Notes under the pieces: generated by a model | What the model was told of the DNA's origin: nothing | What the model saw: only the letters and a program-made list of their open reading frames with translations | Database searches by the model: none | Assembly: GCF_004210375.1 (NCBI RefSeq) | Contig: NC_134825.1 | Span: 1,302,001-1,366,000, forward strand | Source of the DNA: Tachypleus tridentatus | Taxonomy: Eukaryota; Arthropoda; Merostomata; Xiphosura; Limulidae | Length of the DNA stretch: 64,000 nt | Direction: 5' to 3' | In this document: piece after piece, positions 1 through 64,000 of the stretch | How positions within the stretch are numbered: position 1 is the stretch's first letter | How the letters are laid out: the number at the start of each line of letters is the position of its first letter | Program-made: the position numbers and the translations under genes

Positions 1-429
1 ATTTCTCTTTCTTCTTACACAAGCTAGTTTATTTCGAGTCGTGTCTTTCTCTTGTTTTCCCCAAATCCGTTTATTGCTAGTCGTATTTCTCACGTTTGTC
101 AAATAAGTCAGTTTATTTGCGATAAAGTACGAATTTTACACAAAATAATTTACAAGGTAGTATTATAATGTTAATAAATATAAATATATTTTAAATAACC
201 TTTAGTGTGCATTGTAGATAGTGTAACTGATTGTTAATTTTTCATTTGTAAAAAATTGCTTCATGTAGAATTTTTCCCTCATTTATAAACGTTGTTTTTC
301 TTTGGTTATTATCTCTGGTTATATGTTTTTATTTAAATGTTTTATGCACTGTAGTATAGCTTCTAGTTTCTGTAGTGATAATCTCTATCTATTAACTGAT
401 ATCTATCATTGTCTTTCCTTGTTTCTCAG
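1..429. other. AT-rich intron end upstream of the first visible exon
   Basis: No open frame, RNA gene or clear repeat is seen. The stretch is AT-rich and ends with the pyrimidine-rich run and cag acceptor (421-429) in front of the exon at 430. It is most simply the 3' end of an intron of the guanylate cyclase gene, because the next exon begins in mid-codon. Confidence 0.6.
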
Positions 430-559
430 AATGCGAGACTTGGAAGGAATAGTGAATACTGGCCTTTACATCAATGACCTTAGCATGCATGACTTTAGTA
501 GGGACATGGTGCTTGCCGGACAACAACAGTCAGCTGAACTTAAGCTGGCCTTAGACCAA
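430..559 (+). CDS. Gyc88E-like: Guanylate cyclase exon: end of the H-NOX-associated (HNOBA) domain
   Basis: 130 nt: the third base of a split codon, then 43 codons, opening [20 protein letters not shown] and ending ELKLALDQ. The motif [20 protein letters not shown] is the signature at the end of the H-NOX-associated domain of beta-type soluble cyclases, where it precedes the coiled coil. The left edge is a good acceptor (pyrimidine run then cag at 427-429); the right edge is CAA|GTAAGA at 559/560, phase 0. The frame stays open to the left as far as 302, but that part is intron and resembles nothing; the Met at 431 is internal to the protein and not a start. The reading frame continues exactly into the exon at 1208. 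Confidence 0.9.
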
Positions 560-1207
560 GTAAGAGATTATGGATTACGAGGTGTCGTGATTAAAACAAC
601 TTGTCACTATATGCAAGCAGGACGGTGCGAAATAAGTTAAAATACATTCAAATTCATTATTTAAAGGCTTCCTCGCCACTTGTGGCTGGACGATAAGTTT
701 GACAGCTTATAACGCTAAAAACCGGGTTTCAAAAGCTATATTTTGCACAAAACATATAATTCATTGAATTTCTAGTGGTTCACAGCAAACAAATCTGTTT
801 AATTAAAAGTTTTTTTTTATTTCTTTGGCAACGTCACGTTTCAAAAGATTAAGGGCGATCATAATATTATATATGAATTACGTAATTAACATGTCACTTA
901 CTGGATGTTTCCTATTTAGTTCACAAATATGAAATATTTGTTATTTGTATGTGAGTAAGTGTCTGTGTAAATAAAACTACGAACCAATAGTGAGAACAGA
1001 ATCTAACAAACAACAATGGTCAGATAATATCTTACTCTACGAAGGTAAATAAACAAAACATTTGAAGATTGACGAAGTAAAAATATATGGCAGAGCATAT
1101 TTCTTTGTTCTTAAAAGAAGCACCAAAGATATTATTATAGGTCATCTTTTTCACCTTAACAGCAACAGTAAAGACAACGTAATATCTTATCTTCTTTCTT
1201 TTATCAG
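560..1207. other. Intron (648 bp) with one decayed SINE piece
   Basis: GT at 560 and AG at 1206-1207. Apart from a short tRNA-derived SINE fragment near 665-735, it is ordinary AT-rich sequence. The short open frame running into the next exon from 1062 is intron read-through and not coding. Confidence 0.75.
665..735 (+). mobile_element. Fragment of a tRNA-derived SINE
   Basis: About 70 bp resembling the head of a tRNA-like dispersed repeat: a degenerate A-box region around 684-697, then the characteristic run AACGCTAAAAACCGGGTTTC (711-730), which is the part around the B box. The rest of the element is lost. The resemblance is to repeats I recall from horseshoe crab sequence; the second, longer copy of the same type is at 7629-7746. 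Confidence 0.5.
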
Positions 1208-1354
1208 GAATTACAGAAAAGCAAACAGCTGGAGGATTCTATGAAGAAGCTGGACTCGGAAATGAAGCGAACAGACGAGTTGCTGTACCAGATGATTCCC
1301 AAACAAGTAGCAGATAGACTAAGGAAAGGAGAGCCTGCGGTTGACACGTGTCAG
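1208..1354 (+). CDS. Gyc88E-like: Guanylate cyclase exon: coiled coil / signalling helix and start of catalytic domain
   Basis: 49 codons in phase 0 on both sides, beginning [14 protein letters not shown] and ending GEPAVDTCQ. The first ~25 residues are a charged heptad-like helix that in soluble cyclases forms the parallel coiled coil linking the sensor to the catalytic dimer. Then comes [20 protein letters not shown], the conserved entry to the nucleotide cyclase domain (LLY.M.P..VA..L). Acceptor is tttatcag at 1200-1207. The donor CAG|GTTATA is weak: it lacks the usual A/G at +3 and the AGT that follows. The next exon starts at 1623 in the same phase. Confidence 0.92.
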
Positions 1355-1622
1355 GTTATACATATATACTGAACTAATGCAATAATAAAGATAGGTATTA
1401 AAGACAAGTTATGAAAAGAGAAACAACAAATACTCGATTTTAGCCTTAAATAGAATGATGTTCAAATACATTAATCATGAAGATTCTGCGGTATTGTAAC
1501 AATTTGACAAAATATATCTTTCAGCGTGAGCCGTATTAAACCTCTAATAACCTAGAACTATCTTAACTTTGGCTTTGGTACGATTAAATCTGTTTTTTTT
1601 TTCTTATTTTTTGTTCAAGCAG

Positions 1623-1769
1623 GATTTCGAGTGTGTGACCATCTTATTCAGTGATGTAATCACTTTTACACAAATTTGTAGCCGAATCACTCCGATGGAG
1701 GTCGTGTCGATGTTAAACACCATGTACAGTATGTTCGACCACTTGACTGAAACACACAAAGTTTATAAG
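1623..1769 (+). CDS. Gyc88E-like: Guanylate cyclase exon: first metal-binding Asp of the catalytic domain
   Basis: 49 codons, phase 0 at both ends, from [20 protein letters not shown] to [16 protein letters not shown] is the first core strand of class III cyclases; its Asp (codon 1653-1655) is one of the two aspartates that hold the catalytic metal ions. [19 protein letters not shown] is the helix that follows and is near-identical to insect Gyc-88E as I remember it. Acceptor is caagcag at 1616-1622; donor is AAG|GTTTGA, again weak. The exon has the same length (147 nt) as the one before it. A Met at 1569, upstream in the open frame, is intronic. Confidence 0.93.
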
Positions 1770-1784
1770 GTTTGAAGTTTTAAC

Positions 1785-2090
1785 ATGATTTTGTATTATC
1801 TTAACCTCAAAATTACTATATGTACTTCTACTTTATATACACGTACTATATATACTTCTACCTTACATATACGTACTATATGTACTTCTACTTTATATAC
1901 ACGTACCATATATACTTCTACATTATGTATGTGTATTATATGTATTTCTACTTTATATACACGAACCATATCTACTTCTACCTTACATATACGTACTATA
2001 TGTACTTCTACTTTATATACACGTACCATATATACTTCTACATTATGTAATTATTACAATATTTTCTACTTTATATACACGAACCATATC
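1785..2090. repeat. TA-rich 30-bp minisatellite with 120-bp higher-order copy
   Basis: About ten units of ~30 bp built from TATATACACGTAC and TACTTCTAC blocks. A stretch at 1861-1929 returns almost exactly at 1981-2048, an offset of 120 bp, so four-unit blocks have been copied. Open frames here on both strands read as Tyr/Thr/Ile/Val-rich repeats and are by-products of a unit length divisible by three. Confidence 0.85.
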
Positions 2091-4190
2091 TACCCGCTGA
2101 TTTCCATAATAGTCGTTTTATATGTAGACGGCGTCACTTTGTATTTTGCAGTACGGTCGATCTATATATGGGTATCTACATTATGTATGTGGATTATATG
2201 TATTTGAACTTTCGTTATATATGAGACCTATCAAAAAACAACTTACCAACTCAATTATGTAAACGATATCAATTGTATGTAGTACTAAGAACTGGACGTA
2301 AGATATATGTATTACAGGTGTCATTCAGTGACGAGACTCTCTTTACATATATATGAAGTCTTTATTTTATATATCCCCAGGTACATGAAACTTCGAGAAT
2401 TTTTATGTATCAGTTGTAAACATCCCTGAAGAAGGTGTTCTGGGGTTTTTTTATATATGGCGTTAGGCTTATATATCGTATATATATGTGACCCATATTT
2501 ACGTTTTTACTAGATATAAATGAACTATATGTGGATCTGGCATTTTTCAGCATATATGTACATCTACTCGTGATATATATGTACAACGCGAATAAAGGTT
2601 TTGTATATATGTACTTAAATCCTATTGAAAATCTTTATATATGTAAAGAAAGATTCTGGGAAAAAAAAACTGTACTACGAATGTAAGCTAATTGAAACCA
2701 TATGTATGGTACCGTGATCCATAATTAAGATTAGTCATCTCGTGGACTGTATGCACTATAAATGATCTTCTGAAAAATATTGGTATGTATTAATTTGTGA
2801 ATAATTTTGTATTCTCAGATATAAAATATATATAAAAATATCGTATATATTCTATCTTGTTTCAATATTTGTCACAAAGGTGTATATACTATATGTACTT
2901 CTACTTCTTCTATATGTATGTACTGTATGTACCAAGTATATATATATGCTACCAGATGTACGTCTACTTTATATATGTAGATGTATGTAGTTATATGCAT
3001 ATCCATGTACTGTATGTACTTCAAGTATATATATATGTACTATATTTATTTCTACTTGATATATATGTACTGTATGTAGTTCTAGTTTATATATATGAAC
3101 TTCTGCTACATATATATGCACTATAGGCACTTCTTATTTTATATATATATGCACTAGATGTACTTCTTTTGTGTATGTACTACATTATAATGCACAAAAT
3201 GTATATAATATGTACTACATGTTTTTATATATATATCTATGTGTACTGTTGTATTTTGACTTTCTATATATGTATTACATTACTTCTATTTTTATATATA
3301 TGTGCTATATGTACTTTTATTTTATGTATTTGTATTGTTATTTTATATACTTCTGCTTTATATATGTACTATATGCACATCGACTTTGTATGTATGTGGT
3401 ACTCTATGTATATGCACTACGTTTACTAGATCTATATTTACTATATGTATACTTGTACTTGTACATCACTTGATATATATGTACTTCTAGTTTATATATA
3501 TGCACTCTACTATTCATATATTTAATATAGGTAGAATATGTACACCTATATATCTGTACTCTGTGTAAGTACTTCTACGTTATATATATATACTATATGT
3601 ACTTCTTGTTTTCATATACACAGTTTTACAACGTGTATAAGAAGTTCTTTAATTGTAGACATATTCGTATGATTGTTTAGTTTATATATGAGAAGAAAAC
3701 TTGTTCCTCCTGCAGTCATATGTACCTATATATATATGCTATATAACTTTATACTTGATATATATTTACTATTTGTGCTTCTGTTTCGAACATGAGTCAT
3801 ACGCTGGTCAATATATGCACCTGTGTTATATATATATGGGATAAGGTACGTGTATGATAGAAATGTACAATATGTACTTGATGGAATATAAAGAAGTGTT
3901 ACTTTATTTTGATATATGAAGTTTATTTTATGTGATGTGCTATATGAACATGTGTTTGTACATACGTTATATATGTAATAAAGACATCGACTTTATAGTA
4001 TGTGGGTATAAGGTATATGGATACTCTATAATGTATTATGTTTACTTGATGGAAGAAATGACTTCTAGTTTATATATATGAACTATTCATTTATTTACAT
4101 AGGTGTGATCTGTCTGTGAACTTCTACGTGTCATACGTATATGTACTTCTTCAATACACAGTTTTAACGTGTAAGAAGTTCTTTTTTTAT
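2090..4190. repeat. Long degenerate TA-rich tract (tatatgtac-type)
   Basis: Two kilobases dominated by irregular copies of TATATATGTACT and TACTTCTACTTTATATA. The tract is continuous with the 30-bp minisatellite on its left and interleaves on its right, from about 3780, with copies of a retrotransposon-derived unit. A CACAGTTTTA...AAGAAGTTCTTT segment is found at 3619-3652 and again at 4158-4186, so at least one block of ~540 bp has been duplicated. Tyr-rich open frames at 2857-3126 and 3169-3473 are low-complexity artefacts. Confidence 0.75.
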
Positions 4191-4545
4191 AGGATTCGTA
4201 GGGATAAGTGTTAAGAGATAGAAAAGTGGTTTGATGCAGTTAAAAGAAGGTATCTAACTTTATATGAAGTTTATTTTGTGTGATGTTTCGAACATGAGTC
4301 ATACGCTGGTCAATAAAGACTGTGTTATAGGCCGTGGGGATAAGGTAAGTGGATAGAAAAGTGGCTTGATGGAAGAAAAGAATGTTCTCATATATGAAGT
4401 TTATTTTGTGTGATGTTTCGAACACGTGTCATACGCTGGTCAATAGAGACTGTGCTATAGGCCGGGGATAAAGTAAGTGGATAGAAAAGTAGCTTGATGG
4501 AAGAAAAGAAGGTTCTCATATATGAAGTTTATTCAAACTGGATTA
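3780..4545 (+). repeat. ~130-bp tandem unit derived from a retrotransposon
   Basis: The marker TTTCGAACATGAGTCATACG occurs at about 3784 and 4286, with a variant at about 4416. The marker TATATGAAGTTTATT occurs at 4261, 4391 and 4519, giving spacings of 130 and 128 bp; weaker copies are visible around 3915. In one frame the unit reads KWIEKWLDGRKE, the region just before the conserved VPQGS block of CR1/Jockey-type reverse transcriptases, so the unit is an amplified slice of the element at 4240-5590. The left copies are invaded by TATATG-type sequence. Confidence 0.7.
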
Positions 4546-5590
4546 ATGACACAACCAGAGTGTTCTGAAGATCATTACTCTTTTTGATTTACATTAATGA
4601 CCCAGATGAAAGAATGGTTAATAAATTTCTTACATTTGTTGATGATATTAAGGTATTGGGTGCTGCTGGGTGTGAGGAGGATACCTCCGATTTATCGAAG
4701 GATTTAGATCACTTAGTGAGTTGAGTCAATAAACGGCAGATGGGTTTTAATTATAATAAATGCAAGTTAATGTATGTGGGTTATCATAACCTGAATTATA
4801 AGTATAATTTGGATGGGAATAACTTTAATTGTGTCATGAAAGACAGAAATTTTGATGTAACGATTGATCAGTTTCTTACAAACAGTGAGGTAATATTAGT
4901 AGCAGGACAAATAGTATTTTGTATCTACAGAAATATTGAATGCTAGTCGAAAGAGGTTTTACTTTCATTGTATAGATCACTGGTTATTCCACGTTTGGAG
5001 TATTGAATTGTTGGAAATGGTTCCCAGAAATATTATTAGAATGATGGGTTGTCTTACCATTAGAGGCTGACACCTGGAATAGAGAGGTTGTCTTACCATT
5101 AGAGGCTGACACCTGGAATAGAGGTTGTCTTACCATTAGAGGCTGACACCTGGAATAGAGGGGTTGTCTTATCATTAGAGGCTGACACCTGAAATAGAGG
5201 GGTTGTCTTACCATTAGAGGCTGACACCTGGAATAGAGGGGTTGTCTTACCATTAGAGGCTGACACCTTTCAGAGGGGTTGTTATCATTAGAAGCTGACA
5301 TCTTTCAAACTGTTTCTTTTGAAAAGAAAGGAGTTTGAGAGGATCTGATTGAGGTGTTTAAGATTCTAAAGATTCATTTTATCATGTTTAACAGTGAGAA
5401 TAGAGTGATTAGGGAGCTAAGCATATATATTTTGACAAGATAGAAATCATCTTCAGCTATGACAACTTTATTTTGCTAACAGGGTTAGCCTTTGTAATGG
5501 TTATCTCTGATGCTGTAGAGGCAGTAAATGTGTGTTTAAGAACAAGTTTGATAACTATATGAATGATAAGAGATGGCTTTAAGATTTTTA
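4240..5590 (+). mobile_element. Decayed non-LTR retrotransposon reverse transcriptase (CR1/Jockey-like)
   Basis: Broken frames on the + strand read in order: WLDGRKE, LIYEVYSNWINDT, LLFLIYINDPDE, KFLTFVDD (the palm motif, usually FADD), EEDTSDLSKDLDHL, KRQMGFNYNKCKLMYVGYHN, then SKEVLLSLYRSLVIPRLEY, then KLFLLKRKEFER, and FKNKFDNYMNDKRWL followed by a stop at about 5580. These are successive motifs of the 3' half of a LINE reverse transcriptase and its C-terminal end. The copy is full of stops and frameshifts and has two internally amplified segments, at 3780-4545 and 5045-5310. The 68-residue open frame at 4740-4946 is its longest intact piece. It lies in the intron in sense orientation. No 5' half is present. 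Confidence 0.8.
5045..5310. repeat. ~39-bp minisatellite arisen inside the LINE
   Basis: Six to seven copies of a 37-40-bp unit containing GGTTGTCTTACCATTAGAGG and CTGACACCTGGAATAGAG. The last, diverged copy (about 5277-5312) runs straight into the LINE reading KLFLLKRKEFER. The unit is therefore a slice of the reverse transcriptase region that has multiplied in place. A 105-codon frame on the opposite strand is a repeat artefact. Confidence 0.85.
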
Positions 5591-5782
5591 AAATTATTTT
5601 AATTTAATTTAGAGCATGGAACAGCCTAGATGTCCCATGTTGTTCCAAAACGTTGTGTTATGTTTCTCAAGCATTTCCTTGCAGTAAATACTTCAGAAAC
5701 ATTTTGCTTTAAAAGTATTTTATAAAAAGTAGATGATAGTGTTGCGTATGAAATGTGCAGGTTTTGTTGTTGATTTCGCTAG

Positions 5783-5938
5783 GTTGAAACGATTGGGGAC
5801 GCTTACATGGGGTAGCCGGTGCGCCTGATGTGGACCCCAAGCATGCAGAAAACGTGTGTGACATGGCTTTGGATATGGTGCACGTTATTGGCGATCTAAA
5901 AGATCCGTCCACTGGTCAAAGTCTACAAATTCGTGTTG
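5783..5938 (+). CDS. Gyc88E-like: Guanylate cyclase exon with VETIGD motif, carrying a one-base frameshift
   Basis: Starts VETIGDAYM, the strand with the guanine-contacting Glu (codon 5786-5788) and the second metal-binding Asp (5798-5800). After ATG at 5807 the run GGGG (5809-5812) puts TAG in frame at 5813-5815. One extra base in this run restores GVAGAP, then [20 protein letters not shown] and [14 protein letters not shown], exactly the family pattern. The exon is 156 nt here where 157 is needed to keep phase with the next exon (G|GT codon split at 5938/12954). Acceptor gctag at 5778-5782; donor G|GTGAGA. Everything else is conserved and flanking exons are intact, so a homopolymer sequencing error is more likely than a dead gene, but the bases alone cannot decide. 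Confidence 0.88.
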
Positions 5939-6237
5939 GTGAGATCTGAGTTTTATCTTCATAGATTGAACTTGTTATAATGAAGATACTTTGAAGCCTT
6001 ACTATAATGTCACAATCTTTGTCGTGGTCAGTCATCCTTTAACGACAGTATTTTTGACCAGTAATCCTGCATCATTTGAAATGCATAAAGCTGTCGTTTA
6101 TAAAACATACTTTTTGGTTGCTTTCCATAAACCATCCACTTTAAGAGGACTGGTTTCCCAGTACCAGTTTCAACATTCTGATCTGACAGAAGTCAGCTTG
6201 ACCGGTAGATAGGAAACAACATGAATGATTTATTTAT
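5939..6237. other. Start of a 7.0-kb intron, no feature recognised
   Basis: Donor GTGAGA at 5939. A 73-codon open frame at 5991-6212 is present but has no motif I recognise and no support from splice sites; it is left uncalled. No repeat structure is obvious. Confidence 0.5.
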
Positions 6238-6388
6238 GTAAAACGGCTCGTTTGGGTTGAAAATGTTTTATGTAGAGGAGGAACAACGTTTCGACCTCCT
6301 TGTGAACCTGACGATAACCGAAGAAGGTCGAAACGTTGTTCACTCCTCTACGTAAAAAGGTTTCTCAACCCAAACGAGTCGTTTTTAC
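6238..6388. mobile_element. Foldback (long inverted repeat) element
   Basis: Two arms of about 62 bp are reverse complements with a few mismatches. The left arm runs from about 6238 (AAAACGGCTCGTTTGGGTTG) to about 6301; the right arm runs from about 6324 (AAGGTCGAAACGTTGTTCAC) to 6388. A spacer of ~22 bp (GTGAACCTGACGATAACCGA) separates them. No coding capacity. It resembles a non-autonomous foldback or MITE-type repeat; a similar palindromic repeat is one I recall as dispersed in arthropod genomes, but the family is not named here. No clear target-site duplication is seen. Confidence 0.7.
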
Positions 6389-6400
6389 ATATATATTTCT

Positions 6401-6679
6401 CTACAAGTGGGTTTTCTCGACATCACTGAACATGAATGACTTAGCTAGTATGTCTTTGTAGGGAATAGAATGAATACTCGTTTTACTCTGAAGCTGCTTG
6501 AGGTATGCGACGGTGTAAACGCTATGTTTTGGAACCAAGTTGTGTAGATATGACTTCTTTCGTTTTTCCAGATGACTGTCCTCGTCCATTATGTTCCATA
6601 ATATTTTTTGAGTTACGCGATCAACTTTTGCCACTAATCTTTGTGATAATCTACTCTTATTTCCTACAAGACATCCCAC
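6401..6679 (-). other. Unrecognised open frame next to the foldback element, probably mobile-element remnant
   Basis: A 92-codon frame on the minus strand beginning GCLVGNKSRLSQRLVAKVDR, continued upstream (to about 6740) by codons reading LWTPDKILATGCIPAVV before a stop. Composition is normal for protein and unlike the AT-rich intron around it. No family motif is recognised. It starts right beside the foldback arms at 6238-6388, so it may be part of the same decayed transposon. The + strand frame at 6505-6801 overlaps it and is probably its shadow. Confidence 0.3.
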
Positions 6680-6689
6680 TTTGCATACA

Positions 6690-7330
6690 ACAGCTGGGAT
6701 ACAACCTGTTGCAAGTATCTTATCTGGTGTCCAAAGTTGACCTTATTTGTTTGCAGTACAAGGAACATACTTGTCCTGGAAATCTACATACCCATTCTTA
6801 ACACATCTCTATAGCCTTAGTATATGAATATATTGCACTTAAAACGTTTGTTACGACCCTTCCCAAACCAGGGCATGGGATAACACCACCTACGTATCTA
6901 GAAAATGTCAAAACGTGGTTCTGATACGTTTTGTTCTACCTAGACATTATATCGGATGTACTTTTTGTGCTTCGTGGCTTTCACATCAAAATCGTTTTAA
7001 TATAACTTACTAAACTCTCTGTATTTCCTGGAACCTCACAACATTGACGAGAATGTTAAGCCTAATCATGTATAATAAGTGAACCTATTAACACACTTAA
7101 TGTCTGACATAATAAGTTTACTACCAATAGTTAAAACACCTTATAGGTGAGGGAAGGCAGCAATGAGTTACACTATTAGATAACTTATTGGATATAAGAC
7201 CGTCCCTCCTAGTCGTAGATCCTGGTTTCAAACCCCAGTCCCACACTTTCTTTCTGCTTATTGGGTTCTTTTCGTTTACAATGATATTTCTTAGAAAGTA
7301 TACTTTCAGTGATTCATAACACGAATTTCA
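6690..7330. other. Intron sequence, a weak tRNA-like stretch only
   Basis: No gene seen. Around 7200-7260 the text TCCTGGTTTCAAACCCCAGT looks like a B box of a tRNA-derived SINE, and a related diverged stretch lies at about 7490-7540 (CCTAGGTTTAAATCTGG followed by a similar TTATTGG tail). Both may be old copies of one short repeat. The rest is ordinary AT-rich intron. Confidence 0.35.
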
Positions 7331-7337
7331 TGAAGTA

Positions 7338-7378
7338 ATTATATATATATATGTGTCTGTGTGTATATACGTATATGT
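7338..7378. repeat. TA/TG microsatellite
   Basis: A short (AT)n run passes into GTGTCTGTGTGTATATACGT. Simple-sequence repeat in the intron; nothing else to note. Confidence 0.8.
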
Positions 7379-7628
7379 TTATGAACGTATCTTTACAACT
7401 CATAATTAAAAAGTCTCAGAAATAAGATAACCAGAGATGTCTGGTATTCTTTAATACTTAATCTTAATAGAACACCAATCATGATGGTCAGAAGCCCTAG
7501 GTTTAAATCTGGTCCTAGAAATTTATTTTCACTTATTGGCCTTTTTTTAATGACTTTTGCTATTTTCAAAAAGGGTTTGGTGTTGTATATTCATGTTCAC
7601 TATGAGTGGTACAGGTCTGTTTCAGTCC

Positions 7629-7746
7629 TTCCCCGCTGGCACAGTGGTAAGCATACTAACTCTTAAGACCAACATGTGTGGTTCAATTTCCCTTGGTGGA
7701 CTCAGCAGTTAGCCCGATGTAGCTTTGCAATAAAAACACACACAAT
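7629..7746 (+). mobile_element. tRNA-derived SINE copy
   Basis: About 118 bp with a tRNA-like head: A box TGGCACAGTGGTAAGC (7637-7652) and B box TGGTTCAATTTCCC (around 7679-7692). A body follows that ends AGCCCGATGTAGCTTTGCAATAA and an A/CA-rich tail. Same family as the fragment at 665-735. The head is too diverged to fold as a functional tRNA. Known dispersed repeats of this design are, from memory, abundant in horseshoe crabs. Confidence 0.65.
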
Positions 7747-7799
7747 TTTTTCTGTGATTTAGTTTCTAGTGTATATCTTGTTTTCTTTCATTAGAGGAA

Positions 7800-10700
7800 T
7801 TTCGTAATGTTTATGTTATCACCTTACAGTAGTATTACAATAAGTTTGTTATCATGTTATTGTGGGTTTAAAAAATTTAATTCATGTTGCAATAAGTTTG
7901 TTATTATTTTATTGTGTGTTTATAAACATTTTAGTTATGTTACAATACGTTTGTAATGTTTATCATTTTATAGTGTGTTTTATATTTTATATTTTAGATA
8001 TATTACAATAAATTTGGTATTATTTTATAGTGCGTTTCTAATATATTTTATTTATGTTACAATAAGTTTGTAATGTTTGCTATCATTCTATAGTGTGTTT
8101 ATATTATTTTAGTTATCTCACAATAAATTTGTTACATTTGTAATCATTTTATAGTCGGTTTATAACATTTATGTTATGTTACAATACGTTCGTGATATTT
8201 GTTATCATTTTATAGTGTGTTTATAATATTATAGTTATCTTAAAATAATGTTTGTTACCATTTCATAGTGGGTTTATGATATTTTAGTTATGTTACAAGA
8301 AGTTTGTAATGTTTTTATCATTTTATAGTCTGTTTATAATATTTTAGTTATCTTATAATAAGTTTGTAATGTTTGTTATCATTTTATAATGTCTTTATCA
8401 TATTTTAGTTATACTACAATAAATTTTTGTAATTTTTATCATATAGGGTTTATAGCATTTTAGTTAGAGTACAATAAGTTTGTAATTATTTTTATCATTT
8501 TATATTAGGTTATAATATTTATGTTATGTTACAATAAGTTTGTAATGTTTTTATCATTTTATAGTGTCTTTATGATATTTTAGTTATGTATAGAATAAGT
8601 TTGTAATGTTTTTATCATTTTATAGTGTCTTTATGATATTTTAGTTATGTTACAATAAGTTTGTAATGTTTTTATCATTTTATAGTGTCTTTATGATATT
8701 TTAGTTATGTTACAATAAGTTTGTAATGTTTTTTATCATTTTATAGTGTCTTTATGATATTTTAGTTATGTTAGAATAAGTTTGTAATGTTTTATCATCT
8801 TTATAGTGTCTTTATGATATTTTAGTTGTGTTAGAATAAGTTTGTAATGTTTTTTATCATTTTATAGTGTCTTTATGATATTTTAGTTATGTTACAACAA
8901 GTTTGTAATGTTTTTATCATCTTTATAGCGTCTTTATGATATTTTAGTTATGTTAGAACAAGTTTGTAATGCTCTTTAATCATATTCTAGTTTTATAATG
9001 TCTCTTTATGATATCTTTAGTTATGTTACAATAAGTTTGTAATGTTTTTATCATTTTATAGTGTCTTTATGATATTTTAGTTATGTTACAATAAGTTTGT
9101 AATGTTTTATCATCTTTATAGTGTCTTTATGATATTTAGAACAAGTTTGTAATGTTTTATCATCTTATAAGTTCATGATATGTTTTATCATCATTTTATA
9201 GTGGGTTTATGATATTTTAGTTGTGTTAGAATAAGTTTGTAATGTTTTTATCATTTTATAGTGTCTTTATGATATTTTAGTTATGTTACAATAAGTTTGT
9301 AATATAGTGTTTTTTATCATCTTTGTAGTGTCTTTATGATATATTTTAGTTATGTTAGAATAAGTTTGTAATGTTTTTATCATCTTTTTATAGTGTCTTT
9401 ATGATATTTTAGTTATGTTACAATAAGTTTGTAATGTTTTTATCATTTTATAGTGTCTTTATGATATTTTAGTTATGTTACAATAAGTTTGTAATGCTTT
9501 TATCATTTTATATCATTTTGTTACAACAAGTTTGTAATGTTTTATATCATCTTTATAGTAATGTCTTTATGATATTTTAGTTATGTTACAATAAGTTTGT
9601 AATGTTTTATCATCATTTTATAGTGTCTTTATGATATTTTATATCTTTTAGTTATGTTACAACAAGTTTGTAATGTTTTATCATTTTATAGTGTCTTTAT
9701 GATATTTTAGTTATGTTACAATAAGTTTGTAATGTTTTATCATCTTTATAGTGTCTTTATGATATTTTAGTTATGTTACAATACATTTGTAATATTTATC
9801 ATTTTATAGTGTCTTTATGATATTTTAGTTATGTTAGAATAAGTTTGTAATGTTTTTATCATTTTATAGTGTCTTTATGATATTTTAGTTATGTTACAAT
9901 AAGTTTGTAATGTTTTTATCATTTTATAGTGTCTTTATAATATTTTAGTTATGTTACAATAAGTTTGTAATGTTTTTATCATTTTATAGTGTCTTTATGA
10001 TATTTTAGTTATGTTACAATAAGTTTGTAATGTTTTTATCATTTTATAGTGTCTTTATGATATTTTAGTTATGTTACAATAAGTTTGTAATGTTTTATCA
10101 TTTTATAGTGTCTTTATGATATTTTAGTTATGTTACAATAAGTTTGTAATGTTTTTATCATTTTATAGTGTCTTTATGATATTTTAGTTATGTTAGAATA
10201 AGTTTGTAATGTTTTTATCATTTTATAGTGTCTTTATGATATTTTAGTTATGTTACAATAAGTTTGTAATGTTTTTATCATTTTATAGTGTCTTTATGAT
10301 ATTTTAGTTATGTTACAATAAGTTTGTAATGTTTTTATCATTTTATAGTGTCTTTATGATATTTTAGTTATGTTACAATAAGTTTGTAATGTTTTATCAT
10401 CTTTATAGTTTTTATCATTTTATAGTGTCTTTATGATATTTTAGTTATGTTACAATAAGTTTGTAATGTTTTATCATCTTTATAGTGTCTTTATGATATT
10501 TTAGTTATGTTAGAATAAGTTTGTAATGTTTTTATCATTTTATAGTGTCTTTATGATATTTTAGTTATGTTAGAATAAGTTTGTAATGTTTTTATCATTT
10601 TATAGTGTCTTTATGATATTTTAGTTATGTTACAATAAGTTTGTAATGTTTTATCATCTATGATATCTTTTTTATAGTGTCTTTATGATATTTTAGTTGT

Positions 10701-12800
10701 GTTAGAATAACTTTGTAATGTTTTTATCATTTTATAGTGTCTTTATAATATTTTAGTTATGTTACAATAAGTTTGTAATGTTTTTATCATTTTATAATGT
10801 CTTTATGATATTTTAGTTATGTTAGAATAAGTTTGTAATGTTTTTATCATTTTATAGTGTCTTTATGATATTTTAGTTATGTTAGAATAAGTTTGTAATG
10901 TTTTTATCATTTTATAGTGTCTTTATGATATTTTAGTTATGTTACAATAAGTTTGTAATGTTTTTATCATTTTATAATGTCTTTATGATATTTTAGTTAT
11001 GTTACAATAAGTTTGTAATGTTTTTATCATTTTATAGTGTCTTTATGATATTTTAGTTGTGTTAGAACAAGTTTGTAATGTTTTTATCATTTTATAGTGT
11101 CTTTATAATATTTTAGTTATGTTACAATAAGTTTGTAATGTTTTTATCATTTTATAGTGTCTTTATGATATTTTAGTTATGTTACAATAAGTTTGTAATG
11201 TTTTTATCATTTTATAGTGTCTTTATGATATTTTAGTTATGTTACAATAAGTTTGTAATGTTTTTATCATTTTATAGTGTCTTTATGATATTTTAGTTAT
11301 GTTAGAATAAGTTTGTAATGTTTTTATCATTTTATAGTGTCTTTATGATATTTTAGTTATGTTACAATAAGTTTGTAATGTTTTTATCATTTTATAGTGT
11401 CTTTATGATATTTTAGTTATGTTAGAATAAGTTTGTAATGCCTTTTATCATTTTATAGTGTCTTTATGATATTTTAGTTATGTTACAATAAGTTTGTAAT
11501 GTTTTTATCATTTTATAATGTCTTTATGATATTTTAGTTATGTTACAATAAGTTTTTGTAATGTAATTTTTTATCATTTTATAGTGTCTTTATGATATTT
11601 TAGTTATGTTACAATAAGTTTGTAATGTGTTTTTATCATTTTATAATGTGTTTTATGATATTTTAGTTATGTTAGAATAAGTTTGTAATGTTTTTATCAT
11701 TTTATAGTGTCTTTATGATATTTTAGTTATGTTACAATAAGTTTGTAATGTTTTTATCATTTTATAGTGTCTTTATAATATTTTAGTTATGTTACAATAA
11801 GTTTGTAATGTTTTATCATCTTTATAATGTCTTTATGATATTTTAGTTATGTTACAATAAGTTTGTAATGTTTTATTATTTTATAGTGTCTTTATGATAT
11901 TTTAGTTATGTTAGAATAAGTTTGTAATGTTTTTATCATTTTATAGTGTCTTTATGATATTTTAGTTATGTTACAATAAGTTTGTAATGTTTTTATCATT
12001 TTATAAGTGTCTTTATGATATTTTAGTTATGTTACAATAAGTTTGTAATGTTTTTATCATTTTATAGTGTCTTTATGATATTTTAGTTATGTTACAATAA
12101 GTTTGTAATGTTTTTATCATTTTGTAGCATCTTTATGATATTTTAGTTGTGTTAGAATAAGTTTGTAATGTTTTTATCATTTTATAGTGTCTTTATGATA
12201 TTTTAGTTATGTTACAATAAGTTTGTAATGTTTTTATCATTTTATAGTGTCTTTATGATATTTTAGTTATGTTAGAATAAGTTTGTAATGTTTTTATCAT
12301 TTTATAGTGTCTTTATGATATTTTAGTTGTGTTACAATAAGTTTGTAATGTTTTTATCATTTTATAATGTCTTTATGATATTTTAGTTATGTTACAATAA
12401 GTTTGTAATGTTTTTATCATTTTATAGTGTCTTTATGATATTTTAGTTATGTTACAATAAGTTTGTAATGTTTTTATCATTTTATGGTGTCTTTATAATA
12501 TTTTAGTTATGTTACAATAAGTTTGTAATGTTGTGTTATTATTTTTATGGTTTTATGATATTTAAGTTATGTTACAATAAGTTTATAATGTTTGTTAACA
12601 TTTTGTATTGTGTTATAACTTTTTATTTATGTTACAATAAGTTACAGTGTGTTTATATACATTTTAGTTATGTTACAATACATTTGTAATATTTATCATT
12701 TTGTAGTGGGTTTGTGACTTAAGTTATGTTGCAATAACTTTGTAATGTTTGTTTTTATTTTATATTGGATTGATAATACTTATTTTATAGTGAGTGTAGA
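7800..12800. repeat. 60-bp satellite array 1 (about 80 copies)
   Basis: Five kilobases of a 60-bp AT-rich unit containing GTTACAATAAGTTTGTAATG, TTTTTATCATTTTATAGTGT and CTTTATGATATTTTAGTTAT. Units are highly uniform between about 8530 and 12530, with recurrent single changes (TTACAA/TTAGAA, TATAGTG/TATAATG, TTATG/TTGTG). They become diverged and irregular at both edges. A cluster of length-irregular units lies at 8980-9660 and again near 10400 and 10660. The array stops about 150 bp before the exon at 12954. A lone related piece (GTTACAATAAGTTTGTTACC) occurs at about 14436 in the neighbouring array. Confidence 0.95.
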
Positions 12801-12928
12801 ATGTTTATGTTGTCATATTAAAGTCGTTCAGTAATGAATATGCGATCATGTTAGTGTTGGTTTGTTTACAAATTAAAGGAGTATGTGTTTAATTATTATT
12901 GTGAGTTTATGTGACACCCGTATTTTAA

Positions 12929-13404
<476 letters not shown>

Positions 13405-14720
13405 ACTGATTATTATTCTACACAGTGAGCAGAGGTGTTCTAGTTAATCTCAACAGAAATATATTAATAACCAAATTCTACATAACGAACAAAGGTGTTC
13501 TAGTTAATCTCAACAGAAATATATTAATAACCAAATTCTACATAACGAACAAAGGTGTTCTAGTTAATCTAAACAGAAATATATTAATAACCAAATTCTA
13601 CATAACGAACAAAGGTGTTCTAGTTAATCTAAACAGAAATATATTAATAACCAAATTCTACATAACGAACAAAGGTGTTCTAGTTAATCTAAACAGAAAT
13701 ATATTAATAACCAAATTCTACATAACGAACAAAGGTGTTCTAGTTAATCTAAACAGAAATATATTAATAACCAAATTCTACATAACAAACAAAGGTGTTC
13801 TAGTTAATCTAAACAGAAATATATTAATAACCAAATTCTACATAACGAACAAAGGTGTTCTAATAAGGCTCAAAACTAGTAAAATTTTCTTCTATAGTGG
13901 GTACAGATGTTCTAATTACTGTCATCAGAAATAAACTTATAATCTTGTTTTATATATAGTGAGCAAAGAAGTTGTAAGTAGTTTCAATGTAAATAAACTA
14001 ATCATCTTATTCTATATAATGAACATATATGTTCTAAGTAGTCTCAATGGAAAGAAACTAACTACATTATTTTATACAGAATGAGTTGAGATGTTATAAT
14101 GTTTTTTCAGAGAAAGAAAAATAATAAATTATTCTACAGAATCTCGAGAACTGCTCTAAATATTCTCAATGGAAAAATCTAATCTTATTCTCGACAGTGG
14201 AACTGATTCTTATTCTATACAATGAGCAGAGATGTTTTAATGTTTTTTTAGGGAAAAAAAAGATAAATTGTTGTTTATAGTGCAGAGAGTTATTCTCAAA
14301 GGAAATAAAATGATAATATTATTGTGACTAGTGAGTAGAGTAGATGTAATTATTTTCAACACAACGAAACTGATAATCCCGAGTGAACAGAGGTTTTCTA
14401 ATTATATTCAAAAAAACAACTACAAATACGTTATGTTACAATAAGTTTGTTACCATTTGTTAACGAATTATATTATATGTGCTATATTGAGTCTCAACAA
14501 AAATAAATTACTAAGCGTATTCTGTATAAGAAACAAATATGGTTGAATTAGTTTGAACAAAACATACTAATAATATTGTTTCATACTGACTGTGGATATT
14601 CTAATTAGTCTTAACATCACGAGTTGATAACATCATTCTATTTAGTATATAGAGCTGTTATAATTATGTAGAGCAAAAACACACTCATAATTTTATTCTA
14701 TATAGTGAGAAAAGACAGGC
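13405..14720. repeat. 60-bp satellite array 2 (ATTCTACATAACGAAC type)
   Basis: From 13420 to about 13865 there are seven nearly perfect copies of a 60-bp unit containing GGTGTTCTAGTTAATCT and AACAGAAATATATTAATAAC. Further right, to about 14720, the copies decay (ATTCTATATAGTGAGCAGAG type) and grade into array 3. A 169-codon open frame at 13425-13934 exists only because 60 is divisible by three and the copies are identical; it is not a gene. Confidence 0.9.
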
Positions 14721-17700
14721 CTTTAGTCTGACATCTATGTAGTGACTAAACCTGGTTTATGTAATGTGTTTTGAAACAGGTCTTCTATCTCAAACTGTGT
14801 AGTGACTAGAGCTAGTTTATATAACGTGTTTTGAAACATGTTTTTATCTCACTCTGTGTCGTGACTAGAGCTGGTTTATGTAATGTTTTGTGAAGCAGGT
14901 CTTCTATCTCACTCTGTGTAGTGACTAGAGTTGGTTTATGTAATGTTTTTCGAAACACGTCTTCTATTTTACTCTGTTTAGTGACTAAATCTCGTTTTGT
15001 AATGTGTTATGAAACAGTTTTTTTATCTCACTGTATTTAATGAATGAAGCTAGTGTATGCAATGTGTTATAAAATTGGTCTTTTAAATAACTCTGTGTAG
15101 TGACTAAAGGTGATTTTTGTAATTTGTCATTAAACAGGTCTTTAGTTTCACCCTATGTAGAGATTTAATGTGGTTTACATAATGTGTTCAGAATTAGATA
15201 TTCTATTTCGCTCTATGTCGTTACTAGAGCTGGATTATATCATGTTTTTTTGAAACATATCTCTTCTGTCTCACTCTGTTTAGTGACTAAATCTCTTTTA
15301 TATAATGTGTTTTACAGGTTTTCTATTACATTCTATGCAGCGACTAAAGCAGGTTTATATAATGTGTTATAAAACAGGTCATCTGTCTTACTTAATGTAG
15401 TCGATAAAGCTTGCTTATGTAATATGCTATGAAACAGGCCTTCTGTCTTACACTATATAGTGACTGGAGGTACTTTATGTGATGTGTTAAGAAACAAATA
15501 TTCTGTCTCACTCAATGTTGTGACTAAAGCTGTTTTATGTAATCTGATATGAAATAGGTCTTCTGTCTCACACTACGTAGAAAGTAAAGCTGGTTTATGT
15601 AATGTGTTTTGGAAAAGAACTTCTTTCTCACGCTATTTAGTGACTAGAGTTGTTTATGTAATGTGTTAAGAAATAGGTCTGCTACCTTATTGTGTAGTGA
15701 CTTAAGCAGTTTTACGTAATGTGTTATGAAACAGGTCTTTTATTCCACTCTATGTAGTGACTAGAGTTGGTTTGTGTTATGTGTTATGAAATAGATCTTT
15801 TATCTCACTTTGTGTAGTGTATAAAGCTGGTTTATACAATGTGTTATGAACCAGGTCTTCTATATAACTCTGTGTAGTGACTAGAGCTGATTTTTGTAAT
15901 GTGTTATTAAACAGGTCTTTACTCTTATTCTCTGTAGTTATTTAAGATGATTTACATAATGTGTTCAGAATTAGGTCTTCTATTTCGCTCTATGTCGTGA
16001 CTAGAGCTGGTTCATGTAATGTGTTTGAAAAGAGGTTTTCTATCTCATTTTGTGTTGTAACTAAAGCTGTTTTATGTAATGTGTTATGAAAGAGATCTTC
16101 TGTCTCACTAAGTCTAGTGACTAAAGGAGTTTTATGTAATATATTATGAAACAGGTCTTCTGTCTCACTCTATGTAGTGACCAGAGCTGGTTTGTGTAAT
16201 ATGTTATGAAACAAGTTTCTTCCTCACTTTATGTAGTGCTTAAAGCTGGTTTATGTAACATGTTATGGAATAGGTCTTCTGTCTCACTCAATATACTGAC
16301 TAGAGCTGGTTTATATAATGAGTATGAAACAGGCCTTCAGTCTCACTCTCTTTAGTGACTGGAGCTGGTTTATGTAATGTGTTGTGGAACACGTCTTCTA
16401 TGTCACTCTATTATGTGACTGGAGATGGTTTATGTAATGTGTTATGGAACAGGTCTTCTATCTTACTTTATGTAGTGACTAGAGCTGGTTTATACAATGT
16501 ATTTTAAAACACATCTTCTATCTCACTCTGTTTAGTCACTAAATGTCGTTTATGTAATGTGTTTTAAAACAGGTCTTCTTTCTTAATTTTTTTAGAGTGA
16601 CTAAAGCTGGTTTATGTAATGTGTCATAAAACGGGTCTTCTATCTCACTCTGTGTTTTGACTAAAGCTGTTTTATGCGATGTGTTATGATACAGGTCTTG
16701 TGTCTCACTCTATGTTGTAACTAGAGCTGGTTTATGAAATTCGTTTTGGATCAGGCCCTCTGTTTCTCACTGTGTTTTGACCATAGCTTCTTTATGTAAG
16801 GTGTTATGAAATAGATCTTCTGTTTCACTTTATGAAGTGACTAAAGCTGGTTCATGTAATGTGTTATGAAACAGGTTTTTTATCTTACTCTGTATAGTGA
16901 ATAAAGCTGGGTTATGCAATATGTTATAAAACAGTTCTTCTATCTTACTCTGTGTATTGATTAGAGCTACTTTATGTAATGTGTTATAAAACAGATCTTC
17001 TATGTCACTTTATGTAGTGACTATAGCTGGTTTATATAATGTGTTATAAAATATGTCTTCTATTTCACTCTATCTAGTGACTAGAGATGAATTATGTAAT
17101 GTGTTTTGAAACGTGCATTCTGTCTCACTCTATGTAGTGACAATACCTGTTTTATGTGATGTGTTTTGTACCAAGTCTTCTATCTCATTCTGTATAGTTA
17201 CTAAAGCTGGTTTATGTGATGTGTTTTGTACCAAGTCTTCTATATCATTCTATATAGTTTCTAAAGCTGTTTTATGTCATGTGTTGTGTAACAGGTCTTC
17301 TATCTCATTCTATATAGTTACTAAAGCTGGTTTATGTGATGTGTTTTGTACCAAGTCTTCTATCTCATTCTATATAGTTACTAAAGCTGGTTTATGTCAT
17401 GTGTTGTGTAACAGGTCTTCTATCTCATTCTATATAGTTACTAAAGCTGGTTTATGTGATGTGTTTTGTACCAAGTCTTCTATCTCATTCTATATAGTTA
17501 CTAAAGCTGGTTTATGTGATGTGTTTTGTACCAAGTCTTCTATCTCATTCTATATAGTTACTAAAGCTGGTTTATGTGATGTGTTTTGTACCAAGTCTTC
17601 AATCTCATTCTATATAGTTACTAAAGCTGGTTTATGTCATGTGTTTTGTACCAAATCTTCTATCTCATTCTATATGTAGTGGATAGAACTGGTTTATGTA

Positions 17701-18370
17701 ATGTGTATGAAACAGGCCTTTACTCTCACTTTGTGTAGTGACTAAAGCTGGTTTTTGTAATTTGTTGTGAAACAGGTCTTCTATCTTACTCTATGTAGTT
17801 ACTAAAGCTGGTTTATGTCATGTGTTTTGTACCAAATCTTCTATCTCATTCTATATAGTTACTAAAGCTGGTTTATGTGATGTGTTTTGTACCAAGTCTT
17901 CTATCTCACTTTGTGTAGTGACTAAAGCTGGTTTTTGTAATTTGTTGTGAAACAGGTTTTCTATCTTACTCTATGTAGTGACTAGAGCTGGTTTATGTAA
18001 TGTGTTTTAAAACACGCCTTCTTTCTCACTCTGTTTAGTGACTAGAGCTCGTTAATGTAATATTTTTTAAAAGAGTTTTTCTTTCTCACTCTGTGTTGTA
18101 ACTATAACTGGTTTATGTAATGTGCTATGAAACAGATCTTCTGTCTTATTCAGTGTAGTTACTGATGCTGTTTTATGTAACCTCTAAGAAATAGGTCTTC
18201 TATTCCACTTTATGTAGTGACTGAAGCTTGTTTATTTTATGTGTTATGTAACAGGTATGCTATATCATTATATGTAGTGACTAGAGGTGTCTTATGTAAT
18301 GTGTTATGAAACAGGACTTCAATCTCAGTCTATGGAGTCAGTATATGTGGTTTATTCGTGTGATACGAAA
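14720..18370. repeat. 60-bp satellite array 3 (about 60 copies)
   Basis: Units of ~60 bp built from CACTCTATGTAGTGACTAGA, GCTGGTTTATGTAATGTGTT and GAAACAGGTCTTCTATCT. Most copies are 75-90% alike. A homogenised core lies at 17140-17690, where two unit variants (TTTTGTACCAAGTC and TTGTGTAACAGGTC) are interspersed. A three-unit block has been duplicated: the text at about 17727-17780 returns 180 bp later at 17907-17960. The 188-codon and 62-codon open frames here (17113-17679, 15184-15372) are repeat artefacts. Confidence 0.93.
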
Positions 18371-18665
18371 CAGACTTACTGTAAATAGTGTATAGTGGCA
18401 TTTTAAAATATCGACTGTCACTCTTAATGTATATAATGGCGATTCAGGTATGATTAGATTTATGGGCTTACGGTGTTTGTTATTTCAATTTTTATATTAA
18501 AGTAAATGTAAATATCATGAGATATCTTCTATTTTCAGTAAATCTATGATGATAATAAAAATAATATAAATATGCTATTACTGGTATTTGGAAATTCTAA
18601 GGCATTTTACTTGAAAAATAAGAGTCGGAGGAAAATCCGAAAAGTGTGGAATTTCTGTTAATTTT
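18371..18665. other. Unique intron sequence
   Basis: AT-rich intron sequence with no recognisable element between the end of the 60-bp array and the 58-bp triplicate. Confidence 0.6.
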
Positions 18666-18842
18666 CATTAACGGTTATTGTAAAACCTAACTGGTTAAGT
18701 TTGTCACGGGTTTCTACTTCCATCATTAACGGTTATTGTGAAACCTAACTGGTTAAGTTTGTCACGGGTTTCTACTTCCATCATTAACGGTTATTGTGAA
18801 ACCTAACTGGTTAAGTTTGTCACGGGTTTCTACATCCATCAT
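18666..18842. repeat. 58-bp tandem triplicate
   Basis: Three head-to-tail copies start at 18666, 18724 and 18782, each beginning CATTAACGGTTATTGT and containing CTAACTGGTTAAGTTTGTCA. The copies differ at only two or three bases, so the triplication is recent. Confidence 0.93.
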
Positions 18843-19662
18843 AAACTCTGTATCGTATTCAGGTCGTCACTGCAAACCAATATCTTGTTTAATACTGAAA
18901 ACATTTTATCTCCAGTTCAAATGTCACATATAAATATACTCGTGGTAGTTCAAACCATCTACGTAGCTAAGTCTTCTCACCATTTGCAAATGCAATGTCT
19001 TGGAAAATATGAGATTCTAATAGAAATGAAGTTAAACCTCAAACTGCACTTAACTCTCCTATATATATAATTAAAATGAAACATGACTCATTTCTTAGAA
19101 CACTTTTCAATTCTCTGATGTGCATGTAATTATCGCCAACTTTTGATAAGAGAAAGTCTTCAATTTGTGAATAAAATTGGAACCTTTGGAGTGATTTCAC
19201 ATCTTTTCTACTTTTCTGTTGCAATAGCTCCCTCTCTTGTCGTGTTTAATTATATATATATTTTGTTATTTCTGACACTGTTCGTTGTATTCTTATATTA
19301 GTATTTATAACGAGCATTGTTCAGTATGATAAAGTTGCTGAACATTGAATGAGTAATTCTGAAACATTTATCAAAGAATCTGTACAAATGCTGTTGTTTA
19401 TCTAGTATTTATTATCAGACTTCGTTTGTTATCAAATGAAAAAGTATCTTTGAACTTCTCTATATTTTTAATGTCTATAATCAGCAGAGAAGTTTTGAAT
19501 AGTATTTATCTCAAGAAATGGTACTATTTAAATGTGATATATTCTTATGTGTTTATTTATACTGCTAAATATTGAAATGTACGAAACTTCAACATTCATT
19601 ATTGTTACAATTTTTTTATTGGTTCATTAATGAATATAATTTAAGGAAAATAATTTTATAAT
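18843..19662. other. Unique intron sequence, no gene recognised
   Basis: About 820 bp without repeat. Open frames of 61 codons on each strand (18885-19070 and 19039-19224) overlap one another, have no motif and no splice support, and fit chance in AT-rich DNA. Confidence 0.55.
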
Positions 19663-20430
19663 TGCGCTTCAGTAACAACGAGTTGTTTTTGTATTTCAGT
19701 AACAAGGAGTTTTTAACTGTGTTTCAGTAACAACGAGTTCTTAATTTTCTCTCGGTAACAAGGAGTTCTTAACTGTGTTTCAGTAACAACAAGTTATTAA
19801 TTGTGTCTCGGTAACAAGGAGTTCTTAACTGTGTTTCAGTAACAACACGTTATTAACTGTGTTTCAGTAACAAGGAGTTCTTAACTGTGTTTCAGTAACA
19901 AGGAGTTCTTAACTGTGTTTCAGTAACAACACGTTATTAACTGTGTTTCAGTAACAACACGTTATTAACTGTGTTTCAGTAACAAGGAGTTCTTAACTGT
20001 GTTTCAGTAACAACAAGTTATTAATTGTGTTTCAGTTACAACAAGTTATTAACTGTGTTTCAGTAACAACTAGTTATTAATTGTGTCTCGGTAACAAGGA
20101 GTTCTTAACTGTGTTTCAGTAACAACTAGTTATTAAATGTGTTTCAGTAACAACACGTTATTAACTGTGTTTCAGTAACAACAAGTTATTAATTGTATCT
20201 CGGTAACAACGAGTTGTTAATTATGTCTCAGTAACAAGAAGTTGTTGATTGTGTCTTAGTAACAAGGAGTCGTTGTGAATCAGTAACGAGTTCTAATTGT
20301 GTCTCAGTAATAAGGATTTGTTAACCTATTTCAGTAACAAAGAGTCGTTAACTGTGTCTCAGTAACAACGAGTTCTTAATTGTGTCTTACTGCAAATAAG
20401 TTTGTATTCGTGTCCCAGTAACAACGATTT
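19663..20430. repeat. 28-bp minisatellite (about 27 copies)
   Basis: Units of 28 bp with the core GTGTTTCAGTAACAA followed by either GGAGTTCTTAACT or CACGTTATTAACT. The two variants are interspersed, which shows repeated unequal exchange. The array ends only about 13 bp before the acceptor of the exon at 20444, so the intron's polypyrimidine and branch region is close to or inside repeat-derived sequence. Confidence 0.92.
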
Positions 20431-20443
20431 GGTTTTTCTATAG

Positions 20444-20533
20444 GCTCTGAAGATACATATTAGTGAGGTAACAAAAAATCAGCTTATTAATAATGACTGG
20501 GAGATCTCAGAACGAGGAACTATTCCTGTAAAG
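20444..20533 (+). CDS. Gyc88E-like: Guanylate cyclase exon: C-terminal strands of the catalytic domain
   Basis: 30 codons, phase 0 at both ends: ALKIHISEVTKNQLINNDWE then ISERGTIPVK. This matches the class III cyclase end region (..KIHIS..T...L......ERG.I.VKGKG). Acceptor TTTTTCTATAG is good; donor AAG|GTACGT is strong. It is wedged between the 28-bp array on the left and, 107 bp to its right, the 38-kb satellite. The family sequence continues exactly at 60348 with GKGEMKTYWL, so the satellite interrupts the gene within the last strands of the catalytic domain. Confidence 0.92.
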
Positions 20534-20640
20534 GTACGTACTTAAGTTCTTTTCCTTGGATAATGAACAGAATAGTTACCCTATTTAAGAGTGTTTGTTT
20601 TTGTTTTCTTTTTATGCTTAAACCAACCTACAGACAGCAG

Positions 20641-23600
20641 TACGACTGAAGGTTTCAATATGCTTTACTGATAGTCCAAACAACACCAATTTACGCTATG
20701 ACTGAAGGTTTCAATATGCTGTACTGATAGTCCAAACAACACCAATTTACCCTATGACTGAAGGTTTCAGTATGCTGTACTGATAGTCCAAACAACACCA
20801 ATTTACTGTACGACTGAAGGTTTCAGTATGCTGTACTGATAGTCCAAACAACACCAATTTACTGAACGACTGAAGGTTTCAGTATGCTGTACTGATAGTC
20901 CAAACCACACCAATTTACTGCACGACTGACGGTTTCAGTATGCTGTACTGATAGTCCAAACAACACCAATTTACTGTACGACTGAAGGTTTCAGTATGCT
21001 GTACTGATAGTCCAAACAACACCAATTTACTGTACGACTGAAGGTTTCAGTATGCTGTACTGATAGTCCAAACAACACCAATTTACTGTACGACTGAAGG
21101 TTTCAGTATGCTGTACTGATAGTCCAAACAACACCAATTTACTGTACGACTGAAGGTTTCAGTATGCTGTACTGATAGTCCAAACAACACCAATTTACTG
21201 TACGACTGAAGGTTTCAGTATGCTGTACTGATAGTCCAAACAACACCAATTTACTGTACGACTGAAGGTTTCAGTATGCTGTACTGATAGTCCAAACAAC
21301 ACCAATTTACTGTACGACTGAAGGTTTCAGTATGCTGTACTGATAGTCCAAACAACACCAATTTACTGTACGACTGAAGGTTTCAGTATGCTGTACTGAT
21401 AGTCCAAACAACACCAATTTACTGTACGACTGAAGGTTTCAGTATGCTGTACTGATAGTCCAAACAACACCAATTTACTGTACGACTGAAGGTTTCAGTA
21501 TGCTGTACTGATAGTCCAAACAACACCAATTTACTGTACGACTGAAGGTTTCAGTATGCTGTACTGATAGTCCAAACAACACCAATTTACTGTACGACTG
21601 AAGGTTTCAGTATGCTGTACTGATAGTCCAAACAACACCAATTTACTGTACGACTGAAGGTTTCAGTATGCTGTACTGATAGTCCAAACAACACCAATTT
21701 ACTGTACGACTGAAGGTTTCAGTATGCTGTACTGATAGTCCAAACAACACCAATTTACTGTACGACTGAAGGTTTCAGTATGCTGTACTGATAGTCCAAA
21801 CAACACCAATTTACTGTACGACTGAAGGTTTCAGTATGCTGTACTGATAGTCCAAACAACACCAATTTACTGTACGACTGAAGGTTTCAGTATGCTGTAC
21901 TGATAGTCCAAACAACACCAATTTACTGTACGACTGAAGGTTTCAGTATGCTGTACTGATAGTCCAAACAACACCAATTTACTGTACGACTGAAGGTTTC
22001 AGTATGCTGTACTGATAGTCCAAACAACACCAATTTACTGTACGACTGAAGGTTTCAGTATGCTGTACTGATAGTCCAAACAACACCAATTTACTGTACG
22101 ACTGAAGGTTTCAGTATGCTGTACTGATAGTCAAACAAACAACACCAATTTACTGTACGACTGAAGGTTTCAGTATGCTGTACTGATAGTCCAAACAACA
22201 CCAATTTACTGTACGACTGAAGGTTTCAGTATGCTGTACTGATAGTCCAAACAACACCAATTTACTGTACGACTGAAGGTTTCAGTATGCTGTACTGATA
22301 GTCCAAACAACACCAATTTACTGTACGACTGAAGGTTTCAGTATGCTGTACTGATAGTCCAAACAACACCAATTTACTGTACGACTGAAGGTTTCAGTAT
22401 GCTGTACTGATAGTCCAAACAACACCAATTTACTGTACGACTGAAGGTTTCAGTATGCTGTACTGATAGTCCAAACAACACCAATTTACTGTACGACTGA
22501 AGGTTTCAGTATGCTGTACTGATAGTCCAAACAACACCAATTTACTGTACGACTGAACCAATTTTCAGTATGCTGTACTGATAGTCCAAACAACACCAAT
22601 TTACTGTACGACTGAAGGTTTCAGTATGCTGTACTGATAGTCCAAACAACACCAATTTACTGTACGACTGAAGGTTTCAGTATGCTGTACTGATAGTCCA
22701 AACAACACCAATTTACTGTACGACTGAAGGTTTCAGTATGCTGTACTGATAGTCCAAACAACACCAATTTACTGTACGACTGAAGGTTTCAGTATGCTGT
22801 ACTGATAGTCCAAACAACACCAATTTACTGTACGACTGAAGGTTTCAGTATGCTGTACTGATAGTCCAAACAACACCAATTTACTGTACGACTGAAGGTT
22901 TCAGTATGCTGTACTGATAGTCCAAACAACACCAATTTACTGTACGACTGAAGGTTTCAGTATGCTGTACTGATAGTCCAAACAACACCAATTTACTGTA
23001 CGACTGAAGGTTTCAGTATGCTGTACTGATAGTCCAAACAACACCAATTTACTGTACGACTGAAGGTTTCAGTATGCTGTACTGATAGTCCAAACAACAC
23101 CAATTTACTGTACGACTGAAGGTTTCAGTATGCTGTACTGATAGTCCAAACAACACCAATTTACTGTACGACTGAAGGTTTCAGTATGCTGTACTGATAG
23201 TCCAAACAACACCAATTTACTGTACGACTGAAGGTTTCAGTATGCTGTACTGATAGTCCAAACAACACCAATTTACTGTACGACTGAAGGTTTCAGTATG
23301 CTGTACTGATAGTCCAAACAACACCAATTTACTGTACGACTGAAGGTTTCAGTATGCTGTACTGATAGTCCAAACAACACCAATTTACTGTACGACTGAA
23401 GGTTTCAGTATGCTGTACTGATAGTCCAAACAACACCAATTTACTGTACGACTGAAGGTTTCAGTATGCTGTACTGATAGTCCAAACAACACCAATTTAC
23501 TGTACGACTGAAGGTTTCAGTATGCTGTACTGATAGTCCAAACAACACCAATTTACTGTACGACTGAAGGTTTCAGTATGCTGTACTGATAGTCCAAACA

Positions 23601-26600
23601 ACACCAATTTACTGTACGACTGAAGGTTTCAGTATGCTGTACTGATAGTCCAAACAACACCAATTTACTGTACGACTGAAGGTTTCAGTATGCTGTACTG
23701 ATAGTCCAAACAACACCAATTTACTGTACGACTGAAGGTTTCAGTATGCTGTACTGATAGTCCAAACAACACCAATTTACTGTACGACTGAAGGTTTCAG
23801 TATGCTGTACTGATAGTCCAAACAACACCAATTTACTGTACGACTGAAGGTTTCAGTATGCTGTACTGATAGTCCAAACAACACCAATTTACTGTACGAC
23901 TGAAGGTTTCAGTATGCTGTACTGATAGTCCAAACAACACCAATTTACTGTACGACTGAAGGTTTCAGTATGCTGTACTGATAGTCCAAACAACACCAAT
24001 TTACTGTACGACTGAAGGTTTCAGTATGCTGTACTGATAGTCCAAACAACACCAATTTACTGTACGACTGAAGGTTTCAGTATGCTGTACTGATAGTCCA
24101 AACAACACCAATTTACTGTACGACTGAAGGTTTCAGTATGCTGTACTGATAGTCCAAACAACACCAATTTACTGTACGACTGAAGGTTTCAGTATGCTGT
24201 ACTGATAGTCCAAACAACACCAATTTACTGTACGACTGAAGGTTTCAGTATGCTGTACTGATAGTCCAAACAACACCAATTTACTGTACGACTGAAGGTT
24301 TCAGTATGCTGTACTGATAGTCCAAACAACACCAATTTACTGTACGACTGAAGGTTTCAGTATGCTGTACTGATAGTCCAAACAACACCAATTTACTGTA
24401 CGACTGAAGGTTTCAGTATGCTGTACTGATAGTCCAAACAACACCAATTTACTGTACGACTGAAGGTTTCAGTATGCTGTACTGATAGTCCAAACAACAC
24501 CAATTTACTGTACGACTGAAGGTTTCAGTATGCTGTACTGATAGTCCAAACAACACCAATTTACTGTACGACTGAAGGTTTCAGTATGCTGTACTGATAG
24601 TCCAAACAACACCAATTTACTGTACGACTGAAGGTTTCAGTATGCTGTACTGATAGTCCAAACAACACCAATTTACTGTACGACTGAAGGTTTCAGTATG
24701 CTGTACTGATAGTCCAAACAACACCAATTTACTGTACGACTGAAGGTTTCAGTATGCTGTACTGATAGTCCAAACAACACCAATTTACTGTACGACTGAA
24801 GGTTTCAGTATGCTGTACTGATAGTCCAAACAACACCAATTTACTGTACGACTGAAGGTTTCAGTATGCTGTACTGATAGTCCAAACAACACCAATTTAC
24901 TGTACGACTGAAGGTTTCAGTATGCTGTACTGATAGTCCAAACAACACCAATTTACTGTACGACTGAAGGTTTCAGTATGCTGTACTGATAGTCCAAACA
25001 ACACCAATTTACTGTACGACTGAAGGTTTCAGTATGCTGTACTGATAGTCCAAACAACACCAATTTACTGTCCAAACAACACCAATTTACTACGACTGAA
25101 GGTTTCAGTATGCTGTACTGATAGTCCAAACAACACCAATTTACTGTACGACTGAAGGTTTCAGTATGCTGTACTGATAGTCCAAACAACACCAATTTAC
25201 TGTACGACTGAAGGTTTCAGTATGCTGTACTGATAGTCCAAACAACACCAATTTACTGTACGACTGAAGGTTTCAGTATGCTGTACTGATAGTCCAAACA
25301 ACACCAATTTACTGTACGACTGAAGGTTTCAGTATGCTGTACTGATAGTCCAAACAACACCAATTTACTGTACGACTGAAGGTTTCAGTATGCTGTACTG
25401 ATAGTCCAAACAACACCAATTTACTGTACGACTGAAGGTTTCAGTATGCTGTACTGATAGTCCAAACAACACCAATTTACTGTACGACTGAAGGTTTCAG
25501 TATGCTGTACTGATAGTCCAAACAACACCAATTTACTGTACGACTGAAGGTTTCAGTATGCTGTACTGATAGTCCAAACAACACCAATTTACTGTACGAC
25601 TGAAGGTTTCAGTATGCTGTACTGATAGTCCAAACAACACCAATTTACTGTACGACTGAAGGTTTCAGTATGCTGTACTGATAGTCCAAACAACACCAAT
25701 TTACTGTACGACTGAAGGTTTCAGTATGCTGTACTGATAGTCCAAACAACACCAATTTACTGTACGACTGAAGGTTTCAGTATGCTGTACTGATAGTCCA
25801 AACAACACCAATTTACTGTACGACTGAAGGTTTCAGTATGCTGTACTGATAGTCCAAACAACACCAATTTACTGTACGACTGAAGGTTTCAGTATGCTGT
25901 ACTGATAGTCCAAACAACACCAATTTACTGTACGACTGAAGGTTTCAGTATGCTGTACTGATAGTCCAAACAACACCAATTTACTGTACGACTGAAGGTT
26001 TCAGTATGCTGTACTGATAGTCCAAACAACACCAATTTACTGTACGACTGAAGGTTTCAGTATGCTGTACTGATAGTCCAAACAACACCAATTTACTGTA
26101 CGACTGAAGGTTTCAGTATGCTGTACTGATAGTCCAAACAACACCAATTTACTGTACGACTGAAGGTTTCAGTATGCTGTACTGATAGTCCAAACAACAC
26201 CAATTTACTGTACGACTGAAGGTTTCAGTATGCTGTACTGATAGTCCAAACAACACCAATTTACTGTACGACTGAAGGTTTCAGTATGCTGTACTGATAG
26301 TCCAAACAACACCAATTTACTGTACGACTGAAGGTTTCAGTATGCTGTACTGATAGTCCAAACACACACCAATTTACTGTACGACTGAAGGTTTCAGTAT
26401 GCTGTACTGATAGTCCAAACAACACCAATTTACTGTACGACTGAAGGTTTCAGTATGCTGTACTGATAGTCCAAACAACACCAATTTACTGTACGACTGA
26501 AGATAGTCCAAACAACACCAATTTTTACGACAGTATGCTGTACTGATAGTCCAAACAACACCAATTTACTGTACGACTGAAGGTTTCAGTATGCTGTACT

Positions 26601-29600
26601 GATAGTCCAAACAACACCAATTTACTGTACGACTGAAGGTTTCAGTATGCTGTACTGATAGTCCAAACAACACCAATTTACTGTACGACTGAAGGTTTCA
26701 GTATGCTGTACTGATAGTCCAAACAACACCAATTTACTGTACGACTGAAGGTTTCAGTATGCTGTACTGATAGTCCAAACAACACCAATTTACTGTACGA
26801 CTGAAGGTTTCAGTATGCTGTACTGATAGTCCAAACAACACCAATTTACTGTACGACTGAAGGAAGTATGCTTTGATAGTATGCTGTACTGATAGTGTAC
26901 CAAACAACACCAATTTACTGAACGACTGAAGGTTTCAGTATGCTGTACTGATAGTCCAAACAACACCAATTTACTGTACGACTGAAGGTTTCAGTATGCT
27001 GTACTGATAGTCCAAACAACACCAATTTACTGTACGACTGAAGGTTTCAGTATGCTGTACTGATAGTCCAAACAACACCAATTTACTGTACGACTGAAGG
27101 TTTCAGTATGCTGTACTGATAGTCCAAACAACACCAATTTACTGTACGACTGAAGGTTTCAGTATGCTGTACGACTGAAGGTTTCAGTATGCTGTACTGA
27201 TAGTCCAAACAACACCAATTTACTGTACGACTGAAGGTTTCAGTATGCTGTACTGATAGTCCAAACAACACCAATTTACTGTACGACTGAAGGTTTCAGT
27301 ATGCTGTACTGATAGTCCAAACAACACCAATTTACTGTACGACTGAAGGTTTCAGTATGCTGTACTGATAGTCCAAACAACACCAATTTACTGTACGACT
27401 GAAGGTTTCAGTATGCTGTACTGATAGTCCAAACAACACCAATTTACTGTACGACTGAAGGTTTCAGTATGCTGTACTGATAGTCCAAACAACACCAATT
27501 TACTGTACGACTGAAGGTTTCAGTATGCTGTACTGATAGTCCAAACAACACCAATTTACTGTACGACTGAAGGTTTCAGTATGCTGTACTGATAGTCCAA
27601 ACAACACCAATTTACTGTACGACTGAAGGTTTCAGTATGCTGTACTGATAGTCCAAACAACACCAATTTACTGTACGACTGAAGGTTTCAGTATGCTGTA
27701 CTGATAGTCCAAACAACACCAATTTACTGTACGACTGAAGGTTTCAGTATGCTGTACTGATAGTCCAAACAACACCAATTTACTGTACGACTGAAGGTTT
27801 CAGTATGCTGTACTGATAGACAAACAGCACCAATTTACTGTACGACTGAAGGTTTCAGTATGCTGTACTGATAGTCCAAACAACACCAATTTACTGTACG
27901 ACTGAAGGTTTCAGTATGCTGTACTGATAGTCCAAACAACACCAATTTACTGTACGACTGAAGGTTTCAGTATGCTGTACTGATAGTCCAAACAACACCA
28001 ATTTACTGTACGACTGAAGGTTTCAGTATGCTGTACTGATAGTCCAAACAACACCAATTTACTGTACGACTGAAGGTTTCAGTATGCTGTACTGATAGTC
28101 CAAACAACACCAATTTACTGTACGACTGAAGGTTTCAGTATGCTGTACTGATAGTCCAAACAACACCAATTTACTGTACGACTGAAGGTTTCAGTATGCT
28201 GTACTGATAGTCCAAACAACACCAATTTACTGTACGACTGAAGGTTTCAGTATGCTGTACTGATAGTCCAAACAACACCAATTTACTGTACGACTGAAGG
28301 TTTCAGTATGCTGTACTGATAGTCCAAACAACACCAATTTACTGTACGACTGAAGGTTTCAGTATGCTGTACTGATAGTCCAAACAACACCAATTTACTG
28401 TACGACTGAAGGTTTCAGTATGCTGTACTGATAGTCCAAACAACACCAATTTACTGTACGACTGAAGGTTTCAGTATGCTGTACTGATAGTCCAAACAAC
28501 ACCAATTTACTGTACGACTGAAGGTTTCAGTATGCTGTACTGATAGTCCAAACAACACCAATTTACTGTACGACTGAAGGTTTCAGTATGCTGTACTGAT
28601 AGTCCAAACAACACCAATTTACTGTACGACTGAAGGTTTCAGTATGCTGTACTGATAGTCCAAACAACACCAATTTACTGTACGACTGAAGGTTTCAGTA
28701 TGCTGTACTGATAGTCCAAACAACACCAATTTACTGTACGACTGAAGGTTTCAGTATGCTGTACTGATAGTCCAAACAACACCAATTTACTGTACGACTG
28801 AAGGTTTCAGTATGCTGTACTGATAGTCCAAACAACACCAATTTACTGTACGACTGAAGGTTTCAGTATGCTGTACTGATAGTCCAAACAACACCAATTT
28901 ACTGTACGACTGAAGGTTTCAGTATGCTGTACTGATAGTCCAAACAACACCAATTTACTGTACGACTGAAGGTTTCAGTATGCTGTACTGATAGTCCAAA
29001 CAACACCAATTTACTGTACGACTGAAGGTTTCAGTATGCTGTACTGATAGTCCAAACAACACCAATTTACTGTACGACTGAAGGTTTCAGTATGCTGTAC
29101 TGATAGTCCAAACAACACCAATTTACTGTACGACTGAAGGTTTCAGTATGCTGTACTGATAGTCCAAACAACACCAATTTACTGTACGACTGAAGGTTTC
29201 AGTATGCTGTACTGATAGTCCAAACAACACCAATTTACTGTACGACTGAAGGTTTCAGTATGCTGTACTGATAGTCCAAACAACACCAATTTACTGTACG
29301 ACTGAAGGTTTCAGTATGCTGTACTGATAGTCCAAACAACACCAATTTACTGTACGACTGAAGGTTTCAGTATGCTGTACTGATAGTCCAAACAACACCA
29401 ATTTACTGTACGACTGAAGGTTTCAGTATGCTGTACTGATAGTCCAAACAACACCAATTTACTGTACGACTGAAGGTTTCAGTATGCTGTACTGATAGTC
29501 CAAACAACACCAATTTACTGTACGACTGAAGGTTTCAGTATGCTGTACTGATAGTCCAAACAACACCAATTTACTGTACGACTGAAGGTTTCAGTATGCT

Positions 29601-32600
29601 GTACTGATAGTCCAAACAACACCAATTTACTGTACGACTGAAGGTTTCAGTATGCTGTACTGATAGTCCAAACAACACCAATTTACTGTACGACTGAAGG
29701 TTTCAGTATGCTGTACTGATAGTCCAAACAACACCAATTTACTGTACGACTGAAGGTTTCAGTATGCTGTACTGATAGTCCAAACAACACCAATTTACTG
29801 TACTGACTGAAGGTTTCAGTGTGCTGTACTGATAGTCCAAACAACACCAATTTACTGTACGACTGAAGGTTTCAGTATGCTGTACTGATAGACAAACAGC
29901 ACCAATTTACTGTACGACTGAAGGTTTCAGTATGCTGTACTGATAGTCCAAACAACACCAATTTACTGTACGACTGAAGGTTTCAGTATGCTGTACTGAT
30001 AGTCCAAACAACACCAATTTACTGTACGACTGAAGGTTTCAGTATGCTGTACTGATAGTCCAAACAACACCAATTTACTGTACGACTGAAGGTTTCAGTA
30101 TGCTGTACTGATAGTCCAAACAACACCAATTTACTGTACGACTGAAGGTTTCAGTATGCTGTACTGATAGTCCAAACAACACCAATTTACTGTACGACTG
30201 AAGGTTTCAGTATGCTGTACTGATAGTCCAAACAACACCAATTTACTGTACGACTGAAGGTTTCAGTATGCTGTACTGATAGTCCAAACAACACCAATTT
30301 ACTGTACGACTGAAGGTTTCAGTATGCTGTACTGATAGTCCAAACAACACCAATTTACTGTACGACTGAAGGTTTCAGTATGCTGTACTGATAGTCCAAA
30401 CAACACCAATTTACTGTACGACTGAAGGTTTCAGTATGCTGTACTGATAGTCCAAACAACACCAATTTACTGTACGACTGAAGGTTTCAGTATGCTGTAC
30501 TGATAGTCCAAACAACACCAATTTACTGTACGACTGAAGGTTTCAGTATGCTGTACTGATAGTCCAAACAACACCAATTTACTGTACGACTGAAGGTTTC
30601 AGTATGCTGTACTGATAGTCCAAACAACACCAATTTACTGTACGACTGAAGGTTTCAGTATGCTGTACTGATAGTCCAAACAACACCAATTTACTGTACG
30701 ACTGAAGGTTTCAGTATGCTGTACTGATAGTCCAAACAACACCAATTTACTGTACGACTGAAGGTTTCAGTATGCTGTACTGATAGTCCAAACAACACCA
30801 ATTTACTGTACGACTGAAGGTTTCAGTATGCTGTACTGATAGTCCAAACAACACCAATTTACTGTACGACTGAAGGTTTCAGTATGCTGTACTGATAGTC
30901 CAAACAACACCAATTTACTGTACGACTGAAGGTTTCAGTATGCTGTACTGATAGTCCAAACAACACCAATTTACTGTACGACTGAAGGTTTCAGTATGCT
31001 GTACTGATAGACAAACAGCACCAATTTACTGTACGACTGAAGGTTTCAGTATGCTGTACTGATAGTCCAAACAACACCAATTTACTGTACGACTGAAGGT
31101 TTCAGTATGCTGTACTGATAGTCCAAACAACACCAATTTACTGTACGACTGAAGGTTTCAGTATGCTGTACTGATAGTCCAAACAACACCAATTTACTGT
31201 ACGACTGAAGGTTTCAGTATGCTGTACTGATAGTCCAAACAACACCAATTTACTGTACGACTGAAGGTTTCAGTATGCTGTACTGATAGTCCAAACAACA
31301 CCAATTTACTGTACGACTGAAGGTTTCAGTATGCTGTACTGATAGTCCAAACAACACCAATTTACTGTACGACTGAAGGTTTCAGTATGCTGTACTGATA
31401 GTCCAAACAACACCAATTTACTGTACGACTGAAGGTTTCAGTATGCTGTACTGATAGTCCAAACAACACCAATTTACTGTACGACTGAAGGTTTCAGTAT
31501 GCTGTACTGATAGTCCAAACAACACCAATTTACTGTACGACTGAAGGTTTCAGTATGCTGTACTGATAGTCCAAACAACACCAATTTACTGTACGACTGA
31601 AGGTTTCAGTATGCTGTACTGATAGTCCAAACAACACCAATTTACTGTACGACTGAAGGTTTCAGTATGCTGTACTGATAGTCCAAACAACACCAATTTA
31701 CTGTACGACTGAAGGTTTCAGTATGCTGTACTGATAGTCCAAACAACACCAATTTACTGTACGACTGAAGGTTTCAGTATGCTGTACTGATAGTCCAAAC
31801 AACACCAATTTACTGTACGACTGAAGGTTTCAGTATGCTGTACTGATAGTCAAACAACACCAATTTACTGTACGACTGAAGGTTTCAGTAATTTATGCTG
31901 TACTGATAGTCCAAACAACACCAATTTACTGTACGACTGAAGGTTTCAGTATGCTGTACTGATAGTCCAAACAACACCAATTTACTGTACGACTGAAGGT
32001 TTCAGTATGCTGTACTGATAGTCCAAACAACACCAATTTACTGTACGACTGAAGGTTTCAGTATGCTGTACTGATAGTCCAAACAACACCAATTTACTGT
32101 ACGACTGAAGGTTTCAGTATGCTGTACTGATAGTCAAACAAACAACACCAATTTACTGTACGACTGAAGGTTTCAGTATGCTGTACTGATAGTCCAAACA
32201 ACACCAATTTACTGTACGACTGAAGGTTTCAGTATGCTGTACTGATAGTCCAAACAACACCAATTTACTGTACGACTGAAGGTTTCAGTATGCTGTACTG
32301 ATAGTCCAAACAACACCAATTTACTGTACGACTGAAGGTTTCAGTATGCTGTACTGATAGTCCAAACAACACCAATTTACTGTACGACTGAAGGTTTCAG
32401 TATGCTGTACTGATAGTCCAAACAACACCAATTTACTGTACGACTGAAGGTTTCAGTATGCTGTACTGATAGTCCAAACAACACCAATTTACTGTACGAC
32501 TGAAGGTTTCAGTATGCTGTACTGATAGTCCAAACAACACCAATTTACTGTACGACTGAAGGTTTCAGTATGCTGTACTGATAGTCCAAACAACACCAAT

Positions 32601-35600
32601 TTACTGTACGACTGAAGGTTTCAGTATGCTGTACTGATAGTCCAAACAACACCAATTTACTGTACGACTGAAGGTTTCAGTATGCTGTACTGATAGTCCA
32701 AACAACACCAATTTACTGTACGACTGAAGGTTTCAGTATGCTGTACTGATAGTCCAAACAACACCAATTTACTGTACGACTGAAGGTTTCAGTATGCTGT
32801 ACTGATAGTCCAAACAACACCAATTTACTGTACGACTGAAGGTTTCAGTATGCTGTACTGATAGTCAAACAACACCAATTTACTGTACGACTGAAGGTTT
32901 CAGTATGCTGTACTGATAGTCCAAACAACACAACTTTACTGTACGACTGAAGGTTTCAGTATGCTGTACTGATAGTCCAAACAACACCAATTTACTGTAC
33001 GACTGAAGGTTTCAGTATGCTGTACTGATAGTCCAAACAACACCAATTTACTGTACGACTGAAGGTTTCAGTATGCTGTACTGATAGTCCAAACAACACC
33101 AATTTACTGTACGACTGAAGGTTTCAGTATGCTGTACTGATAGTCCAAACAACACCAATTTACTGTACGACTGAAGGTTTCAGTATGCTGTACTGATAGT
33201 CCAAACAACACCAATTTACTGTACGACTGAAGGTTTCAGTATGCTGTACTGATAGTCCAAACAACACCAATTTACTGTACGACTGAAGGTTTCAGTATGC
33301 TGTACTGATACAAACAACACCAATTTACTGTACGACTGAAGGTTTCAGTATGCTGTACTGATAGTCCAAACAACACCAATTTACTGTACGACTGAAGGTT
33401 TCAGTATGCTGTACTGATAGTCAGTATGCAAACAACACCAATTTACTGTACTGACTGAAGGTTTCAGTGTGCTGTACTGATAGTCCAAACAACACCAATT
33501 TACTGTACGACTGAAGGTTTCAGTATGCTGTACTGATAGTCCAAACAACACCAATTTACTGTACGACTGAAGGTTTCAGTATGCTGTACTGATAGTCCAA
33601 ACAACACCAATTTACTGTACGACTGAAGGTTTCAGTATGCTGTACTGATAGTCCAAACAACACCAATTTACTGTACGACTGAAGGTTTCAGTATGCTGTA
33701 CTGATAGTCCAAACAACACCAATTTACTGTACGACTGAAGGTTTCAGTATGCTGTACTGATAGTCCAAACAACACCAATTTACTGTACGACTGAAGGTTT
33801 CAGTATGCTGTACTGATAGTCCAAACAACACCAATTTACTGTACGACTGAAGGTTTCAGTATGCTGTACTGATAGTCCAAACAACACCAATTTACTGTAC
33901 GACTGAAGGTTTCAGTATGCTGTACTGATAGTCCAAACAACACCAATTTACTGTACGACTGAAGGTTTCAGTATGCTGTACTGATAGTACCAAACAACAC
34001 CAATTTACTGTACGACTGAAGGTTTCAGTATGCTGTACTGATAGTCCAAACAACACCAATTTACTGTACGACTGAAGGTTTCAGTATGCTGTACTGATAG
34101 TCCAAACAACACCAATTTACTGTACGACTGAAGGTTTCAGTATGCTGTACTGATAGTCCAAACAACACCAATTTACTGTACGACTGAAGGTTTCAGTATG
34201 CTGTACTGATAGTCCAAACAACACCAATTTACTGTACGACTGAAGGTTTCAGTATGCTGTACTGATAGTCCAAACAACACCAATTTACTGTACGACTGAA
34301 GGTTTCAGTATGCTGTACTGATAGTCCAAACAACACCAATTTACTGTACGACTGAAGGTTTCAGTATGCTGTACTGATAGTCCAAACAACACCAATTTAC
34401 TGTACGACTGAAGGTTTCAGTATGCTGTACTGATAGTCCAAACAACACCAATTTACTGTACGACTGAAGGTTTCAGTATGCTGTACTGATAGTCCAAACA
34501 ACACCAATTTACTGTACGACTGAAGGTTTCAGTATGCTGTACTGATAGTCGACAAACAACACCAATTTACTGTACGACTGAAGGTTTCAGTATGCTGTAC
34601 TGATAGTCCAAACAACACCAATTTACTGTACGACTGAAGGTTTCAGTATGCTGTACTGATAGTCCAAACAACACCAATTTACTGTACGACTGAAGGTTTC
34701 AGTATGCTGTACTGATAGTCCAAACAACACCAATTTACTGTACGACTGAAGGTTTCAGTATGCTGTACTGATAGTCCAAACAACACCAATTTACTGTACG
34801 ACTGAAGGTTTCAGTATGCTGTACTGATAGTCCAAACAACACCAATTTACTGTACGACTGAAGGTTTCAGTATGCTGTACTGATAGTCCAAACAACACCA
34901 ATTTACTGTACGACTGAAGGTTTCAGTATGCTGTACTGATAGTCAAACAAACAACACTGAAGGTTTCAATTTACTGTCCAAACAACACCAATTTACGACT
35001 GAAGGTTTCAGTATGCTGTACTGATAGTCCAAACAACACCAATTTACTGTACGACTGAAGGTTTCAGTATGCTGTACTGATAGTCCAAACAACACCAATT
35101 TACTGTACGACTGAAGGTTTCAGTATGCTGTACTGATAGTCCAAACAACACCAATTTACTGTACGACTGAAGGTTTCAGTATGCTGTACTGATAGTCCAA
35201 ACAACACCAATTTACTGTACGACTGAAGGTTTCAGTATGCTGTACTGATAGTCCAAACAACACCAATTTACTGTACGACTGAAGGTTTCAGTATGCTGTA
35301 CTGATAGTCCAAACAACACCAATTTACTGTACGACTGAAGGTTTCAGTATGCTGTACTGATAGTCCAAACAACACCAATTTACTGTACGACTGAAGGTTT
35401 CAGTATGCTGTACTGATAGTCAGTATGCAAACAACACCAATTTACTGTACGACTGAAGGTTTCAGTATGCTGTACTGATAGTCCAAACAACACCAATTTA
35501 CTGTACGACTGAAGGTTTCAGTATGCTGTACTGATAGTCCAAACAACACCAATTTACTGTACGACTGAAGGTTTCAGTATGCTGTACTGATAGTCCAAAC

Positions 35601-38600
35601 AACACCAATTTACTGTACGACTGAAGGTTTCAGTATGCTGTACTGATAGTCCAAACAACACCAATTTACTGTACGACTGAAGGTTTCAGTATGCTGTACT
35701 GATAGTCCAAACAACACCAATTTACTGTACGACTGAAGGTTTCAGTATGCTGTACTGATAGTCCAAACAACACCAATTTACTGTACGACTGAAGGTTTCA
35801 GTATGCTGTACTGATAGTCCAAACAACACCAATTTACTGTACGACTGAAGGTTTCAGTATGCTGTACTGATAGTCCAAACAACACCAATTTACTGTACGA
35901 CTGAAGGTTTCAGTATGCTGTACTGATAGTCCAAACAACACCAATTTACTGTACGACTGAAGGTTTCAGTATGCTGTACTGATAGTCCAAACAACACCAA
36001 TTTACTGTACGACTGAAGGTTTCAGTATGCTGTACTGATAGTCCAAACAACACCAATTTACTGTACGACTGAAGGTTTCAGTATGCTGTACTGATAGTCC
36101 AAACAACACCAATTTACTGTACGACTGAAGGTTTCAGTATGCTGTACTGATAGTCCAAACAACACCAATTTACTGTACGACTGAAGGTTTCAGTATGCTG
36201 TACTGATAGTCCAAACAACACCAATTTACTGTACGACTGAAGGTTTCAGTATGCTGTACTGATAGTCCAAACAACACCAATTTACTGTACGACTGAAGGT
36301 TTCAGTATGCTGTACTGATAGTCCAAACAACACCAATTTACTGTACGACTGAAGGTTTCAGTATGCTGTACTGATAGTCCAAACAACACCAATTTACTGT
36401 ACGACTGAAGGTTTCAGTATGCTGTACTGATAGTCCAAACAACACCAATTTACTGTACGACTGAAGGTTTCAGTATGCTGTACTGATAGTCCAAACAACA
36501 CCAATTTACTGTACGACTGAAGGTTTCAGTATGCTGTACTGATAGTCCAAACAACACCAATTTACTGTACGACTGAAGGTTTCAGTATGCTGTACTGATA
36601 GTCCAAACAACACCAATTTACTGTACGACTGAAGGTTTCAGTATGCTGTACTGATAGTCCAAACAACACCAATTTACTGTACGACTGAAGGTTTCAGTAT
36701 GCTGTACTGATAGTCCAAACAACACCAATTTACTGTACGACTGAAGGTTTCAGTATGCTGTACTGATAGTCCAAACAACACCAATTTACTGTACGACTGA
36801 AGGTTTCAGTATGCTGTACTGATAGTCCAAACAACACCAATTTACTGTACGACTGAAGGTTTCAGTATGCTGTACTGATAGTCCAAACAACACCAATTTA
36901 CTGTACGACTGAAGGTTTCAGTATGCTGTACTGATAGTCCAAACAACACCAATTTACTGTACGACTGAAGGTTTCAGTATGCTGTACTGATAGTCCAAAC
37001 AACACCAATTTACTGTACGACTGAAGGTTTCAGTATGCTGTACTGATAGTCCAAACAACACCAATTTACTGTACGACTGAAGGTTTCAGTATGCTGTACT
37101 GATAGTCCAAACAACACCAATTTACTGTACGACTGAAGGTTTCAGTATGCTGTACTGATAGTCCAAACAACACCAATTTACTGTACGACTGAAGGTTTCA
37201 GTATGCTGTACTGATAGTCCAAACAACACCAATTTACTGTACGACTGAAGGTTTCAGTATGCTGTACTGATAGTCCAAACAACACCAATTTACTGTACGA
37301 CTGAAGGTTTCAGTATGCTGTACTGATAGTCCAAACAACACCAATTTACTGTACGACTGAAGGTTTCAGTATGCTGTACTGATAGTCCAAACAACACCAA
37401 TTTACTGTACGACTGAAGGTTTCAGTATGCTGTACTGATAGTCCAAACAACACCAATTTACTGTACGACTGAAGGTTTCAGTATGCTGTACTGATAGTCC
37501 AAACAACACCAATTTACTGTACGACTGAAGGTTTCAGTATGCTGTACTGATAGTCCAAACAACACCAATTTACTGTACGACTGAAGGTTTCAGTATGCTG
37601 TACTGATAGTCCAAACAACACCAATTTACTGTACGACTGAAGGTTTCAGTATGCTGTACTGATAGTCCAAACAACACCAATTTACTGTACGACTGAAGGT
37701 TTCAGTATGCTGTACTGATAGTCCAAACAACACCAATTTACTGTACGACTGAAGGTTTCAGTATGCTGTACTGATAGTCCAAACAACACCAATTTACTGT
37801 ACGACTGAAGGTTTCAGTATGCTGTACTGATAGTCCAAACAACACCAATTTACTGTACGACTGAAGGTTTCAGTATGCTGTACTGATAGTCCAAACAACA
37901 CCAATTTACTGTACGACTGAAGGTTTCAGTATGCTGTACTGATAGTCCAAACAACACCAATTTACTGTACGACTGAAGGTTTCAGTATGCTGTACTGATA
38001 GTCCAAACAACACCAATTTACTGTACGACTGAAGGTTTCAGTATGCTGTACTGATAGTCCAAACAACACCAATTTACTGTACGACTGAAGGTTTCAGTAT
38101 GCTGTACTGATAGTCCAAACAACACCAATTTACTGTACGACTGAAGGTTTCAGTATGCTGTACTGATAGTCCAAACAACACCAATTTACTGTACGACTGA
38201 AGGTTTCAGTATGCTGTACTGATAGTCCAAACAACACCAATTTACTGTACGACTGAAGGTTTCAGTATGCTGTACTGATAGTCCAAACAACACCAATTTA
38301 CTGTACGACTGAAGGTTTCAGTATGCTGTACTGATAGTCCAAACAACACCAATTTACTGTACGACTGAAGGTTTCAGTATGCTGTACTGATAGTCCAAAC
38401 AACACCAATTTACTGTACGACTGAAGGTTTCAGTATGCTGTACTGATAGTCCAAACAACACCAATTTACTGTACGACTGAAGGTTTCAGTATGCTGTACT
38501 GATAGTCCAAACAACACCAATTTACTGTACGACTGAAGGTTTCAGTATGCTGTACTGATAGTCCAAACAACACCAATTTACTGTACGACTGAAGGTTTCA

Positions 38601-41600
38601 GTATGCTGTACTGATAGTCCAAACAACACCAATTTACTGTACGACTGAAGGTTTCAGTATGCTGTACTGATAGTCCAAACAACACCAATTTACTGTACGA
38701 CTGAAGGTTTCAGTATGCTGTACTGATAGTCCAAACAACACCAATTTACTGTACGACTGAAGGTTTCAGTATGCTGTACTGATAGTCCAAACAACACCAA
38801 TTTACTGTACGACTGAAGGTTTCAGTATGCTGTACTGATAGTCCAAACAACACCAATTTACTGTACGACTGAAGGTTTCAGTATGCTGTACTGATAGTCC
38901 AAACAACACCAATTTACTGTACGACTGAAGGTTTCAGTATGCTGTACTGATAGTCCAAACAACACCAATTTACTGTACGACTGAAGGTTTCAGTATGCTG
39001 TACTGATAGTCCAAACAACACCAATTTACTGTACGACTGAAGGTTTCAGTATGCTGTACTGATAGTCCAAACAACACCAATTTACTGTACGACTGAAGGT
39101 TTCAGTATGCTGTACTGATAGTCCAAACAACACCAATTTACTGTACGACTGAAGGTTTCAGTATGCTGTACTGATAGTCCAAACAACACCAATTTACTGT
39201 ACGACTGAAGGTTTCAGTATGCTGTACTGATAGTCCAAACAACACCAATTTACTGTACGACTGAAGGTTTCAGTATGCTGTACTGATAGTCCAAACAACA
39301 CCAATTTACTGTACGACTGAAGGTTTCAGTATGCTGTACTGATAGTCCAAACAACACCAATTTACTGTACGACTGAAGGTTTCAGTATGCTGTACTGATA
39401 GTCCAAACAACACCAATTTACTGTACGACTGAAGGTTTCAGTATGCTGTACTGATAGTCCAAACAACACCAATTTACTGTACGACTGAAGGTTTCAGTAT
39501 GCTGTACTGATAGTCCAAACAACACCAATTTACTGTACGACTGAAGGTTTCAGTATGCTGTACTGATAGTCCAAACAACACCAATTTACTGTACGACTGA
39601 AGGTTTCAGTATGCTGTACTGATAGTCCAAACAACACCAATTTACTGTACGACTGAAGGTTTCAGTATGCTGTACTGATAGTCCAAACAACACCAATTTA
39701 CTGTACGACTGAAGGTTTCAGTATGCTGTACTGATAGTCCAAACAACACCAATTTACTGTACGACTGAAGGTTTCAGTATGCTGTACTGATAGTCCAAAC
39801 AACACCAATTTACTGTACGACTGAAGGTTTCAGTATGCTGTACTGATAGTCCAAACAACACCAATTTACTGTACGACTGAAGGTTTCAGTATGCTGTACT
39901 GATAGTCCAAACAACACCAATTTACTGTACGACTGAAGGTTTCAGTATGCTGTACTGATAGTCCAAACAACACCAATTTACTGTACGACTGAAGGTTTCA
40001 GTATGCTGTACTGATAGACAAACAGCACCAATTTACTGTACGACTGAAGGTTTCAGTATGCTGTACTGATAGTCCAAACAACACCAATTTACTGTACGAC
40101 TGAAGGTTTCAGTATGCTGTACTGATAGTCCAAACAACACCAATTTACTGTACGACTGAAGGTTTCAGTATGCTGTACTGATAGTGCCAAACAACACCAA
40201 TTTACTGTACGACTGAAGGTTTCAGTATGCTGTACTGATAGTCCAAACAACACCAATTTACTGTACGACTGAAGGTTTCAGTATGCTGTACTGATAGTCC
40301 AAACAACACCAATTTACTGTACGACTGAAGGTTTCAGTATGCTGTACTGATAGTCCAAACAACACCAATTTACTGTACGACTGAAGGTTTCAGTATGCTG
40401 TACTGATAGTCCAAACAACACCAATTTACTGTACGACTGAAGGTTTCAGTATGCTGTACTGATAGTCCAAACAACACCAATTTACTGTACGACTGAAGGT
40501 TTCAGTATGCTGTACTGATAGTCCAAACAACACCAATTTACTGTACGACTGAAGGTTTCAGTATGCTGTACTGATAGTCCAAACAACACCAATTTACTGT
40601 ACGACTGAAGGTTTCAGTATGCTGTACTGATAGTCCAAACAACACCAATTTACTGTACGACTGAAGGTTTCAGTATGCTGTACTGATAGTCAGTATGCAA
40701 ACAACACCAATTTACTGTACGACTGAAGGTTTCAGTATGCTGTACTGATAGTCCAAACAACACCAATTTACTGTACGACTGAAGGTTTCAGTATGCTGTA
40801 CTGATAGTCCAAACAACACCAATTTACTGTACGACTGAAGGTTTCAGTATGCTGTACTGATAGTCCAAACAACACCAATTTACTGTACGACTGAAGGTTT
40901 CAGTATGCTGTACTGATAGTCCAAACAACACCAATTTACTGTACGACTGAAGGTTTCAGTATGCTGTACTGATAGTCCAAACAACACCAATTTACTGTAC
41001 GACTGAAGGTTTCAGTATGCTGTACTGATAGTCCAAACAACACCAATTTACTGTACGACTGAAGGTTTCAGTATGCTGTACTGATAGTCCAAACAACACC
41101 AATTTACTGTACGACTGAAGGTTTCAGTATGCTGTACTGATAGTCCAAACAACACCAATTTACTGTACGACTGAAGGTTTCAGTATGCTGTACTGATAGT
41201 CCAAACAACACCAATTTACTGTACGACTGAAGGTTTCAGTATGCTGTACTGATAGTCCAAACAACACCAATTTACTGTACGACTGAAGGTTTCAGTATGC
41301 TGTACTGATAGTCCAAACAACACCAATTTACTGTACGACTGAAGGTTTCAGTATGCTGTACTGATAGTCCAAACAACACCAATTTACTGTACGACTGAAG
41401 GTTTCAGTATGCTGTACTGATAGTCAAACAAACAACACCAATTTACTGTACGACTGAAGGTTTCAGTATGCTGTACTGATAGTCCAAACAACACCAATTT
41501 ACTGTACGACTGAAGGTTTCAGTATGCTGTACTGATAGTCCAAACAACACCAATTTACTGTACGACTGAAGGTTTCAGTATGCTGTACTGATAGTCCAAA

Positions 41601-44600
41601 CAACACCAATTTACTGTACGACTGAAGGTTTCAGTATGCTGTACTGATAGTCCAAACAACACCAATTTACTGTACGACTGAAGGTTTCAGTATGCTGTAC
41701 TGATAGTCCAAACAACACCAATTTACTGTACGACTGAAGGTTTCAGTATGCTGTACTGATAGTCCAAACAACACCAATTTACTGTACGACTGAAGGTTTC
41801 AGTATGCTGTACTGATAGTCCAAACAACACCAATTTACTGTACGACTGAAGGTTTCAGTATGCTGTACTGATAGTCCAAACAACACCAATTTACTGTACG
41901 ACTGAAGGTTTCAGTATGCTGTACTGATAGTCCAAACAACACCAATTTACTGTACGACTGAAGGTTTCAGTATGCTGTACTGATAGTCCAAACAACACCA
42001 ATTTACTGTACGACTGAAGGTTTCAGTATGCTGTACTGATAGTCCAAACAACACCAATTTACTGTACGACTGAAGGTTTCAGTATGCTGTACTGATAGTC
42101 CAAACAACACCAATTTACTGTACGACTGAAGGTTTCAGTATGCTGTACTGATAGTCCAAACAACACCAATTTACTGTACGACTGAAGGTTTCAGTATGCT
42201 GTACTGATAGTCCAAACAACACCAATTTACTGTACGACTGAAGGTTTCAGTATGCTGTACTGATAGTCCAAACAACACCAATTTACTGTACGACTGAAGG
42301 TTTCAGTATGCTGTACTGATAGTCCAAACAACACCAATTTACTGTACGACTGAAGGTTTCAGTATGCTGTACTGATAGTCCAAACAACACCAATTTACTG
42401 TACGACTGAAGGTTTCAGTATGCTGTACTGATAGTCCAAACAACACCAATTTACTGTACGACTGAAGGTTTCAGTATGCTGTACTGATAGTCCAAACAAC
42501 ACCAATTTACTGTACGACTGAAGGTTTCAGTATGCTGTACTGATAGTCCAAACAACACCAATTTACTGTACGACTGAAGGTTTCAGTATGCTGTACTGAT
42601 AGTCCAAACAACACCAATTTACTGTACGACTGAAGGTTTCAGTATGCTGTACTGATAGTCCAAACAACACCAATTTACTGTACGACTGAAGGTTTCAGTA
42701 TGCTGTACTGATAGTCCAAACAACACCAATTTACTGTACGACTGAAGGTTTCAGTATGCTGTACTGATAGTCCAAACAACACCAATTTACTGTACGACTG
42801 AAGGTTTCAGTATGCTGTACTGATAGTCCAAACAACACCAATTTACTGTACGACTGAAGGTTTCAGTATGCTGTACTGATAGTCCAAACAACACCAATTT
42901 ACTGTACGACTGAAGGTTTCAGTATGCTGTACTGATAGTCCAAACAACACCAATTTACTGTACGACTGAAGGTTTCAGTATGCTGTACTGATAGTCCAAA
43001 CAACACCAATTTACTGTACGACTGAAGGTTTCAGTATGCTGTACTGATAGTCCAAACAACACCAATTTACTGTACGACTGAAGGTTTCAGTATGCTGTAC
43101 TGATAGTCCAAACAACACCAATTTACTGTACGACTGAAGGTTTCAGTATGCTGTACTGATAGTCCAAACAACACCAATTTACTGTACGACTGAAGGTTTC
43201 AGTATGCTGTACTGATAGTCCAAACAACACCAATTTACTGTACGACTGAAGGTTTCAGTATGCTGTACTGATAGTCCAAACAACACCAATTTACTGTACG
43301 ACTGAAGGTTTCAGTATGCTGTACTGATAGTCCAAACAACACCAATTTACTGTACGACTGAAGGTTTCAGTATGCTGTACTGATAGTCCAAACAACACCA
43401 ATTTACTGTACGACTGAAGGTTTCAGTATGCTGTACTGATAGTCCAAACAACACCAATTTACTGTACGACTGAAGGTTTCAGTATGCTGTACTGATAGTC
43501 CAAACAACACCAATTTACTGTACGACTGAAGGTTTCAGTATGCTGTACTGATAGTCCAAACAACACCAATTTACTGTACGACTGAAGGTTTCAGTATGCT
43601 GTACTGATAGTCCAAACAACACCAATTTACTGTACGACTGAAGGTTTCAGTATGCTGTACTGATAGTCCAAACAACACCAATTTACTGTACGACTGAAGG
43701 TTTCAGTATGCTGTACTGATAGTCCAAACAACACCAATTTACTGTACGACTGAAGGTTTCAGTATGCTGTACTGATAGTCCAAACAACACCAATTTACTG
43801 TACGACTGAAGGTTTCAGTATGCTGTACTGATAGTCCAAACAACACCAATTTACTGTACGACTGAAGGTTTCAGTATGCTGTACTGATAGTCCAAACAAC
43901 ACCAATTTACTGTACGACTGAAGGTTTCAGTATGCTGTACTGATAGTCCAAACAACACCAATTTACTGTACGACTGAAGGTTTCAGTATGCTGTACTGAT
44001 AGTCCAAACAACACCAATTTACTGTACGACTGAAGGTTTCAGTATGCTGTACTGATAGTCCAAACAACACCAATTTACTGTACGACTGAAGGTTTCAGTA
44101 TGCTGTACTGATAGTCCAAACAACACCAATTTACTGTACGACTGAAGGTTTCAGTATGCTGTACTGATAGTCCAAACAACACCAATTTACTGTACGACTG
44201 AAGGTTTCAGTATGCTGTACTGATAGTCCAAACAACACCAATTTACTGTACGACTGAAGGTTTCAGTATGCTGTACTGATAGTCCAAACAACACCAATTT
44301 ACTGTACGACTGAAGGTTTCAGTATGCTGTACTGATAGTCCAAACAACACCAATTTACTGTACGACTGAAGGTTTCAGTATGCTGTACTGATAGTCCAAA
44401 CAACACCAATTTACTGTACGACTGAAGGTTTCAGTATGCTGTACTGATAGTCCAAACAACACCAATTTACTGTACGACTGAAGGTTTCAGTATGCTGTAC
44501 TGATAGTCCAAACAACACCAATTTACTGTACGACTGAAGGTTTCAGTATGCTGTACTGATAGTCCAAACAACACCAATTTACTGTACGACTGAAGGTTTC

Positions 44601-47600
44601 AGTATGCTGTACTGATAGTCCAAACAACACCAATTTACTGTACGACTGAAGGTTTCAGTATGCTGTACTGATAGTCCAAACAACACCAATTTACTGTACG
44701 ACTGAAGGTTTCAGTATGCTGTACTGATAGTCCAAACAACACCAATTTACTGTACGACTGAAGGTTTCAGTATGCTGTACTGATAGTCCAAACAACACCA
44801 ATTTACTGTACGACTGAAGGTTTCAGTATGCTGTACTGATAGTCCAAACAACACCAATTTACTGTACGACTGAAGGTTTCAGTATGCTGTACTGATAGTC
44901 CAAACAACACCAATTTACTGTACGACTGAAGGTTTCAGTATGCTGTACTGATAGTCCAAACAACACCAATTTACTGTACGACTGAAGGTTTCAGTATGCT
45001 GTACTGATAGTCCAAACAACACCAATTTACTGTACGACTGAAGGTTTCAGTATGCTGTACTGATAGTCCAAACAACACCAATTTACTGTACGACTGAAGG
45101 TTTCAGTATGCTGTACTGATAGTCCAAACAACACCAATTTACTGTACGACTGAAGGTTTCAGTATGCTGTACTGATAGTCCAAACAACACCAATTTACTG
45201 TACGACTGAAGGTTTCAGTATGCTGTACTGATAGTCCAAACAACACCAATTTACTGTACGACTGAAGGTTTCAGTATGCTGTACTGATAGTCCAAACAAC
45301 ACCAATTTACTGTACGACTGAAGGTTTCAGTATGCTGTACTGATAGTCCAAACAACACCAATTTACTGTACGACTGAAGGTTTCAGTATGCTGTACTGAT
45401 AGTCCAAACAACACCAATTTACTGTACGACTGAAGGTTTCAGTATGCTGTACTGATAGTCCAAACAACAAACAACACCAATTTACTGTACGACTGAAGGT
45501 TTCAGTATGCTGTACTGATAGTCCAAACAACACCAATTTACTGTACGACTGAAGGTTTCAGTATGCTGTACTGATAGTCCAAACAACACCAATTTACTGT
45601 ACGACTGAAGGTTTCAGTATGCTGTACTGATAGTCCAAACAACACCAATTTACTGTACGACTGAAGGTTTCAGTATGCTGTACTGATAGTCCAAACAACA
45701 CCAATTTACTGTACGACTGAAGGTTTCAGTATGCTGTACTGATAGTCCAAACAACACCAATTTACTGTACGACTGAAGGTTTCAGTATGCTGTACTGATA
45801 GTCCAAACAACACCAATTTACTGTACGACTGAAGGTTTCAGTATGCTGTACTGATAGTCCAAACAACACCAATTTACTGTACGACTGAAGGTTTCAGTAT
45901 GCTGTACTGATAGTCCAAACAACACCAATTTACTGTACGACTGAAGGTTTCAGTATGCTGTACTGATAGTCCAAACAACACCAATTTACTGTACGACTGA
46001 AGGTTTCAGTATGCTGTACTGATAGTCCAAACAACACCAATTTACTGTACGACTGAAGGTTTCAGTATGCTGTACTGATAGTCCAAACAACACCAATTTA
46101 CTGTACGACTGAAGGTTTCAGTATGCTGTACTGATAGTCCAAACAACACCAATTTACTGTACGACTGAAGGTTTCAGTATGCTGTACTGATAGTCCAAAC
46201 AACACCAATTTACTGTACGACTGAAGGTTTCAGTATGCTGTACTGATAGTCCAAACAACACCAATTTACTGTACGACTGAAGGTTTCAGTATGCTGTACT
46301 GATAGTCCAAACAACACCAATTTACTGTACGACTGAAGGTTTCAGTATGCTGTACTGATAGTCCAAACAACACCAATTTACTGTACGACTGAAGGTTTCA
46401 GTATGCTGTACTGATAGTCCAAACAACACCAATTTACTGTACGACTGAAGGTTTCAGTATGCTGTACTGATAGTCCAAACAACACCAATTTACTGTACGA
46501 CTGAAGGTTTCAGTATGCTGTACTGATAGTCCAAACAACACCAATTTACTGTACGACTGAAGGTTTCAGTATGCTGTACTGATAGTCCAAACAACACCAA
46601 TTTACTGTACGACTGAAGGTTTCAGTATGCTGTACTGATAGTCCAAACAACACCAATTTACTGTACGACTGAAGGTTTCAGTATGCTGTACTGATAGTCC
46701 AAACAACACCAATTTACTGTACGACTGAAGGTTTCAGTATGCTGTACTGATAGTCCAAACAACACCAATTTACTGTACGACTGAAGGTTTCAGTATGCTG
46801 TACTGATAGTCCAAACAACACCAATTTACTGTACGACTGAAGGTTTCAGTATGCTGTACTGATAGTCCAAACAACACCAATTTACTGTACGACTGAAGGT
46901 TTCAGTATGCTGTACTGATAGTCCAAACAACACCAATTTACTGTACGACTGAAGGTTTCAGTATGCTGTACTGATAGTCCAAACAACACCAATTTACTGT
47001 ACGACTGAAGGTTTCAGTATGCTGTACTGATAGTCCAAACAACACCAATTTACTGTACGACTGAAGGTTTCAGTATGCTGTACTGATAGTCCAAACAACA
47101 CCAATTTACTGTACGACTGAAGGTTTCAGTATGCTGTACTGATAGTCCAAACAACACCAATTTACTGTACGACTGAAGGTTTCAGTATGCTGTACTGATA
47201 GTCCAAACAACACCAATTTACTGTACGACTGAAGGTTTCAGTATGCTGTACTGATAGTCCAAACAACACCAATTTACTGTACGACTGAAGGTTTCAGTAT
47301 GCTGTACTGATAGTCCAAACAACACCAATTTACTGTACGACTGAAGGTTTCAGTATGCTGTACTGATAGTCCAAACAACACCAATTTACTGTACGACTGA
47401 AGGTTTCAGTATGCTGTACTGATAGTCCAAACAACACCAATTTACTGTACGACTGAAGGTTTCAGTATGCTGTACTGATAGTCCAAACAACACCAATTTA
47501 CTGTACGACTGAAGGTTTCAGTATGCTGTACTGATAGTCCAAACAACACCAATTTACTGTACGACTGAAGGTTTCAGTATGCTGTACTGATAGTACGACT

Positions 47601-50600
47601 GAAGGTTTCAGTATGCTGTACTGATAGTCCAAACAACACCAATTTACTGTACGACTGAAGGTTTCAGTATGCTGTACTGATAGTCCAAACAACACCAATT
47701 TACTGTACGACTGAAGGTTTCAGTATGCTGTACTGATAGTCCAAACAACACCAATTTACTGTACGACTGAAGGTTTCAGTATGCTGTACTGATAGTCCAA
47801 ACAACACCAATTTACTGTACGACTGAAGGTTTCAGTATGCTGTACTGATAGTCCAAACAACACCAATTTACTGTACGACTGAAGGTTTCAGTATGCTGTA
47901 CTGATAGTCCAAACAACACCAATTTACTGTACGACTGAAGGTTTCAGTATGCTGTACTGATAGTCCAAACAACACCAATTTACTGTACGACTGAAGGTTT
48001 CAGTATGCTGTACTGATAGTCCAAACAACACCAATTTACTGTACGACTGAAGGTTTCAGTATGCTGTACTGATAGTCCAAACAACACCAATTTACTGTAC
48101 GACTGAAGGTTTCAGTATGCTGTACTGATAGTCCAAACAACACCAATTTACTGTACGACTGAAGGTTTCAGTATGCTGTACTGATAGTCCAAACAACACC
48201 AATTTACTGTACGACTGAAGGTTTCAGTATGCTGTACTGATAGTCCAAACAACACCAATTTACTGTACGACTGAAGGTTTCAGTATGCTGTACTGATAGT
48301 CCAAACAACACCAATTTACTGTACGACTGAAGGTTTCAGTATGCTGTACTGATAGTCCAAACAACACCAATTTACTGTACGACTGAAGGTTTCAGTATGC
48401 TGTACTGATAGTCCAAACAACACCAATTTACTGTACGACTGAAGGTTTCAGTATGCTGTACTGATAGTCCAAACAACACCAATTTACTGTACGACTGAAG
48501 GTTTCAGTATGCTGTACTGATAGTCCAAACCACACCAATTTACTGCACGACTGAAGGTTTCAGTACTGTACTGATAGTCCAAACAACACCAATTTACTGT
48601 ACGACTGAAGGTTTCAGTATGCTGTACTGATAGTCCAAACAACACCAATTTACTGTACGACTGAAGGTTTCAGTATGCTGTACTGATAGTCCAAACAACA
48701 CCAATTTACTGTACGACTGAAGGTTTCAGTATGCTGTACTGATAGTCCAAACAACACCAATTTACTGTACGACTGAAGGTTTCAGTATGCTGTACTGATA
48801 GTCCAAACAACACCAATTTACTGTACGACTGAAGGTTTCAGTATGCTGTACTGATAGTCCAAACAACACCAATTTACTGTACGACTGAAGGTTTCAGTAT
48901 GCTGTACTGATAGTCCAAACAACACCAATTTACTGTACGACTGAAGGTTTCAGTATGCTGTACTGATAGTCCAAACAACACCAATTTACTGTACGACTGA
49001 AGGTTTCAGTATGCTGTACTGATAGTCCAAACAACACCAATTTACTGTACGACTGAAGGTTTCAGTATGCTGTACTGATAGTCCAAACGACACCAATTTA
49101 CTGTACGACTGAAGAAGGTTTCAGTATGCTGTACTGATAGTCCAAACAACACCAATTTACTGTACGACTGAAGGTTTCAGTATGCTGTACTGATAGTCCA
49201 AACAACACCAATTTACTGTACGACTGAAGGTTTCAGTATGCTGTACTGATAGTCCAAACAACACCAATTTACTGTACGACTGAAGGTTTCAGTATGCTGT
49301 ACTGATAGTCCAAACAACACCAATTTACTGTACGACTGAAGGTTTCAGTATGCTGTACTGATAGTCCAAACAACACCAATTTACTGTACGACTGAAGGTT
49401 TCAGTATGCTGTACTGATAGTCCAAACAACACCAATTTACTGTACGACTGAAGGTTTCAGTATGCTGTACTGATAGTCCAAACAACACCAATTTACTGTA
49501 CGACTGAAGGTTTCAGTATGCTGTACTGATAGTCCAAACAACACCAATTTACTGTACGACTGAAGGTTTCAGTATGCTGTACTGATAGTCCAAACAACAC
49601 CAATTTACTGTACGACTGAAGGTTTCAGTATGCTGTACTGATAGTCCAAACAACACCAATTTACTGTACGACTGAAGGTTTCAGTATGCTGTACTGATAG
49701 TCCAAACAACACCAATTTACTGTACGACTGAAGGTTTCAGTATGCTGTACTGATAGTCCAAACAACACCAATTTACTGTACGACTGAAGGTTTCAGTATG
49801 CTGTACTGATAGTCCAAACAACACCAATTTACTGTACGACTGAAGGTTTCAGTATGCTGTACTGATAGTCCAAACAACACCAATTTACTGTACGACTGAA
49901 GGTTTCAGTATGCTGTACTGATAGTCCAAACAACACCAATTTACTGTACGACTGAAGGTTTCAGTATGCTGTACTGATAGTCCAAACAACACCAATTTAC
50001 TGTACGACTGAAGGTTTCAGTATGCTGTACTGATAGTCCAAACAACACCAATTTACTGTACGACTGAAGGTTTCAGTATGCTGTACTGATAGTCCAAACA
50101 ACACCAATTTACTGTACGACTGAAGGTTTCAGTATGCTGTACTGATAGTCCAAACAACACCAATTTACTGTACGACTGAAGGTTTCAGTATGCTGTACTG
50201 ATAGTCAAACAAACAACACCAATTTACTGTACGACTGAAGGTTTCAGTATGCTGTACTGATAGTCCAAACAACACCAATTTACTGTACGACTGAAGGTTT
50301 CAGTATGCTGTACTGATAGTCCAAACAACACCAATTTACTGTACGACTGAAGGTTTCAGTATGCTGTACTGATAGTCCAAACAACACCAATTTACTGTAC
50401 GACTGAAGGTTTCAGTATGCTGTACTGATAGTCCAAACAACACCAATTTACTGTACGACTGAAGGTTTCAGTATGCTGTACTGATAGTCCAAACAACACC
50501 AATTTACTGTACGACTGAAGGTTTCAGTATGCTGTACTGATAGTCCAAACAACACCAATTTACTGTACGACTGAAGGTTTCAGTATGCTGTACTGATAGT

Positions 50601-53600
50601 CCAAACAACACCAATTTACTGTACGACTGAAGGTTTCAGTATGCTGTACTGATAGTCCAAACAACACCAATTTACTGTACGACTGAAGGTTTCAGTATGC
50701 TGTACTGATAGTCCAAACAACACCAATTTACTGTACGACTGAAGGTTTCAGTATGCTGTACTGATAGTCCAAACTGTACTGATACAAACCAATTTACTGT
50801 ACGACTGAAGGTTTCAGTATGCTGTACTGATAGTCCAAACAACACCAATTTACTGTACGACTGAAGGTTTCAGTATGCTGTACTGATAGTCCAAACAACA
50901 CCAATTTACTGTACGACTGAAGGTTTCAGTATGCTGTACTGATAGTCCAAACAACACCAATTTACTGTACGACTGAAGGTTTCAGTATGCTGTACTGATA
51001 GTCCAAACAACACCAATTTACTGTACGACTGAAGGTTTCAGTATGCTGTACTGATAGTCCAAACAACACCAATTTACTGTACGACTGAAGGTTTCAGTAT
51101 GCTGTACTGATAGTCCAAACAACACCAATTTACTGTACGACTGAAGGTTTCAGTATGCTGTACTGATAGTCCAAACAACACCAATTTACTGTACGACTGA
51201 AGGTTTCAGTATGCTGTACTGATAGTCCAAACAACACCAATTTACTGTACGACTGAAGGTTTCAGTATGCTGTACTGATAGTCCAAACAACACCAATTTA
51301 CTGTACGACTGAAGGTTTCAGTATGCTGTACTGATAGTCCAAACAACACCAATTTACTGTACGACTGAAGGTTTCAGTATGCTGTACTGATAGTCCAAAC
51401 AACACCAATTTACTGTACGACTGAAGGTTTCAGTATGCTGTACTGATAGTCCAAACAACACCAATTTACTGTACGACTGAAGGTTTCAGTATGCTGTACT
51501 GATAGTCCAAACAACACCAATTTACTGTACGACTGAAGGTTTCAGTATGCTGTACTGATAGTCCAAACAACACCAATTTACTGTACGACTGAAGGTTTCA
51601 GTATGCTGTACTGATAGTCCAAACAACACCAATTTACTGTACGACTGAAGGTTTCAGTATGCTGTACTGATAGTCCAAACAACACCAATTTACTGTACGA
51701 CTGAAGGTTTCAGTATGCTGTACTGATAGTCCAAACAACACCAATTTACTGTACGACTGAAGGTTTCAGTATGCTGTACTGATAGTCCAAACAACACCAA
51801 TTTACTGTACGACTGAAGGTTTCAGTATGCTGTACTGATAGTCCAAACAACACCAATTTACTGTACGACTGAAGGTTTCAGTATGCTGTACTGATAGTCC
51901 AAACAACACCAATTTACTGTACGACTGAAGGTTTCAGTATGCTGTACTGATAGTCCAAACAACACCAATTTACTGTACGACTGAAGGTTTCAGTATGCTG
52001 TACTGATAGTCCAAACAACACCAATTTACTGTACGACTGAAGGTTTCAGTATGCTGTACTGATAGTCCAAACAACACCAATTTACTGTACGACTGAAGGT
52101 TTCAGTATGCTGTACTGATAGTCCAAACAACACCAATTTACTGTACGACTGAAGGTTTCAGTATGCTGTACTGATAGTCAGTATGCAAACAAAACACCAA
52201 TTTACTGTACGACTAAAGGTTTCAGTATGCTGTACTGATAGTCCAAACAACACCAATTTACTGTACGACTGAAGGTTTCAGTATGCTGTACTGATAGTCC
52301 AAACAACACCAATTTACTGTACGACTGAAGGTTTCAGTATGCTGTACTGATAGTCCAAACAACACCAATTTACTGTACGACTGAAGGTTTCAGTATGCTG
52401 TACTGATAGTCCAAACAACACCAATTTACTGTACGACTGAAGGTTTCAGTATGCTGTACTGATAGTCCAAACAACACCAATTTACTGTACGACTGAAGGT
52501 TTCAGTATGCTGTACTGATAGTCCAAACAACACCAATTTACTGTACGACTGAAGGTTTCAGTATGCTGTACTGATAGTCCAAACAACACCAATTTACTGT
52601 ACGACTGAAGGTTTCAGTATGCTGTACTGATAGTCCAAACAACACCAATTTACTGTACGACTGAAGGTTTCAGTATGCTGTACTGATAGTCCAAACAACA
52701 CCAATTTACTGTACGACTGAAGGTTTCAGTATGCTGTACTGATAGTCCAAACAACACCAATTTACTGTACGACTGAAGGTTTCAGTATGCTGTACTGATA
52801 GTCCAAACAACACCAATTTACTGTACGACTGAAGGTTTCAGTATGCTGTACTGATAGTCCAAACAACACCAATTTACTGTACGACTGAAGGTTTCAGTAT
52901 GCTGTACTGATAGTCCAAACAACACCAATTTACTGTACGACTGAAGGTTTCAGTATGCTGTACTGATAGTCCAAACAACACCAATTTACTGTACGACTGA
53001 AGGTTTCAGTATGCTGTACTGATAGTCCAAACAACACCAATTTACTGTACGACTGAAGGTTTCAGTATGCTGTACTGATAGTCCAAACAACACCAATTTA
53101 CTGTACGACTGAAGGTTTCAGTATGCTGTACTGATAGTCCAAACAACACCAATTTACTGTACGACTGAAGGTTTCAGTATGCTGTACTGATAGTCCAAAC
53201 AACACCAATTTACTGTACGACTGAAGGTTTCAGTATGCTGTACTGATAGTCCAAACAACACCAATTTACTGTACGACTGAAGGTTTCAGTATGCTGTACT
53301 GATAGTCCAAACAACACCAATTTACTGTACGACTGAAGGTTTCAGTATGCTGTACTGATAGTCCAAACAACACCAATTTACTGTACGACTGAAGGTTTCA
53401 GTATGCTGTACTGATAGTCCAAACAACACCAATTTACTGTACGACTGAAGGTTTCAGTATGCTGTACTGATAGTCCAAACAACACCAATTTACTGTACGA
53501 CTGAAGGTTTCAGTATGCTGTACTGATAGTCCAAACAACACCAATTTCAGACTGAATGCTGTACTGATAGTCCAAACAACACCAATTTACTGTACGACTG

Positions 53601-56600
53601 AAGGTTTCAGTATGCTGTACTGATAGTCCAAACAACACCAATTTACTGTACGACTGAAGGTTTCAGTATGCTGTACTGATAGTCCAAACAACACCAATTT
53701 ACTGTACGACTGAAGGTTTCAGTATGCTGTACTGATAGTCCAAACAACACCAATTTACTGTACGACTGAAGGTTTCAGTATGCTGTACTGATAGTCCAAA
53801 CAACACCAATTTACTGTACGACTGAAGGTTTCAGTATGCTGTACTGATAGTCCAAACAACACCAATTTACTGTACGACTGAAGGTTTCAGTATGCTGTAC
53901 TGATAGTCCAAACAACACCAATTTACTGTACGACTGAAGGTTTCAGTATGCTGTACTGATAGTCCAAACAACACCAATTTACTGTACGACTGAAGGTTTC
54001 AGTATGCTGTACTGATAGTCCAAACAACACCAATTTACTGTACGACTGAAGGTTTCAGTATGCTGTACTGATAGTCCAAACAACACCAATTTACTGTACG
54101 ACTGAAGGTTTCAGTATGCTGTACTGATAGTCCAAACAACACCAATTTACTGTACGACTGAAGGTTTCAGTATGCTGTACTGATAGTCCAAACAACACCA
54201 ATTTACTGTACGACTGAAGGTTTCAGTATGCTGTACTGATAGTCCAAACAACACCAATTTACTGTACGACTGAAGGTTTCAGTATGCTGTACTGATAGTC
54301 CAAACAACACCAATTTACTGTACGACTGAAGGTTTCAGTATGCTGTACTGATAGTCCAAACAACACCAATTTACTGTACGACTGAAGGTTTCAGTATGCT
54401 GTACTGATAGTCCAAACAACACCAATTTACTGTACGACTGAAGGTTTCAGTATGCTGTACTGATAGTCCAAACAACACCAATTTACTGTACGACTGAAGG
54501 TTTCAGTATGCTGTACTGATAGTCCAAACAACACCAATTTACTGTACGACTGAAGGTTTCAGTATGCTGTACTGATAGTCCAAACAACACCAATTTACTG
54601 TACGACTGAAGGTTTCAGTATGCTGTACTGATAGTCCAAACAACACCAATTTACTGTACGACTGAAGGTTTCAGTATGCTGTACTGATAGTCCAAACAAC
54701 ACCAATTTACTGTACGACTGAAGGTTTCAGTATGCTGTACTGATAGTCCAAACAACACCAATTTACTGTACGACTGAAGGTTTCAGTATGCTGTACTGAT
54801 AGTCCAAACAACACCAATTTACTGTACGACTGAAGGTTTCAGTATGCTGTACTGATAGTCCAAACAACACCAATTTACTGTACGACTGAAGGTTTCAGTA
54901 TGCTGTACTGATAGTCCAAACAACACCAATTTACTGTACGACTGAAGGTTTCAGTATGCTGTACTGATAGTCCAAACAACACCAATTTACTGTACGACTG
55001 AAGGTTTCAGTATGCTGTACTGATAGTCCAAACAACACCAATTTACTGTACGACTGAAGGTTTCAGTATGCTGTACTGATAGTCCAAACAACACCAATTT
55101 ACTGTACGACTGAAGGTTTCAGTATGCTGTACTGATAGTCCAAACAACACCAATTTACTGTACGACTGAAGGTTTCAGTATGCTGTACTGATAGTCCAAA
55201 CAACACCAATTTACTGTACGACTGAAGGTTTCAGTATGCTGTACTGATAGTCCAAACAACACCAATTTACTGTACGACTGAAGGTTTCAGTATGCTGTAC
55301 TGATAGTCCAAACAACACCAATTTACTGTACGACTGAAGGTTTCAGTATGCTGTACTGATAGTCCAAACAACACCAATTTACTGTACGACTGAAGGTTTC
55401 AGTATGCTGTACTGATAGTCCAAACAACACCAATTTACTGTACGACTGAAGGTTTCAGTATGCTGTACTGATAGTCCAAACAACACCAATTTACTGTACG
55501 ACTGAAGGTTTCAGTATGCTGTACTGATAGTCCAAACAACACCAATTTACTGTACGACTGAAGGTTTCAGTATGCTGTACTGATAGTCCAAACAACACCA
55601 ATTTACTGTACGACTGAAGGTTTCAGTATGCTGTACTGATAGTCCAAACAACACCAATTTACTGTACGACTGAAGGTTTCAGATGCTGTACTGATAGTCC
55701 AAACAACACCAATTTACTGTACGACTGAAGGTTTCAGTATGCTGTACTGATAGTCCAAACAACACCAATTTACTGTACGACTGAAGGTTTCAGTATGCTG
55801 TACTGATAGTCCAAACAACACCAATTTACTGTACGACTGAAGGTTTCAGTATGCTGTACTGATAGTCCAAACAACACCAATTTACTGTACGACTGAAGGT
55901 TTCAGTATGCTGTACTGATAGTCCAAACAACACCAATTTACTGTACGACTGAAGGTTTCAGTATGCTGTACTGATAGTCCAAACAACACCAATTTACTGT
56001 ACGACTGAAGGTTTCAGTATGCTGTACTGATAGTCCAAACAACACCAATTTACTGTACGACTGAAGGTTTCAGTATGCTGTACTGATAGTCCAAACAACA
56101 CCAATTTACTGTACGACTGAAGGTTTCAGTATGCTGTACTGATAGTCCAAACAACACCAATTTACTGTACGACTGAAGGTTTCAGTATGCTGTACTGATA
56201 GTCCAAACAACACCAATTTACTGTACGACTGAAGGTTTCAGTATGCTGTACTAGTCCAAACAACACCAATTTACTGTACGACTGAAGGTTTCAGTATAGT
56301 CCAAACAACACCAATTTACTGTACGACTGAAGGTTTCAGTATGCTGTACTGATAGTCCAAACAACACCAATTTACTGTACGACTGAAGGTTTCAGTATGC
56401 TGTACTGATAGTCCAAACAACACCAATTTACTGTACGACTGAAGGTTTCAGTATGCTGTACTGATAGTCCAAACAACACCAATTTACTGTACGACTGAAG
56501 GTTTCAGTATGCTGTACTGATAGTCCAAACAACACCAATTTACTGTACGACTGAAGGTTTCAGTATGCTGTACTGATAGTCAGTATGCAAACGACACCAA

Positions 56601-58728
56601 TTTACTGTACGACTGAAGGTTTCAGTATGCTGTACTGATAGTCCAAACAACACCAATTTACTGTACGACTGAAGGTTTCAGTATGCTGTACTGATAGTCC
56701 AAACAACACCAATTTACTGTACGACTGAAGGTTTCAGTATGCTGTACTGATAGTCCAAACAACACCAATTTACTGTACGACTGAAGGTTTCAGTATGCTG
56801 TACTGATAGTCCAAACAACACCAATTTACTGTACGACTGAAGGTTTCAGTATGCTGTACTGATAGTCCAAACAACACCAATTTACTGTACGACTGAAGGT
56901 TTCAGTATGCTGTACTGATAGTCCAAACAACACCAATTTACTGTACGACTGAAGGTTTCAGTATGCTGTACTGATAGTCCAAACAACACCAATTTACTGT
57001 ACGACTGAAGGTTTCAGTATGCTGTACTGATAGTCCAAACAACACCAATTTACTGTACGACTGAAGGTTTCAGTATGCTGTACTGATAGTCCAAACAACA
57101 CCAATTTACTGTACGACTGAAGGTTTCAGTATGCTGTACTGATAGTCCAAACAACACCAATTTACTATACGACTGAAGGTTTCAGTATGCTGTACTGATA
57201 GTCCAAACGACACCAATTTTCTGTACGACTGAAGATTTCAGTATGCTGTACTGATAGTCCAAACAACACCAATTTACTGTACGACTGAAGGTTTCAGTAT
57301 GCTGTACTGATAGTCCAAACGACACCAATTTACTGTACGACTGAAGATTTCAGTATGCTGTACTGATAGTCCAAACAACACCAATTTACTGTACGACTGA
57401 AGGTTTCAGTATGCTGTACTGATAGTCCAAACAGCACCAATTTACTGAACGACTGAAGGTTTCAGTATGCTGTACTGATAGTCCAAACCACACCAATTTA
57501 CTGTACGACTGACGGTTTCAGTATGCTGTACTGATAGTCCAAACAACACCAATTTACTGTACGACTGAAGGTTTAAGTATGCTGTACTGATAGTCCAAAC
57601 AGCACCAATTTACTCTACGACTGAAGGTTTCAGTATGCTGTACTGATAGTCCAAACAACACCAATTTACTGTACGACTGAAGGTTTCAGTATGCTGTACT
57701 GATAGTCCAAACAACACCAATTTACCCTATGACTGAAGGTTTCAGTGTGCTGTACTGATAGTCCAAACAACACCAATTTACTGTACGACTGAAGGTTTCA
57801 GTATGCTGTACTGATAGTCCAAACAACACCAATTTACTGTACGACTGAAGGTTTCAGTATGCTGTACTGATAGTCCAAACGACACCAATTTACTGTACGA
57901 CTGAAGATTTCAGTATGCTGTACTGATAGTCCAAACAACACCAATTTACTGTACGACTGAAGGTTTCAGTATGCTGTACTGATAGTCCAAACGACACCAA
58001 TTTACTGTACGACTGAAGATTTCAGTATGCTGTACTGATAGTCCAAACAACACCAATTTACTGTACGACTGAAGGTTTCAGTATGCTGTACTGATAGTCC
58101 AAACAGCACCAATTTACTGAACGACTGAAGGTTTCAGTATGCTGTACTGATAGTCCAAACCACACCAATTTACTGTACGACTGACGGTTTCAGTGTGCTG
58201 TACTGATAGTCCAAACAGCACCAATTTACTGTACGACTGAAGGTTTCAGTGTGCTGTACTGATAGTCCAAACAACACCAATTTACTGTACGACTGAAGGT
58301 TTCAGTATGCTGTACTCATAGTCCAAACAACACCAATTTACTGAACGACTGAAGGTTTCAGTATGCTGTACTGATAGTCCAAACAACACCAATTTACTGT
58401 ACGACTGAAGGTTTCAGTGTGCTGTACTGATAGTCCAAACAACACCAATTTTCTGAACGACTGACGGTTTCAGTGTGCTGTACTGATAGTCCAAACAACA
58501 CCAATTTACTGTACGACTGAAGGTTTAAGTATGCTATACTCATAGTCCAAACAACACCAATTTACTGAACGACTGAAGGTTTCAGTATGCTGTACTGATA
58601 GTCCAAACAACACCAATTTACTGTACGACTGAAGGTTTCAGTATGCTGTACTGATAGTCCAAACAACACCAATTTACTGTACGACTGAAGGTTTCAGTGT
58701 GCTGTACTGATAGTCCAAACAACACCAA
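20641..58728. repeat. 38-kb intronic satellite, 56-bp unit, about 680 copies
   Basis: One uninterrupted head-to-tail array. The reference unit can be read at 21541-21596: ACTGAAGGTTTCAGTATGCT, GTACTGATAGTCCAAACAAC, ACCAATTTACTGTACG. Most of the interior is identical from copy to copy for thousands of bases (for example 35440-40010 and 41440-45460). The outermost ~300 bp on the left and ~1.6 kb on the right are diverged. Each unit has two overlapping inverted repeats (ACTGAA-GGT-TTCAGT and TCAGTA-TGCTG-TACTGA) and two GTAC sites 31 bp apart. There are about forty units of abnormal length, many altered just after GATAG. The short minus-strand open frames inside (24953-25195, 27083-27274, 47498-47698) arise only where a unit is shortened or rearranged and are not genes. 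Exact copy number depends on the assembly. Confidence 0.97.
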
Positions 58729-58739
58729 AGACCAAGACA

Positions 58740-59285
58740 CTATACAAGGTAGAGTCACCATTACTAGATCAAGAAGGCAAGGGCAGAGAGCTCAATGTAA
58801 GGCATCATTGCTGTAGAAAGAAGACAAAGGCGGAGAGCTCAATGTAAGGCATCATTGCTGTAGAAAGAAGACAAAGGCGGAGAGCTCAATGTAAGGCATC
58901 ATTACTGTAGAAAGAAGACAAAGGCGGAGAGCTCAGTGTAAGGCATCATTACTGTAGAAAAAAGACAAAGGCGGAGAGCTCAATGTAAGGCATCATTACT
59001 GTAAAAAGAAGACAAAGGCGGAGAGCTCAATGTAAGGCATCATTACTGTAGAAAGAAGACAAAGGCAGAGAGCTCAATGTAAGGCATCATTACTGTAAAA
59101 AGAAGACAATGGCGGAGAGCTCAATGTAAGGCATCATTACTGTAGAAAGAAGACAAAGGCAGAGTGTCCAAAATAAGATCCTAATAACTTTATCAAGAAG
59201 ACAAGGGCAAAGTGGCTGAAGTAAGGTCAACTTTTTTATAATAAGACGACAAAGAGAAAGAAGCCGAAGTAAAGTTATAATTATA
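58740..59285. repeat. 47-bp minisatellite (about 9 clear copies)
   Basis: Units of 47 bp containing GAAAGAAGACAAAGGCGGAG, AGCTCAATGTAAGGCATCAT and TACTGTA. Seven or eight copies are near-identical between about 58780 and 59165; degenerate copies extend to about 59285. It begins almost directly where the 56-bp satellite ends. Purine-rich on the + strand. Confidence 0.92.
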
Positions 59286-59449
59286 ATTTATAGAAGAAAC
59301 CTTTATTAAGGGTTTTCAGTGGAAATGGTAGATTACTGTTCTGTGTGTTCATTATTAACCTGTCTTTCGTAAGTAACATCTAGTAAAGGTAATATATACT
59401 GATAAGGAGTGCCTTCATGTTAACATACCAGTTCATGTCACCACATTCA

Positions 59450-59695
59450 GTCATACTCTGCAGTATGAGAGTGGCGAGTTTTAGCTCCAGTCCTACCAAA
59501 TATGCTCACACTTCCAGCTGTGAGACGATATATTGTGACAGTCGTTTCTACTAGTCGTTGGTGAAAGAGTAACCTACGAGTTGGCTGTGGATTGTGGGAT
59601 GACTACCTGCCTTCCTTCTAATCTTACACTACTAAATGAGGGACGACTTGCGCAGATTGCCTTATTGTAGCTTTGCGCGCAATTAAATAAAACCA
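59450..59695 (+). mobile_element. Diverged SINE copy (second family)
   Basis: About 245 bp showing in order: a degraded tRNA-like head (about 59470-59494), ACCAAATATGCTCAC, GTCGTTGGTGAAAGAGTAAC, GATGACTACCTGCCTTCCTT, CTAATCTTACACTACTAAAT, and the end GTAGCTTTGCGCGCAATTAA with an A-rich tail. This order of blocks matches a very abundant tRNA-derived SINE that I recall from horseshoe crab genomic sequence. Roughly a fifth of positions appear changed, so the copy is old. It lies in sense orientation in the last intron. Confidence 0.7.
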
Positions 59696-60347
59696 GTCAT
59701 ACTCTATCTAATGATTATTTATCGTAACAACAGGTCTGCAGCGTAGCTTTCACCACATGAGACTTTCTTGTGAAGCTGTCAGATTCAGAGTACATCACTT
59801 CCTTCTGCTTACATTTAGCTTACGAGGACTGCACCTTCCAGCGTCTGTTTATGAAACCCAAACACACAGAAATCGACGAGTGAGAATCGCGTTCAGTCAC
59901 TCTGCTCCAATCTCTTTTGACTGCTTTCTCCTAATGACGTCATACTCTATTACACTTTGATTACCAACGACTATTCGGTCTAGATTCTGAATGGCCCTTA
60001 TATCCCAAGATGATTCTCATTTATTTCTATTTGAATGTCATAAAGCACACAGGATATTCACTTTTTGAAATTCTAAATCCCCTGTATGATCAAATATTTA
60101 TTATCTTAGTGTATGAATAGTTTGTTGCTTAATGGTCTTCCAAAACTGGCAAAACTACCAAAGACGAGCAATGTTAAAATGTAGTTTAAAATTTTCCTTT
60201 TCACCACGACTTAATACTGACTGTAATTGTTATTTAAGATGATTATTTGCATATTTCAGATCGTATTAATATAATGTACATTGTTTTTTATTTATATTCC
60301 ATTTAACATGATATTTTTGGGAATATTTTTATTTATATCTAAAATAG
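59696..60347. other. 3' end of the 39.8-kb intron
   Basis: Unique AT-rich sequence ending in the acceptor AAAATAG at 60341-60347. A 67-codon open frame at 59757-59960 covers the edge of the SINE and has no recognisable motif; it is not called as a gene. Confidence 0.6.
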
Positions 60348-60944
60348 GGCAAAGGAGAAATGAAGACCTACTGGTTACACAAAAGGAAGGGTGGAAGACG
60401 TCCAGTGACAACTCAACCAAAGGTTTCATATGCACCACCCAGTGAAGACACTCGTTCCTTGTATACTCCTATCACATTCGAGGAAGTTGCCAGACGGTCG
60501 CCTTCACCAGCTTTAGCATCTCAACCAGTAAGTACACCTGTGATCGAGATTACTGAAGCAATTCCTGATACAACAATCAAACCTGCTAGCGGACAAACGG
60601 TTGCGCCCTCTACAACAGGGCCAGTGTTACTGTCTGTTTCAACCAGTTCTCATTCCTCTCCTGCCATCCAGCACTGTCAACGATGTAAAAAAGTGCGATT
60701 TCCCAAACAAGCCTGGACTAATGAACCAATTTATCCAGGATGGATGAAGCAACATCAATTCCACCATCACCATATGTATGGTGGGCAATTCCCTTACTCG
60801 CCTTACTTTCCAATGTACTACAAAAGCCAGATGAAAAACTATAGTGGAGGACAACTTCCTATGTTGGCTTATGGGGAAGACCATAATTGTTGTTGGAACA
60901 TGTCTGAGAGATCTACCAGAAGCAATGCTTGTTCCATTCTTTAA
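60348..60944 (+). CDS. Gyc88E-like: Guanylate cyclase last exon: end of catalytic domain and C-terminal tail with CaaX-like end
   Basis: 198 codons plus TAA. Residues 1-12 (GKGEMKTYWLHK) close the catalytic domain as in other cyclases. Residues ~13-35 are basic and polar; ~36-105 are rich in Ser, Thr, Pro and Ala and look disordered. Residues 109-113 hold HCQRC, and 135-150 are rich in His, Gly and aromatic residues (HHHH at 139-142). 148-176 are Tyr/Pro/Met-rich, and 181-182 are a Cys pair. The protein ends NACSIL; Cys-Ser-Ile-Leu fits the CaaX pattern, with Leu last as preferred by geranylgeranyltransferase I. The start is set by the acceptor at 60346-60347 in phase with the exon at 20444; the Met at 60360 is internal. 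Long variable tails are usual in arthropod Gyc-88E. Tail function is not known to me. Confidence 0.9.
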   Translation, partial: GKGEMKTYWLHKRKGGRRPVTTQPKVSYAPPSEDTRSLYTPITFEEVARRSPSPALASQPVSTPVIEITEAIPDTTIKPASGQTVAPSTTGPVLLSVSTSSHSSPAIQHCQRCKKVRFPKQAWTNEPIYPGWMKQHQFHHHHMYGGQFPYSPYFPMYYKSQMKNYSGGQLPMLAYGEDHNCCWNMSERSTRSNACSIL

Positions 60945-60951
60945 TACAGTT

Positions 60952-60957
60952 AATAAA
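60952..60957 (+). promoter_or_regulatory. Possible proximal poly(A) signal
   Basis: AATAAA seven bases after the stop codon. If used, the 3' UTR would be only some 20-40 nt. A second AATAAA at 62208-62213, followed by TTGTTTGTTTGTAT, is an alternative that would place the 34-bp array inside the 3' UTR. Transcript ends are needed to choose. Confidence 0.4.
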
Positions 60958-61089
60958 TAATAGCATGAAAGCTACAGAACTAATTACAGAGACCATTGAT
61001 TACACCTTTAACATAATAAGTACATAGACAAGCACGTCACCATTCAACGTTTATTGGAGCCTGACTGAACCCCTTTACACACATTTATG

Positions 61090-62005
61090 TCGTCAGTCAG
61101 TATTTATTGTGTACAGTTTATACTGACTATTCACTATGTATTTTTTCTTGTTATACAGTTTTATGCTCACTATTCACTGTGTATTTTTTTAGTTATACTG
61201 TTTTACACTCACTATGTATTTTTTCTAGTTATACTGTTTTACAGTCACTGTATTTTTCCTAATCATACTGTTTTACAGCCACTGTATTTTTCCTAATCAT
61301 ACTGTTTTACAGTCACTGTATTTTTCGTAATTATACTGTTTTACAGTCACTGTATTTTTTCTAATTATACTGTTTTACACTCACTATGTATTTTTTCTAG
61401 TTATACTGTTTTACAGTCACTGTATTTTTCCTAATCATACTGTTTTACAGCCACTGTATTTTTCCTAATCATACTGTTTTACAGTCACTGTATTTTTCGT
61501 AATTATACTGTTTTACAGTCACTGTATTTTTTCTAATTATACTGTTTTACAGTCACTGTATTTTTTCTAGGTATACTGTTTTACAGTCACTGTATTTTTT
61601 CTAATTATACTGTTTTACAGTCACTGTATTTTTTCTAATTATACTGTTTTACAGTCACTGTATTTTTTCTAGTTATACTGTTTTACAGTCACTGTATTTT
61701 TCCTAATCATACTGTTTTACAGCCACTGTATTTTTCCTAATCATACTGTTTTACAGTCACTGTATTTTTCGTAATTATACTGTTTTACAGTCACTGTATT
61801 TTTTCTAGGTATACTGTTTTACAGTCACTGTATTTTTTCTAGGTATACTGTTTTACGCTCACTATTTATTGTATATTGTTTCTAGTTATATAGTTTTACG
61901 CTCACCACTCACTGCATTTTTTCTAGTTATATAGTTTTACGCTCACCACTCACTCTGCATTTTTTCTAGTTATACTCTTTTACGCTAAGTATTCACTCTG
62001 TATTT
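61090..62005. repeat. 34-bp minisatellite downstream of the cyclase stop codon
   Basis: About twenty copies of a 34-bp unit with TATACTGTTTTACAGTCACT and GTATTTTTTCTAATTA between 61190 and 61860. Diverged, longer units are at both ends (ACGCTCACTATTCACTGT type). Variants CTAATCAT, CTAATTAT, CGTAATTAT and CTAGGTAT alternate in runs: a block at about 61222-61350 recurs at about 61412-61530 and 61690-61800. The + strand is rich in TTTTT and TTTTACAG, which look like acceptor-site sequence, but no exon follows. Confidence 0.92.
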
Positions 62006-62803
62006 TTATTTTATGAACAAAGAATTAGCAGAAGAGATCACCAAAAATTTGAAAGATGTTATAAAAACATATAACAAAGTTTATCATTTGGTATATGTCT
62101 GGCTAGTTGTTATGGCATTCACGTTAGAAATATCACTAATTAAAATGAAAAAAAAAATCCCTATCTTTGTTGTTCTTTCTTCACACCACTACATTTTAGA
62201 TGAACTTAATAAATCAATTGTTTGTTTGTATATGGATCGCTTTTAACAGGATTACTTTTATATTTCCAATTATTGTATGAATTATACAGACAACAGATGT
62301 CGATTTCAGATTTACGTCTTTCCCTTCTCTCTCAGGACAAAAGAAAACTCGACGTTTCTGGACGCTACACTGCAACGCGGCTGCGTATAAGGTAAACCGC
62401 CACCTACCGACAAAAGATTCTGTAAAGTGTAACATCTCAGATATTCTTGCATGCTGTGTTTAGTGTTTCGTGCACTGTTATGTACTTAGATATCTTGTTG
62501 AAATATGACAGCACACAACCAAGTATGATGGATAATGAAATTAAATCGTATAAAGACACATATATAAAACTACATTAATATTCTAAACTGTTAAATCTTT
62601 AGCACCATGCATCATTCACCTTCTTTATAAGTCCAAGAGATATTTGAATATGGGATTTTATTTGGATTCGCATATATCAACCTCATTTGGTTGTTAAATG
62701 AAAACAGAAGTATTTCACACAATGTCTTAGCTTTATTAACTGTAGTATCTCAGTGTATAAAACTGATAATAAATTAAGTTACTAGAAGATGACGTCACTA
62801 TGT
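62006..62803. other. Intergenic or 3' UTR sequence, nothing firm
   Basis: Open frames of 77 codons (+, 62013-62246) and 73 codons (-, 62214-62435) show no motif and are not supported. AATAAA at 62208-62213 is a possible distal poly(A) signal for the cyclase. A splice-framed stretch at 62336-62391 is listed separately. Confidence 0.5.
62336..62391 (+). other. Exon-like 56-nt stretch of unknown gene
   Basis: Preceded by a strong pyrimidine run and CAG (TCTTTCCCTTCTCTCTCAG, 62317-62335) and followed by AAG|GTAAAC at 62391/62392. Two of its three frames are open (QKKTRRFWTLHCNAAAYK or DKRKLDVSGRYTATRLRI), and its GC content is higher than the surroundings. No neighbour exon is identified, and the stretch lies beyond the cyclase stop, so it would be an alternative 3' exon or belong to another gene. 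May be chance. Confidence 0.2.
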
Positions 62804-62806
62804 TAC

Positions 62807-63184
62807 TTAGTCTCTGTTTGACACGTTTCCTAATTACATCAGCTTAGTTAACAAGGTCCACATAAACTTTATGGTTTTCCTTAGTCTCTGTTTGATACAT
62901 TTCTTAATTACATCAGCTTAGTTAACAAGGTCCACACAAACATTATGGTTTTCCTTAGTCTCTGTTTCATACATTTCTTAATTACATCAGTTTAGTTAAC
63001 AAGGTCCACACAAACTTTATTGTTTTCCTTAGTCTCTGTTTGATACATTTCTTAATTACATCAGCTTAGTTAACAAGGTCCACACAAACTTTATGGTTTT
63101 CCTTAGTCTCTGTTTGATACATTTCTTAATTACGTTAGTTTAGTTCACAGGGTCCACACAAACTTTATGGTTTTCCTTAGTCTG
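62807..63184. repeat. 74-bp tandem repeat (5 copies)
   Basis: Copies begin with TTAGTCTCTGTTTGATACAT at 62807, 62881, 62955, 63029 and 63103, each with TTAGTTAACAAGGTCCACAC near its middle. The first and last copies are the most diverged. Noncoding. Confidence 0.93.
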
Positions 63185-63382
63185 TTTATTCATATTAGGA
63201 ATCAAACATATAAAGGGTTCCAAAGATTTTTGTTACAGAAACAACAATAGCCTATGGAAGGTGGAATCAAGTAACAACCAATATAAAATTATTGAAACAA
63301 AATTACATTTTAACAATGAATTGTGCACTCAGTAACTCTGACACAAAATATTCATAAAGGTGTTTTAGGATCGGGGATTTAA
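63185..63382. other. AT-rich spacer
   Basis: No feature recognised between the 74-bp repeat and the broken coding-like stretch. The last 230 bases of the window (63770-64000) are likewise without recognisable content. Confidence 0.5.
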
Positions 63383-63767
63383 AGCTTCCGGGATGAGTAC
63401 ATTGCAAATAAAGGAATAATGATCAGCTTGAGGGACCAGGACCATTCGGAGAGAGAACCACAAACAGTCATACCACAGTTCTAGTAAGCGGCGTGCGGCA
63501 TATTATAACAGGTTAGAAACCAAGACAGCAAATGGTAGTGAGAAAAACCATCTACTTGTCTCTGATAACAGTACGGAACATAACCAAGAAAGACGTTCTT
63601 TGGAAAAACCAACGCAAGTTATGTAAGAAGTTGTTTCCATGAAACACATCGTCGATTACCTGAACCAGCTGGAGAATAAAACGGTTATTCATGCTATTGC
63701 ACATGAACAACCTCAGTTCAACTCACCAGAGGCAGCATATATAGCATTGAAGATTTGTAACAGATGA
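63383..63767 (+). pseudogene. Broken coding-like stretch, product unknown
   Basis: Three adjoining open segments on the + strand have protein-like composition and higher GC than the region around them. Segment 1 (63383-63484, stop TAG) includes RDEYIANKGIMISLRDQDHS. Segment 2 (63432-63626, next frame, stop TAA) includes KRRAAYYNRLETKTANGSEK and NHLLVSDNSTEHNQERRSLE. Segment 3 (63627-63767, same frame as 2, stop TGA) includes MKHIVDYLNQLENKTVIHAI and PQFNSPEAAYIALKICNR. If one coding region, it has one frameshift near 63482 and one internal stop at 63624-63626. A good donor-like CAA|GTAAGT follows at 63778. I do not recognise the family. It may be a pseudogene, a decayed mobile-element gene or part of the next gene. 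Confidence 0.35.
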
Positions 63768-64000
63768 CTTATCACAAGTAAGTTATCTTTCAAAAGTATT
63801 TTAGTTTATCTCTGTTTAAAGGACAACCTGTTGATATGGTTTTGATACTCATAAGGGGATTTTAATATAAAAAATAAGTTGATAGAAAGATTGTCTCCGA
63901 GAATAAAAATCTTCCAACACATTGTTCATGATAAATCCGTTTTACCTGCTAATCCATGAACTTCGATTAACAGAACTAATATTCTCGAAACGATTCATTG

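Follow-up and report, generated by a model that had tools for sequence, protein, structure and literature searches.

The closest described relatives of the locus we investigated are a human intronic VNTR and the giant introns of the Drosophila Y chromosome. The human CACNA1C TRACT is reported as an array of 30-bp units spanning 3 to more than 30 kb, whose long forms are enriched in perfect tracts; growth via these unstable perfect tracts is argued for, and an association of the long alleles with lower expression in fibroblasts and testis is described (PMC13131567). The Y-linked kl-3 and kl-5 are reported to carry introns with megabases of simple satellites and to depend on a special germline programme (PMC6508621, PMC11207136), and satellite-bearing giant introns in fly spermatocytes are described as needing special factors (PMC6508621). 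The array presented here is an extreme new example of an intronic VNTR, a known kind of element. Like the TRACT, it is an intronic minisatellite of a signalling gene that comes in a short and a long form; unlike the TRACT as reported, it has a 56-bp unit, its forms measure ~0.9 and ~38 kb, it resides in an invertebrate, and it is known from sequence alone (PMC13131567). With kl-3 and kl-5 it shares the long satellite-filled intron in a conserved gene (PMC6508621, PMC11207136), but this intron, read here at the level of DNA, is milder than the Drosophila Y giant introns: a single private repeat fills 38 kb within a gene region that measures ~0.3 Mb. The titles and abstract openings of the best-ranked related open-access literature do not name the locus.

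Seven exons on the + strand of the window, by which we mean the whole stretch of 64,000 nucleotides that was analysed, make up the 3' part of a soluble-guanylyl-cyclase-like gene (Table 1). The joined protein matches the HNOBA domain (E 2e-29) and, over residues 92-271, the Pfam domain Guanylate_cyc (E 7.8e-70); its best solved relative is sGC beta-1. Exons F and G join in frame across the last coding intron, and the junction falls after residue 260, inside the Guanylate_cyc match and at a place across which the sGC beta-1 chain can be aligned. The original prediction that the exons starting at 20444 and 60348 are joined within the end of the cyclase domain is thus borne out, with GT-AG borders and phase 0. 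Two HNOB exons lie upstream of the window at C1:1,076,772 and C1:1,094,401 (C1 is the scaffold carrying the window, on which exon A starts at 1,302,431), on the same strand as the window exons, and among the matches listed they are the sole such pair on this scaffold. We infer that they belong to the window gene, which would then combine HNOB, HNOBA and Guanylate_cyc, as a soluble guanylyl cyclase does, and would span ~286 kb if the scaffold is right. The distance from the second HNOB match to exon A is 207.7 kb in the window copy and 4.4-18.4 kb in four paralogs. The gene is a candidate member of the atypical oxygen-sensing subtype (Gyc88E-like).

Table 1. Exons, introns and tandem arrays in the window (positions counted from its first letter)
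Feature	Position	Strand	Remarks
Exon A	430..559	+	end of HNOBA domain
Exon B	1208..1354	+	linker to catalytic domain
Exon C	1623..1769	+	catalytic domain start
Exon D	5783..5938	+	frameshifted (1 base short in assembly), intact in near copy
60-bp array	8246..12643	+	intron D-E
Exon E	12954..13063	+	
60-bp array	14734..18373	+	intron E-F
28/56-bp array	19668..20385	+	directly upstream of exon F
Exon F	20444..20533	+	30 codons; 90/90 bases identical to near copy
Intron F-G	20534..60347	+	GT-AG, phase 0, 39,814 bp; 2,521 bp in near copy
56-bp minisatellite array	20640..58734	+	681 whole units; TRF and wrap-around alignment
Left edge of 56-bp array	20640..20975	+	substitution-bearing units; 6/10 variants common to right edge
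Uniform interior of 56-bp array	22096..57166	+	580/627 units perfect
Right edge of 56-bp array	57167..58734	+	substitution-rich, partly duplicated block; variants common to 16-unit copy
47-bp minisatellite	58771..59164	+	intron F-G; near copy 94 bp (2 units) shorter
Exon G	60348..60944	+	198 codons and stop; 597/597 bases identical to near copy
34-43-bp arrays	61112..62007	+	downstream of stop codon

The 56-bp array occupies 38,095 bp, or 95.7%, of intron F-G, and the ~38 kb, ~680 copies and 96% originally claimed for it agree with these values. Its GC content is 39%, and 603 of the 683 segments cut by wrap-around alignment are perfect, with longest uninterrupted perfect runs of 81 and 71 units. 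As assembled, the array is ~38 kb long and near-perfect; its true length and homogeneity may differ. The units at the edges differ from those in the interior in the kind of change they carry (680 of the 681 units were classed, the last, partly degenerate one being left out). Substitutions are found in 30 of 53 edge units and indels in none, whereas 42 of the 47 imperfect interior units have indels (42/47 versus 0/30 among imperfect units, Fisher P 1.5e-16). Variants of the left edge recur in the right edge (six of ten, P 3e-5), and a linked pair of variants stands at equal spacing in both ends. This suggests one array that has grown from inside, and it makes a chance joining of two separate loci less likely. 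Remnants of edge variants also persist in the interior, where 5 of 13 variants recur in the right edge (P 0.0024), and several interior indel variants repeat with identical letters at three to five places.

The repeat is private to intron F-G and its copy in the assembled, unmasked sequence. A 37-base core of the unit, allowing up to three mismatches, has 662 matches in the 2.17-Gb assembly, all in a single orientation, and the reversed control of this core has no match there. Counted locally, the window holds 647 of them and the short copy described below 15, which together make up all 662. A 20-base core was absent from all 55 loci sampled for it. The exact 37-mer has no match in viral contigs, nor a 29-mer in bacterial and archaeal genome contigs, results that have little bearing on animals. 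The array thus does not behave like a centromeric or subtelomeric satellite, the classes that the original prediction names as usual for this size: such satellites occupy many sites or megabase blocks, and here all 662 matches in assembled, unmasked sequence fall in two introns, although masked or unassembled stretches may hold further copies. What we find is a minisatellite, head-to-tail units within the size range of ~10-100 bp at one locus, and a VNTR, as copy number differs between versions of that locus (681 versus ~16 units in copies that are ~99% identical).

The second version is another set of exons A-G at C1:~574-598 kb, on the same strand and ~728 kb upstream as measured between the two exons F, whose intron F-G (within C1:593901-598900) holds ~16 units in 2,521 bp between the same two exons. 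The original prediction that every functional transcript must cross the array therefore holds for the window copy and fails for this near-identical one, with its 2.5-kb intron. Over seven stretches outside the array the copies differ by 37 substitutions in 3901 noncoding bases (0.95%) and by none in 930 coding bases, where 8.8 were expected (P 1.5e-4), which points to constraint on the encoded protein. Intron F-G differs in length by 37,199 bp, and seven other intervals, most of them array-bearing, by a net 41-355 bp. Of the variants in the short array (15 of its 16 units used, the last left out), 8/12 are common to the right edge of the window array (P 2e-7); in the order of their units, however, the short array and this edge show no significant homology (293 of 2000 shuffles reach the score). 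Since the near copy has the same two exons around the same repeat, and since the edges of the window array share variants, it is unlikely that the flanks represent a chimeric join of unrelated loci.

The resemblance of the two regions extends further out. Each of five 80-base probes from around the short copy has a match in the surroundings of the window copy: one probe lies in unique sequence, three fall in arrays also present there, and one (at 551 kb) in the 52-bp array. From the end of the 52-bp array to a matching 86-bp array the distance is ~33.8 kb in the window copy and at most 15 kb in the short copy, so that the short copy would hold at least ~18 kb less of the 30-kb array of 63-bp units that lies between them, upstream of the window.

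A third, partial copy has exons A-D at C14:9.90 Mb (C14:9900565-9905817, - strand; protein identity 88-98%); its exons E-G were not among the 92 matches scored. The region of its exon D is 99% identical over 699 bases, and exon D itself, at the level of the protein match, runs in one frame over residues 141-195 with a score like that of the short copy. More distantly, the gene belongs to a set of at least five paralogs that share the same split HNOB domain; the other four are on C3, C8, C10 and C13, in keeping with the whole-genome duplications that horseshoe crabs are reported to have undergone (PMC7815833). The distance from exon E to exon G is 2.9 kb on C3, 5.75 kb on C10, 10.4 kb in the short copy and 47.3 kb in the window; C3 and C10 are the two paralogs in which the last exon was found, and exon F was found in none of the paralogs.

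The short and the long intron, in genes that are otherwise ~99% identical, could be alleles segregating in one animal, although we consider this somewhat doubtful, or else recently duplicated loci. For a mangrove horseshoe crab assembly a heterozygosity of 0.8% is reported (together with a mean intron of 4.3 kb; PMC7210998), which makes the 0.95% difference between the copies one of allelic size. Two versions of a region that differ by ~1% within one assembly are also what is described for heterotype false duplications (PMC8081667); unlike those, the present case includes a third partial copy on another scaffold, and the presence of exons A-D in three copies, more than two alleles would allow, strains a simple two-allele picture. 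If the copies were alleles, the intron of this conserved signalling gene would be polymorphic by a factor of ~43 in copy number, and expression from each allele could be compared within the animal to see whether a satellite intron of 38 kb reduces it, delays it or changes its splicing.

We consider it probable that the array is a locus-private intronic VNTR in which an array of ~16 units recently grew to ~680 in one copy, and the large array indeed looks like a recent, copy-specific expansion. The direction of change, presumed to be from short to long, would agree with the shorter distances from exon E to exon G that bound the intron in two paralogs. An alternative explanation is that the assembly itself produced the array, noisy long reads without a unique placement having been stretched and smoothed from a short or medium true array into a near-perfect one of 38 kb. 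The interior deviates from the unit mainly by indels and the edges by substitutions alone, as this explanation would have it, and the window copy contains further changes that point to its consensus. All five one-base indels relative to the short copy are homopolymer contractions in the window copy, and one of them is the frameshift in exon D; the exon-D region has 695 bases in the window and 699 in both the short copy and the copy on C14. Homopolymer contractions are the usual signature of long-read consensus error, so that the frameshift, which would truncate the protein of the window copy within the catalytic domain, is probably not real. The indel lesions within the array may likewise be such errors, and its length and uniformity may in part be products of assembly. 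Nevertheless, indel variants that are repeated identically at several places are also what real variant units would give, remnants of the edge variants survive in the interior, and two arrays of 28-30 kb upstream were assembled with many repeated substitution variants. We therefore regard an artefact on this scale as rather unlikely. As a caution, apparent breaks in array-rich genes, such as the frameshift in exon D, can be consensus errors.

The same frameshift, present in the window copy and not in the short one, could be read as a mark of decay, in which case the window copy would be a duplicate whose intron was free to expand after function was lost. The additional exons A-G at C1:574-597 kb and A-D at C14:9.90 Mb would fit this; however, the absence of coding substitutions against 0.95% noncoding ones, the confinement of all five homopolymer contractions to the window copy, and the position of the only listed HNOB pair of the scaffold upstream of the window copy speak against this reading, and we judge decay to be about as improbable as an assembly artefact. 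A function of the array, its length timing or tuning cyclase expression or its RNA having a nuclear role, with the short and long forms as regulatory alleles, seems to us very unlikely. The precedents for it are the long TRACT alleles (PMC13131567) and the giant introns of flies (PMC6508621), as far as these reports describe them, but the repeat, confined to this intron and scarcely represented in the sister copy, shows no sign of selection; the RNA of two units folds just mildly better than shuffles, and the window has no Rfam match. Least credible, to the point of being largely refuted for the assembled sequence, is the invasion of the intron by a chromosomal satellite family, either centromeric or subtelomeric. 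The locus does lie in a zone near a scaffold start that is perhaps richer in arrays; nevertheless, the two intron copies account for every genome match, and the 20-base core occurs in none of the 55 loci sampled.

If a recent expansion of the short array is the correct reading, a short, variant-rich array would have gained a tract of perfect units, and this tract, being unstable, would have grown by repeated unequal exchange or replication slippage, older mutated units persisting mainly at the edges of the array. Mutation and not selection would account for the array. It would be transcribed as part of the intron and removed via the ordinary GT-AG sites. Constraint on the protein, as judged from the coding and noncoding substitutions, suggests that the array is probably tolerated and spliced out. 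Its likeliest effect would be neutral to mildly costly, in that the long copy would take more time to transcribe and might yield less; the long TRACT alleles and the giant introns of flies serve as precedents that make a reduced or slower output of that copy plausible. The altered splicing, heterochromatin block and nuclear repeat RNA raised in the original prediction are hypothetical. The two copies can be compared cleanly, one intron occurring with ~16 and with ~680 units beside no substitution in the 930 coding bases compared, with which the long-standing question of whether huge intronic arrays affect expression becomes directly testable.

Signals within the unit were also considered. With a splice matrix built from the other sites of the gene, the acceptor and donor of the intron itself are equalled or exceeded in score by 675 AGs and 668 GTs of the array; with all seven acceptors and a bar of 6 bits, none of 2046 array AGs passes, the 5-7 training sites being too few for either matrix. 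To the eye, the 34-43-bp units that follow the stop codon look like 3' splice sites, and four of their 32 AGs score at least 6 with this small matrix. Neither AATAAA nor ATTAAA occurs in the 56-bp unit on either strand. RNA of two units folds mildly better than shuffles (z -2.16; 5/200 shuffles as good) and DNA of the units does not (z -0.55); with a folding signal this weak, a hairpin or structural role for the unit was rejected. Rfam and tRNA scans of the window gave no match. For a comparison with Helentron-carried satellite arrays, which lie inside a mobile element with conserved ends, the array flanks were searched stretch by stretch; within single stretches they show only short inverted pairs of 12-14 bases.

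The scaffold of the locus is 187 Mb long, and its start is 1.3 Mb away. No run of telomere repeats is present in the first 10 kb of this scaffold, and subterminal is used here to mean near a scaffold end only. Among 45 sampled places in the genome, 11 consist of more than 50% tandem repeat, with units that look different by eye, which suggests that large minisatellite arrays are common in this genome. They are perhaps more frequent near scaffold ends (10 of 21 places within 5 Mb of an end versus 1 of 24 interior ones, one of which contained 500 N; P 0.022), an enrichment that weakens to P 0.16 without the eight places on the scaffold of the window (13 places left). Human long-unit minisatellites are reported to concentrate within 5 Mb of chromosome ends, many of them in genes (PMC7608644), a pattern for which our sample is suggestive only; the enriched human ones are described as GC-rich (>60%; PMC7608644), unlike the window array with its 39% GC.

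That the genome is one of a horseshoe crab is supported by coagulin. Coagulin (coagulogen) genes mark horseshoe crabs, and all 19 listed matches to PF02035 are over the cut-off (best E 1.5e-25), four of them adjacent and exon-like on C11; none of 14 control genomes has a match.

Further repeats were seen around the window. A 52-bp array of more than 28 kb lies upstream at C1:1232001-1260271 (seen also in probes at 1212 and 1222 kb), and, ~90 kb farther upstream, three probes at C1:1102-1122 kb contain its unit as well. The 63-bp array of ~30 kb follows at C1:1261695-1291462, where TRF also scores a period of 189 (three units). If the gene model is right, both arrays, and the upstream recurrence of the 52-bp unit, sit between the HNOB exons and exon A. 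Between the two arrays, at C1:~1261.2-1261.6 kb, pieces of open reading frame look by eye like a Tc1-type transposase. Stretches of 1.2-2 kb that are 96-97% identical occur in both orientations in C1:1-10000 and C1:1376001-1386000 and are probably a mobile element.
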